From: Antitrichia curtipendula
Taxonomy: Eukaryota; Streptophyta; Bryopsida; Hypnales; Leucodontaceae
NCBI GenBank assembly: GCA_951230915.1
Contig: OX579636.1
Location: 39,931,912 to 39,995,911, forward strand
Direction: 5' to 3'
Length of the DNA stretch: 64,000 bases
Numbering within the stretch: position 1 is the first letter of the stretch; every line of letters starts with the position of its first letter. The position numbers and the translations under genes are program-made. The notes under the pieces are model-generated. The model made no database searches, had not been told where the DNA came from, and saw nothing but the letters and a program-made list of their open reading frames with translations. Of the stretch, positions 1 through 64,000 are shown in pieces.

Positions 1-953
1 TAAAAGTGAATGGAAATTGTAAGATTGAAAGGTAATGTGAATGCTTCATTTGGAGTAAACAATTTTGAAATCGAGGTTGCTCTAGAGCACAGTCGATGAA
101 ACTCACAAATTGTCCCGGTTTAAATTTCCCAGTCGGTTTTCCGATATTCGAGGTCACCAATCGTTTGGAAAAGCGAGGCACGCTGGGATTTCCGGTATGG
201 TGAAATGGTGCAGGATTCAACTCCCTAATATAATCCCATGTGAAGACGTGATGATGCTCATCCTGCTGCTGGTGCACAGGAGCAGCGAGACGGGATGGAT
301 CGTTGGTGTTTTCTTCTTCAAATACTGAGTCAGAAGAATCATTTCCTTCTTCCTCATCTTCGTCTTCGTCAGACTGACGTTCTCCCTTGTCTGGAAAATA
401 TGGAGACGCGTTGGGTCCACGAAAGAGATGAACTTCAAACTCGGATCTTGCGTCCTCCCTCAGGACAAAAATCACATAATCTCCCTTCTTGAGACGATTG
501 TCAGCAACGAAAGCAGGCCATCCACCCACGATCTGAAGTTTTAATGTCTCAGCCACAAAGACTCGCACGCGCCATGACGTTGAGGATCTCCCAGTAGAGG
601 TCTGAACTCGAAGGGTAAGAAATTCTTCCATCTTGTCACCGTTCTCTTCCACAAATTGTATAGGCAGTGTCTACATACAAGAAACCAAAAAAAATGAGCA
701 CCCCCCCATGCAAGGTATTTCAATAGCACCGCAAAATTTCAAACGGAAATTAGAAGTGCAACAGGGATTGTGTACAGGAACATACCAATTTCGCAGTTTG
801 TCTGACTCTGGGATACTGAAGTGCTGTCTTTGGGAGTCTCTTCATAAAGTGGATGCGTCCTGAGCGCTGCATCTGTGCAAGAACATCAGGCATGTTGACG
901 ACGTGCCGTCGACGATTTGGAGTCCTCACATCCGGATCTGTCTCGCGGTTCAT
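1..953 (-). CDS. B3-domain protein, copy A (partial, runs off window)
   Basis: This is a plant B3 DNA-binding protein of the two-domain REM type, presumably a nuclear transcription regulator. Exon 1 is 953-786, starting at the ATG of MNRETDPD, with donor GTATG. Exon 2 is 670-107, with acceptor TGTAG and donor GTGAGT. Exon 3, with the second B3 domain, would lie left of position 1. The first B3 domain straddles exons 1 and 2 (FMKRLPKTALQYP, then TLPIQFVEENGDKM, SWRVRVFV, GDYVIFVL, FEVHLFR). An acidic linker follows (DEDEDEEEGNDSSDS). Exon 2 has no stop or frameshift as far as the window edge. It is very close to copy C at 50.3-51.6 kb; differences include K for E in the RLKKGDY segment. The coding part visible here looks intact; the rest cannot be judged. 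Confidence 0.75.
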
Positions 954-2450
954 TTTTGCAGATGGCAATGCACGTGCAAATCACAGTCTCACAACCAGAG
1001 CTGTGGCAAGCTTGGCTGCACAGCAGAAGACATGAATTTGAAGCTCTTTTAGTGTAATTGCACTTTTGCTGAAGTTAGTCAGAATTAGAAGTGAGAGCTT
1101 TATCACATTATTATTTATGTAAGCCAAGAGAATCCAAATATTACCAAATAGAATACTTTGAGTAGTGAATTTTTTCAATTCTCTAAAGTTCAAGTGACTC
1201 TAAGGAATCAGATAAAAATGTAGCCTAGAAGAAAATTGAAATATGACAGCAAGTAAAAAAAAATCTATATGAGTCACACACAAACCGGAATTTCAGATGC
1301 CACAAAAGGCTTCTCCTATTCAACTCTTGAAGATAGCAAGGCATAGACAACACACGTATGGAAAGTGAAATGTATTAGTTGCGAACAAACTTACCAAAAG
1401 TAAACAAGATGTTGGCACAGTTTAGGTTCTAAAAGTGTCCCCATTTTATAATATTTACTCTTCTAAGAATCTAGCATGCACTTTTGTTACCTTAAACCCA
1501 TTAAAAATCGGAAACTGTTTAGCATCACCTACTATACTAAAGGATCTATGAAGAGATGCATTTATATGAGTAGTTGTATTACATCTAAAGCACACAATAG
1601 GAAAGGTTTTAATAAAATCCTAAAATAACAAACTACAATCATAAGAGCATTGGAATCGGTTCTCACCTACAAAAAGAATTGGCCTACGATTCTCCCCTTG
1701 TTTGTTGGCGCTACTCCATTACGTGAAACGGTCTAACATTGTTTCAAGCATAAGGAGTTGCAGAAACCTACCTTGTAATGTACTCATATACTATTCCAAA
1801 AGAAAACCGCTTGCCAAGTAGACACTCAAATAGCAAAAGGAATAGGGAGGGTTTGAAGCAACAACTGTGTTAAAATCTGTTGAGACAAAGTAGTCAATAA
1901 TGCAATTGAAATAAGAAAACAAGGGTTTTATGCACAAAGAGTTGTAGAATAGTAGAAGGCGCACCTGACTTGTTAGTGCTACTCATTGGCGCTACTCTAA
2001 TGCGTAGAACAACATACGATCTCCTTGTTTTATGCACAAGCAGTTGCAGAAGGCTCTGTCACCTTACTTGTTGGCGCTACTCTAATGTATTAAACATTCT
2101 AACAACCTATAGTTTCCTTGTTTCATGCACAAGGAGAGGTCAGAGCCTCATTTTGTAACACACTCTTACACTATTCCAATAGGAAACCTTAAGCCGGCAC
2201 TAGAACAACAAAAGCGGAGTTAAAGATTCAAAGCGAAGCTAAGAATTTGAAACAAAAGGAGATGAAATCGATCGAAACTGGGGGACAGAAAAGCAATCCA
2301 AATGACAAAGAAACCACATGCACAACATAAATGACCGACTGAAGGTTGCGATGCGAATGGAGTAGAAGCGGATTGAGACAAGAAGATTAGGACAGAAAGT
2401 GACCGGACATGAAGATCGAGGGGTCACGTGAAGACATTCACTAACCTACT
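954..2450. other. Conserved block upstream of B3 copy A
   Basis: No convincing gene. The block is shared, diverged, with 10,530-12,240, 43,640-44,920 and 51,680-53,050, so it belongs to the duplicated unit. From about 1,690 to 2,170 it holds degenerate repeats built around tgttggcgctactcyaatgc, followed about 50-70 bp later by ttccttgtttcatgcacaag. It probably contains the B3 promoter and 5' leader. Confidence 0.5.
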
Positions 2451-5262
2451 AATCTTCCGCATAGTATCTATCCAAAAAGTTCCTTTGAAGAAGCTATCTC
2501 ATTTTCTTGTACCAATTAATTGAAATGACCAATTTGACCCATTGAGTCTTCAAGAATTATTTTCCTTGACTAAAATTTGTAAACAATAAAATTTAGTATA
2601 GTAGTAAACACTATTTCATTTTAATTAACTTAACATTTTAAATTAATATATAATGAAACAAATAATTATTATGGTGATTATTAAAATTTCATTATTCAAA
2701 TTGAACCGCTTAAAATTTTTAAAGTACAATCTTGAACTTTCTCAATTTATTAATTTATTAATTGTTGTTCTATAAATTGGATTTATTCATTGATTTTATA
2801 AGATTAAATTTTTAAATTTTTAAATTTGAAGATTTGAATTCTTCAAAATTATAATTTATTAGTTAACCAAAATTGTTAACAATGAGAGCAATAGATTCTT
2901 AATATAACAACAATATTAACCCTTCTATATATGCAAAGCATACACTTTAATTTGTACTTTTGTGGTGTTATCACATTTGCAATAATTCTTGGTATTAATA
3001 ATATCTTAGTCTAATGTAAAGTTAAATATTTTGCTAAAAGATAATATTCCATTTTAATCCCTAATAGACTAATTAGAGAGCCCAAGTTGAGTATTTTGAA
3101 AACTTAGGGAGGTTTTTTTGACATCTTTATTTGGAATCTTTGCACATATTTTCTTAGAATGAATGCCAATCATCCTAATTTAAATAAATTCCTTTTTTCA
3201 CATCATTTTAATAAATATTACAAAAATTATATAATTTTTGTAATTTCACATCAAAGCTAGCAACTAAATTATATGCTAATAAATATTTATTTATTTATTA
3301 AAGTATTCAAAATAGTATCAACTCAAAAACACTAGAACCTTTCAATGTTGAATAATGAAATGAATGTACGTGGAGTTTTGCTTTGTGGACAATTACTTTA
3401 GAAATATCCCTTAAATTTAATTTTAAAAATACAAAAATACAGTATATATGTTGCTTATAAGAGCATTTGCACCACTAAGATTTTTAATTCTGAGTTTCTT
3501 CTCAAAGTTATTAGTGATTAAATTTTTTTCTATCATCAACTATCAAATTCTACTTTCTAATCATTTAAAACATGAAAATCAAAGTTATGGATTAACTTTT
3601 TCATGCATTTATAAATATTTTTCAAGATATTGGCAGTCTTTTCAAAACAAAACACTATACTTTTACAGTAAATGTAACATTGAAGTTCTAGAATTTATAG
3701 ATATGAGAGATTATTACAAAAATTAGCTTAGAAAATTTTAACCACTAGCCTAAATAAGAAATGTGGCCTTTATAAAATATTATCAAAAGTATATTGCATG
3801 GTAGTGTATTTGCTATAAGTGATGTATTGAGTGACTATCCACTCAAATACATCATTAAGGTACTTTTAATAATAAAACAATGCAACAATTTTCAATAATG
3901 AAATTATGCATTTGCAATTTGTGGTTTACATTCAGATGTATCAGAACTTTAATTTTGATAGACAAATATTTTGAACACTATATATTTCAAGCTAGATAAT
4001 GTAACATCTATCATTTATGATTATAATTTTGCAGATCATATGAAATATTATCATATAAAAAATTTATAATTCTTTTTAAACAAACTAAATTATAACATCA
4101 TATGTAATTAGATGCCAAAGATTTGTGTATGACAAGTGTTTAAGATTTTAGTTTTTGCATCAAAATACCAAATATTTAAGGAATACATTTGTGAACATGT
4201 AAATTTTTGTGAACATTTCTATAAGATCTTATAGTTAATTACATTTTTTTTCTTTTACACTTGAAAATAAAACCCACCAAATTTTCATAATTTTTTACTA
4301 TTATCTTGGTCTACAACCCAAATGAAGTTAATAGATAAACGTGTGGAAAAAATTGAGTATATGCACATTTGAATGTCAATTTGATATTTAATAATTTTGT
4401 TGAAAATAGATAGACCAATTTTTCTTACAATACAATAGCTATTTAGGGGCTCAAAAGTGGTCCAAAAAACACACTCAATGTGAAGTAAATATCCTAATTT
4501 TGTGAAAGGTTATTAAAAATGATAATAAATTGAAAGATATGGTATAATATGTATATTCCAAAAATATTCCTAATTATTCTTTGTATTAAAATTTTAAGGA
4601 TTATTTTGGAATTACTTTGCTATATAAGTAACTCATAATTTATGTTTTTTGAATAAAATGTACACTTTAGTTTCTCTCACCTAATTTACAAGATCTTTCA
4701 ATTGTACTTTATTTTTCCTTCGAAAAAAGGCCGACTTACGGAGAATAAAGTAGAGATGTATTTGAAAGTCCATCTAAATATATGGATAAGAAGCGTTGTT
4801 GTTTGGCATTTAAGAAAATATGAAAAAATTTGGTGCCTAACAAAATGGTCAAATTGGTCAAATTATACACTATTGTATATCTTTGTATAAGTATATTTAT
4901 TAGTCTATTTTCATCATATTGGTCAAATAAAAAGATTGTATATTAAAATTCCAATATTATTTTGGAAGAATGAGAATTTATGAGGACAAAATATTTCTTA
5001 GAAGCACTAAGCTCACAATCTAGAATTTAGACATTAGAGCATATAATTAATTAGGAGTTTATAAGATAATTGAGGAGATAATAAGGAGAGTCCCTACTGC
5101 ACAAATATATCCTTCTATATTCTCCAAGACTACAAACACCACATTTGTATTCATTAGTTGATATTCCGCTAGTCGTAAAGGCTGAATACTTTTTTGAGTT
5201 CGCGGATTGTAGGAACTCGGCCACAACAGTAGGCTGATGTGGCAAAGCGATTGCCTCATCAG

Positions 5263-5314
<52 letters not shown>

Positions 5315-6679
5315 GTATATATTTTATTTTATTTTTTAAAATTAAATTAATTTTTTTTTTAATTTAAAAATTTGTGACTAGCACTAGTTGGTTCATAGCA
5401 TTAGAAACGGGCCTAAAGGGGCCCTCCAATGCCCCTGATAAACATCTAATAAACCAATCAAGAATTGCAATGGAACAATAATATTGTAATGATCCAATTT
5501 CAAAAATTGGAATGTAACCACATCATCAACCTTGATGAGTTTGATGCAATCAAAATACAACTTTGTAACAATTTCAAAGTTTCATTGACTTTGGAAAACT
5601 TATAATTCAGGGTTGGGGATGAGTAAAACAACTTCATTGAGTTTTAAGACCTTTATGCATGATGTGGCTTTTTGTGCCTTTGATATACATAAAGTGGATT
5701 TACAAAGTTGGGCAAAGAAAGAATCTAGTGCCCTTTAATCAATACTCCCTTTAACATTAACCCAAATGAATCAAGACATTGAGGCTAGAAATTGGTTGAT
5801 GGATGACTTTTAAAATTAATGTACAAATGAAACATGCACCTATTTGTCTAAAAATTCAATCATTTTTGGCAAAATCTCTTGATGATAGATATTACACTCC
5901 TTTCAAGGTTAGCCTTCAAATGTATGTAGGGATCAAAAAACATCCTTCGGATGATTGAAAACTGAGGTACTGGATGGATGAAGAAAAAAAATCATCCATT
6001 TCTTCTTTATTCAAGGAAGAAGAAATCCTATTGACAAGGACTCCTCATAAAAATGTTCTAGAAGAATTTCATTTGAATCAAAGTGTTGAATTGGTGATGA
6101 AAATGGGGGCCAAAACGATAGAGGACCTTAGGTGTAGTTTTAGAAGCTATGTACTATCCACTAAAAAGATGCATCCCCTCCAATTGACAATTAACACACC
6201 ACCACCCTCACTGTTAAAAAATGAAAGCCGTTGATCTTCAAAAAATAACTTCCCCTCCTTCCCTTTGATATTGTTGATCTTGAAAAATAAGAAATACAGA
6301 TATGGACAGTGTGGGATATGATATGGCACATATATAGAATACGGACAATACAAACAATACATATACCACATATAAAATACCTATGAAACTGAAATGGCAT
6401 TAACCCATATTGTTTGTTCAAATTGCTATTGGAAAATACAAGTAAGGGGGTACTAAAATAAAAGAACATTCTCTGTATCTGATTAAAGTAATTAATCAGA
6501 ATGAGTGAGTGACTATCATTTTGAGTATTAATTCAAAATGCACCTGTCCCTTACTATGCGTTCAAAAGACAATTTTTTGACTAGGACAAACTTTTTTTTT
6601 GAATGTGAAAATTATTTTCTAAAAGTTTGTTATTGAGTGAAATGTGTAGTATTGACAACTAGATTGGCATTTTTGCTAC
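2451..6679. other. AT-rich unit spacer
   Basis: No supportable gene; all reading frames are short and riddled with stops. The stretch is collinear with 53,050-56,970 in unit 4 and, more diverged, with 12,250-16,770 in unit 2. It therefore dates from before the unit duplications. A short inverted repeat (gtgatgtattgag / ctcaaatacatcat) near 3,820-3,855 has counterparts near 13,640 and 54,607. Confidence 0.5.
5264..5312. repeat. (TA)n microsatellite
   Basis: About 24 uninterrupted TA dinucleotides. The collinear spacer of unit 4 has no TA tract at the matching place near 55,980, but carries a separate one at 54,293-54,350. Confidence 0.95.
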
Positions 6680-6683
6680 TTAA

Positions 6684-8124
6684 CCCCTAAAGGACCAAAC
6701 TACGTTTTTTGGCAACATAGCGATTTTGGGCAGCTCACTACAGATGGAGTTTTTCTTTTATTTCTTTGAAATTTTCACACAACATAAGGTAAACCAGCCT
6801 ATGACAGGCAGAATGACTGATGTGGTATGTTGCCATTAGCAAAATAAAATCAGATTTTTTTCTAGCAGAGACAACTTTGAAAAATGAAAAAAGCAGTTAA
6901 AATTTTAGTTTTTGGACAAAGTAAGAATTTGTTATGAATTTTTTAAGTATTTTTCCAAAACATTTTGTAGACTATGTGAAATCAATAATATATGTCTTCA
7001 TGATGGTCATCTTAGCACCTAATGCAGTCTTCAGATTTCCTAATACAACCACAAGAATTTTTAATGTGGCCATCACACAAAGGAATTAAAAAACAACTCT
7101 TTATGATGAGTTGACACTCACAATGTGTAAGTGTCCTATGATAGTCATTACTAATTCCATCACAATCACCTAATGCACTAATGTGGGCCACTAACCAACC
7201 TAATCTGAAATGGACTGTAGTGAGGGGGTTATGTAGATGTCTGCAATAGACAGTTGGCCTGTCATAGGCTGGTTTACCTTATGCCCGAGGAGAAGCTTTA
7301 AGGCCCAACAATTTTTGTAACTTTTGACTACATGGTTAAAAAGTTATTGCATGATATGTGATTTTCTTTGAACTTTGGGCAGCCCGGGCAGCTCAAAAAA
7401 ATTCTTTAAAAATGGCTTTTAAAAAAAATAAAAATTTGAAATTGGTTTATTAGATTTTTATCTAAGTGGGAAGCTTTGGATCATCCCATTTTGATCGATG
7501 AGTCAAAAGTTATGAGGAGTTTTAGTTTGGGGTAGTTTGCCACTAGTTATAGAATCTATACATTACAAAAAAAAGTTGGAAATCTTTTATTTAATTCAGT
7601 TTTTAATATTTTTGGAAAACAACAACAACATTAGTTGTAGATTGTTTATTAAAACATTTTCATTATTGGAATTGGAATTTTTCAATTCCATAAATAAATT
7701 GTTCACAATTTAGTATTTTGGCTCATTTTCTACTTCTTTCTACTTACTATTTTTTTTGTACATGTTGTACAATTCTAAATGATTTGAAAATTTTCAAGCA
7801 TCTAGCCAACTTGAATTGAATGATGAATCCAAAGAGTTACAATCATTTGGACATTGTTTCATACAAATATTGCCTTCTGAAGTGCAGCTGCCCGGATTTT
7901 TGCTGTGCTAAAAAAAGGATTTTTGTAACTTCAAACACTATGATCTTGCAATCTACTTGGCGGAAATTTCTAGAATTTTTTCCACGTCTTTTCAAATCAG
8001 TTTACTAAAAGATCCTACAGTTAAATTTTTCTTAAATTGTTTTTTTTCTAAAATTTGGTGGTTGTCTTAAAAATGACAGTTTTAGAGTGGTTTTGGTGAA
8101 AACATAGTCAAAAACCTGTAGAGG
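6684..8124. mobile_element. Non-autonomous DNA transposon with TTAA target duplication
   Basis: The element is bounded by TTAA at 6,680-6,683 and 8,125-8,128. Unit 4 shows the empty site (gctacTTAAatcaagg at 56,965-56,980), so the 1,441 bp between are an insertion. The ends are imperfect inverted repeats: CCCCTAAAGGACCAAACTAC on the left, and CCTCTACAGGTTTTTGACTA as the reverse complement of the right end. TTAA duplication is typical of piggyBac-like and Kolobok-like transposons; there is no transposase, so the superfamily is inferred only. A relative lies at 15,458-16,167. A smaller element is nested inside it at 6,787-7,279. Confidence 0.75.
6787..7279. mobile_element. Nested MITE with TA target duplication and 23-bp TIRs
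   Basis: Terminal inverted repeats AGGTAAACCAGCCTATGACA (extending by GGC) occur at the left end and, inverted, at the right end. They are flanked by TA at 6,785-6,786 and 7,280-7,281. The related TTAA element at 15,458 has the uninterrupted sequence acacaatatggg at the matching place, so these ~493 bp were inserted later. A TA duplication suggests a Tc1/mariner (Stowaway-like) origin; no coding sequence is visible. Confidence 0.75.
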
Positions 8125-8128
8125 TTAA

Positions 8129-9300
8129 ATCAAGGAAGAAGTGCCAAGCCATAGAATTGAAAACACGGCCAAATTTTCAGATTTTTTACATGATTTTCTT
8201 TGTTGAAGTTGGTAGAGCTGTTATAAAGCATGGTCATTGCTATGACATTTGTGTATGCACATGAACAAAAAATTTATAGTCAAGTTAAACATCTATCCAA
8301 AAATTGTCTACTAGGGTACATTAGAGTCAATTGGATGTACAATAACAATTCTGCTACTACTTTTCCAAATTCATGTCCTCTCTTACTACCAACTTGCTTG
8401 TCTTCCATTTCCAACTCCAACTTTCACAAACAAATTGCAAAAGTTTTTAACGTCCACGACCACGGGGCAGATGTCATCACTTTGCTCACAATTATAGGCT
8501 TGTCTATGTGATCATAGAATAGAAAGCGATTCTAAATTATGGTAGAGGCACCCATTTTCAATCAAGACCCCATAGCCAACCTATAGGGTGCAACAATTTC
8601 CAACCAAGGGTAAAACAAATTTCGATTCAAAGCTTGGAATGTGTCTTTAATTCTTTTCAAGGTTGAGACTAACAAGGTCATGATGCACATCCCAAAGTGG
8701 TGTCATGAGCAGGAAAGTAGTTCCTGAATGACTGGAATTGGAAAACTCTATACATTGAATCCCACACAAGGTATAGGTTCAAACCAACGATTGGCTTCCA
8801 AAATTCATAGTAATTTCAATTCAAGGCATAAAGTTACCAAAAATTTGCAATCCTCATGAAATCTCTCTTTCTACACCCAAAAAATTTACATTGCCTTATA
8901 AGGCTCTAGAACAAGGAAGGAATTGCTTAAGTGATTGGTTATTGGTGGTTCTACCATAGCCAAGTCTTTTCTATCTATAGTACTAGAGTAAGGAAGTGAT
9001 ATTAAAAAAGTAGATATTAGAGTAGGCCAAGTTTTGAGATTCTTGACATGATTTTTTCTATTGAAGTTGGAAGGGTTAATCTATAGCATTGTCACTGCAA
9101 TGACCTTTGTGTGTGCATATGAGCGAAACTTGAATCAATCATTGCAAGCACCTATCTAGAAGTTGTCTCAATAGGGTACTTTGCAACCAATATCAAATCT
9201 ATCACCATTTTGCCAAATTCATTTCCTCTCTTACTACCAACCCTCTCACGTTCTATTTAAACAAAAAAAATTGCAATTAATTTCAACATCTACGGCCATA
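8129..9300. other. AT-rich spacer 5' of ZnF-UBP copy 1
   Basis: No gene seen. Collinear with 56,975-58,230 in unit 4, including the segment with tcatgtcctctcttactacc near 8,375. It probably includes ancestral promoter sequence of the ZnF-UBP gene. Confidence 0.45.
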
Positions 9301-9403
9301 GACAGATGTCATTACTTTGTCTATGGTTACAGTACTGTCCGTCAAAATCAAGAGTAGAAAGTGAGTCCAAATTAGCAAGTTCTTTCTCTACAAAGTCCTA
9401 CAC

Positions 9404-9575
9404 TAAGGAAGTGATATTAGAGAAGGAGATATTAGAATATTGTATTGAGGAAGTGATATTACAGTGGGAGATATTAGAGGACTGCTCTGAGGAAGTGATT
9501 TTACAGAAGGAGATATTATGGCACTGCACTGACGAAGTGACATTAAAGAATGTCATATTAGAGAAGGGGATGTTG
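9404..9575 (+). repeat. Minisatellite 5' of ZnF-UBP copy 1
   Basis: Tandem degenerate units of about 27-36 bp built on gaggaagtgatattagagaa. They stay open on the plus strand as Glu-rich heptad-like peptides (EEVILEKEILEYC, EEVILQWEILEDCS) and run in frame into the ATG of ZnF-UBP exon 1. The same array lies in front of the other three ZnF-UBP copies with different unit numbers. It may be 5' leader, promoter, or an in-frame N-terminal extension. Confidence 0.7.
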
Positions 9576-9653
9576 AAGAGGATTTTCCCACACTTCAGGC
9601 AATTCAGAGCCAGCAAATTTCCCGTGTCGTTGCGCAGATTGCTGCTGCAGCTC

Positions 9654-10219
9654 ATGGCGACTGTTTCAGACACCCTGTTGAGCTCCGCACCTTCTTACTC
9701 CCTGGCCTTTCCATTCTCCATGCGTGCCTCGAATCACATCAACTTGAAATTTCGAGCTCATTTCATAATTAGGCTTTCTTGTCACCGACCTGGTTTCGTT
9801 TCCTGTCATGGAGTCGAGCATGCGACTGAAATCTGCACATTGGGGTCAAATCGATTCGCTGTCTATGTGAAGATGATTTCCTTATCGTTTTTCGTTTTCG
9901 TTTTTTCCTTGTGACGGAGCTGGGATTGTACTGTACTGTCAGGGTGGGGAACTGGGATAACACAAAACTTACCACGAGTTGATACGCATTGTGTAAAACG
10001 TAAGCTTTCTTTTGCTTGTGACCACAGCTGATTCTTTAGAGGTGAAATCCAATTGGTCTTCTTCGTCCTTCGTTCTTTATAGCTGCACATCTAGATGCTC
10101 AGGTTATCCTGCAACTACGACCTATTTTCGAATCTCCTCATCTTATGAAATTTGGAGAGCCTGCACCCTCGCGGACTGAGTTGGAAAATGGCGACCCCAT
10201 AGTTTTAGAACTTTCATAA
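9654..10219 (+). pseudogene. ZnF-UBP gene copy 1, broken
   Basis: A diverged, damaged copy of the gene at 58,590-60,314. Exon 1 (ATGGCGACTGTTTCAGACAC, at 9,654-9,677) has lost its donor (gt changed to tt). Exon 2 near 9,943-10,000 has an internal deletion that removes the first Zn-ligand region (GWVEAYTEC). The exon coding for CKDPNENWLCLSCQEVYCGR and the start of exon 4 are deleted. The rest of exon 4 survives at about 10,095-10,219 (DAQVILQLRPIFES, MKFGEPAP), ending in TAA. No functional ubiquitin-binding finger could be made. Confidence 0.7.
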
Positions 10220-12250
10220 TGAAATATTGCTTTCTTTAGTAGTATGTTTTTTATCGGTGAGTGATTTATGATTGAGTAAATGGTATTGACGAAGTTCAGT
10301 GAGTGAGAATGCTCTCCCTCTGCTGTTTGCCTGCTGCGAGTTCCAGGCACAACTTCCTGTTTCTGCTGTTTTAGACAAGAACTGACGCAATCAACAGTCA
10401 AAACATAAATAATTACAATAGGGGTGAAATTGATAATCTTGAGCATGGGCTCAGTCTAAAAAAGGGATGCCAACACATTCTCCGAGTTCATATGGGGATA
10501 GAAAAAATGTTTGTTGGAACGGCTACACAGCAATAGTCAGTGATTTGAAGCTCTTTTAGTATAACTGCACTTTAATTTGCTGAAGTTAGTCGAGGATTGG
10601 AAGTTAGATCTTTACTACATTATCTATGTAAGCCAAAAATGACTAAATAAAGCACTTTAAATAGTAAGTGAACTTTGTCAATTTTCTAGAGTTCAAGCGA
10701 CTCTGAGGAAATCAGATACAAATGTAGCCTAGAAGAAAGTTGAACTATGATAGGTCAAATAAAAAAGAATTTATGTGAGTCATACACGAACTGGAATTTA
10801 TTTACTTCTTTATTTATTTTGAAACATATGGTCTTCAAGGGCCATAGGTAAATTGACACAAAACTACAACCAAGGCAGCTTGATGTGCCAAAGGAGAATT
10901 TTGGATGCAACAAAAGCCTTCTTCTACTCACCTTTAGATGTAAGGCATAGACATGGACAACTCTAGCAAAGTGCTATGACTAACAAAGCATGGACAATAC
11001 ATGTATGGAAAGTGGAAATCAATGTACTAACCATGAATCGACTTACCAAAAGTGAAAAGCATATGAGCATAATCAAATTAGGTTCAGTGTCCTTCTGTAA
11101 TATTTACTATTAGTGCATTCTACATGCACCTTTGTTTTTGAAAACCCTTTCAAAGTCGGAACCTTCTATCACAATAAATGAACCACAAACAAGTGCATCT
11201 ATATGACTAATTCTATCACATCTACAATACACAACTACAAAGCAAATCTTAAAATACCAAACTACCATTACAAGAGTATAAGAGTCGCTTCTCACCTAGT
11301 ATAGGGAAATTGGCCTATGATTATGTCTTTGCTTGTTGGCCTACTCCACTATGTGCAACGGTCTAACCCTATGTTTTCCTTGTTTCATGCCCAAGGAATT
11401 GAAGAAGCCTCACTTTGTAGTGTATTCCTACACTATTCCAATAAAAAAAACACGAGCAAACATTTAGAGAGCAAAAGCAGAGCAAAGGGAGTTGTACAAG
11501 CCTTACATTGTAACCAAGCACATTCATCCAACAGAGAGTCCCAAGCGGGCACCAAGACAACAAAAGCAAGGGGACGGATTTGAAACAATTGGAGTGGAAA
11601 CCAATTGAAAGAAAGGGACACTAATGCAACACAAGTAGACAAGGAAAGGATTGAGATAAGAAAACAAGGGTTTTATGCACAAGGAGTTGTAAGAGTCTTA
11701 CCTTGTTTGTTGGCGCTACTCTAATGCATGAAACAATCTAACAACCTCCCTCTGGTTTCCTTGCTTCATGCATAAGAAGTTGTAGAAGCTTCACATTGCT
11801 TGATGGAGCTATTCTACTCCGTGGAACAGTCCGTGCAACAGCCCACAAGCACTTGATTTCCTCTTTTCATGCACTAGAAACCTCACTTTGTAATGTAAGT
11901 TCTACACTCTTCCAATAGGAAATCCCAAGCCAGCAGTAGAACACTAGAAACAAAGCCAAAGACTGAAACCAAAGCAAAGAATCAAACCAAAATGAAGGAT
12001 TTGAAGTGAGCAAAGGTGAAATCCGTTGAGACTAGAGGACGCAACGCAAATGGTAGAGAGACAATAACTCCACATGAACAAAGAAGAAGAGAGAAGAAGT
12101 AAAGAAACAGGATGCAATGCAATTGAAGAAGATGCGGGTTGAGAGTCTCAACTTGAGACAAGGAGACAAGGACAAAGAGCAAATGGACGTGAAAAGGATT
12201 GACACACAAGGTTCACGTGAAGACATTCATTAACCTATTAATCCTTGAGT
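10220..12250. other. Conserved unit block with deleted B3 gene
   Basis: Collinear with 42,100-44,930, but the whole B3 gene is missing. At about 10,522 the sequence jumps from tttgttggaacgg (matching 42,237-42,249) directly to ctacacagcaatagtcagtg (matching about 43,624-43,643). From 10,540 on it matches the upstream block, with the tgttggc-ctactc repeats at 11,330-11,930. No intact gene is seen; the short open frames here do not match any family I recognise. Confidence 0.6.
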
Positions 12251-15200
12251 ACAGTTTCTAACCCAAATGTACTTATAAGAGGCTATTTCATTGTTTACAT
12301 CACTTAGTCAAATTAACCGGTTTGATCCATTAAATCCTTAAAAATTATACACTTTCATTACAATTTATAAACAATAAATTTTAGTATACTAGCAAAGACT
12401 ATTTTATTTAAAACTAACTGGAAATATAATAAAATATAAAATTATTATGGTGATGAATATAATTTCACAATTTACATTTAAAATTTAAAATATTTAAAAG
12501 TACAATCTTGAACTTTTTAATTTAAGAATTTATGAATTATAATTTTATAAGATGGATATTTTTAACTTTCAAAACTTCAAAATTTTAAGATTTTAAATCT
12601 TCAATATTATAAATTAGTTGATGAAGATTGGCAACAAATTAAAGATTGAAGTGGAGCCTTAATGTAGCAACAATATTAACGTTACCCTTTTATGTATGCA
12701 AGGCATGCTATATTTTATTGGTGTTATTATATTTGCAATGATTCTTGATATTAATAACATCTTAGTCTAGTATAAAATGAAATATTTTATTAGAAACAAT
12801 ATTTCATTTTATCCCCTAAAGAACTAATAAAAGAGCTCAAATTGGGTATTTTGAGAACTTGGAGAGGCTCCATTGACTTCTTTATTTGTAATTTTTGCAT
12901 GAATTCTCTTAGAATAAATGCCAATCATCCTAATTTATATGCGTACCTTTGTTTTACATAAATCACATCATTTTAAAAAATATTACAAAATTATATAGAA
13001 ATATTTAAATTTCAATGTCAAAGAAAGAAACTAAAACTATATTCTAAAATAATATTCATTTATTTGATTGATCAAATTGATCAACACAAAAACATTAGAG
13101 CCATTTAATGCCAACTAAAAAAATGAAAGTTATGTGGACTTTTATTTTCTGGACAATAAAATGAGATATAAATATAAAGTCACCTTTAGAAATCAAAATT
13201 TTAAATTTTTTACATTAAAAAAACATGGTATGTATGTTGCTTACTAAACATTTGCACCATTAGGATTTTTAATTCTCAGTTTCTTGTCAATGTTATAATT
13301 GATTTAGATTTTTTATTCATCAAGTATCAAATTTTGTTTTATAATTATTTTAAATATGATTATCAAAGTTTTTGATTAAATTTTTTTCATGCATTTACAT
13401 ACCATTTTCCAACATAAAGATAATCTCAAGCCTTCTCATACAAATACCAACCACCTTAATTTGTTAAAAAAAGTACCTCCTTCCCTCCAAATTGTTTTGA
13501 AATGAGGTATACAAGAATTATAGATATGAGAGATTGTACAAATGAATTTTGCTTGGAAACTTTGGGCCACTAGCTTGAATTGGACACATGAATCCTATGG
13601 AATATATTTCTAAAATCTATTTCTTTGGTGCAATATTTGTTACGAGTGGTGTATCGAGTCACTATCCACTTACTGGATACACCACTCAGATACTCATAAT
13701 AACTTTGGATGCAACAATTTTCAATGATGGAATAATGCATTAATTTTGCAATTCAATCATGGTTGTCAACAGCGTGTCACTACTTTAATTTTGATAGACA
13801 CATATTTTGAACATTTTAGATTTCAAGATATACAAGCTAGATAACATTGCATCTATCATTTATAATTATATTTTTGTGGATCATGAAAACATATCTTATA
13901 ATTTTTTCATTTGAATTTATTAAAAAAAATGTAACATGAAACATAAGAAAATGCCAAAGGATTAGAAAATGTCAATTCTACTAAATATTAAATGGTCAAG
14001 ATTGTAATTTTTTGCACCAAAACATCAAACATTTAAGGAATCCATTTGAATTTATTTTGTCAATATATCTACTAGATCATAGAGCTGATCATGATTATAT
14101 TCTATTATCCTTGGAAAAAAAAGACTCTAGGTTTTCACAATTTTTGACCATTTGATGAATCTACAACCTTGTCAAAGTTTTAAAAATATATACTTGAAAA
14201 AAATTGTACATCTGTCCATTGAAATGTCAACTTTATATATAATGATTTTGTAGAAAATGGATAGACCAATGACATTTTACAACATGTAATAGGAATTGGG
14301 GTTTGAAAAATGGCCTAGGGAAGGCACTTAGTGTGGAATAAATATCCTAGCTTTGTGTGGATATTTAGTAATTTAATTAGAGGTATAAAATAAGATTTAT
14401 ATTCTAAAAAGAATCCTAACTACTTTCTATACCAAAATGTTAAGGGTTATTTTAGAACTCTACTTTACTTTATAAATAGTCCATAGTTTACATTTTTTTG
14501 AGTAAAATAGACATTTTAGTTTTTCTCACCTACTTTACAAGATTTTTGTACAACGCCTTCTTCTAAAAGGATGATTGACTTATGGAAAGTAAAGTAGAGA
14601 TGTATTTGAGACTTATTGATCTTATTTTTACCTATATCTGAAGCTTTGAGTCATTCCATTTGGATTAGTGATGTGAAAGTTATGAACAATCTTGTTTTGG
14701 GGGTAATTTGAGCATCTACTTGAAAAAATAACTTACCAAATTTATTTTTGAATGCAATTTTCACATTTTTTCAATACAAAATATTTGAGAATTTTAAGTT
14801 TGCTTGCTAGAAAAATCTCACTTTGGGAATTATTATATTTCAATCCCCTGTTAGAGCTATTAATGATTTAGTTCTTCTTTCAATCCTAAACCTACATCCA
14901 TTTAACAATTTTTTGAAGAAGAGAAAACAAGTATTTTTTGTTTGAGATTTTTCCCTAGACTTTCAACTCAATTCTTCAACACAAATTTATTTTAGTTCAA
15001 AGTCCATAGTGCAATTTTTTTCCACATATGGTAGTCAAAAGTTATCTAAAATTGTAGGCTAGTGTTTAATAAAACTTTTTTCAAACTTTGAATGCTGATA
15101 TCTTTCAATATGTATAGTCAACTTTATGAATTTTAACCACATGATCTCCAGACAATTCAAATACAAGATCCTACAGTCAGATTCTAAATAAAGCAATTTT

Positions 15201-15457
15201 TTTGGTTCTTTGAGCATACACACCAAAAATAATAGTTTTGAGTGGTTTTTGACAGAAAAATGGCCTTGGTCCCTTAGGAGTTTAAATAATCATTTGAGGT
15301 GGAGTTCTCTTAAGACTGTAAAGACTTTGTATGTGAGCTCTTGATGGTGTTTTCCGCACCAATGTACCATATCCTATATAATAATGGTGTATGTATTTAT
15401 CAATTGCAACTCTATAAATCTCCTTAGCTCCTAGATAATTTATTCAAATCACGTTAA
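12251..15457. other. AT-rich unit spacer (left part, unit 2)
   Basis: No gene found. Its first part is collinear with 2,450-4,760 and 53,050-55,470. From about 14,605 to 15,290 it holds sequence not in those units. That stretch ends in a copy of the right end of the TTAA family (agatcctacagtcaga at ~15,167, gtcccttaggag at ~15,273), a likely truncated member. Confidence 0.45.
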
Positions 15458-16167
15458 CCACTAAAGGACCAAACTGTGTTTTTAGACAATATAGTGATTT
15501 GGAGTAGCTTACTACAAATGGAATTTTTATTTTTTATTTGAAAATATTACACAATATGGGAACAAGGTTTTTGTATAAGGTTCAATAATTTTCATAACTA
15601 TTGACTAGATAATTATTAAGCTATTATAGAATACAATGATTGAAAAAACTGAGTACAAAGTTGAGATGTTTTCATTTAAACAACCATACCATAAGCATCA
15701 ATGGACAAAAGTCCAAAAGTAGATTTACAAAAGTTGTAATGTGCGACATGTTACATGTCACCATAGAGGTTTGAAGAAAAAATTAGTTGTCATTTGAAAC
15801 AAAATCAGATTCAAAGTTAGCCATGTCAGAAACTCAATTTGGTTCAATATGACTTGGAATTACTTTATCTTTTGTATAATGAATTTTCAATTTTAATCTT
15901 TTTGCCCAAAGACTAGAGGTCACAATGCACATAACTCATCCACCAAATCCACCAAATCCTACATTATCATTGTCAATATTGTCAAGAGAATGAAATTTGC
16001 CAAAAATTACATTGGCCTTCATAAAATTGGCAATTTTTAGAAGATCCTAAGGCAAGTCCGACGGTTACATTTGTCCAAAAGTGACTTTTTAAAAAAATTG
16101 GTACTTGTTCTAGAAATGGTAGATTTGGAGAGTTTTGGGTGAAAATATATTTAAGGAACTTTTAGTG
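15458..16167. mobile_element. TTAA-duplicating non-autonomous transposon, second member
   Basis: Flanked by TTAA at 15,454-15,457 and 16,168-16,171. Its left end (CCACTAAAGGACCAAACTGT) matches the left end of the element at 6,684. Its right end (reverse complement CACTAAAAGTTCC) is a short inverted match to its own left end. It has no open reading frame of note and lacks the nested TA element seen in the other member. Confidence 0.7.
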
Positions 16168-16773
16168 TTAATCTTGTCCCATTTGATGCGTAATTCTTAT
16201 ATGCAAAAAAAAAAAATTGTAATTCCAAAACAAATTGATCAATAATCAAGCTCGCTATACTTAACCTCTTGAGTCTTTTTATTGCAATTAATTGGTGGTT
16301 GCATAGTCTTTAAAGGGCTCACTTGTTATTACTAAAGTTTATGTCCAATTATGATTGTGCAACTTTATAACTCATAAAAGAGTCTAGTAGGAAAACAAAT
16401 TTTAGTCAAAATAAAACATGGCTTGGAAAGAATGTTAACATATGCTCTTAATTTTACAAATTTCTCTTTTCTTCCCATTCCTACATGATTTGAGCCATAA
16501 CCTTATAAGAAAATCAAGAAGCACCAAGCAACCCTACTAATCTTGCCACTAAAATATAAAAAAATATTTGTTTCCAATACACTTCTAAAAACTTCATTCA
16601 CTTCATGTAGCTTCCACAATACGCTCTTGAAAACATTTGTAATCCATCCAATGCATGCTTGTTGTTTTAACCCTATAAAAGACTAAGCATATTTCTTATT
16701 TGTTGAACATTATCGTATATCTTTGTATGAATGTACTTATTCCTATTTTCATCAAATTGGTCAAATAAGGAGG

Positions 16774-16802
16774 TATGCCATATTTAACTACTTCTAGACT
16801 TT
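16774..16802 (+). repeat. Left terminal inverted repeat
   Basis: Begins TATGCCATATTTAACTACTT and pairs with 38,719-38,747 inverted (27 of 29 positions). A further sub-repeat tagtccagaatt at 16,807-16,818 echoes agtccagaatt at the right end. Confidence 0.9.
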
Positions 16803-16828
16803 CAATAGTCCAGAATTAAAGAGATGGT

Positions 16829-18085
16829 GAAATCCCCCGATCTACCTCAATTTCTGCACTCATAAGTCTTTTGGAGAGTGCTTCTTCGTGTCCTTGGAAA
16901 TGCTAGAAAATTTGTAAATTACTGTTCCGTAGTTGACTGTGTCAGAGTTCACGTGTCTGGATTGGGAGATCTGTGGACCAGGTTTCCATAATTTCAGCAT
17001 CCCGTTTACAGCTCACGTCCCCGAACCTATCGAGAGATCCCACGATGACAACTAGTTCAAGCAAATACGGCTCCGAGCCCTATATTAATACCTCACTCAC
17101 CATTCTGTTTGAAACGAATGCATTGTGAGATCCCCTGACAAGGTTGTCGAATATGCGGCAGCTTCAGTGACAATCTTTGTGTCGAAGCACTACAGTTTGA
17201 TTCATGTGCTGTAGACAATGCAATTCATAGATACATTAATGGAAGAAAACTTGAAATTCACTGGAAGTCCCAAACATCACTTCAGAATTATCAAACAAGC
17301 ACTTCCTCTTGGGAAGAAGGAGACCATTTTTATCTAAGCAGGAGATCCCCCGATGGAGTGCTAACACAAGAAACATTGTCATTTCACACTACATCCAGTG
17401 GAATGACAGGACTGTAGACAAGTGAGTCACAAGTGCTCAGACATTCAGCATACATCTGTAGACTGATGAATATCGGCTACTGTACTATTCCATCTGAGGT
17501 ATTTCAGTTTGTGTGGAGAAAATCGGGGTTCTATCACTACTGAAATACATCCAATCTCTGATGTCCACGTAATTCTGAACATGCAGAACCCAGTCGACTG
17601 GAATTCCAACATAGACTGAAAGGGTAAAAAAATAAATGCGTATTCAGACTAATCTTTGTGCATGTATAATCCGAACACTGTATTTGTCATTGATAAAAAC
17701 ATGAACCACTTCCATTTCAGCAGAGGAAAGAAAAACAGCCCGCACTTCACATATCAGGTGACTGCCCGTGTTTCGCACGCATAATGAACACCATAAACGA
17801 ATTCATATATTCATCAAGATTTATGATGCTAATACATGTCACATAAAAACAACACTGAGAGGTTCATCGTCTAACAGTCGAACTCAAACAGGGTAGTGTA
17901 CATAGAAAACCTAACTTTCGACTAAGCTACCTCAACGTGGAAAGCCTCGTGGGATCTCACGATTTCCGCAGCAACCTGAACAATGCATCGTAAGATCACA
18001 TGATGGCCGCGACAACCCCCGCAATGCATCGTGAGATATCACGATAGGCGCGCTACTCCACCGTATGTCGGGAGATCTCACGATG
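16829..18085. repeat. Left subterminal dyad-motif array; no gene
   Basis: Copies or half-copies of ATCGTGRGATMYCACGAT lie at about 17,032, 17,121, 17,339, 17,946, 17,987, 18,028 (atcgtgagatatcacgat, perfect dyad) and 18,067, with weaker ones near 16,829 and 16,966. The 1.2 kb between the TIR and the transposase stop codon shows no gene and probably serves as 3' leader or subterminal region. Dense subterminal motifs are known as transposase-binding sites in plant elements such as En/Spm; that role here is inference. Confidence 0.8.
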
Positions 18086-18087
18086 GA

Positions 18088-21000
18088 TTACTGTTCTCGG
18101 ACAAGGCGCTTGATCACGGATCCAACACGTTTGCCCGATTCAAATTTGCCAAAGGCAGCCTCCCTACTCTTCTTAGGAATGGTCCTCGATTTCGGATCCA
18201 CTATTTTCGACCAATTCGCATACGCCACAGCAGCTGCGTCAACCCAAGTAGGGGCTGAATCTTCAACAACCTATTTACCGTACCAGCAATTCCGGTACCT
18301 CAACTCCAGCGTACTTTCGGAGTTATCGGGTCGCCAATACTGAATCAAAAACTTCCCGTAATTTGTGTCTCCTTCCAGTCTGCATACAGTAGACAATGCT
18401 CTTCCTTGCCAAACAGCACATGTTTCCGGGACTTCCGGCCTAAGAAGTACCCATGAGCCCGGTCGTATGTCCAGCCACGGATTGAATCTTTCCATTGGCG
18501 CTTCATTTGCGGGGCCGCAATAAGGTTCGGGTTCCTCTTCTTCCTCCGGAATCACATCCATGGGATTTCCTTAGCGAGGGACTCCATTCTGCGCTACCCT
18601 CCAATTATACTGTAGCCAGAAGCCTTCCACCAACTCCGGAGGACACTCAGGTAGTGGCTCCTTCAGCTCATCCAGTACGCACTTCCAGTATTCCACGTAA
18701 GGGCCGAATGCAGCTGCAAATCCCTCGCATTTTGACATTCCTTGTTGCCAATACTGAATGTACTTCTCGAGTCCCACCAAAATGAAACCCTTGTTCACGA
18801 TAGCTTTCCGCGCCATTTTCCTTGCCTTCTCTTGATTTCCACCCGCGACGGGAACCTCGTTGCCTCACATGGGCTTAAATAGAACAGGCTTCGGACAACC
18901 GTGAGGGAGCATGGGGCGACCATTTTCATCTCTCCTCCAAATGCGTTGAGAAGGTTTATTAGACGGAAGCCACTTTGAATCAACCGCTGACTCCTTGTAA
19001 TTCATGACGGGGACCCCATCAGTGTCCACGTAGAACTTGAACAGGTGCATCTCCCCCAATCCAATTAATCTTTCGGAGCCACCGGTTTGGTAACCCTCCA
19101 CGAACGCCTTGAAATCCCCCACCTCCTGTATAAACTCCGACAGAAATGACAATTCTTGGGACTGCATGAAGGCTTTCATGAGGTCAGCGACGACAAAAGT
19201 GTTCTTGGTCTTGAGCGCCTTCGAAAGGTGGCTGAAATAGGCATCGATATCCTCGTGAGTATGTCCGACTAGTAGAAACCCGACCTGAATTTCCTTGAAG
19301 ACACCTCGTGCAGTGAGCAACGACAAGAATGCCATTAGGTATTTGTTCTTGTTATCCTTAGCAGAGTTGTCGAGTTGAAGATATAACTTTTCAGGAAGGG
19401 GGGTCCTACCGACCCGAGCTCCTGGTTCAGTGAGAGTTAGGCTGTCCATACATCTCGACTTTCCTTTGAGCAGTGCCTCAAACATTGGATTCGCCGGAGG
19501 GTATGGAAAGAGGTCGCCTGCCTCTCGAATCGGTGGACCCTCCAGTCGGCGCAACAACCTCGCCAAAGACGAAATGGTGAAGTTGGAGTCTGCCGGCCAA
19601 CACGATGGAGCATAATGGGCGTACGCACCGTCACCATGACCATGAGCTACCATTCCTGTGACGCTCATGGGAAGCTGCCCCAAACCCGCCGTGGCCTTTG
19701 TCGTCACCCGCATTCTAGGGAGAGCCGTCTTCGCCGTATCCATCTTGTCGTGAATTATACATAAAATTCTCCGTGGATCTCGTTTGGATTCCTCACGCCA
19801 AGAGGTATACAGACGACGGCAAGATGCTTGGTGATTCAGATGATGAGCCCTCTGATTCATGAACTCCACGTATTGGGGGCTTCCCTTCGGGGACTTCAGG
19901 ATGTACTGCTGTAGATCGTCGCACAGGGTACATTTTGCGAACGAACTCCCAACAGACTTAATGTGGACGTTGTTGAAGTGGTCCTTCTTAATTCTACTAA
20001 TGGTTGACTGGCTAATGGGCGGCAGACCGTAGTCGGCATTCAACTGGAAAAACAAAACGACTAAGCTTCAGAAACAGTACGAGCAAAAAGAGCCAGCGAA
20101 CGAAAATGACAAACACTATTCCAGAGAAACGATCGTGACATCCCACGATCGTTGATCTAGTCAAGGGATCTCACGATCACTAACTGCATTACTCAGAATC
20201 AATGGGTTTACCTCGTTAGCATCCGCTTGGACTCGTTTCCAGTTTCTGCCTGCAGGCAGATATTTAAGAGTGTCCACTCGGCCATTACCGATACTGCGCA
20301 TTTGGTAGGGCATTTGATCAGCGTTCTCGTCAATAATGGCTTTCATAGTCCCTGTAACCTGAACAGTCCGAGTCCTCGGTCGCTTAATCCCTTTGTTTCC
20401 ATGCGTCCCCGAATTCACGCCGTCGTTGTACATCTCGATGTAAGTGTGGTAGGTCAACTTTGGAATTCCGTGAATTATGTACCACGCCGTACCACAAACT
20501 TCCACTCCCTGTAGTGTGATGAATTTTTGCTTCCGATCCCTATTCATTTCGTGGAGCTGCCCTCCCACTGCAATCCCATATTCGCGGCGGTCCTCGAACG
20601 ACTTCAAGTAGTATTTCTGCCTAAACAACAACGTCAACTCCTGGTTAAAATGCTGACAACACAGATGTTTGCAGCACTTTTGCGAGCTCACTTTGCGGAT
20701 CTCTTTGTCTGCCGTTTTCCGGTCTAACTGTGATTCCTTCAGCTTTATACTGGGTTTACGGACTACAAAGCGATATGGTGCTTTCATTCTACCTCCGAGA
20801 TAAGCGAGAGGGTCGTCTGTATCTGGATTGGCGGCAAAATGATCCACGGTCTCCTTCAACAACCGATTGCTTGGAAACCAACACTCCGACAATGGCCACC
20901 TCTCGTGCGACATTATGGCTTCCTCGTTACCCACAAAAACATCGAGGACTAATACACCCACAAAGCCCTCACCAAGTGTTTCATCCTGGAAATGATCCTC

Positions 21001-21543
21001 CGCCCTCCAGCAAATGATACGGCCCGACGAAACGTGGAGTCCCCATCCGTCTTTCCGATGAACATCAAGTGCAAACCAGGCCCCTTGGCGAATATATGGA
21101 CAGGGATCCATTGGGGGATCCCTCGACGCTCTTACAACATCGGCGATTCTCCACAGCACAACACATCCCTGAACATCATACAATGTTCTATAACTCCTGT
21201 GTTGGGGGTTAAATCTTAAGTTCTGGAACTCTAACTTTATGGAATGAGGCTGCACGCCTGCACCAGCATATAAATCCAGGGCTCTACAAGTAGAGGCACA
21301 TCCAGCCACTGGCCCTGAGGACGAACCTCCTTAACAATCCCGGATCCGACCTCACCGTATCCAGGAACAAAAAGCTTAACCCAATCACCGATCAAGAACG
21401 ATGGAGATTCATCGCTGGACTCCTGTGATCCACTTCCCACATGCTCACCGCGTACATATGGAACAATCGCATCAGCAGTGGATTCACTAAATGAATCCAT
21501 TCTCGGTGATTTATGGCGAAGAGATCTCGAAGATTTGTTGAAC
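18088..21543 (-). pseudogene. DUF7869-type DDE transposase gene of the large element (decayed)
   Basis: Exon 1 runs 21,543-20,212 (donor GAG|GTAAAC) and exon 2 runs 20,043-18,088. A 5' leader exon ends at 22,718. The ATG is at 21,500 (MDSFSEST); the frame upstream is closed by a TGA in the leader exon with no earlier ATG. Features in order: a Cys/His patch (CCKHLCCQHF), VCGTAWYIIHGIPK, a second Cys pair (CTLCDDL), then the DDE-like core with IIHDKMDTAK, LYLQLDNSAKDNKNKY and VGHTHEDIDAYF, all hallmarks of the DUF7869 family as I know it. A C-terminal segment (WLDIRPGSWVLLRPE to IQYWRP) resembles a BAH/Tudor-like fold (inference). Lesions: a frame change between 21,237 and 21,309, and in-frame TGA 18,867-18,865, TAA 18,573-18,571 and TAG 18,273-18,271. 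The open frame resumes after each and ends at TAA 18,090-18,088. It would cut and join the element in the nucleus if repaired; this copy is probably inactive. Confidence 0.8.
20130..20180. repeat. Dyad motifs in the transposase intron
   Basis: The 168-bp intron (20,211-20,044) carries atcgtgacatcccacgat at 20,132-20,149 and tcaagggatctcacgat at 20,161-20,177. Confidence 0.85.
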
Positions 21544-22717
21544 CTACAAAAATCATGAACTATACCAGGAGTTAGTTTAGTTAAGAGATCGGCGTTCCCT
21601 TCGTAGCCAAGGAACCTGACGACAATGTCTTCAGTTCCGGTTGACTACTAAGGAAACACTTGCAGTACGATATACAAGATACCTAGTCAATCATCAACAA
21701 TAGTGTCAGGGAATCTAAGGATAGCAGGTCTTGGCAAATGAATAGAGTACCCCGACAAGGTACGCAAGAACATCTGATGTCCACAAGCGATCGTGAGATC
21801 ACACGATGCCCATGAAGGGAGCACTAAGCCAGTACGTACATTGAAGAGTAGGCCACTGGAACCAGACAGAAAGGTCCACACACCAAGGATCAATGCGTCG
21901 TTGGAACCCACGACACACAGGTCGTTGGGTCACCCTTTTCAGAGATCGTAGCATCCCACGATACTCCTACCGAATTACGCCTAGAGGGAGTGAAATGCTA
22001 ATAAACAAGTAAACGAACATAATTATGCAGGCAGATCCCAATCTCATATCTAATTGGTCGTGTGATCCCACGACCAAAACATTCTAGGATCCACGAAACA
22101 GACATCCCGAGATCTGCTCATTAGAAAGAGAGACAGTTGGATCCCTTGGTCGTCGGGAACCGAAGAAGACATAGTCCCGAGTTAACGAGACCCAGAACCA
22201 AATTTGGTGTAGTGAATCGTTACATCCCACGAAACCAAGATCGTGAGATCCCACGATACTACGATCCTGTGATCCTCCGATTTCTGGGTCGCTGATTTCC
22301 TCCATTCAGAGATCAGCGGGAGTCACTAAACTTCAGAATCACCAATCGTGGGATATCACGATCCTGTCTGATACGTACACGTACTACTCTATCGTATATC
22401 ACCGTATCTAGACTTTGTCCTCAACATACGACGGCACTGTGGCTGTATTTACAGGCACATTAAGCTCTGTCTTTTGCCGTCTCCAAGTGAACCTCCATGT
22501 CACCAGAGCGTGGTGATCGCTTCACTAGGTGAGCTTCACTAGGTGAGTTTATCCTAAGTAAATCTATTGCTCGGAGCAACCATCCGCAGTCGGACTCTTC
22601 TGCACTCTGAATCTACACGCGCTTGAAGCGTTTCACAAAATTGTAGTGGCATGCATTCGACTGATGAAACACTCAGGCTCGAAATTCCACTGTAGTTGAT
22701 AGGAATGCATTGCTTAC
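21544..22717 (-). promoter_or_regulatory. 5'-leader intron of the transposase gene, filled with dyad motifs
   Basis: The minus-strand donor CGAG|GTAAGC lies at 22,717 and the acceptor TTTTTGTAG ends at 21,544, so this ~1.17-kb stretch reads as an intron in the leader. It holds about ten dyad motifs, among them 21,790-21,807, 22,057-22,075, 22,240-22,257 (atcgtgagatcccacgat) and 22,345-22,362 (atcgtgggatatcacgat). First introns with repeated protein-binding motifs often act in control; that is inference here. Confidence 0.6.
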
Positions 22718-23480
22718 CTCGTGAATAACGGCCCGATCAAAGCATCGTCCGCCTCCACTCCAATCTCGTCACCTACACCGGTAGACACCGACTCCAATCC
22801 CCCGCAGCGTGCTCCACTTGTTCACGTGTGCAAGCGAAAAGGAGAAGCTGAAGGTTCATTTCGGGTTATAAAACACCTACACTGGAATTCAAGAGCTGTG
22901 GATTCCCACCGTGAGTTTTCAAATTTTCAAGCGTTCCTTTTTTTCAAATGTTGGTTGGATGCGTTCTAGATTGCCGAGCCGCAATCAAGACGTGGAGTAC
23001 GTGCGGTTTTACACTTTGGAAGTGGAATGAACTCTCGAATTCCGCGCTGCTCCGACCACAAGGAGGGAGGGCGTGGGGCTCTTGACTTTGTGAATGGAAA
23101 TTCGCAGCTCCAGTGTTCCCTGCATTCCGGATCTTCACTGACATTCTGAAATTCGCCGCATTCAAGGATGGTATCCCTGCACGGTTTCAGAGGAGTCAAT
23201 GATGCTTCGAGCAAAGAGGATTCGGTCTTCCAGACTTTCATTTCCCGGATTTCACACGCGTCCAGGTCAATACTTGGACGAGTAACTTTGTGTCCCTCCA
23301 CCTCAAGGCGATCTAATGACCTGAAGACCAACATAACGGTTCCAGAATTGCTGTGCCCTGGTCTGTTCCGTGCCTAATGTGCTCTGTAGGTAGGGGACTT
23401 TTTTGGTTCAATCTGTCAGTCGGTTTAGGCGAGGAGCGGGGGTTTGTTTTCCTTAGCCCCAGACTGCCTGCGGTTTTAGG
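22718..23480 (-). promoter_or_regulatory. Leader exon and probable promoter of the transposase gene
   Basis: This part is clearly richer in G+C than its surroundings and lies just upstream of the leader intron, so it probably holds the transcription start. A minus-strand open frame of 122 codons (23,334-22,966) matches nothing I recognise and is not joined in frame to the transposase; I treat it as chance or leader sequence. Confidence 0.4.
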
Positions 23481-23489
23481 GTGTGTACT

Positions 23490-23863
23490 AGTGATCCCAT
23501 AACTGCTTTACTGAATTTAGTGAAACATGTTACCTAGGTTATTAGGATTTAGTGCAATATGCTACCTCCTCAAGACAAATGGGACTCGATTTTGGCTACC
23601 TTGAGGGTGAGTAGTATTAGAAAAAATAAAGAAGATAGGATTTTGCAAGTTTTAAAGAATCATTGGGAGTACTATAATACAAAACAACCAAAATAGCTGC
23701 TAATTTCAATATAGAGGAAGTTGCACATTGCCTACCAAATTCTATTGTTTGTTGCAATCTTGACTAAAATCTAATTTTTTCAAGGATTTTTTTTAATACA
23801 CTTTTAGCTCCTGAAGTTTTTCAGTAGCAATGGAGCAAAATTTAGCCACTTCTATGATCATTA
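23490..23863 (+). mobile_element. 374-bp non-autonomous element with 9-bp target duplication (copy inside large element)
   Basis: An inverted copy of 39,627-40,000, and exactly the same length, 374 bp. It is flanked by gtgtgtact (23,481-23,489) and gtctgtact (23,864-23,872), a 9-bp duplication with one mismatch. The ends are only weakly inverted (GTGATCCCATAACTGC against AATGATCATAGAAGTG). Nine-bp duplications are typical of Mutator-like elements. No coding sequence. Confidence 0.85.
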
Positions 23864-24180
23864 GTCTGTACTGGAACCCCTAAATGGCCAAGGCACCAGT
23901 TAGGTTTAGGTGGTTTCCGAAGAAGTGTTGAGGTGGCAACTTACAAGAAAATGCTCTAGCCAAATATTTTAGTATTCAGTTAAATTTTATATGGAGTTAT
24001 GTTTTCATCCACATTTTTTGATGAGTGTCCTTTATACATGACATTTTCATTCAAAATTTTAAAAAAATTAGAGCAATTTGGCATTGTCATCTAAATTTTC
24101 TTCAAATTTCTTCATATACTAGTAGGCTCGATGCAACCCATTTATTTTTGAGGGATGGAGCTATACAAGGCCAAAAAATA

Positions 24181-24254
24181 GGGTTTACGGATTAGGATTT
24201 TTAGGATTTTAGGGTTTAGGGTTTTAAGGGTTTAGGATTTAGGATGTAGGGTGC
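24181..24254 (+). repeat. Degenerate telomere-like TTTAGGG tract
   Basis: About nine imperfect units (ggattaggattt, tttagggtttaggg, aagggtttagg) resembling the plant telomere repeat. Short interstitial tracts of this kind are common in plants. Confidence 0.6.
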
Positions 24255-25529
24255 AAGGCCCCCGTAGGTGGTGTCTAAGAAACTTTTTTTGGAACCCTTT
24301 CTTAAGATGCAAATGAATTTCACTAAAAGTCAAACCGTACCAAATCCCTATTTTTAGTAGAAAATATTATTGGAAGATTCTTTTTTAAGTCTAACCATAA
24401 ACCCAAAAACCAATTTTGGGGCATGAATGATTATGATTTTTCCTATTCAAAATTTGTGCAAAGGGTTCCATTGCAATCTTGACTTCTTGTATTGTTCAAG
24501 GGTCTTGGAAATTTGCCTCAAATACTCTAGATTTTAATGAAAAAATCATTGACACTAGGAATTCTTTATAAAAATTGGTAGTGTAGATTTTGAGATGTCA
24601 TAAAATGATTGGGCTTATATATTTGATTAGGCCCTTCAACCTCATATTTTGGGGGTCTTGAATGTTTTAGATTTGACATGCAGAAGGAGAATGAAAGGTT
24701 TTCATAGTTTTAACACATTGATGATCAAACATTACAATCTTTCAATTGATACAAATTATGATGTTGTTGTGTTTCCTTTTCCTATATGATATTTAACATG
24801 TGTAGTTTGAATTTGTATGGTTACAATACCCCAAAATTTGATTCAACTTATCAAAAGGTTGGCTTCTAGTTCAATATAGAGTAAATTCAAAGAGGCAAAA
24901 AACAGGCCTTTGGTATTTAGAGGTTAACGTTTCCAATGAAATTCTAGAGCATTGGAATCCAAAACAAAAACAAATTCTCCAAAAAAAGAGGTAACTATTG
25001 AACCCCTCATTTTTTATTAAATGAAGGATTAATTTTCACCTGAATCCCTTCATTTGCAAAAAGAATTCACAATAATTTCAGGTTCACAGGTGTTCATACT
25101 TGATATTTTATATTTGAATGACTGAAGTCTTAAGGTCTGGGTTCCACGGTTATAAGGGCGATTGTCCGCGGTTTAAGGACGCAAAGTACACACTTGTACG
25201 GTTGAAGTTTAACATGTGAAGAGTCATGATTTTTGGGTTTAAGGTTTAGCATTTAGGAGGGCATTGTTCATGACTAATAATGCTCAGGCTTAGGATTAAT
25301 TCATTTCAGGGTCATGGTTATTGGTTTAAAGTTTAGGTGTATACTTCATGGTTTAGGGTAGTCAATTCTAGAGTCTTTGATTTTAGATAGATGATTTTCG
25401 GATTATCGGTTCCAGAACTTTTTGTTCAAGTTTTCTAAATTCATGCTTAATGGATTTTGAGACTTGTCACAAATGATTTAGAAATTATCACTAAATAAAC
25501 TTGTATTTGGACTACATCGTTTTTCTAGG

Positions 25530-26236
25530 TTACGTGGTCCATTTTGGGGAAAAGTTGCATGGATTGTTTCCGCTCATGAATCTTAACTTCATGAGCGGAG
25601 TATTTACAACTTCTACATTTTTTTTTTCATCCCAACGTGTACTATTTTGAATAGGACTTATGGAATGAGGTTTCTTTGAACTGCAGGACGGAAGTCCCAT
25701 TTCTTAGTTACGTGGACCATTTTGGGAAAAAGTTGCATGGATTGTTTCCGCTCATGAATCTTAACTTCATGAGCGGAGTATTTACAACTTCTACATTTTT
25801 TTTTTCATCCCAACGTGTACTATTTTGAATAGGACTTATGGAATGAGGTTTCTTTGAACCGCAGGACGGAGGTCCCATTTCTTAGTTACGTGACTGGTCC
25901 ATTTTGGGGAAAAGTTGCATGGATTGTTTCCGCTCATGAATCTTAACTTCATGAGCGGAGTATTTACAACTTCTACATTTTTTTTTCCATCCCAACGTAT
26001 ACTATTTTGAATAGGACTTATGGAATGAGGTTTCTTTGAACCGCAGGACGGAGGTCCCATTTCTTAGTTACGTGACTGGTCCATTTTGGGGAAAAGTTGC
26101 ATGGATTGTTTCCGCTCATGAAGATTAACTTCATGAGCAGAGTATTTACAACTTCAATCTACATTTTTTTTTTTTCATCCCAACGTGTATTATTTTGAAT
26201 AGGACTTATTGAATGAGGTTTCTTTGAACCGCAAGA
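25530..26236 (+). repeat. Satellite of four ~180-bp units with hairpin arms
   Basis: Units start with ttacgtg at 25,530, 25,708, 25,886 and 26,068 (periods 178, 178, 182). Each contains CCGCTCATGAA, a 7-bp loop, then TTCATGAGCGG (11-bp inverted repeat; the fourth unit has one mutation in the arm). A partial fifth unit sits at about 26,617-26,720, beyond a ~375-bp interruption. No coding potential. Confidence 0.9.
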
Positions 26237-26611
26237 CGCCGGGAGTAACATTATATTTATTAGTTTGGGAGATTGAGGACCTCCCAAAATAATCATGTTG
26301 ATCTCAACTTAAATCAACAACTCGCATTTAAAATGAGAGGTTTGATGTAAATTGACATAAAACCTTTCAATATTAGGTCAAATCTTGAAAGATTTTCTAT
26401 CCGTTTAACTCGAATTGAGTTAAATTGATATAAAACCTTTCAATATTAGGTCAAATCTGAAAGGTTTTCTATCAATTTAACTCAAATCAACTTAAATTGA
26501 CAAGAAAACCTTTCAATTTTAGCTGAATTGATATAATACTTTTCGTTGAGTTTTTTTTAAATAACCTCTCATTTCAATGGAAAACTCCCATTTGAATGTG
26601 TTGTTGTTTTG
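26237..26611. repeat. Insertion inside the satellite with internal direct repeats
   Basis: This segment separates the fourth satellite unit from the partial fifth. It contains the repeated phrase ataaaacctttcaatattag (about 26,350 and 26,430) and a diverged third copy near 26,500. It probably is a small element, but I could not define target duplications. Confidence 0.45.
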
Positions 26612-27660
26612 AGTCCCATTTTTTAGTTACGTGATCCATTTTGGGAAAAGGTGCATGGATTATTTCTGCTCATGAATCTTAACTTCATGAGCGGAGTATT
26701 ACAACTTCTACCTTTTACTTAAAAACTTAAGTTAATTATCTATAAATTTGAAGACAGTGTTTTTGTCTAATTTGAGTCAGATTTTTAGAAGTTCAATATT
26801 GCCTTCCAATTTGGTGTTTCAGTGAAAATCCTCCGCTGTCCCTCTGCCAATCCAATTTGAATGCAAGCGCTTTACTTTGCTAAAGCCTCAGAATTGGAAG
26901 CCACCGGAAATTTATCATTGATTTAGGATGCAACTGAAGTTAGGCCACAATATACCCAGAAAATGCAGGACCTAAATCCGGTAGCGAGAAAAATGAATTT
27001 GATCATGAAATTGGGGTCTTCACGCTTTGCTATTCATATTTCTAATTAATAGCAATAAATATATTGAGGGAGGTGACTGTCTCAAATTTTTTTGTCTTCC
27101 AATATAATGAAAGCATCTTGCAGTTTCAGTTATCTAATAATTTGCACTCCGTTCTCATAGTCGCTCGCGGAGTTATAGTATTAAAACATGGTCAACTTGC
27201 GGTGCTTAAAAACAAAAATTTCAATTTTGGGGCATAAAAAATGTTTGTTTGAAAGGTTCTATGATGGGAATAAGGACTTTGGACTTCATGTTTTCCTGGA
27301 TCTAACATCGCTAAACCCTCTTATACTCTTATATTTTTAGTATCACCCTATGATTGAAGGTTTTATATATGATTTGAATCATTACATGAATTTTATTAGA
27401 ATCAATTTCTATAAGAAAACACTTTATTTTTTCATTTGAGAGTTTGTTTAATTTTTGGGGCATTTAGACTTTCATATTTGAAGCCTATAATTTACTAATA
27501 GAGGAGTTCAAGACATGCAAGTAACTATGACTATGAGTATAAATGGAAAAGAGAGTAACTTAATTCTCATTTATGGTAAGTTCATGGTAACTTCATTTTC
27601 ACTTATGGTATCCCATTTTCAATGATGATAACTTCATTTTCACTTATGGTAAGTTAATAT

Positions 27661-28869
27661 TCACTTATGACTTCGTTTAGGGTCATGAGTGACCCGAAAC
27701 CGTAGATTTCTCAGTAATGATGAGGAGGGCTGACAGTGATTTCCTCCGCCGTCTCTCCCCTGACAGCGCCACGTCGACAGGGGTAGCTGGGTTTCCCTTC
27801 CCCAGTGCACACGATATCGAGTGCTCTCCCCCTTCACCCGATGTCGTGTGCAGCTGGAGAGTTCCCTTTCGTATTCCCTGCAGAGCTTGTGTTCCGCTGC
27901 GGAGTGTGCGCGAACTTGACCGATTCATGAGTGTTTGACGCCACGATTTCGATTGTGCTTGACGGGGCGAGTTTGATTGTGCTTGACGCCTCGAGTTTGA
28001 TTGTGTTTGACGCCGCGAGTGTCCAGGAGTTGTGGGCAGAGCATTGAAGGCGATTGCACGTGGGGCGTCGTCATTTACGGAGGGGAGGGAGGCGATCGAA
28101 TTCCGTTTCCAGTCTGTGGGTGGGAGCTGTCGCTGGTGGAGACGAGCGCGTGAGATTCCTCGTTTTGGCGACCCAGCATTTGCTAGTGGAGACAGGCGCG
28201 CAAGGTGGTGGAAGTTGGCGGCCAAGCATTTGCCGAAGGAGACGTTTCGTGAGCTGCGCACCGGATTTGTTGTGGTGAATGTGTGCGCGAACTTGACTCC
28301 AGAGGTGAGTTTCCTGCACATTCTTCTGCCGACGTTCATTGTTTGAGTTTTTTATTTCCATTTGCACAGACTGGCTTCATTTCTAGAGGGAGAGAACTAC
28401 CGATTCAAGTGTGCGGCATTAGACAGTCTTCATAATTATACTCGAGCTCCTAATTATCCTTTCCACTTTCCAGCTCGCATCCCTTCTCGACTGAAATCCC
28501 CCATTTACATTATTATTTTGAATGTTCTCAGTTCTCGAATGATGCATGTAGTAAGACAGTCATGGCATTGCTTGTTTTGAAATCGATACTAGGCATGTTC
28601 TGCATTAATTTCCTAGTATCGTGACTTTTCGGTTTCAATTGGCCTGAATGTGTCGTCGTTGAAGGTTGCAATTTCTAGTTTTGTGCTGAATGTGATCAGG
28701 CTTGAATTATGGCAGTAAGATAGTCCAGTGCATCTGGAAAATATTGTTTTGCTGTCGAAACTAGTCTTCACATTCTGTTGTACTGATTGGATCGTATGAC
28801 TTTTTTTTGGCATCCGTCAATTTTTGTACAGTTGTATTGCATTCCGGACTCGGGCAAGCTGTCGGTACG
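27661..28869 (+). promoter_or_regulatory. Promoter and leader of the rightward gene, with 24-bp repeats
   Basis: A G+C-rich block (27,700-28,304) ends in a strong donor, AGAG|GTGAGT at 28,305. An acceptor (TTTTTGTACAG) ends at 28,831, giving a leader exon, a ~527-bp intron and a second exon that holds the likely start ATG at 28,870. At 27,936-28,020 a 24-bp unit (tgacgccncgagtttgattg plus 4 bases) is repeated about 3.5 times. Both strands are open here by composition (a 218-codon frame on the minus strand), but I see no protein family in them. Confidence 0.5.
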
Positions 28870-29159
28870 ATGGCAAGGACTTCAGCTCTGTGTACAGGAG
28901 GTCAAGTAGATTGGAACGCCCCGTAAGTTTCTAAATGCAACCCTCATTTCCTTTTCGTGCATGCAATGCGAAGCTTTAGAACAGTGCAATTAAAACTAGG
29001 GTGAAGGCTGTTGTTGTTGTCCTGTGATTTAGGGTACTCTGCACTCTCTTTACTCTTTGTTACAAACCCTGTCGAGAGTTACGGTAGTGCAAATCAGTAG
29101 AACAATACACGGTAATAAGTATCCCACCTTATTACCGTGCTTTGAACCCCTAAACCCGT

Positions 29160-29840
29160 GCATCGTGGGATCCCACGATGCGCCATTTCTTAGTCAGTTG
29201 GCACTGAAAATCATCGTGAGATATCACGATAGGTTACAATTTCAAGATATTAGAGGACTGTCCATCGTGGGATCCCACAATTAAGGCTCATGGAAGAGCC
29301 TAATTATGTCCCGAGGACCGTTCTCGCTGGAGTAGAACACGCCACATCGTGGGATCCCCCAATGAAATGTCGTAGAGACTCCAAGGAAATGCAAACCAAA
29401 CCTCAAGTGCAAATGAGGAAGGAACGAAATCCGACATTGTGGGACATCACGATGCATCATTGTGTGCCGCCTCATCAAACACAAACGAACAGGTGAATAG
29501 GCCTCAAAGATTACTCATCGTGGGATCTCACGATCAATGTAGACAATACCCTGTGAAAATCATTAACAGAAGGCGGCCGTGAAATATCCCGAAAGCATGA
29601 CCGACATACTTCAGAGGTCATCGTGATTTCCTACGATGTCTATGCCATCGTGATATCCTACGATCTAGAAGCTCTCATGATAGCCTTACACTCCACCGTC
29701 CAGTTAGTTAGGTGATATCCCGTTCTATATTGTCCCAAAACAAGGAGTAGGCGTCATAACGACTGCTAACTAGAATGAATCACAGATGTTTTAAGTCTCA
29801 AGGAAATGTCATAAAATCAACAATCGTGATATCCCACGAT
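29160..29840. repeat. Dyad-motif array in intron of the rightward gene
   Basis: The intron 28,923-29,934 carries about twelve motifs in 0.7 kb: 29,162-29,179 (atcgtgggatcccacgat, perfect), 29,213-29,230 (perfect), 29,264-29,281, about 29,345, 29,436, 29,518, 29,577, 29,619, 29,646 and 29,710, and 29,823-29,840. It mirrors the array in the first intron of the divergent transposase gene. Confidence 0.9.
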
Positions 29841-30190
29841 CGTGTTTGTAATACAAGCATATAGAGAGAATTAGCATTGCAAGACTATTGATTTTCCATC
29901 TCCCTCACTAACATCACTGTCTACAATGCTGCAGAGAACATCAATTCGATGACGGTCCGGAAGATTGTTCACCGAGGAAGCTTAGTCACTTTGTCGACTC
30001 CTGGATCCGCGACTTCAAGTACAAGGGTCCACATAAACCTGGAGCTATATTCCAATGCGACCAAAGCGTTATGGAATGGGGCCTGGTCTGGAAGGTTGAC
30101 AATGACGGATCAGCTTTGATTCTTCCCTCTATCCTGAACAACGGCAAGGGACATGGAATAGGCGGTCTCAAGGTCGTGGAAGTGCAAGGA

Positions 30191-30422
30191 CTTGACAACA
30201 AAACAACGCTTCTTGTCATAGAAGAGAAGGTACCCCTATCCACTGAGTCCATTACCTACGGCTTCATCCTCGACTACGAGACGATGAGCATGGGACTCTG
30301 TGAGACCTTGACAACAAAACAGCGCTTCTTGTCATAGAAGAGAAGGTACCCCTATCCACTGAGTCCATTACCTACGGCTTCATCCTCGACTACGAGACGA
30401 TGAGCATGGGACTCTGTGAGAC
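30191..30422 (+). repeat. 116-bp direct tandem duplication inside an exon
   Basis: cttgacaacaaaacaacgct starts at 30,191 and recurs, with one visible base change, at 30,307. The period of 116 is not a multiple of three, so the duplication shifts the frame and ends the upstream frame at 30,337; the downstream frame resumes at MSMGLCET (30,400). Either a recent mutation or an assembly artefact. Confidence 0.95.
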
Positions 30423-31437
30423 CATGACAGCCAAGGCGCATTTGATGTGCAAGGACCCCGCGAAGCCTTCTTGGAAGCCTCAAGAAATGAAGAACCAATG
30501 GGATATCATTCAGGAAGATTTGGCTGAATCGAGTGCTGCCCCCAAGGCAGTCGAAGAGGATGCTCCCAAACCGTCACCGGCCAAGAAGACCAAGAAGAGG
30601 AAGTCAGTGGTTGGAGCTCCAGGCAATGACGATGATGCCGGACAGGGTTCAGCCGGAAAGAGGAAGAAAGCTGAGACCCCGCTTTTGCTGCACGAGGTTG
30701 TCGCTCTAGGGGAAGCAGAGATCAAGAAGATGCGATCGGAGCAAATGATGGCGATGAAGACATTGTACGAGAAATCCTTCAGTGGCTTCTACAAATGGGG
30801 AAGAAAAGCCCTTCGTGACAAAAATGGGGAGCTGATCCGCGTGAACATGAAGTGCTTGCACGAGGCATCAAAAGCACTACTCGTATACAAGGTCATCGAT
30901 CCTGAACGGCTGGACAGAGTCACGAGGAAGGCACGTATCACGCCAGAGTATGATTCAGAGAGCAGAGTGATTATAGTCCTCCCACTTAAAGTTGGCCCAT
31001 ACGGCCCAAATGGCGTGGTGACGCACTACGAGAAGACACCACCAAAACCAAAAATCTTTGAAGACCCGAAGACGCAATACTTCATTATTGGGGGACAGCA
31101 CACTGTCATTCTGTCAAGGCCTTCAAGAACCTAATTGATGCTAATGAAATTCCTGAGGCCGACAAAAAGCTCGCGTCTACGTTCTACATCATTCCAGTCT
31201 GGACACCCAAGGTCAACCACGGAGACCTACTGCACTTCTCGCGGGCACTGAACCAGAATCTCGCTGGTGAACAAAAGGAGATGAATTTCACCAAGCAGCT
31301 CTTGTACGCAAGAACGAAATGGCGCAGTATGGGAAGTCCGCAGCCCGCCATAATGGGGAGAACTCACACGCAAGAGTATAATGTAAGATTCCAATTCATA
31401 TTTATGTTGACTCTGCATCTCAATGGAATACTTAGCA

Positions 31438-31815
31438 GTCATCGTGGGATCCCATGATCGACTTGTACTTACAAACATAAGCAGACGAAATTGTAATGAA
31501 ATCACTGTGGGTTCCACCATAGCTCCGGCAAAGCATTCTCAAATCCTCGGTGGACAGAAATAAGGTCTGTGTGATATGGTTTCTGGCTTCATTTCTAGGA
31601 ATTGTATTGTAGATTCCTGTTCTTGACTTTTCGGATCAACTATCGGAATATCAATCGTGTGATCCCACGATGTCCATGTTTGTGTTCTACTTCCATTTCC
31701 TTCACAATGCCGTCATTGTAATATCCTCTGATGATTTTCTAGTCTATTCCACACAACTGACGCTATGCTGATTTGTTTTACTGTAACTATCGATGATCGT
31801 GGGATCTCACGACTT
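31438..31815. repeat. Dyad motifs in the intron 31,383-31,875
   Basis: Motifs at 31,441-31,458 (atcgtgggatcccatgat), 31,654-31,671 (atcgtgtgatcccacgat) and 31,797-31,814 (atcgtgggatctcacgac), plus a weak one near 31,503. A further intronic copy lies at 33,654-33,671. Confidence 0.85.
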
Positions 31816-34413
31816 CGTATCCCATTCATGGTGTAAACCTGATCATTGGGTACTCACTTTGACTCTGTTGTGCAGGCATTTCATCCGTGCTTGGTGACAA
31901 TCTTTGCGGGTGTGAAGACTGTTGATAACTCGGAACTGCGAATACCCCTGCTCTTCCTGGAGGACGACGCCGACGTAAAGAGGTGGATCGACATTGAAGA
32001 GAAATTCATAAAAGGATATCTTCCCGATGGAACGGGCCTAGTCGATGTATGCGGGAAGCAGGAGCGAAAACCCCTAACGCAGAACGACTTCAAGACGCTC
32101 TATGGACTTCGACCGGAGGACATAAACTACCTTGCGGATCAAGTGGAAGCCAACGTCCTCTGTGTAAAGAGTTCAAGGATGACAGGTCAGAAGAGTGGCC
32201 GGCAGAATTTCAAAATCATCCCTCTCAATACCGCTGGTGCAAAATTGAGGCTGGTGAGGGCCATGAAGAACGAGCTCTTGGCACACTATACAAATCAACT
32301 GCTGCCCATGAGGAAGATGGAGTATGTACCATATCTGGAATCCACTTGGGAGAACTTTGCGACCGAGAAGGACATCGGAAGCGACGAATTAGATTTGTGG
32401 GTGAACAAGGCCATGGAAGTCCCTGCTGGGAAGAAGTGGCTGGAAGGCAGGACAAAGGGATTGAACAAGACGTTCGACCCAAAGGACCTCCCCGAATTCG
32501 TCATTAATATGTGGGAGTCGTTCTTCAAGTCTACTGTGGAGGATGAAGTGACACAGGCGCATGTACAGGATTTCTCGAAGCACTATCTGTGCAAAATGAT
32601 GGACAAGAGAACCTGGGATATCAGCAAAACTTTGTCGGCCCCAGACGTCAAGCCATGGCAGGGAAAGAAGAAGCGTCACCTTTACATCTGGTTCATGTTT
32701 GAGGAGGCATCCTATGGATCCCGTATGAAGATGCTGGAGTTTGGAAAACTGAACAGACTCTTCAATGCTCTGGAGTTCTACGACCCTAAGGACAAGACTG
32801 TCTCACTGCAGGCTGGCGCCGTCCTCATCACAGATGCCGAGGGATTCCACACTATTGCGAGCTATCTCGAGAAAAGAGATGAGAAGATGAGAGCAAGGTT
32901 GTGGGACTGGCACGTTGTGACTTACATGGCTGGGCCGGACGACTTCTTCCCTATGTCACCGGCCGGGGAGGGGTTCAACGTCTTTCTCGTCTTCATCTTC
33001 GAGCACATCCCTTACGGAACCAAGTACGATTCCTTCAAAGCCTACTTCCCTGGACTAACTGATCTAAAGCAGACTTACAGATCGCAAGACATGAAGGATG
33101 TCCACCCGTATTGGCGATAACCGCATGTGCCGTACCTGAAGATCAAGACGGCGGAGGAGATATTTAAAGGACTCGCATACACCGACCTTGTCCTCATGAA
33201 TGTCAACGGCGGTCCCGAGTTCACCTACCTGGGACTGGTAAGGTCTTGGGCTCCACAATCTTCCTTTCATTTCGAGCAACGCAATGTTTTGGTCCTGCCA
33301 ATTCCAGGCACACTAACAACTGATTGGTGTATTTCAGAATTTAGGAGGTGTTCAAGTGCTGGAGGTAGTGCATTCCGCTGAAGCTGTGACGGCAAGTGAG
33401 GTCTTCGCCAAACAGATTTGGGACGACAAGGAAGCACCCGCGGCAGCTCCTCCAGTTCCATAAGGCACCGGCGAGGCCGAGGATCAACCGGACATGGAGG
33501 CTGATAATGACGAAATCAACCCATCCGATCCTCTAGATTCCCATGACGAGCATGAGGACAATATAGTGAATGAGGTCATCGACGAATCCCATGAACGTAC
33601 AGGAACAAGGTCGGTTGATCACAACGAGGTTAGTGTGCGTTAATTGCTAAACCATCGTGAGATCCCTTGATCTTGGGAAGCTCACATTAGTGATTTCTGG
33701 TGTTTGATTGGGATTCTAAATGTCCAAGTGATTTGTTTTTGGATTCGACGCAGGAGGAAGATGCGCCTTCAAGAACTCCCGCAGGACGATCGAAGGACGT
33801 AAACGTCACTGACCCCAACGTTCAGTCGCCTCCAATGGGTCCAAGCAATATGGTGGAGCAACAGGAGCATCATTCTGAATCGCCAGCACCAAGTCGGCTG
33901 GGAGATGTAGCTAAGCAGCCACAGAAAGCTCCTCAGCCGGAAGGAGCTGGACGACAAGTACATTTCCTGTCCAACAGTTCAACAGGCGATGAGGTTACAG
34001 GGTCTCCGCTCGAGAACCTGAGGACATCCAGAAGGAAGACTGGAAGTAATCTGGCCAAGTATCTTGGCTGTGGAAGAAATACTACTGGGAAGAAGGCTGC
34101 GAAGCGACGACGGCAAGGTAGTGCAGCCGCGGAAGGTGGTCAGTCCCAAAGCGAATCCGAACAGGGACGTCGCCGAGGCGGAACAAGATCCGCAGATGTC
34201 AACTGGGATTGTGAATCCCGAAGCATCACACGCGGCAGGCATACTTCTGACATGTGCTTGCCGGCCGTCAACTCTGGAGACTGTCGATTTAGGCGTTCCC
34301 GATGAGGAGGTGCCGCAGACAGCTAGTGGCGATGGAGTTATCAGGAATGTGCCCGATGGGACAGAACCTGCCCGAGGGATGAATCAGACGGAGGTCAGAA
34401 GAATTCCAGGTCC

Positions 34414-34770
34414 ATCAGGGGATCCCACGATGAACACAAGGACTGTGTTGGACATAGTGAAGGGTCTGGAAAACTCAGATGAAAGCATAGGCCGCCAATC
34501 AACTGAAGGGTGCCGAGATCTTACTCTTGGTGGAGACCTCCCGGGGATTGACGCCAGCAGACTCGAGTTGGAGGTTCCCGCGATAGATGCCCCTGCACCA
34601 GGCTCTGGAAACCGTGATAAGGGGGTTGGGGCGAGCACACAGGCATCGTGGGATCCCCTGATCGTCCAGGAAACGGAGGTCGTCATGGCGCAGGTTGATC
34701 AGGCAGCTGGCGAGGATATTGACGGACATCTGGTAGGGTTAGGAACTTCTACATCGGGGGATATCACGAT
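34414..34770 (+). repeat. Three dyad motifs inside coding sequence, all in one frame
   Basis: atcaggggatcccacgat (34,414), atcgtgggatcccctgat (34,645) and atcgggggatatcacgat (34,753) lie within the exon 33,754-35,471. They are translated in the same phase as SGDPTM, SWDPLI and SGDITM. Being 18 bp, a motif adds six codons without shifting the frame. Confidence 0.85.
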
Positions 34771-36222
34771 GGTCGCTTCGCGAGGTCTCCTGCTCACGGG
34801 AATAACGGTGGACAAACAGGAGGACACCCTCGTTGACTTGGTACCCATGAGTCCGAGATTCAGACCGAAGGTGATTGTGGATATTGCTTTTGTCGCCTCC
34901 ACTGTTGCACTGGCGGTGTCAAGTGAAGTGGCTCCTGGAAACGGTGAGGGAATTAACGAAGAAGTGCTGGAGGCCTTACCATATGAGGCCGCAGACATAA
35001 TGAAATTGTGCGTCGTGGATGCGGTCAAATCACTTGCTGAATCTCCGAGTAATGATTTAATTGCGTTCGATTTCATCAACCCTAAGGATCCTTTTCGAAA
35101 GACGAAACAGCATACACAAGCCGTAAGGCAAGCGCACCGATTCTTGTACAAACCATTCTTTAACTGGGCATTTCAGAATGGGCCGCGTGCAGGATTGGAA
35201 GGAGGGGATCCAATGGATCAACTATTCAACGAGGAAGGCGATGAGGAAGAGTAAGAGAGCGACGACGACATGGAAGAGGGGAAGGGGCCAATTTTTAGCG
35301 ACGATAGGGGGAAAGAGGAAAATCGCGGCGACAAGAAGGGGAAAGGGCCAATGGTTCAGGACGAGATAGGAAATCAGCAACGGGACGGTGATGAGGGCAA
35401 GAAAGCATTTCAGGGTGTCGACAAGAGCAAAGAAGGGCCTCCCCGAAAATACATCCGACCCCGGATTCCAGGTAAGAAGTTAACCAATTTTTATAATGCT
35501 TATACTTGAGAACGGATTCTTAACTGGACTTTAACGCGCTGTTTGTTGGATTTTCAGCAGGTTGTCGAGTCACCGAAGTCTCTCGTGAAGAAGTGCGGAA
35601 GCCGTTGAATAAGGTAGAACCGCGGCCGTATTTTGTGATCTTTGACCCGAATGGAGTTCTAGTTCACAAGACTTTCGATGATCGTAATAGACGTCGCTAT
35701 GCTGTGCGACCGAGTTGCCCACACTTCCTGGACTGGGTGCATAGGACTGTTAAGCTCGCATTCTGGAGCAGTATGACAAAACAGAATGCGACATTCGCTT
35801 TGAACCAGATGCTATCCGGGGCGGTTGTGAAGCCGAAGGATGTGCCTGTTCTCACGCAGGAGGACTACACACTCTCGTCTTACAGAGACCGTCGTCGTCC
35901 GGACAGGCCTTACTTTCTAAAGGATCTGTCACACTTCGCCCGTAAGCTGAATTTGCCGACATAGGAAAATATTCTACTCATCGATGACGACCCATTAAAG
36001 AACCTCCAGAACGACTGTCATAGCGCCATCTTCCCCAGAACTTGGGATGGTGACATGAGAGATGATGACTTAATGGGGAAGTTGTTTCCTTATCTCAACC
36101 AACTTTTCAAGTCATAGGAAGCTGTCCCAGCGTATGTTAAAGCCCACCCGCTTCCTCATGGTCAGAATCCGGAGATCCCGTTTACTAGACCGGGATGTGA
36201 CATATTGAAGGGTGTAATTTAG

Positions 36223-37672
36223 ATGTGGTTATTCTTCTGCGTGGGACTGGATCCGGAGATATCACGATCTCATTCTATCATACTTCATTACTTACTGTTT
36301 AATACTCTTGAACTCACTGTGAATTTTGTAAATGCATTTTTTAAATACTTGACTTTCCCATTTCTTAAGAGTCATTTTAAATTTTACTCATTTTGTAAGG
36401 CACATTGTAAATATTATTGTATGGTTATATGTGAAATTCATTTGTGAGTTAGAGTTATGATTTCAATTGGATAATTTTGACCTCCGTAATTATCGTCGTG
36501 CGTGAATATACTAAAATGTGTTTGTATAGTATGCAAGTTCATTTCCAGTCGTGAGATCTCACGATGGATTGTAGGGGCGATTTTAATTGACATGTGTTGT
36601 CGTACTCATTGTGCACAGCGTCAGTCTCTTTTCTTCTTTTTGTTAAATCGCATATCATGTTGCTGGGGATAATGAAATTGTATTTAACTCTGAAGTATTT
36701 TATTTCTGTTTCTCCGAAACAATTGATGGATCATTGCATTTAGAATGGTAAGCAAGATTGAAGCCATGACATATGGCATTAAGAAATTAAAGCAAGTAAA
36801 GAGATAAATGAAGAGAATGGAGCAAAGAGAAACATGAAGACTAAGTGAAGGAGCAGAGTGGGGGACCTACACTCCAACAATCTCCATCACGTCTGAAGAC
36901 GATGGTAAGGTCCCATCATGTCTCGCGAAGATGGGGGAATGCTGGGAAGCGGTATCTTCAGTAGATTTTATTAGTGTGGGCCTCATAATGTTCAGCTGCT
37001 TAGTTCAATCAGGAGATCGCACGATCTTCCCTCTTGCCGTCCAAGGAATTTAATGGATCACCATGTACATGTCCGATAGTACAAACAGTTGGACATCTTT
37101 CGTCCCCGTAATGTCCTCCATTTTGGTTTATGTAATAGGGGATGATAGTTGTAGTTGTGCTTATGCAATTTGTTGGGCGTGTTCCTCCTATTGTCAGCAA
37201 GACTTCACCCTAAAACCGCTGAAGTCTTGAGTTGAATTTGTTTACGTAATCTTATTTCTATGGCTTGATTGGGAGATCTCATGGTCGTGTGACTTTGCCT
37301 CTAATGGATACTCTGAACTTTGTAATTCTTTCGCTGCAATGTAATGCAGATCCTTCTTTTCTTTTGTATTAATTTTTGGATCTCATATTATTTATGCCTA
37401 ATTCCACTTTCTATGTTTAAAAGAATCATTTATCTGCATGCCTCACTAGTCTTGCATTTTTGGACTGCAGTCACATTCTACACGTAATATTAACTTTCCT
37501 AAGCTCATCTGCAAATGAGATTTTCACTTGATGTTCTCTTTTCTAATCCGCCAGTTCTATTCGGTACGCGGTTCTGTAGTAATGCATATTCATCGTGATA
37601 TCTCACAATCATTCGACGTCTTCTTCTGTCTTTACATCATTTCTGTGTGCTGAGATGTACTTGGTCTTTGCA
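36223..37672. other. Intergenic or intronic stretch with dyad motifs
   Basis: No gene found. Dyad motifs at about 36,249, 36,548-36,565 (gtcgtgagatctcacgat), 37,014, 37,267 and 37,592-37,609. The stretch may be an intron joining the two FCP1-like modules, or the spacer between two genes. Confidence 0.5.
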
Positions 37673-38150
37673 GAAGGTGATGCTCCTTGTACTGACTGGG
37701 GATCTCTGCGTTAAGGGCGGTGTAGAGGATCTTCCACATAATATACAAATACGGGCTGGCTTCCACGATCTTCTGCGATATCTTGTTGAAAAAACTCACT
37801 GTTGCTTGTGGGCGGCAGTGCAACCTTCGACATTAGCTGTTCTCCTTCGACGTATTCTACTGCTGGAGATTCTTTCAAGGTTCCTTTTCTTTTCTGGATC
37901 CGACAATCCACGCAAGAACCAACTGTATCCGCGGCGTCATGCACTACTGAGGACTCTTTCAAGTAATCCTCAGACGCGCAGGGTACTCTTGAATGACACT
38001 GTCGTAATGCTTGTTCTTGATCCTCTGAATTGGGCACGTCCGCATTTACTTCAACCGGCGTTGCATGTGAGGGATGATGTAGATACTTCAGATTGGCAAT
38101 GTGCGCACGTTATAGGACCGCGCTTTGATTGGTCGTGGGCCCAGAAATAA
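37673..38150 (+). CDS. Second FCP1-like HAD module (exon, possibly separate gene)
   Basis: An open frame of about 158 codons that begins after an acceptor (gtctttgcag, ending 37,672) and ends at TAA 38,148-38,150. LLVLTGDLCVKGGV occupies the place of the FCP1 catalytic loop. IRAGFHDLLRYLVEKTHCCL and WAAVQPSTLAVLL correspond to the RPGFHDFL and WSA-STL segments of FCP1/SCP-like phosphatases, and VVMLVLDPLN resembles the late DDSP-type motif. The nucleophile Asp of DxDx is not in place, so it is probably catalytically dead or degenerate. No upstream coding exon could be assigned; it may be the last exon of the gene ending near 36,222 or a duplicate. Unlike the first module it has no internal stop. 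Confidence 0.5.
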
Positions 38151-38718
38151 GCATAGGTTCACATGGAACTAGTGGCACTTATTTGATTGGCACCCATTCG
38201 ATTTGAATGGCACGTATTTGTTGCATCCAAATGATTATAAAGTCCTTTTCGCTTGTTATCACTTGGGTTGTGTACAGTCATTGCTTTGGCTGTTTTGTAT
38301 TGTGTTTTCAAGTAGTGGGTTCGCCCTATTCGTTTCACCAAAAAGTAAAAGATGATTATGAATTGGTGAATCCACCTTCTGTATTTCACTGTTATTATAA
38401 CTTATCAAATGTCCGTAACTGCATGAATGTTTTGCCTCATCACATCTTTCTTCTTGGGTAATGCTCTGCGAAATATGTCGTGACATCTCCCGATCTGTAA
38501 TGTCGCATATTTAAAGCCAACCCTAAATACGAATGCATCAATTTGTTCCTACACTTTAAATCCAAAAGGGATACAATTCCACTGCATTAACAATCTCCCG
38601 ATGACTCCACATCCTAAGGCAGTTTAAGCCTCCATCGAAAGGCATTGCGGCCTCAGTTTACATAAGATCAGGATATCCTACGATGCCCTAAACCTTCACA
38701 AAGTCCAGAATTCCCGCT
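38151..38718. repeat. Right subterminal region with dyad motifs
   Basis: Between the last coding exon and the right TIR. Motifs at 38,477-38,494 (gtcgtgacatctcccgat), about 38,593 (half) and 38,667-38,684 (atcaggatatcctacgat). No gene seen. Confidence 0.75.
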
Positions 38719-38747
38719 AAAGTCCAGAAGTAGTTAAATGTGGCATA
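38719..38747 (-). repeat. Right terminal inverted repeat
   Basis: Reads TATGCCACATTTAACTACTT from the outer end inwards on the minus strand, matching the left TIR at 16,774. Confidence 0.9.
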
Positions 38748-38749
38748 GG

Positions 38750-39617
38750 TTGTATATTTTTGGATTTCAATATTCCTTGGAAGTATTAATTTATTCAGAT
38801 GAAACATTTGTTAAGCGCACTATATTCATCGTTTAGATTATAGACATTGGTGTGCTTAATGAGGTTGGGATCTATAAGATGATAGGAGAAGTCCCTATTA
38901 AAGTTGGGCAAAGGAAGAATCTAGTACCCTTCAATCATGACTACCCCTAGTATTGACCCTATTAGAAACTTGAGGTTAGAAATTGATTGATGGATGACTT
39001 CAAGATTAGTGTAGAAATGATGAATGCATCTATTTGTCCAAAAATTGAATCATTTTTGAAAAGCGCCTTGGTGATAAGTATTACAATCCTTTTGAGATCA
39101 GCTACATGCTTCAAATGGTTGAAAATTGAGCTACCAAATGGATCAGAAGTCTTTTTCATTCATTTTCTTCACTACTCGAGGGAAAATGTTTGCTTATTGA
39201 CAAAGAGCTTTATAAACATGTTTTTGATGCATCACATATGAACCCAATTGTTGAATATGTGAAAAAATAGTGGCCAAAATGATAGAAGACCTTAGGTACA
39301 GTTGTAGAAGTCATATAATTTTTTGACCGGAACAAATCCTTTTTTTTAAGTGTAAATTATTTTTTAAAGTTCTTTATCAATTGAAAAGTGAAAGAATGAA
39401 AATTGGATTGTCATTTTTTGCTACCTAAGTAAAGAAAAATTGTCAAACTACAAAAAGCACAGCCAATTTTTGAGATTTTTAACATGGTTTTTCTTTGTTG
39501 AAGTTGGAATGACTATTTTATGGCATGATCATTGCAATGCCATTTGTATGTGCACATGAGCGGAATTTTTATCATTCACTATAAACATCTATCTAAAAGT
39601 TGTCTCTCTAGGGTACA
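38750..39617. other. AT-rich unit spacer (right part, unit 2)
   Basis: Continues the spacer interrupted at 16,771. The sequence follows 55,665 onward in unit 4 (for example tgatggatgacttcaagatt against 56,510), with a deletion. No gene seen. Confidence 0.45.
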
Positions 39618-39626
39618 TTGCAACCA

Positions 39627-40000
39627 CCGTTCATGGAAGTGGCTAAATTTTGTTCCATTGCTACTTAAATTCTTTAGTAGCTAAAAGTACATTGGAAAAA
39701 ATCCTTGAAAAAAATTAGATTTTAGCCAAGACTACAACAAACAATAGAATTTGATAGCCAATGTGCAACTTCCTCCACATTGAAATTAGCATCTATTTAG
39801 TCAACTTTGTATTATAGTACTCCCATTAATCCTTTACAACTTGCAAAATCCTTCCTTTCCTATTTTTTTTTAATAATACTCACGCTCAAGGTAGCCAAAG
39901 TTGATGCCCATTTGTCTTGGAGGTAGCATATTGCACTATATATTACTAAATTAGGTAGCAAGTTGCACTAAATTCCATAAAGTAGTTATGGGATCATTGG
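39627..40000 (-). mobile_element. 374-bp non-autonomous element with perfect 9-bp target duplication
   Basis: Flanked by ttgcaacca at 39,618-39,626 and 40,001-40,009. The sister unit shows the empty site (gtacattgcaatcaatttaatg near 47,258). It is an inverted copy of 23,490-23,863, the same length. Starts CCGTTCATGGAAGTGGCTAA and ends TTATGGGATCATTGG. Likely Mutator-like from the 9-bp duplication; no coding sequence. Confidence 0.85.
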
Positions 40001-40235
40001 TTGCAACCAATTTGATGTACAATAATAATTTTGTCACCATATTCCCGAATTCATATCCTCTCTTACTACCAACCCTTTCACCTTCTATTTAAACCCAAAA
40101 CCCTAAAAAACTGCAATAGGTTTAATCATCCACAGCCATGGGGTAGATGTCATTACTTTACCCATGGCTATACGCTTGTCTGTCTAGGTTAAGAGTAGAA
40201 AGCAAGGGCAAATTAGCAAGTCCTTTTTTTTATGC

Positions 40236-40625
40236 AGTACTGCTCTAAGGAAGTGACATTAGAGAAGGAGATATTAGAATATTGCATTGAGGAAGTGATA
40301 TTACAGAAGGAGATATTAGAGAACTGCTGCAGTGAGGAAGTGACGTTAGAGTGCTGCAGTGAGGAAGTGACATTAGAGTACCGGTACTGCACTGAGGAGG
40401 TGATATTAAAGAAGGAGATATTAGAGCACTGCTGCAGTGAGGAAGTGACATTAGAGTACCGGTACTGCACTGAGGAGGTGATATTAAAGAAGGAGATATT
40501 AGAGCACTGCTGCAGTGAGGAAGTGACATTAGAGTACCGGTACTGCACTGAGGAGGTGATATTAAAGAAGGAGGTATTAGAGCACTCCTGCAGTGAGGAA
40601 GTGATTTTAAAGAATGTCATATTAT
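40236..40625 (+). repeat. Minisatellite 5' of ZnF-UBP copy 2 (78-bp higher-order unit)
   Basis: The phrase ccggtactgcactgaggagg starts at 40,381, 40,459 and 40,537, a 78-bp (26-codon) period, with simpler 27-36-bp units before it. The plus strand stays open from 40,232 to 40,627 (EEVTLEYRYCTEEVILKKEI and so on). A TAG at 40,625 breaks the frame before the ZnF-UBP start codon, unlike in copies 1 and 3. Confidence 0.9.
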
Positions 40626-40716
40626 AGAAGGGGATACTAAAGAGGATTTCCCACATTTCAAACATTTCAAAGCCAACAAATTTCCCGCGTCGTTGCGCAG
40701 ATTGCTGCTGCAGCTC

Positions 40717-41355
40717 ATGGCGACTGATTGAGACACCCTGGTAAGCTCCGCACTTTCTTATTCCCTGGCCTTTCCATTCTCCATGCGTTCCTTGAATCAC
40801 AAGAGCTTGAAATTTGGAGCTCGTTTCATAATTAGGATTTCTTGTCACCAACCTGGTTCGTTTCCTGTCATGGAGCCGAGCATGCGACTGAAATCTGCAC
40901 ATTGTGTCAGATCGATTCGCTTTCTATGTGAAGATGATTTCTTTATCTTTTCCGTTTTCGTTTTTTCCTTGTGACGTAGCTGGGATTGTACTGTACTGCC
41001 AGGGCGGGGAATTGGGATACGATTTCGTGGGGGAGCGATCAGGATGGGTGGAGGCTTACACAGAGTGCCTTCATATTCAGCACCTGAGTGCCGACACACA
41101 AAACTTACGACGGTTTGATACACATTCTGTAAAACGTAAGCTTTCTTTTGCTTGTGACCACAGGTGATTCTTTATAGCTGAAATCCAATTGGTCTTCTTC
41201 GTCCTTCCTTCTTTATAGCTGCACATCTGGATGCTCAGGTTATTCTGCAACTACGACCTAGTTTCGAATCTCCTCATCTTATGAAATTTGGAGAGCCTGC
41301 ACCCTCGCGGACTGAGTTGGAAAATGGCGACCCTGTAAATTTAGAACTTTCATGA
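40717..41355 (+). pseudogene. ZnF-UBP gene copy 2, broken
   Basis: Exon 1 (ATG at 40,717) has an in-frame TGA as its fifth codon, though the donor GTAAGC is kept. Exon 2 (41,003-41,135) codes for YDFVGERSGWVEAYTECLH and further, but a 2-base length difference near its end loses the Cys of the CxxC pair. The central zinc-finger exon is missing. The last exon survives at about 41,228-41,355 (VILQLRPSFESPHLMKFGEP), ending in TGA. The same deletion junction occurs in copy 1, so the two share an already broken ancestor. Confidence 0.7.
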
Positions 41356-42334
41356 TGAAATATTGCTTTCTGTAGTAGTATGTTTTTATTGGTGAATGGT
41401 TTATGAATGAGTAAATGGTATTGCCTGTGCAGTTTCAGCAATAAATTCATACTGAACTTCAACATCAAGTAGGCACAGAATAGTCTAGATAGGAAGACAC
41501 AGCGTGCATTCCAAGGTGATCATATATGGAAGAAATCAATCTTGTCCTTGTCCTGATGAAGTTTCAGGCGCTGGTGCAATCTAAAAGGTGAGACACAATG
41601 ATGTTTCACACGATTTTCCTCAGAAATCGTTGCTGTTCTATTGTCGGAAAGCCAGTCCTCGCTCTTCCGCTACAGAATCCAGAATGATCCAGTTAGTTTC
41701 ATCAGCTCTTGTTTACAAATCCAATACTCGATCGTACTATCATGACAAAAAATTGTTATTAAAAATGCTCCGCTTCCGTCATAGGGCACCCTTGATTGGT
41801 AACAAAGAGTTGCAAATGGTATAAAAACTGAAGAGCAATCGCGGTGCACAAGCATCGACTGTACTCATATCAAACATCCGTAAATATTGAGCCCATGACA
41901 ACCTGCTTACCATGATGAAATTCTCCTCGGTCTCTGGTTCCACTAGAATGCTGCCATTTGAAAATTCACAATGCGGGAGCGCAACCCAGAAACTCAGAAA
42001 TTCACATTCTAACTTGCTTAACTCACATAAGACTGGAAAGAGGCAAATAACGCATCGACTCATGTTCCAGGCACAATTTCTAGTTGCTGGTGGATTAGAC
42101 AAGAACTGACGCAATCAACAGTCAAAACATAAATAATTACAATAGGGGTGAAATTGATAATCTTGAGCATGGGTTCAGTCTAAAAAAGGGATGTCAACAG
42201 TCCTCTTCGACGCTGTGAATATGTGAACAGAAAATTGTTTGTTGGAACGGTGCAAAAACGACATCAGAATTAACCCAAAATGGGAGATAAAAAAAGTCCT
42301 CTTCCGGTCTTCAGGAGCGAGTTCCAAGTGTTGT
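41356..42334. other. Conserved block between ZnF-UBP and B3 (unit 3)
   Basis: Matches 49,200-50,295. No assignable gene. On the minus strand a stretch with open frame (42,114-41,779, FWVALPHCEFSNGSILVEPE) ends at a good donor (ATCATG|GTAAGC at about 41,913), and an acceptor (CCTTTTAG) lies near 41,582. These could be 3' untranslated exons of the B3 gene or a small unknown gene. Confidence 0.4.
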
Positions 42335-43623
42335 TCAACTCAGGTGCGAAGTGTCTGGAGTTCTGAGCCCACACTGACAGGTCGGGGATTCCGAAATTTC
42401 TCGAACCACGAAGTAAGAATCAGCCATCAATGAAAACTGAAGCTCTTGCCCTTCCTTCAAGTCATTGTCGCGCACAAATCGGCTCCAATCAGCAGGACTG
42501 AAGTAGACCTGGACGAGGTTTCGCGACCTGCGATGACAAGTCATAACGTAATTCCGAGAATTTTCATGGATCCCTTGGAGTTTGACAGAGTCGTGAACGC
42601 GGTCGCCATGCTTCCTTATGAAGTGCGCCGGAAAATCCTGCATGCATAAGGAAAAAAAAGGCAGATTCAAATCGAAGTTTGAAATTTGAAAAGTGAATAT
42701 CCACAAATTGTAAGAAGTCCTTAAATGCAGCCAAACTTGATAAAGGGCAAACTTCAATGGTTAACACATCATTCACTGTCTGCCTTTCAATCTTATGATT
42801 TAGCAGACGGAGTGCAATAAGAAGGTAATGTGAATGATTCAGTTGGAGTGAATACTTTTAAAATTGAGGGCTCCCTAGAAAACAGATGAAACTCACAAAT
42901 TGTCCTAATTTAAATTTCCCAGTGGGTCGACCGATGCTTGAGGCCACCAATCGTTTGGAGAAGCGAGGCACTTCTTCTTCACCTTCGTCAGATTGACGTT
43001 CTCCCTCGTCTGGAAAGTATGGAGACGCGTTGGGTCCACGAAATAGATGAACTTCAAACTCGGATCTTGCGTCCTCCCTGAGGACAAAAATCACATAATC
43101 TCCCCTCTCGAGACGGTTGTCAGCAACGAAAGCAGACCATCCACCCACGATCTGCACTTTTAGTGTCGCAGCCACGCAAAGATGCACACACCATGACGTT
43201 GAGGATCTCCCAGTGGAGGTCTGAACTCGAAGGGTAGTCAATTCTTCAATCTTGTCACCGTTCTCTTTCACAAACTGGGCAGGCAGTGACTATGTACAAG
43301 AAACCCAAAGAAAATGAGCACCCATGCAAGGAATTCAGTAGCAGCACAAAAATCACAAACGGAAATGAGATTGGAGTGCAACAGTGAAGTACCAATTTCG
43401 CAGTTTGTTTGGGTTGCTGAAGGGCGGTCTTGGGGAGGACCTTCACAAAGTGGATGTACCCTGAGTGCTGCATCCGTGCAAGAACATCAGGCATGTTGTG
43501 TACGTTATGGTCACGGTGACGATTTGGAGTCCTCAAAACAGTCGGCTCGGTCTCTCGTTTTATCTTTGCAGATGGATGGCAGTGTGTGAAAATCGCAGTC
43601 ACAATCAGAGCTGTGACAAGCAT
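42335..43623 (-). CDS. B3-domain protein, copy B (two B3 domains, shortened linker)
   Basis: Exon 1 is 43,623-43,393, exon 2 43,289-42,897, exon 3 42,637-42,335; all introns are in phase 0 with GT/AG borders. B3 domain 1 spans exons 1-2 (IHFVKVLPKTALQQP, then GDYVIFVLREDARSEFEVHL). B3 domain 2 is in exon 3 (DFPAHFIRKHGDRV, VQVYFSPADWSRFV, GQELQFSLMADSYFVV). Compared with copy C, the acidic and Gln/His-rich linker is deleted (GERQSDEGEEEVPRFSKR), removing about 57 residues. The ancestral start ATG (MNRET) has become ATA (IKRET). Translation could start at an upstream in-frame ATG (43,623, MLVTALIVTAIF), adding a hydrophobic N-terminus. Open throughout, so possibly expressed, but the start change makes function uncertain. 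Confidence 0.65.
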
Positions 43624-43639
43624 CGCGACACAGCAATAG

Positions 43640-46600
43640 TCAGTGATTTGAAGCTCTTTTAGTGTAATTGCACTTTAATTTGCTGAAGTTAGTCAAGGAT
43701 TGGAAGTTAGATCTTTACTACATTATCTATGTAAGCCAAGAATTACTTAATAGAGTACTTTGAATAGTGAATCTTGTCAGTTTTCTAGAGTTCAAGTGAC
43801 TCTAAGGAATCAGATGAAAATACAACCTAGAAGAAAGTTGAACTATATTAGAGCAAGTAAAAAAGAATCTATATCAGTCAGGCACAACACAACAACCAAG
43901 GTAGCTTGGTGTGACAAAGCATAATTTTGGAAGCAACAAAAGCCTTCTTCTACTCAACTCTAGAAGTAAGGTATAGACATGGACAACTCTAGCAATGTGC
44001 ATGAATAGCAAGGCATGGACAATACACATATGGAAAGTAGAAATCAATGTACTAGTTACAAACCGACTTACCAAAGGGATAAATCATATGAGCATAATCA
44101 AGTCTTGGTTCTAAAAGTGTCCTTTTGTAACCTTTACCATTAGTGCATTCAAGAATTTCTACATACACTTTTGTTTTTGAAAACCCTTTCAAAGTCAGAA
44201 CCTCCTATCATAATAAATAAACCATGAATAGGTGCATGCATATGACTATCTAGAGTACACAACTACAAGGTATCTTAATTAAATCCTAAAATATCAAACT
44301 ACCATCACAAGAGCATAGAAATCGATTCTCACCTAGAGAGAAATTGGCCAACGACTATGTGCTTGCTTGTTGGCCTACTCCACTATGTGCAACAGTCTAA
44401 TCCTATGGTTTCCTTGTTTCATGCCCAAGGAACTAAAGAAGCCTCACTTTGTAGCGTACTCCTACACTGTTCCAATAGAAAACCAAGCCAACATTTAGAT
44501 AGCAAAAGCAAAGCAAAGCAAGTTGTAGAAGCCTTACGTTGTAATCAAGTGCATTTGCAATAGAAAGCCCCAAGCAGGCACTAAGACAACAAAAGCAAGG
44601 GGAGAGATTTGAAGCAATTGGAGTAGAAACCAATTGAAAGAAAGTGATGCTAATGCAATACAAACAGACAAGGAAAGGATTGATATAAGAAAACAAGAGT
44701 TTTATGGACAAGGAGTTGTAAGAGTCTTACCTTGTTTGTTGGCACTACTCTAATGCGTGGAACAATCTAATCTTTGGTTTCCTCGCTTGATTCATAAGAA
44801 GTTGTAGAAGCTTCACCTTGCTTGTTGGAGCTACTCTACTACGTAAAACAATCTGTGCAATAATCTACAACCTCTTGATTTCCTCGTTTCATGCACTAGA
44901 AACCTCACTTTGTAATCTACTACAATTTATAAACAATAAATTTTAACATACTTGCAAATCTATTTTATTTTAAAACTAACTTGACTTATAATAAAATATA
45001 TAAATATTATGGTGATTAATAGAATTTTATTATTCAAATTTAACAAATTAGAAATTTAAAAGTACAATCTTGGATTTTTTAATTAATTTTTTTATTAAAT
45101 ATAATTTTATAAATTTTTATTTATTTATTTTTAAATTAAACTTTTTATGATTTTAAATCTTCAATATTTTAAATTAATACTTGATCAAAATTGGCAACAA
45201 ATTAGAAAAGAAGTGCGTTATAGTGTAGCAACAATAGTAACCCTTCTATGTAAGCTAGACATGCATTATTATACTTAATTGGTATTATTACATTTGCAAT
45301 GGTTTTGGATATTAATAACATCTTAGTCTAATATAGAAAATATATTTTGCTAGAAATAATATTTCCTTTTCCCCCCCTAAGGAACTAATAAAAGAGCTCA
45401 AATTGAATATTTCAAGAAATTTGGAGAAGCTCTTGTGACTTTCTTATTTTAAATTTTTGCATGAATTCTCTTAGAATGAAGGCCAATCATCCTAATTTAT
45501 ATATGTACTTTTGTTTCATATGAATCACATTAATTTGCTAAATATTACAAAAATTATGTATAAATATTTAAATTTCAATGCCAAAACAAGTAACTAAAAT
45601 TATGTTCTAAAAGAAATTTACTTATTTATTTGAGTGTTCAAAAATATAATATCAACACAAAAGCATTAAACCATTCCATCTTGAATAATGAAATTAAAGT
45701 TGTGTGAACTTTTATTTTTTGGGCAATAAAATGAGAAATAAAAATAAAGTCAACTTTAAAATTCAAATTTTTAAATTTTCTACATTAAAAAACATGGTAT
45801 ATATGTTCTTTACTAAAACATTTGCACCACTAGAATTTTCAATTCTCAGTTTCTAATTTCATTGCTAAAAACTAATAAAACATTTATTTTCAATATAGTT
45901 GAATGAACTTCATCCATTTCATATAGCTCCTACAATATTCTTTTAAAAACATTTGTAATCCATTTTGTACATGCTGGTTCTTTTAGCCCTGTATTTGTTG
46001 CATGTTATTGTATATCTTTGTATAAGTATCTATATTACCCTATTTTCATCAAATTGGACAAATAAAAAGGTTGAAGTTTTGGGAATTCAATATTATTTTG
46101 GAAGTGAGAATTTATTAAGGTGAAACATTCCTTAGAAGTACTAAGCTTATCATCCAAAATATGGGCACTAGAGCACTTAATCAGAAGTTTATGAGATGAT
46201 CAAGAAAATAATTGGAGAAGTTCATATTACACAGATGTCCTTGAGTTCTCTATTTTCTAAGACTGACTTCAAAAAGCACACTTGTATTAACCAATCAAGC
46301 ATTGCAATAGATGAATAGTTCATTGTAACTATTCGGTTTCAAAAATTGAGATGTAACCACATCATCAACCTTGATGAGTTTGATGCAATCAAAATGTAAT
46401 TTCGTAACCATTTTCAAATTTCATTGACTTTGGAAAACTTATAATTCAAGGTTTGGGATGAGTAAAACAAGTTCATTGAGTTTGGAGAACTTTATGATGT
46501 GGCTTTTTGTGCCTTTGACATGCTTAAAGTAGTTTTATAAAGTTGGTTGAAGGAAGAATCTAGTTTCCTTTAAATTGTGACTCCCCCTATCATTAATCCT

Positions 46601-47480
46601 ATTAGGATGTTGAGGCTAAAAATTGGTTGATAGACGACTTTGAAGATTAATGTAGAAATGAAAAATGCATCTTTTCATCAAAAAATTGAATCATTTTTGG
46701 CAAAGTCTTTTGGTGATAGGTATTACATTCCTTTCAAGGTTAGCCCTCAAATGTATGCAAGGATAAAAATACATCCTTTGGACAGTTGATAATTGAGCTA
46801 CCGGATGGATTAGAAATCTTTTCTAACCATTTTCTTCATTATTTAAGGAGAATTTTTTTTTATTGATAGGGAGATTCATAAACATATTCTAGAGGAATTT
46901 CATTTGAATCAAAGTGTTGAATTGGTGAAATAAATGGGTTCCAAAATAGATAGAGATTTGTAACTACAATTTTAGAAGCCATATACAATTTTTTTGTTTG
47001 GGACAAACTCATTTTGGAATGTGGAAACTACTTAACTGACAGTTCTTTATTGAGTGAGTAACGCAAGAATGTCAAGGAAGAAGTGCCAAGCCATGGAAGT
47101 GAAAGCATGGTCAAATTTTGAAATTTCTAACATGATTTTCTTTGTTGAAGTTGGTAAGGCTATTTTATAGTATGATCATTGCAGTGGTATTAATGTGTGC
47201 ACATGAGCAAAAAATCTATCAATCAATTCAAGCATCTATTCCAAAGTTGCTCACCAAGGTACATTGCAATCAATTTAATGAACAATAACAATTCTGCTAC
47301 CATTTTGTCAAATTCATGTACTCTCTTACCGCCAACCTACTACGTACGGCCACAAATAATTTGCAATACAATTCAACACCCATGGCCATTGGGCAGATGT
47401 CATCACTTTGCTCACGGCTATAGGCCCCTCCATATGGGTAATAAAAAAAGTGAGTCCAAATGATTTATTTTCTCTAGACA
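43640..47480. other. Conserved upstream block and shortened AT-rich spacer (unit 3)
   Basis: 43,640-44,920 is the block upstream of B3, with the tgttggc-ctactc repeats near 44,368-44,900. 44,930-47,480 is an AT-rich spacer collinear with units 1 and 4 but with large deletions. No gene seen. Confidence 0.5.
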
Positions 47481-47493
47481 CTAACACACTGAG

Positions 47494-47560
47494 GAAGTGA
47501 CATTACAGAAGGAGATATTAGAGTACTGCACTAAGGAAGTGACATTAAAGAATGTCATAT
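47494..47560 (+). repeat. Short minisatellite 5' of ZnF-UBP copy 3
   Basis: Only two to three units (gaggaagtgacattacagaa, aaggaagtgacattaaagaa). The open frame continues in phase into the ATG at 47,656 (LLLQLMATESDTL), as in copy 1. Confidence 0.75.
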
Positions 47561-47655
47561 TAGAGAAGGGGATACTGAAGAGGATTTTCCCACATTTCAG
47601 ACAATTCAGAGCCAGCAAATTTCCTGTGTCGTTGCGCAGATTGCTGCTGCAGCTC

Positions 47656-48310
47656 ATGGCGACTGAATCAGACACCCTAGTAAGCTGCGCACTTTCTTAA
47701 TCCCTGATCTTTCCATTCTCCATGCGTGCCTTGAATCACAAGAGCTTGAAATTTGGAGCACATTTCATAATTAGGATTTCTTGTCACCGACCTGGTTTCG
47801 TTTCCTGTCATGGAGCCGATCATGCGACTGAAATCTGCACATTGTGTCAAATCGATGCGCTTTCTATGTGAAGACGATTTCTTACGTTTCTAGTTTTAGT
47901 ATTTTCACTTGTGAGGAACTTGTGAGGAACTTGGACGACGTGCCTTTGAATCATATCGGCCTGAAAATTTTGGATTTCGTTTCGTAATTAGTTTTTTTTT
48001 TCACCGACCTCGTTTACTGTCCTGTCGTGGAGCCGATCATGCGACTGAAATTTGCACATTGTGTCAAATCGATTCGCTTTCTATGTGAAGACGATTTCCT
48101 TATCTTTTTCGTTTTCGTTTTTCCTTGTGACGGAGCTGGGATTGTACTGTACTGTCAGGGCGGGGAATTGGGATACGATTTCGTGGGGGCAGGGATCGGG
48201 ATGGGGTGGAGACTTACACAGGATACCTTCATCTTCGTCACCTGAGTGCCGACACTCAAATCTACAAGCACAAGTGGTCGCAGGAACAAGATACATATGC
48301 ATGCAGTGAG
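47656..48310 (+). pseudogene. ZnF-UBP gene copy 3, 3'-truncated
   Basis: Exon 1 (47,656-47,679, MATESDTL) with donor GTAAGC is intact. Intron 1 contains a duplicated ~85-bp phrase (tgtcatggagccgatcatgc at about 47,805 and, slightly changed, 48,022). Exon 2 begins at 48,159 but has extra bases in its G-rich part that shift the frame and lose the GWVEAYTEC segment. No exon 3 or 4 follows; from about 48,310 the sequence is unrelated. Confidence 0.65.
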
Positions 48311-49190
48311 TGTGTGTCGTCTTCCATGACTCACATTTGGGATTTAGATATCAAGATCCCTAAATTATGCATCACCAGACAAAAATAAGGCGTGAGAGAA
48401 AATTCCTAATGCATCAGAGTGAGACAAGCTGGGTTGAACATTCCAAGGCATTCAGACGCGAATCCAGATCGTAATCTTCAATTCATAATACCGACAGGCA
48501 CTTTTGGGGAAGTGATTTCAACAAGTCACAGGCGGGGCTGCGGCATATGCAACTGAAATTCAGGCAAGTAAGTGCATTCAATTTTGCGGCCCGCGTCGCA
48601 GAAAAATCACAACGTGACATATGACTGAGGACTCCAATCAGGAACCCTAAGCTCAATTTAACCCACAGACGCTTCAAACATCAACAACAGTTCTTCCTAA
48701 ATACACTGGCATAAGCTAGTGGTTACATTCATCAAGTGGTTAAGCTCCGGGCAGTCCAGCTTGCGAGCCAAAGCTAGTCTGTGATGCAATGGAAACTTGT
48801 TTGATCAGTAGTCAATGTTGGAGTCATTAATGGCTAGTGGAGAGATAGGGTCATCATTCTCTAAGAGGATCCAAGCCCGTCAAGGACTTGAGAAGCGATA
48901 TGCTCAGTTCAGGCTTTTAAGATCTGGAGGATCCGATCGAATTCAAGTAGAGAATGAGGTGCTTGAGAGCGCGCCATGCCCTGGACGTCGTCCTTTACTC
49001 CTGATTTCGGATACCAAGGAAAATGATTTCGCTGATGTTTTTGTACGATTTGCACCATGGATGCCTCCACCTGGCAAGCTTGCAGCACAAGCGAACGTAA
49101 CTAGGTCTACACCTACAATCATCCAATTAAGCTTAGCATTGGAATGAACTTTTCATGTTTTGGACATATGGATTGTAAAAACCTTGGATG
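48311..49190 (+). other. Unit-3-specific segment with a 110-codon frame
   Basis: Has no counterpart in the other units and replaces the 3' exons of ZnF-UBP copy 3. An open frame at 48,815-49,147 (MLESLMASGEIGSSF near the start, FAPWMPPPGKLAAQA near the end) is codon-like in composition, but I recognise no family. Could be a captured gene fragment or chance. The 500 bp before it show nothing. Confidence 0.3.
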
Positions 49191-50295
49191 ATTTAGTAAA
49201 TGGTATTGCCTGTGGACGTTTCAGCAATGACTTTATACTCAACTTCAACATCAACTAGGCACAAATTAGTCTAAATAGGAAGACACAGGGTGCATTCGAA
49301 GGTGATCATGTGTGGAAGAAATCAATTTTGTCCTTGCCCTGAATGATGAAGTTTCAGGCGCTGGTGTAAACTGAAGGTGAGACACACAATGATATTTCAC
49401 ACTATTTTCCTCAGAAATCGTTGCTGTTCTGTTGTCGGAAAGCAAGCCCTCGCTCATCCAATGCAGAATCCAGAATGCTCTAGTTTCATCAGCTCTTGTT
49501 TATATAGTACTCCGTCGTTCTACCATGACACAAAATTCATTGTTAAAAATGCTCCGCTTTCGTCATAGGCACCCTTGATTGGCACGAAGGGTTGCAATTG
49601 GTATAAAAACTGAAGAGCGAGCACGTCTCACAATCGCGGTGCACATTCAAGCACTGGCTACGCCATCGATTGGACTCATATCAAACATCTGTTAATATTA
49701 ACAGAGTCCATGACAACCTGCTTACCATGATGAAATTCTCCTCGGTCCCTGTTTCCACTCGATTGCTGGCATCTGAATTTCACATTGCGGGCATCCTGGA
49801 GGAGCGCAAACCCCAGAACTTGACATTCTAACTTGCTCAAATAACAGAAGACGGGAACGAAGCAGATAACTCATTGACTCATGCTTCAAAGCAAAGAAGT
49901 TCGAGCAATTTTCTGTGAGTGAGAAGGATCTCTCTCTGCCATTTGTCTGCTGACGTTTGTTGCTGCTGCTGCTGCGAGTTCCACGCAGAACTTCTAGTTG
50001 CTGATGATTTCGTTCAGAACTGTCAAAACATAAGTGATTAGGGGTGCAATTGATGATCTTGAGCTCTTGCTCAGTCTCATAAGGGAGTGTACTAACAGTA
50101 AAAAAGGGATGTCAACACAGTTTCCGAGTTCACCTAATCCACCCCCATTTTCCTCATCAACGTTGTGAATATGTGGACATGGGGACAGAAAAATTGTTCG
50201 GTGCAACGGTGCAAAAACGACATCCGAATTTAACCCAAAATGGGGAAGAAAAAAGTCCTCTTCCGATCTTCAGCAGCCAGTCCGAAGTGTTCAAC
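49191..50295. other. Conserved block between ZnF-UBP and B3 (unit 4)
   Basis: Homologous to 41,400-42,334, with scattered indels and a short tgctgctgctgctgc run at 49,960-49,974. The donor-like GTAAGC on the minus strand near 49,723 is conserved with unit 3. Confidence 0.45.
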
Positions 50296-51597
50296 TCAGG
50301 TGCGAAGTGTCTGTGGAATCCTGAACCCACACTGACAGGTCTGGAAAATTTCTCGAACCACGAAGTAAGAATCAGCCATCAGTGAAAACTGAAGCTCTTG
50401 CCCTTCCTTCAAGTCATTCTCGCGCACAAATCGGCTCCATTCAGCAGGACTGAAGTAGACCTGGACGAGGTTTCGCGACCTGCGATGACAAGTTATAACG
50501 TAATTTCGCGAACTTTCATGGATCCCTTGCAGTTTGACAGAATCGTGAACGCGGTCGCCATGGTTTCTTATGAAGTGCGCTGGAAATTCCTGCATGCATA
50601 AAGAAAAAGACCGCAGATTCAAACCATGGCTTGAAATTTTAAAGGAATGGAAATTGTAAGATTGAAAGGTAATGTGAATGCTTCATTTGGAGTAAACAAT
50701 CTTGAAATCGAGGTTGTTCTAGAGCACAGTCGATGAAACTCACAAATTGTCCCGGTTTAAATTTCCCAGTAGGTTGTCCGATGTTTGAGGCCACCAATCG
50801 TTTGGAGAAGCGAGGCATGCTGGGATTTCCGGTATGGTGAAATGGTGCAGGATTCAACTCCCTAATATAATCCCATGTGAACACGTGATGGTGCTCATCC
50901 TGCTGCTGGTGCACTGGAGCAGCGAGACGGGATGGATTGCTGGTGTTTTCTTCTTCAAATTCTGAGTCAGAAGAATCATTTCCTTCTTCTTCATCTTCGT
51001 CTTCGTCAGACTGACGTTCTCCCTTGTCTGGAAAGTATGGAGACGCGTTGGGTCCACGAAAGAGGTGAACTTCAAACTCGGATCTTGCGTCCTCCCTCAG
51101 GACAAAAATCACATAATCTCCCCTCTCGAGACGATTGTCAGCAACGAAAGTAGGCCATCCACCCACGATCTGAAGTTTTAATGTCGCAGCCACAAAGACT
51201 CGCACGCGCCATGACGTTGAGGATCTCCCAGTCGAGGTCTGAACTCGAAGGGTAAGAAATTCTTCCATCTTGTCACCGTTCTCTTCCACAAATTGTATAG
51301 GCAGTGTCTACATACAAGAAACCAAAAAAAAATGAGCACCGATGCAAGCTAAGGTATTTCAATAGCACCATAAAATTACAAATCGGAAATGATATTCAAG
51401 TGCAACAGGGATTGTGTACAGGAACGTACCAATTTCGCAGTTTGTCTGACTCTGGGATACTGAAGTGCTGTCTTTGGTAGTCTCTTCATGAAGTGGATGC
51501 GTCCTGAGCGCTGCATCTGTGCAAGAACATCAGGCATGTTGACGACGTGCCGTCGACGATTTGGAGTCCTCACATCCGGATCTGTCTCGCGGTTCAT
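50296..51597 (-). CDS. B3-domain protein, copy C (intact, two B3 domains)
   Basis: Exon 1 is 51,597-51,430, exon 2 51,307-50,744, exon 3 50,589-50,296; phase-0 introns with donors GTACG and GTGAGT and acceptors TGTAG and GCAG. The model codes for 341 residues, start MNRETDPDVRT. B3 domain 1 spans about residues 30-135 across exons 1 and 2 (FMKRLPKTALQYP, SWRVRVFVAATLKLQ, GDYVIFVLREDARSEFEVHL). An acidic linker (DEDEDEEEGNDSSDSEFEEE) and a His/Gln patch (HQQQDEHHHVF) follow. B3 domain 2 fills exon 3 (EFPAHFIRNHGDRVHD, VQVYFSPAEWSRFVREND, LQFSLMADSYFVV). This is the layout of plant REM-type B3 factors, which bind DNA in the nucleus. The best candidate for a working B3 gene in the window. Confidence 0.85.
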
Positions 51598-51679
51598 TTT
51601 TGCAGATGGCAATGCACGTGCAAATCACAGTCTCACAACCAGAGCTGTGGCAAGCTTGGCTGCACAGCAGAAGACATGA

Positions 51680-53050
51680 ATTTGAAGCTCTTTCAGTGTA
51701 ATTGCACTTTTGCTGAAGTTAGTCAAGAATTGGAAGTGAGAGCTTTACCACATTATTATCTATGTAAGTCAAGAGAATCCAAATATTACCAAATAGAATA
51801 CTTTGAATAGTGAATTTTTTCAATTTTCTAAAGTTCAAGTGACTCTAAGGAATCAGATAAAAATGTAGCCTAGAAGAAAATTGAAATATGACAGCAAGTA
51901 AAAAAAAATCTATATGAGTCACAACACAAACCGGAATTTTGGATGCAACGAAAGGTTTCTCCTGTTCAATAGCAAGGCATAGATAATACATGTATGGAAA
52001 GTGAAATGTATTAGTTGCGAACAAACTTACCGAAAGTAAAAAAGATGTTGGCATAGTTTAGGTTCTAAAAGCGTCTCCATTTTATAACATTCACTATTCT
52101 AAGAATCTAGCATGCGCTTTTGTTTTCATAAACCCGTTGAAAATTAGAAATTGTTTAGCATCTTCTACTATAATAAAAGACCCATGACCAAATGCATCCA
52201 TATGACTCGTTGTATTACATCTAGAGCACACAATAGCAAAAGATCTTAATAAAATCATAAAATAAGAAACTACAATCACAAGAGCATAGGAGTTAGTTCT
52301 CACCTACAATAAAATTGGCTTCTAATTCTCCCCTTGCTTGTTGGCGCAACTCCACTACGTGGAACAGTTTAACCCTACGGTTTTGTTGTTTCAAGCACAA
52401 AGAGTGGTAGAATTCTAACTTGTAATGTACTCCTATACTATTCCAATGGAAACCACAAGCGGACACTTCGACAGCAAAAGGCAAATAAAGGATTTGAAGC
52501 AACAACTATAGGTAAAATCGGTTGAGACAAGTGGACAATAATGCAATTGAAACAAGAAGACAAGGGTTTTATGCACAAGAAGTTGTAGAATAGTAGAAGG
52601 CTCACCTTACCTGTCGCCGCGACTCGTCGGCGCTACTCTAATGCGTGGAACAGCATACGGTTTCCTTGTTTTGTGCACAAGCAGTTGTAGAAGGCTCTAT
52701 CACCTTGTTGGCGCTATTCTAATGCATTAAACACTCTAACAACCTACGATTTCCTTGTTTCATGCACAAAGAGAGGTCAAAGCCGCACTGTGTAACACAC
52801 TCTTACACTATTCCAATAGAAAACCTTAAGCTGACACTGAACAACAAAAGCGGAGTTAAAGATACAAAGAGAAGCTAAGAATTTGAAACAAAAGGAGATG
52901 AAATCGACTTAAGGCAATCCAAATGACAAAGAGAACAATGCACAACATAAAATGAACTGAAGGTTGCGATGCGAATGGAGTAGAAGCGGGTTGAGACAAG
53001 GAAATAAGGACCGAAAGTGACCGGACATGAAGAAAGGTCACGTGAAGACA
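51680..53050. other. Conserved block upstream of B3 copy C
   Basis: Near-identical in order to 1,040-2,450, with the tgttggcgctactctaatgc repeats near 52,330-52,740. Probably promoter and leader of copy C. No gene seen. Confidence 0.5.
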
Positions 53051-54290
53051 TTCACTAACATACTAATTTTCCGCATAGTATCTATTCCAAAATTTCCTTT
53101 GAAGAAGCTATTTCATTTTCTTGTATCAATTAATTGAATTGACCATTTTGACCCATTCAATCTTTAAAAATCATTTCCCTTGACTACAATTTGTAAACAA
53201 TAGAATTTAGTATAGTAGTAAATATTATTTTATTTTAATTAACTTAATATTTTAATTTAATATATAAAAAAATAAAAAAAATATTATTGTGATTATTAAA
53301 ATTTCATTATTCAAATTGAACCGCTTAAAATTTAAAAGTACAATCTTGAAATTTTTCAATTTATCAATTTATTAATTATAATTTTATAAATTATATTTTT
53401 TTTAGATTTTAAAAATTTTAATCTTCAACATTACAATTTATTAATTCATCAAAATTATCAACAATGAGAGCAGTAGAGTCTTAATGTAGCAATAATACTA
53501 ACCCCTTTATATATGCAAAACATGCACTATTGTATTTTTGTGGTGTTATCACATTTGCAATGATTCTTAGTATTAATAATATCTTAGTCAAATGTAAAAT
53601 TAAATATTTTGCTAAAAGATAATATTCCATTTTAACCCCTAAAATACTAATCGGAGACCAAATTGGGTATTTTGAAAACTAAGGGAGGTTTTATTGACAT
53701 CTTTATATGAAATTTTTGCATAAATTCTCTTAGAATGAATGTTAATCATCCTAATTTAAATAAATACCTTTATTTCACATCATTTTGATAAAAATTACAA
53801 AAATTATATATAATTTTTTTAAATTTTACATCAAAGCATAAAACTAAAGTTATATCCTAATAAATATTTATTTATCTATTAAAGGATTCAAATTAATATT
53901 GACACCAAAACATTGTAACCATTTAATGTTGAATAATGAAATGAAAGTTATGTAGAGTTTTATTCTGTGGACAATTAATTTAGAAATACCCTAAGCAAGT
54001 CACCTTTAAAATTAAATTTTAAAATTTTAAAAATACAAAAATATAGTATATATGTTGCTTATAAGAAGATTTGCACCACTAGGATTTTTAATTCTTAATT
54101 TCTTCTCAAAGTTATTAGTGATTAAAAAAAATTCTATCATCAAGTATCAAATTCTACTTTCTAATAATTTAAAAGATGAAAATCAAAGTTTTGGGTTATA
54201 TTTTTTCATGCATTTACAAATAACTTTCTAAGATATTGACAATCTTTTCAAAAAAAATTAAAATACCCCCATCTTTTGTAAAATACATAA

Positions 54291-54353
<63 letters not shown>

Positions 54354-57300
54354 TACAATTCCATATATGAATATGAAACAGATATGGATACAAATACAAG
54401 TGTGGATGTGAATGCAAATTTATAAATCCATATTGTTTTCAAATGAATATTATAAAAATTTGTATATTAAATTCTATAATTTATAGATATGAGAGATTAT
54501 AAAAAAAAATTAGCTTAGAATTTTTTAACCACTAGCCTAAATTAGAAACATGGCCTTTATAAAATATTATCAAAAATATATTGCATAGTGGTGTGTTTGC
54601 TATGAGTGATGTATTGAATGACTATCCACTCAAATATACCATTAAGGTACTTATAATAATAAACAATGCAACAATTTTCAATAATGAAATTATGCATTTT
54701 CAATTTGTAGTTTACAACCATATGTATCAAAACTTTACTTTTGATACACATTTGGTATTTTGAAAATTATATATTTTAAGCTAGATAGTTTTTTTGAAAC
54801 CAAATTAAATTACAACATCAAATGTAACTGGATGCCAAAGATTTATGAATGGCAAGTGGTTAAGGATTTAATTTTTGCATCAAAATACCAAATATTTAAA
54901 GAATACATTTGTGAACATGTGATTTTTTGTGAAATTTCTATAAGATCTTATAATTAATTACATTTATTTTATTTTACACTTGAAAAAAAAAATACTAAGT
55001 TTTATAATTTTTGGCAATTATCTTGGGTCTACAATCCAAAGGAAGTTCAAAGATAAACATGTGGAAAAAATTGAGTATATGCATATTTAAATGTCAACTT
55101 GAAATTTGATGATTTTGTTGAAAATAAATAGACCAACTTTTTTTACAATACAATAGCAATTCAGGGTCTCAAAAGTGGTCCAGGAAAGGCACTCAATGTG
55201 AAGTAAGTTTCCTAGTTTTGTAAAAGGGTATTATAAAGGTTATTGAATTGGAAGATATGATATAAGATGTATATTCTAAATATATTCCTAATTATTCTTT
55301 ATATTAAAATTTTAAGGATTATTTTGGAACTACTTCGCTTTATAAGTAGCTCATAGTTTATATTTTTGAACAAAATGTACACTTTAGTTTCTCTCACCTA
55401 ATTTACAAGATTTTTGCACTTTGTTTTTCTTTAGAAAAAAGGTTGACTTATGGAGAGTGAAGTGGAGATGTATTTGAAAATCCAACTAAACATATAGATA
55501 AGAAGCATTGTTGTTTGGCATTTACAAATATATGAAAAAATCCATTGTCTATCAAAATTGGTCAAATTGGTCAAATTGTACATTATTATATATCTTTGTA
55601 TGAGTATATTTATTAGCCTATTTTCATCAAATTGGTCAAATAAAAATATTGTATATATAGGGGGATTCCAATATTATTCTAGGAGAGTGGAGAATTTATT
55701 AAGATGAAACATTCTTTAGAAGCACTAAGCTCATAATTTAGAATATAGACATTAGAGCACTTAATTAATTAGGAGTTTATAAGATAATTGAGGAGATAAT
55801 AGGGAGAGTCCCTATTGCACAAAGATATTCTTCTATATTCTTCAAGACTACAAAAACCACACTTGTATTAATTAGATGATATTCAGTTAGTTTTTAAGGG
55901 CTGTGAATTCTCCTGAGTTTTCGCTTGTGGGAACTCGACCACAAGAACATGTTGATGTGGTAAAGCAATTGCCTCATCAAATAATTTTTTAATTTATAAA
56001 ATTGATTTAAAAAAACAAAAACAAAAATAAACATATATATGTATATTAAAATTAATTTTAAAATTTTAAAATTAAATTTTTTGACTAGCACTAGTTGGTT
56101 CATAGCATTAGGAATGGGCCTAAAACAGCCCTCTAATGCCCCTAAAAAACATCTAATGAACCAATCAAGAAGTGCAATGGATCAATAATGTTGTAATTAT
56201 CCAGTTTCAAAAATTGGAATGTAACCACATCATCAACCTTGATGAGTTTGATGCAGTCAAAATACAACTTTGTAACCATTGTCAAATTTCATTGATTTTG
56301 AAAAACTTATAATTTAGGATTTGGGGTGAGTAAAACAACTTCATTGAGTTTCAAGAACTTTACGCATGATGTGGCTTTTTGCGCCTAAGTTGACATATAT
56401 AAAGTTGTTTTACAAAGTTGGGCACAGGAAGAACCTAGTCATCCTTTAATCAATACTCCCTTTAACATTAACCCACATGAATTAGGACGTTGAGGCTAGA
56501 AATTGGTTAATGGATGACTTTTAAAATTAATATAGAAATAAAAATGCATCTATTTGTCCAAAAATTGAATCACTTTTGGCAAAGTCTCTTGATGATAGGT
56601 ATTACACTCTTTTCAAGGTTAGCCTTCAAAAGTATGTAGGGATTAAAAACATCCTTTGGATGATTGAAAATTGAACTACATTATAGATGAAAAATATTTT
56701 TCATCCATTTTATTTACTAGTCAAGGAAAAAAATTCTTATTGACAAGGAGCCTCATAAAAATGTTCTAGAAGAATTTCATTCGAATCAAAGTATTGAATT
56801 GGTGATGAAAACGGTGGCCAAAATGATAGAGGACCTTAGATGTAGTTTTAGAAGCTATATACAATTTTTTGACTACGGCAAACCCTTTCTTGAATGTGAA
56901 AATTATTTTTAAAAGTTTGTTATTGAGTGAATTGTGCAATATTGACAATTAGATTGTCAATTTTGCTACTTAAATCAAGGAAGAAGTGCCAAGCCATAGA
57001 ATTGAAAGCACGGCCAAATTTTCAGATTTTTGACATGATTTTCTTTGTTGAAGTTGGTAGAGTTATTATAAAGCATGGTCATTGCTATGACATTTGTGTA
57101 TGCACATGAACAAAAAAATTATAATCAAGTCAAGCATCTATCCCAAAGTTGTCTACTAGGATACATTGTAGTCAATTTGATGTACAATAACAATTATGCT
57201 ACCATTTTTCCAAATTCATGTCCTCTCTTACTACCAGCCTCCTTGCCTTCCATTTCCAACTACAACTTTCACAAATAAATTGCAATAGTTTTTGACACCC

Positions 57301-58230
57301 ACAACCATAAGGCAAATGTCTTCACTTCGCTCACGGCTGTAGGCCCGTTTGTGTGGGTTAATAGTAGAAAGCGATTCTCAATTATGATAGAGGCACCCAT
57401 TCCCAATCAAGGTCCTATATCCAACCTGTAGAGTGCAACCATTTCCAACCAAGGCTGAAACAAATTTTGATCCAAAGCTTGGAATGTGTCTTTAATTCTT
57501 TTCAAGGTTAAGATTAATAAGGTCATGATGCACATCCCAAAGTGGTGAGCAAAAAAGTAGGAAGTCGTAAGCGGGAAAGTAGTTCCTGAATGATTGGAAT
57601 TGGAAAACTCTATACATTAGATCCCACATTAGATATAGGTTCAAACCAACGATTGGCTTCCAAAATTCATAGTAATTTCAATTTAAGGCATAAAATTACC
57701 AAAAAATTTGCAATCATCATGAAATCTCTTTTTCTACATGACAAAAAAATTACATTGCCTTATATGGCTCTAGAGTAGGGAGGGAATTGCTTAAGTGATT
57801 GGCTATGGGTGGTTCTACCGTAGCCAAGTCCTTTCTCTCTATAGTACTGAAGTAAGGAAGTGATATTAGAGAAGTAGATATTGGAGTAGGCCAAATTTTG
57901 AGATTCTTGACATGATTTCTTTTGTTGAAGTTGGAAGGGCTATTTTATAGCATAATCACTGTAATGACCTTTGTGTGCACAAGAGCAAAGCTTTATTCAA
58001 TCATTGCAAGCATCCATAAGAAAGTTGTCTCTGTAGGGTACGTTGTAGTTAATATCAAATCTATCACTGTTTTGCCTAATTCATATCCTCTCTTACTGCC
58101 AACCCTTTCACCTTCTATTTAAACCCAAAATCCAAAGAAATTGCAATAGATTTCAACATCCACGGCCATGGGACAAATGTCATTACTTTGCCCATGGCTA
58201 TAGGATTGTCCGTCTGAATCAAGAGTAGAA
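53051..58230. other. AT-rich unit spacer (unit 4)
   Basis: No gene. Collinear with 2,450-9,270 but without the TTAA element (empty site at 56,970). A (TA)n tract lies at 54,293-54,350. Confidence 0.5.
54293..54350. repeat. (TA)n microsatellite
   Basis: About 29 TA dinucleotides in a row, at a position different from the TA tract of unit 1. Confidence 0.95.
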
Positions 58231-58274
58231 GGCGAGTCCAAATTAGCAAGTCCTTTCTCTACAAAGTCCTACAC

Positions 58275-58500
58275 TAAGGAAGTGATATTAGAGAAGGAGA
58301 TATTAGAATATTGTATTGAGGAAGTGATATTACAGTGGGAGATATTAGAGGACTGCTCTGAGGAAGTGATTTTACAGAAGGAGATATTAGAGCACTGCAC
58401 TGACGAAGTGACATTTGAGTACCGGTACTGCACTGACGAAGTGACATTAGAGTACCGGTACTGCACTGAGAAAGTGATATTAAAGAATGTCATATTAGAG
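58275..58500 (+). repeat. Minisatellite 5' of the intact ZnF-UBP gene
   Basis: About seven units of 27-36 bp (gaggaagtgatattagagaa, gacgaagtgacattagagta), open on the plus strand (EEVILEKEILEYC, DEVTLEYRYC). The open frame runs from 58,282 to 58,617; a length change at about 58,515-58,530 puts it out of phase with the ATG at 58,590 in this copy. Confidence 0.85.
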
Positions 58501-58589
58501 AAGGAGATTCTGAAGAGATTTTGGCACACTTCAGGCAATTCAGAGCCAGCAAATTTCCCGCGTCGTTGCGCAGATTGCTGCTGCAGCTC

Positions 58590-60314
58590 ATGGGGACTGT
58601 TTCAGACACCCTGGTGAGCTCCGCACTTTCTTAATCCCTGGCCTTTCTATTCTCCGTGCGTGCCTTGAGTCACATGAACTTGAAATTTGGAGCACATCTC
58701 ATAATTAGGGTTTCTTGTCACCGACCTGGTTTCGTTTCCTGTCATGGAGCCGATTATGCGACTGAAACGTAACCAGGACGTGCCCTTTGAATTATATCGG
58801 CCTGAAAAATTTGGAGTTCATTTCGTAATTAGGTTTTTGTTTCACCGACCTGGTTTACTTTCCTCATGGAACCCAGCATGCGACTGAAATTTGCAGATTG
58901 TGTCAAATCGATTCGCTTTCTATGTGAAGATGATTCCTTATTTTTTGTAATTTTCGTTTTTTCCTTGTGACGGAGCTGGGATTGTACTGTACTGTCAGGG
59001 CGGGGAATTGGGATACGATTTCGTGGGGGAGGGATCAGGATGGGTGGAGGCTTACACAGAGTGCCTTCATCTTCATCACCTGAATGCCGACACACAAAAC
59101 TTACCACAATTTGATACATTGTGTAAAACGTAAGCTTTCTTTTGCTTGAGACCAAGCAGGTGATTCTTTATAGCTGAAAGAACGAAGAAGACCAATTGGA
59201 CTTCATGTTGATTCTTGTTGTTTGTAGTATCTTTGTGTAGGTCATGTTGATTCTTTTGTCCAATTTCAATTACGTTTGACTAACACCAGACGATGTTCTT
59301 GATGGATTCTGCTAAATAATTTGAAATGTATCCGTATCTGAATTATACTGTTTGCAGTCTGAATGGATCGTCTTAGAACCATGAATCTTTGGTCCTTTAG
59401 GGTTTAGGGTTCAGTTAAGTTGTGACTAGTTTCGTTAGGAATATTGGGAGTGGCACTTGTTTTTGTCTGGAACCATCCTCGAAGGGTGTACTTGGAACTT
59501 ACACATGGCAGCACATGACTTGAGATTATCTTCATATAAGCCATTCACAATTGAAACATGTTCGCAGCATTTGAAGGTTTCCAGGATTGTTTTTTCTCAC
59601 TTGGCAGGTACCGCGGCGTGATCTTTTTGCAGGTGCAAGGATCCCAATGAAAACTGGTTGTGTTTGAGCTGTCAAGAGGTTTACTGTGGTCGTTACATCA
59701 ACGGACACATGCTTGCACATTCCAAAGACGCCAGCCATCCTCTAGCTGCGGGGTTCCGGTACTTTCTCACTCTAACTCCAGTTTTGGCAAGTGTTCTATG
59801 GGTTGGGTAGGTGTTGCCTAGAAATTCACCAAGGGAGAGGGATAAAACTGTGCGCGTCTTGGAAAGCATTTTAACATATGTAGGAATTTGCTTTGGGGAC
59901 TTTTGTAAAGACTCCATTTTTGTCAAAGGTTAGTGCTCATAGATATTGAATCAAGTATGCTTAAACCACTTGCTAATTGAAGGCCAACAAAGTTTATGAA
60001 TAGATGAGTTGTTGTCGATAACTGGGTTAAGCTTACTCGGAATCAGGTCCTTAACGATTTTAGTAATCCTCTACCCTCGAGCTCTTAAACTGAAAGATGT
60101 GCTGTTTTGACTGTCTTCTGAGACAAGATATGCTGGTTTGAACTGCAGAGACTTGTCGGTGTGGTGTTTTGAATGTGAACACTATCTGGATGCTCAGGTG
60201 ATTCTGCAACTACGACCTATTTTCGAATCTCTTCATCTTATGAAATTTGGAGAGCCTGCACCTTTGCGGACTGAGTTGAAAAGTGGCGAACCTGTAGTTT
60301 TAGAGCTTTCATGA
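58590..60314 (+). CDS. ZnF-UBP domain protein (HDAC6-type ubiquitin-binding finger), complete copy
   Basis: Exons 58,590-58,613, 58,999-59,129, 59,633-59,758 and 60,149-60,314 give a 148-residue protein. The phases agree, all borders are GT/AG, and the stop is TGA. The finger is complete: ECLHLHHL, CKTCKDPNENWLCLSC, VYCGRYINGHMLAH, HPLAAGF, then WCFECEHYLDAQVI and MKFGEP. This is the ZnF-UBP fold known from HDAC6, BRAP2 and several deubiquitinases, which binds the free C-terminal GlyGly of ubiquitin. The protein has no deacetylase or protease domain, so it is a stand-alone finger, as found in plants. Exon 1 is only eight codons (MGTVSDTL), and its start or splice choice is the weakest part of the model; the other copies read MATESDTL. 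A likely functional gene, the parent type of the three broken copies. Confidence 0.8.
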
Positions 60315-60329
60315 CGAAATATTGCTCTC

Positions 60330-63300
60330 AGTAGTAGCATGTTTTTATTGCTATGTTTGATTGGAGGAAGCTGTGATTCATAAAAGGCCTCTACCTATGG
60401 TATGTTTTTCTTAAAGCACCAAATTGAAAGAGGATTCCAATGCAAATTAGAATGAAAAGTGATTACATTTTATGCAAGAATCTATTGAGTTCCAATTGGG
60501 CAAGGGTTGCAATTTTGGGTAAGGGTTGCAATTAGGTGCTTTTACCTTAATATAGATTATTTCCGGCTAAGAGACTTGAATGCAAGATTTAAATGTAATG
60601 GGGAGAGTCGAATTGTTGTGTGTGTACATTGAGTCTGGTAGATGTGTGCATCTCAAGTTCCTAGTCATGAAGAAATAAGGTGGACTTGATTGTTGCCAGA
60701 AAAGTTAGACCTCAAGGATTTGACATCAGTGATAGCTCATTGGTTCAAGCTGAATTTGACTCATTGTTAAAGTTATAGTAACTGTAAAGTTACCTATAAC
60801 CCATTTTATGTGGTGCCTCTTTTTATACTTATTCCAAATCAGATTTGAAATCTTGCACTACTTGAATGTGTTTAGGAATGACAACAAGGCATGGCTTACT
60901 CTACTTGCTTTTTCTTTTGGAATGTCAACAAAGCATATTGCATGCAATCTGATCATGTTGAGTTGGCTTCTTCATAAATGGTAATTTTGGTCCTTCCTTT
61001 GTGAAAATTTTTGTGCTAAACTTTTTGAGGTAAAGAAAGAAGGAATTAGAACCTTTGAGGATTTTGAGTTTGTTTCCTATAATTACTATTTGATAGAGAG
61101 ATCCAAAATTGCATTGAACTCAATTCAGACCCCTAATTGGGGCATGACTCAATTTTACATTCACTTTTAGGAATTCAATAAATATTACAGTGTGACTTTT
61201 ACACTTGACAAAAGGTTTATTCATTATTCCACGACCATGAGGGACGCTTTGGCATTACCATTGTTATCTTTAGGAAATATTTAGAGAGAAACATTAGCTT
61301 TCAAATGGATGATAAATGTTCCTTTATAGGAACAATAGGAGATTCTATGTTTTTACTTTAACTTAAAAGCCCAATCAACCATTTTATATTTTTTGTCCAA
61401 CTTCAAGGACTATCTAGATCCTTTTCTTTTTTTAATTTTATATTTTCTCATGTAGTTTATTAAGTGTTCTATCCATAGTTAAAAATACTCTTAATTTAGA
61501 AAAAACTTCATCTTCGGTGATTTTCAATCAAGGAATTCTCAATGTGAATTATCTTGCAAATTGTCTTGCAAGTAAGACCTAGACAATGAAAGGCCATCTC
61601 TTCCCCTCCCCCTTCCCTCCAAATTCTATTGGTAGTACAAGAGGACAAGGTTTGATTGGTTGGAACAAATAGTTGAAGGTCTTGGTTAGGGTGGATTTTA
61701 GTTTTCCTAGTGTACTTCTATTAATTAAAACTCTTTATATATAAATAATTTTCTATTGTTCCATTATTTGTATTAATTGGCATACATGTCTTCAACTATT
61801 TATTTTTGTATTTGATCAAAATAAGCAAAACTTTACATTTTGGGAAAATTTTGAGACAAGCCCCTTTCCCAAGTCTTTTGGACCGAGAGAATTTTTTTTT
61901 TTTAATTTTTAAACTGAACTTTGATTGTAAATATCTCCAAATCCAAAAGTTCAAATTCTTTGAAAGTTAGAGGATTGGCTAATTTGATAGTAATGAGTAA
62001 GATCCTATGGTCAAGTCTTTGAAAAAATGGTTCTAAAAAATATTTTTTTTGTTGATTTTTAGAAATGGTAGTTTAAAGGTGAATTTGGAGACTTCTTTGG
62101 GTCTTTAGGGATTAAAATGCCTTTTGTTTTCAAAAATTAGTTGGCCTAAATATATGTAAAATACATTTTTACTATACTTGCATATTGTATCATATAAATT
62201 ATATGCATGCCAAATTTTAGAAGACATTCTTTACTTAAATTCTTTGATGTGAGATATACTCCTCAAGGGTGAATACAAACAAAGTTTCTATTCAAAGACA
62301 AGTCATCCAATTGCTCATAGGTTGGAACTTCTAGTATCTATGAACGTACATCTAGTTTTCTACATTCCTCTCTTCAAAGCATATAAAAAGTCAAGTGTAT
62401 TGAGTAGAACACAACTACCACTATCAACTTTCATTGAAGTTGACAACCATGAAAAATATAAGGTAGAGAGAATACAAGATTTACAACCCACACGGGACAA
62501 GTTAGAACATAAATAAATCGGCATGAATATGATCACAATCAACAAGTGCACATAGGAACTAGAAACAATAGGTCACTACAAGAAACACTAGTCTTATTCT
62601 TCATCACAATTGGAGTGATATTATTGTCCACTATAACTTTTGAATCATAAGTTCAATGAACATAAAATTCCTATTGGAGATGTCTAACTTGATGGTAATT
62701 ACATCCTTTAATTAAATCATTTTATACTTAAAATTCGTTTTTGTTAATTTGTCACACTTTGAGGTTTAGGAATTTTCACATTATGAAAAAAAATTAGGCC
62801 TTGAAAGGCCCGTTAAGAAAAGGTTCCTAAGTTATGAACCTGTAGAGTGTTGCCCAAATTATTTAATATTTTTATAAATTATTAAAATTTTATAAATTTT
62901 ATAAATTTTACTAAAATAAAAATAAAAAATAAAAAAAAAAACAATCACAATTTGATGTGGCACTAGTAATACCACATCAAATTATAATTATTTGATTGAA
63001 TTTTCAACTTTTGATTTAACTTTAAAATTACATTTAAAATCATTTTTAATGCTTTTTCAAAATCTTTATTCAAATTGTCATGTACCATCCAGGCTTTGAC
63101 ATTTGTTCATTTAATTTTTTTTTAAATTTTTTTTCAAATCCATTTTTTTGGCAAGCATTCCCCACTGTTGGAGAACTATGGCCCTTTTCAGAGCTCAAAC
63201 TTCTTGTAATGCTATATTTAGAGTATCCAAATTGAATGATTTAGAGTTGAAATTTTGGTGGTCTATTCCCACATTAAGTGAACATATGCTTAGCAAGGGG

Positions 63301-64000
63301 CATCTAAAATAAATTATTTTATGTCCTCCAAGTCCATGCAAATAAGGTTCCTTTGCATAAGCACTTTTGAACACTGAAGATGGTTTTAACTTCATTTTTT
63401 TGTGAAATTTGATCTCCATCAAGTCCTCACAAATGGTCAATTTAAAGATTTTTTTGTTCATGATGTTTTATTTCATTATTAATTTATACCTCATTGTATT
63501 TATTTTTTGTGACAATCTATCTTTTTTTGCACATAGTACTATTTGAGTACTTGCAAGTAGTCCATAATGAATAACTAAAAGTCTTACAAGTACTCAAACA
63601 ATACTATGTGCAAAAGACTTTTAATTGTTCATTTTTCCAATCAACAACTGAAATTGTTCTACTACCCCAGGTTTAAAATCTAGATTTCACCAAAACACTA
63701 CAAAAAATACATGGGGATTCTTTCAATGATCCCAATTGTAATCAATGCAATCCAAAAAGTACAAAAATTTCATTGACTCTATCATGATAAACCAATGTCT
63801 ACCCAATGATAACTTCTAATAGAAGCTTCTGTCCATTTAGTCGTTAGTTTGCCTTTGATAGTTGCTTGTTCAAACCTCAAACTTCTTCTGGAACTTATTA
63901 CTAGAGAAGTAAGTGATGTCACAAATATAAACCTTAGAACTTTCTAGATTTAATAGTACTTAGTACTCTGAAAGTAATAGTTTTTTAAAAGTAGTAGTTT
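60330..64000. other. Unique AT-rich flank beyond the array
   Basis: No supportable gene. Around 61,990-62,117 the sequence resembles the right end of the TTAA family (agatcctatggtcaag, then gggtctttagggattaa), a probable further member whose left end I could not find. A 12-bp perfect inverted repeat (aatttgatgtgg / ccacatcaaatt) lies at about 62,949-62,983. Confidence 0.45.
63525..63616. repeat. Long inverted repeat (hairpin)
   Basis: Arms of about 33 bp, TTTGCACATAGTACTATTTG on the left and its diverged inverse ending CAATACTATGTGCAAAAG on the right, around a ~25-bp loop, with three mismatches. Either a tiny foldback element or the stem of a small RNA precursor; nothing else supports a gene. 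Confidence 0.8.

What the first reader, a model, noticed from the sequence alone, without database searches (positions are those of the whole stretch)
16829..38690. Dozens of copies of an 18-bp dyad motif confined to the large element
ATCGTGRGATMYCACGAT recurs roughly 40-50 times, many copies perfect palindromes (for example 29,162-29,179, 29,213-29,230, 22,240-22,257, 18,028-18,045). I noticed none outside 16,774-38,747 and none in 22.4-29.1 kb. Variation falls at matching positions of the two half-sites (GGATCC, AGATCT, GATATC centres), as expected if a dimeric protein reads outer ATCGTG half-sites. It could be a transposase or accessory-protein platform, a self-marking system, or a target for silencing.
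Basis: partly seen in the sequence, partly recalled or inferred. Interest (0 to 1): 0.92.

Follow-up and report, generated by a model that had tools for sequence, protein, structure and literature searches.

The report
Self-recognition dyads in giant plant transposon
A 22-kb plant jumping gene is studded with about 40 copies of an 18-letter mirror-image DNA word, its relatives carry their own versions of that word, and the pattern suggests that the element makes a fast-evolving protein which recognises its own DNA, perhaps to escape being silenced.

Summary
Confirmed with corrections. The window holds a complete 22-kb DNA transposon (16775-38746; ATGCC... inverted repeats; AGGT target duplication; unoccupied sites in paralogues). 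It carries 42 copies of an 18-bp dyad (half-site ATCGTG); none lie in the other 42 kb. Thirty-eight of 42 are non-coding. Halves vary independently, as expected for a dimeric protein, not a hairpin. Only 1 of 36 good copies is a perfect palindrome. Genome-wide the motif is clustered: 580/560 exact matches per strand in 400 Mb, reversed control 0/0. Five relatives of four diverged subfamilies carry arrays of related dyads with shifted half-sites, partly in 41-, 48- or 57-bp tandem units. A sibling with a related transposase and the same terminal repeat has none in the 7 kb read. In 13 paired loci the accessory protein is 50-53% identical to the window's, the transposase 83-87%. Best reading: self-recognition sites for the element's own accessory protein, working like the VANC anti-silencing system of Arabidopsis VANDAL transposons, with unrelated-looking proteins. 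Binding and anti-silencing are inferred; autoregulation and a transposition-complex role remain open.

The parts
16775..38746 (.). complete DNA transposon, about 22 kb, with inverted terminal repeats ATGCCAYATTTAACTACTTCTRGACTTT
   Evidence: terminal inverted repeat (I2); unoccupied site or close variant in three tandem paralogues of the flanks; same ends in another copy at C8 and in relative B2
16771..16774 (.). target-site duplication AGGT, left
   Evidence: of two other elements looked at, one has CTGG on both sides and one CTTC/TTTC, read by eye
38747..38750 (.). target-site duplication AGGT, right
16824..18084 (.). motif cluster 1 (8 copies), downstream of the transposase gene
20132..20177 (.). 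two motif copies in a transposase intron
   Evidence: gap between the reading frames of neighbouring exons, homology of the downstream exon
21110..21127 (.). one weaker motif copy inside the transposase coding region
21790..22362 (.). motif cluster 2 (8 copies), upstream of the transposase gene
22363..29161 (.). motif-free island between the two divergent genes; relative B2 has its own of about 5.2 kb
29162..29840 (.). motif cluster 3 (9 copies), upstream of the accessory gene
31441..31813 (.). three motif copies in accessory-gene intron 1
33654..34770 (.). four motif copies: one in an intron (33654), three in a low-complexity coding exon (34414, 34645, 34753)
36251..38684 (.). seven motif copies downstream of the accessory gene
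18124..21644 (-). transposase gene, DUF7869 (PF25273), in exons (approximate model); in this copy broken by three in-frame stops relative to P0002
   Evidence: Pfam E 9.4e-45; 69% identical to P0002 over 18124-20052; stops; weak fold match to integrase/mariner catalytic cores and a C-terminal BAH-like part
29912..36119 (+). accessory gene in several exons (approximate model: two conserved exons, a disordered stretch, a NIF/FCP1-like part without the usual catalytic aspartates); broken here by a frame change in exon 1 and by stops
   Evidence: collinear in B, C and F; NIF E 1.4e-5; reading frames against open exon 1 and longer frames in other copies; catalytic residues
37599..38150 (+). small conserved reading frame, also in subfamily B (39% identity); not matched in C or F

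Best explanation
The 18-bp dyads are cis-acting self-recognition sites of a family of about 20-22 kb plant DNA transposons. The most likely reader is the accessory protein of the element itself (gene at 29.9-36.1 kb), binding as a dimer to many sites spread through the non-coding DNA of the copies. By coating the promoters, introns and flanks it most likely keeps the element's own chromatin open (anti-silencing) so that the transposase is made, as VANC proteins do for VANDAL elements. SHOWN: transposon, confinement, non-coding bias, independent halves, presence in diverged relatives, half-site shift between subfamilies, and faster divergence of the accessory protein than of the transposase. 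INFERRED: that the accessory protein is the binder, that it works as a dimer, and that the outcome is anti-silencing.
For: Enrichment and confinement. 38 of 42 sites non-coding, 5.8 against 0.46 per kb, p = 1e-10 on approximate gene models. Genome-wide counts with empty controls; of the 60 distinct places listed (C1 and the first half of C2 only), 43 lie in clusters with a transposase or accessory match within 20 kb, 17 do not, and both protein lists are capped. Relatives with accessory proteins 44-51% identical (C and F 85%) carry related arrays: B1 17 sites in 10.7 kb, B2 33 in 21 kb, C 12 and F 11 in 20 kb each, and H (only exon 1 seen) 20 in 8 kb, against 0.02 per kb in Markov controls and 0 in 49 kb of neighbouring DNA of B1, C and F. 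Half-site position 5: T in 57 of 70 half-sites of A, 16 of 34 of B, 2 of 36 of C, 1 of 34 of F; A against C or F p about 1e-12, C against F p = 0.31, and C and F are sister proteins. Tandem arrays of the motif in C (41 bp), F (41 and about 57 bp) and H (48 bp). Thirteen B/E-type loci (13 of 15 typed): accessory 50-53%, transposase 83-87% identical to the window's. Sibling T: same terminal repeat at the end seen (3 mismatches in 28) and a related transposase but 0 of these dyads in 7 kb. Motif-like footprints in the translated ends of two database proteins of unstated origin, P0121 and P0124; indirect.
Against: No binding, methylation, expression or small-RNA data. Across 30 close copies the motif is no better conserved than its intron, so selection since the last burst is not shown. 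No known domain was recognised in the two conserved accessory exons, and the model of exon 2 is poor (pLDDT 52). Whether T lacks the accessory gene is not known: only 99 and 102 of 442 candidates were scored, so the link motif-accessory rests on co-occurrence. No transposase match was found within the DNA read beside B1, C or F (19-28 kb upstream). The unprompted palindrome count found the dyad first in A and in B, but not in C or F, where other words ranked first, and AT-rich words scored highest in the window flank; C and F were then searched with an ATCGGG-type seed. The half-site comparison used hand-picked sites (35 of 42, 17 of 17, 18 of 25, 17 of 23), tandem copies are not independent, and the motif core itself changes little. 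17 of 60 listed places had no known partner gene.
Confidence: 0.5

Rival explanations
1. Autoregulatory operator: the sites are enhancer or operator sites for a TE-encoded (or host) transcription factor that controls the two divergent promoters, with no chromatin role.
For: Dense clusters flank the two divergent gene starts in A, and H has arrays just upstream of both genes.
Against: Copies continue in introns and downstream of both genes up to near the terminal repeats; 33-42 sites over 20 kb are more than a promoter needs.
Confidence: 0.22
2. Transposition platform: transposase or a TnpA-like accessory protein binds the sites to bring the ends together, as in En/Spm.
For: TnpA of En/Spm binds repeated short motifs (recalled); some copies lie within 100 bp of the element ends (16824, 38667).
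Against: Sites are not subterminal but fill the non-coding element outside the island; sibling T, with the same terminal repeat at the end seen and a related transposase, has none in the 7 kb read.
Confidence: 0.15
3. Host silencing target: the dyads are recognised by a host factor or feed small RNAs.
For: Non-coding VANDAL DNA is a target of RNA-directed methylation (PMC10398659, abstract).
Against: A parasite should lose such sites; instead they are present in diverged subfamilies with subfamily-specific half-sites. CpG observed/expected is higher in the element (0.84-0.89; island 0.76) than in the flanks (0.42-0.55), the opposite of strong methylation decay, though a recent insertion would explain that too.
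Confidence: 0.06
4. Hairpin or neutral satellite: the dyad acts as single strand, or spreads by slippage without function.
For: Tandem arrays in C, F and H; no excess conservation among 30 close copies.
Against: No compensation between halves (p = 0.94); dispersed rather than tandem in A and B; present across diverged subfamilies.
Confidence: 0.05

Closest known systems
VANC/VANDAL anti-silencing system, Arabidopsis (PMC5735166, passages read; PMC10398659, abstract and outline read)
   Same: DNA transposon with extra genes; short motif enriched in its own non-coding DNA; related elements carry different motif versions; motif partly in tandem repeats; variable accessory protein.
   Different: Motif an 18-bp dyad, not the 9-bp YAGTATTAY or the AGTTGTCC types; DUF7869 transposase; the two conserved accessory exons match no Pfam family; binding and demethylation not tested.
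TnpA/subterminal repeats of En/Spm (CACTA) (recalled; only a search listing seen)
   Same: TE-encoded protein thought to read many short repeats in the element.
   Different: Ends ATGCC rather than CACTA, 4-bp rather than 3-bp duplication, sites not subterminal.
Bacterial ParB/parS and Noc (recalled)
   Same: Dispersed palindromes; exon 1 has an 'IIGGQHTVEA...NQNL.GEQ' stretch that recalls the ParB/sulfiredoxin fold.
   Different: No Pfam ParB match listed at E up to 10 in 8 sequences (the program's filters drop most weak matches); only DUF6551 at E 0.19 in one of them.

Membership tests
VANC-type anti-silencing system | TE-specific short motif enriched in non-coding regions of the element | tested here: met
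   38 of 42 non-coding on approximate gene models; 0 in the rest of the window
VANC-type anti-silencing system | motif differs between related elements | tested here: met
   half-site shift A/B/C/F (hand-picked sites), H
VANC-type anti-silencing system | targets form tandem repeats | tested here: inconclusive
   yes in C, F, H; dispersed in A and B
VANC-type anti-silencing system | accessory protein more variable than the transposase | tested here: met
   13 of 15 typed loci had a partner: 50-53% against 83-87%
VANC-type anti-silencing system | TE protein binds the motif and removes silent marks | not testable with these tools
   needs ChIP or gel shift and bisulfite data
VANC-type anti-silencing system | homology to VANC proteins | not tested
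   no VANC sequence was compared; no Pfam family matched the conserved accessory exons (weak chance-level rows only)
VANDAL / Mutator-like transposon | Mutator-like transposase | tested here: not met
   among 10 reading frames of the element scanned, only DUF7869 and NIF matched
CACTA (En/Spm) | CACTA ends, 3-bp duplication, subterminal repeats | tested here: not met
   ATGCC ends, AGGT duplication; sites spread through the element
DUF7869 transposons | PF25273 domain in a mobile element with terminal inverted repeats | tested here: met
DDE transposases | RNase H-like catalytic fold | tested here: inconclusive
ParB/parS | ParB domain | tested here: inconclusive
   resemblance recalled; no Pfam ParB match
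FCP1/NIF phosphatases | DxDx(T/V) catalytic motif (recalled) | tested here: not met
   FDPNG, LDLNG, LEPSG in A, B, C/F

The most novel reading that the evidence does not exclude
A eukaryotic transposon family carries a parS-like self-marking system: a TE-encoded, ParB-like protein fused to a dead CTD-phosphatase-like domain loads at dispersed 18-bp dyads, spreads over the element and shields it from silencing, and protein and dyad co-evolve so that each subfamily protects only itself.
Probability: 0.1. Interest if true: 0.95.

Novelty: new variant of a known kind. Interest (0 to 1): 0.78.

Why it matters
Sequence-specific anti-silencing by transposons is, in the papers seen here, described for VANDAL elements of Arabidopsis. 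A second system with unrelated-looking proteins, in a different transposon family, would show that TE self-recognition arises repeatedly, and would give a natural set of protein-dyad pairs for studying how DNA specificity evolves and for locus-specific epigenome editing. The subfamilies A, B, C/F and H make the idea testable directly: swap proteins, read which arrays respond.

Tried and rejected
Nested insertion as the cause of the motif-free island: first suspected (a 10-bp direct repeat TCTGCACTCT at 22599 and 29038; expected about 0.16 times by chance by my own estimate). Set aside because the sites listed show gaps of 6.5-6.6 kb between the like sites in two other A copies (20 kb in a third) and B2 has its own 5.2-kb island. 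The 24.3-24.9 kb stretch is a dispersed repeat found in both orientations. An old insertion in the family's ancestor is not excluded.

Hairpin or cruciform: rejected by the half-shuffling test.

Conservation across close copies: uninformative. The first run mixed strands and is void; the corrected run (30 copies) shows no excess: intron 1 motif columns 0.978, other columns 0.972.

First boundary and duplication (16774, GG), my reading, were replaced by 16775 and AGGT after other copies were seen.

Relatives in viral contigs: none. Solved-structure searches of three alignments: nothing useful. The accessory model was too poor to search with. Rfam: nothing at the gathering score. A ParB profile comparison was begun and dropped: two accessions were not held, and phage P1 was fetched but not used. 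DUF7869 is in 0 papers of the library; searches for transposon anti-silencing, ParB-like proteins and palindromic motifs listed VANC papers and fungal TET transposons, and no title that I recognised as about this family. Genome-wide counts for the terminal repeat, for ATCTGG dyads and for the T array could not be had: the machine stayed busy.
Full report
THE OBSERVATION. Scanning the whole window on both strands for ATCGTGRGATMYCACGAT gives 36 sites with at most 3 mismatches and 42 with at most 4, all between 16774 and 38747; outside there is none at up to 4 and three at 5. Markov resamples of the element contain none at 3 or fewer. A weight matrix made from the 36 sites finds 42 sites scoring 12 or more inside, none outside, and none in 22.4-29.1 kb (the matrix is trained on the inside sites, so the empty 42 kb outside is the fair comparison). 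Only one good copy is a perfect palindrome. The two halves of a copy do not compensate each other (p = 0.94), which argues for half-sites read independently by a protein dimer and against a folded strand.

WHERE THE SITES LIE. With approximate gene models (homology to P0002 and P0121, splice sites by eye), 38 of 42 sites are non-coding: 5.8 per kb against 0.46 per kb in coding sequence (the island was left out of the length). They cluster downstream of the transposase, in its intron, upstream of both divergent genes, in the first accessory intron, and downstream to the right end. The island between the two gene starts is empty, in relative B2 as well.

GENOME-WIDE. The genome holding the window has 400 Mb in 303 contigs. 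ATCGTGNGATNNCACGAT occurs 580 times forward and 560 reverse, the reversed pattern never (one place can count on both strands). The rows listed give 60 distinct places on C1 and the first half of C2; 43 lie in clusters with a transposase or accessory match within 20 kb, 17 do not, though both protein lists are capped at about 100 scored candidates. ATCGGGNGATNNCCCGAT occurs 177 and 178 times, control 0/0; I did not test where most of those places lie.

RELATIVES. Accessory exon 2 has 4 matches in the protein database and exon 1 has 3. In this genome 99 of 442 candidates for exon 2 were scored: 47 at 88-100% including the window's own, one at 68%, 51 at 49-53%. Three diverged loci were read first: B1 (dispersed type), C and F (near chromosome ends and on small contigs). 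All three carry the accessory gene collinearly. An unprompted count of gapped 6-mer palindromes put ATCGTG-N6-CACGAT first in A and ATCGGG-N6-CCCGAT first in B; in C and F other, mostly AT-rich or array words came first, and AT-rich words scored even higher in the window flank. The tandem repeats of C and F then showed the dyad, and a matrix seeded with ATCGGG-type words and refined on each gave 25 sites in C and 23 in F against 2.2 and 1.4 in Markov controls. In one fixed broad scan at score 13, B1 has 17 sites in 10.7 kb, B2 33 in 21 kb, C 12 and F 11 in 20 kb, H 20 in 8 kb; 0 in 42 kb of the window outside the element, 0 in 19.3 kb beside B1, 0 in 20 kb beside C, 0 in 10 kb beside F; Markov controls 0.02 per kb. 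C and F have 41-bp tandem units and F a run spaced 56-58 bp. H, at C2:1.71 Mb, has accessory exon 1 at 42-47% and transposase parts at 51-56% identity to the window's, and seven exact ATCGGGAGATCTCCCGAT copies in a 48-bp tandem array upstream of the transposase; H was found because one search listed it, so its richness is selected.

CO-VARIATION. Half-site position 5 is T in 57 of 70 half-sites of A, 16 of 34 of B, 2 of 36 of C and 1 of 34 of F (hand-picked sites, see Tried and rejected). C and F proteins are 85% identical and share the motif type (p = 0.31); the others are 44-51% identical and differ (p from 0.0016 to about 1e-13). In 13 of 15 typed loci of type B or E a transposase lies within 26 kb; the accessory protein is 50-53% and the transposase 83-87% identical to the window's. 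In 29 A loci, the window's own included, the means are 92.7 and 95.4%. Translated ends of P0121 (SWDPSM) and P0124 (WRSPD twice), database proteins of unstated origin, look like read-through of related dyads; this is indirect.

A CONTROL. A sibling at C8:20.42 Mb has the same terminal repeat at the one end seen (3 mismatches in 28) and a related transposase (82% in the core; 43-89% in other parts) but not one dyad at score 11 in 7 kb, read as two pieces on either side of the core exon. It has instead a 28-bp tandem array (7.4 copies) with a different dyad, CTGGATCACTCCAG, upstream of the transposase. So the 18-bp dyad is not simply the transposase's site. It is one element only, and whether it has an accessory gene is unknown.

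AGAINST. Among 30 close A copies the motif is not better conserved than intron DNA. No DNA-binding domain was recognised in the accessory protein, and no functional data exist. B1, C and F show no transposase within the 19-28 kb read upstream; B1 may be truncated, since its likeness to B2 stops at its promoter.

INTERPRETATION. The simplest account is a TE-encoded self-recognition system. Its logic is that of VANC proteins, which bind short motifs in non-coding parts of their own VANDAL elements, cause loss of methylation across the element, and differ in motif between related elements (PMC5735166, passages read; PMC10398659, abstract). I claim 'works like', not 'is a' VANC system. Rivals are autoregulation and a transposition complex.

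Noticed in passing
L054 2157-2364 (G000:C8:20.42 Mb): A sibling transposon with the same terminal repeat has a 28-bp tandem array with a different dyad (CTGGATCACTCCAG) upstream of its transposase: possibly a separate protein-motif pair.
   Followed up: partly
G000 C25, C113, C275, C1 and C2 ends (coordinates): Subfamilies C and F lie about 50 kb apart, alternating on several small contigs and near chromosome ends, with nearly identical open accessory exons: apparently a large amplified subtelomeric unit.
   Followed up: no
window 35524-36119: NIF/FCP1-like domain without the catalytic aspartates in the four subfamilies read (A, B, C, F): a likely pseudo-phosphatase carried by a transposon.
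   Followed up: partly
window 31062-31382 and alignment A4: Accessory exon 1 has a stretch that recalls the ParB/sulfiredoxin fold (IIGGQHTVEA ... NQNLAGEQ); only DUF6551 at E 0.19 matched.
   Followed up: partly
window 1-16.7 kb and 38.8-60 kb: Diverged tandem duplicates of several kb with B3-domain genes; the transposon sits in one unit.
   Followed up: no
window 25535-26723: Repeats of about 182 bp with an inner inverted repeat in the motif-free island.
   Followed up: no
G000 C1:4803559/4803587, C1:13332949/13332977, C2:24064776/24064804: Pairs of ATCGGG dyads exactly 28 bp apart at several places, perhaps a small repeat family.
   Followed up: no
window 30191-30422: 116-bp tandem duplication inside accessory exon 1 of this copy.
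   Followed up: no
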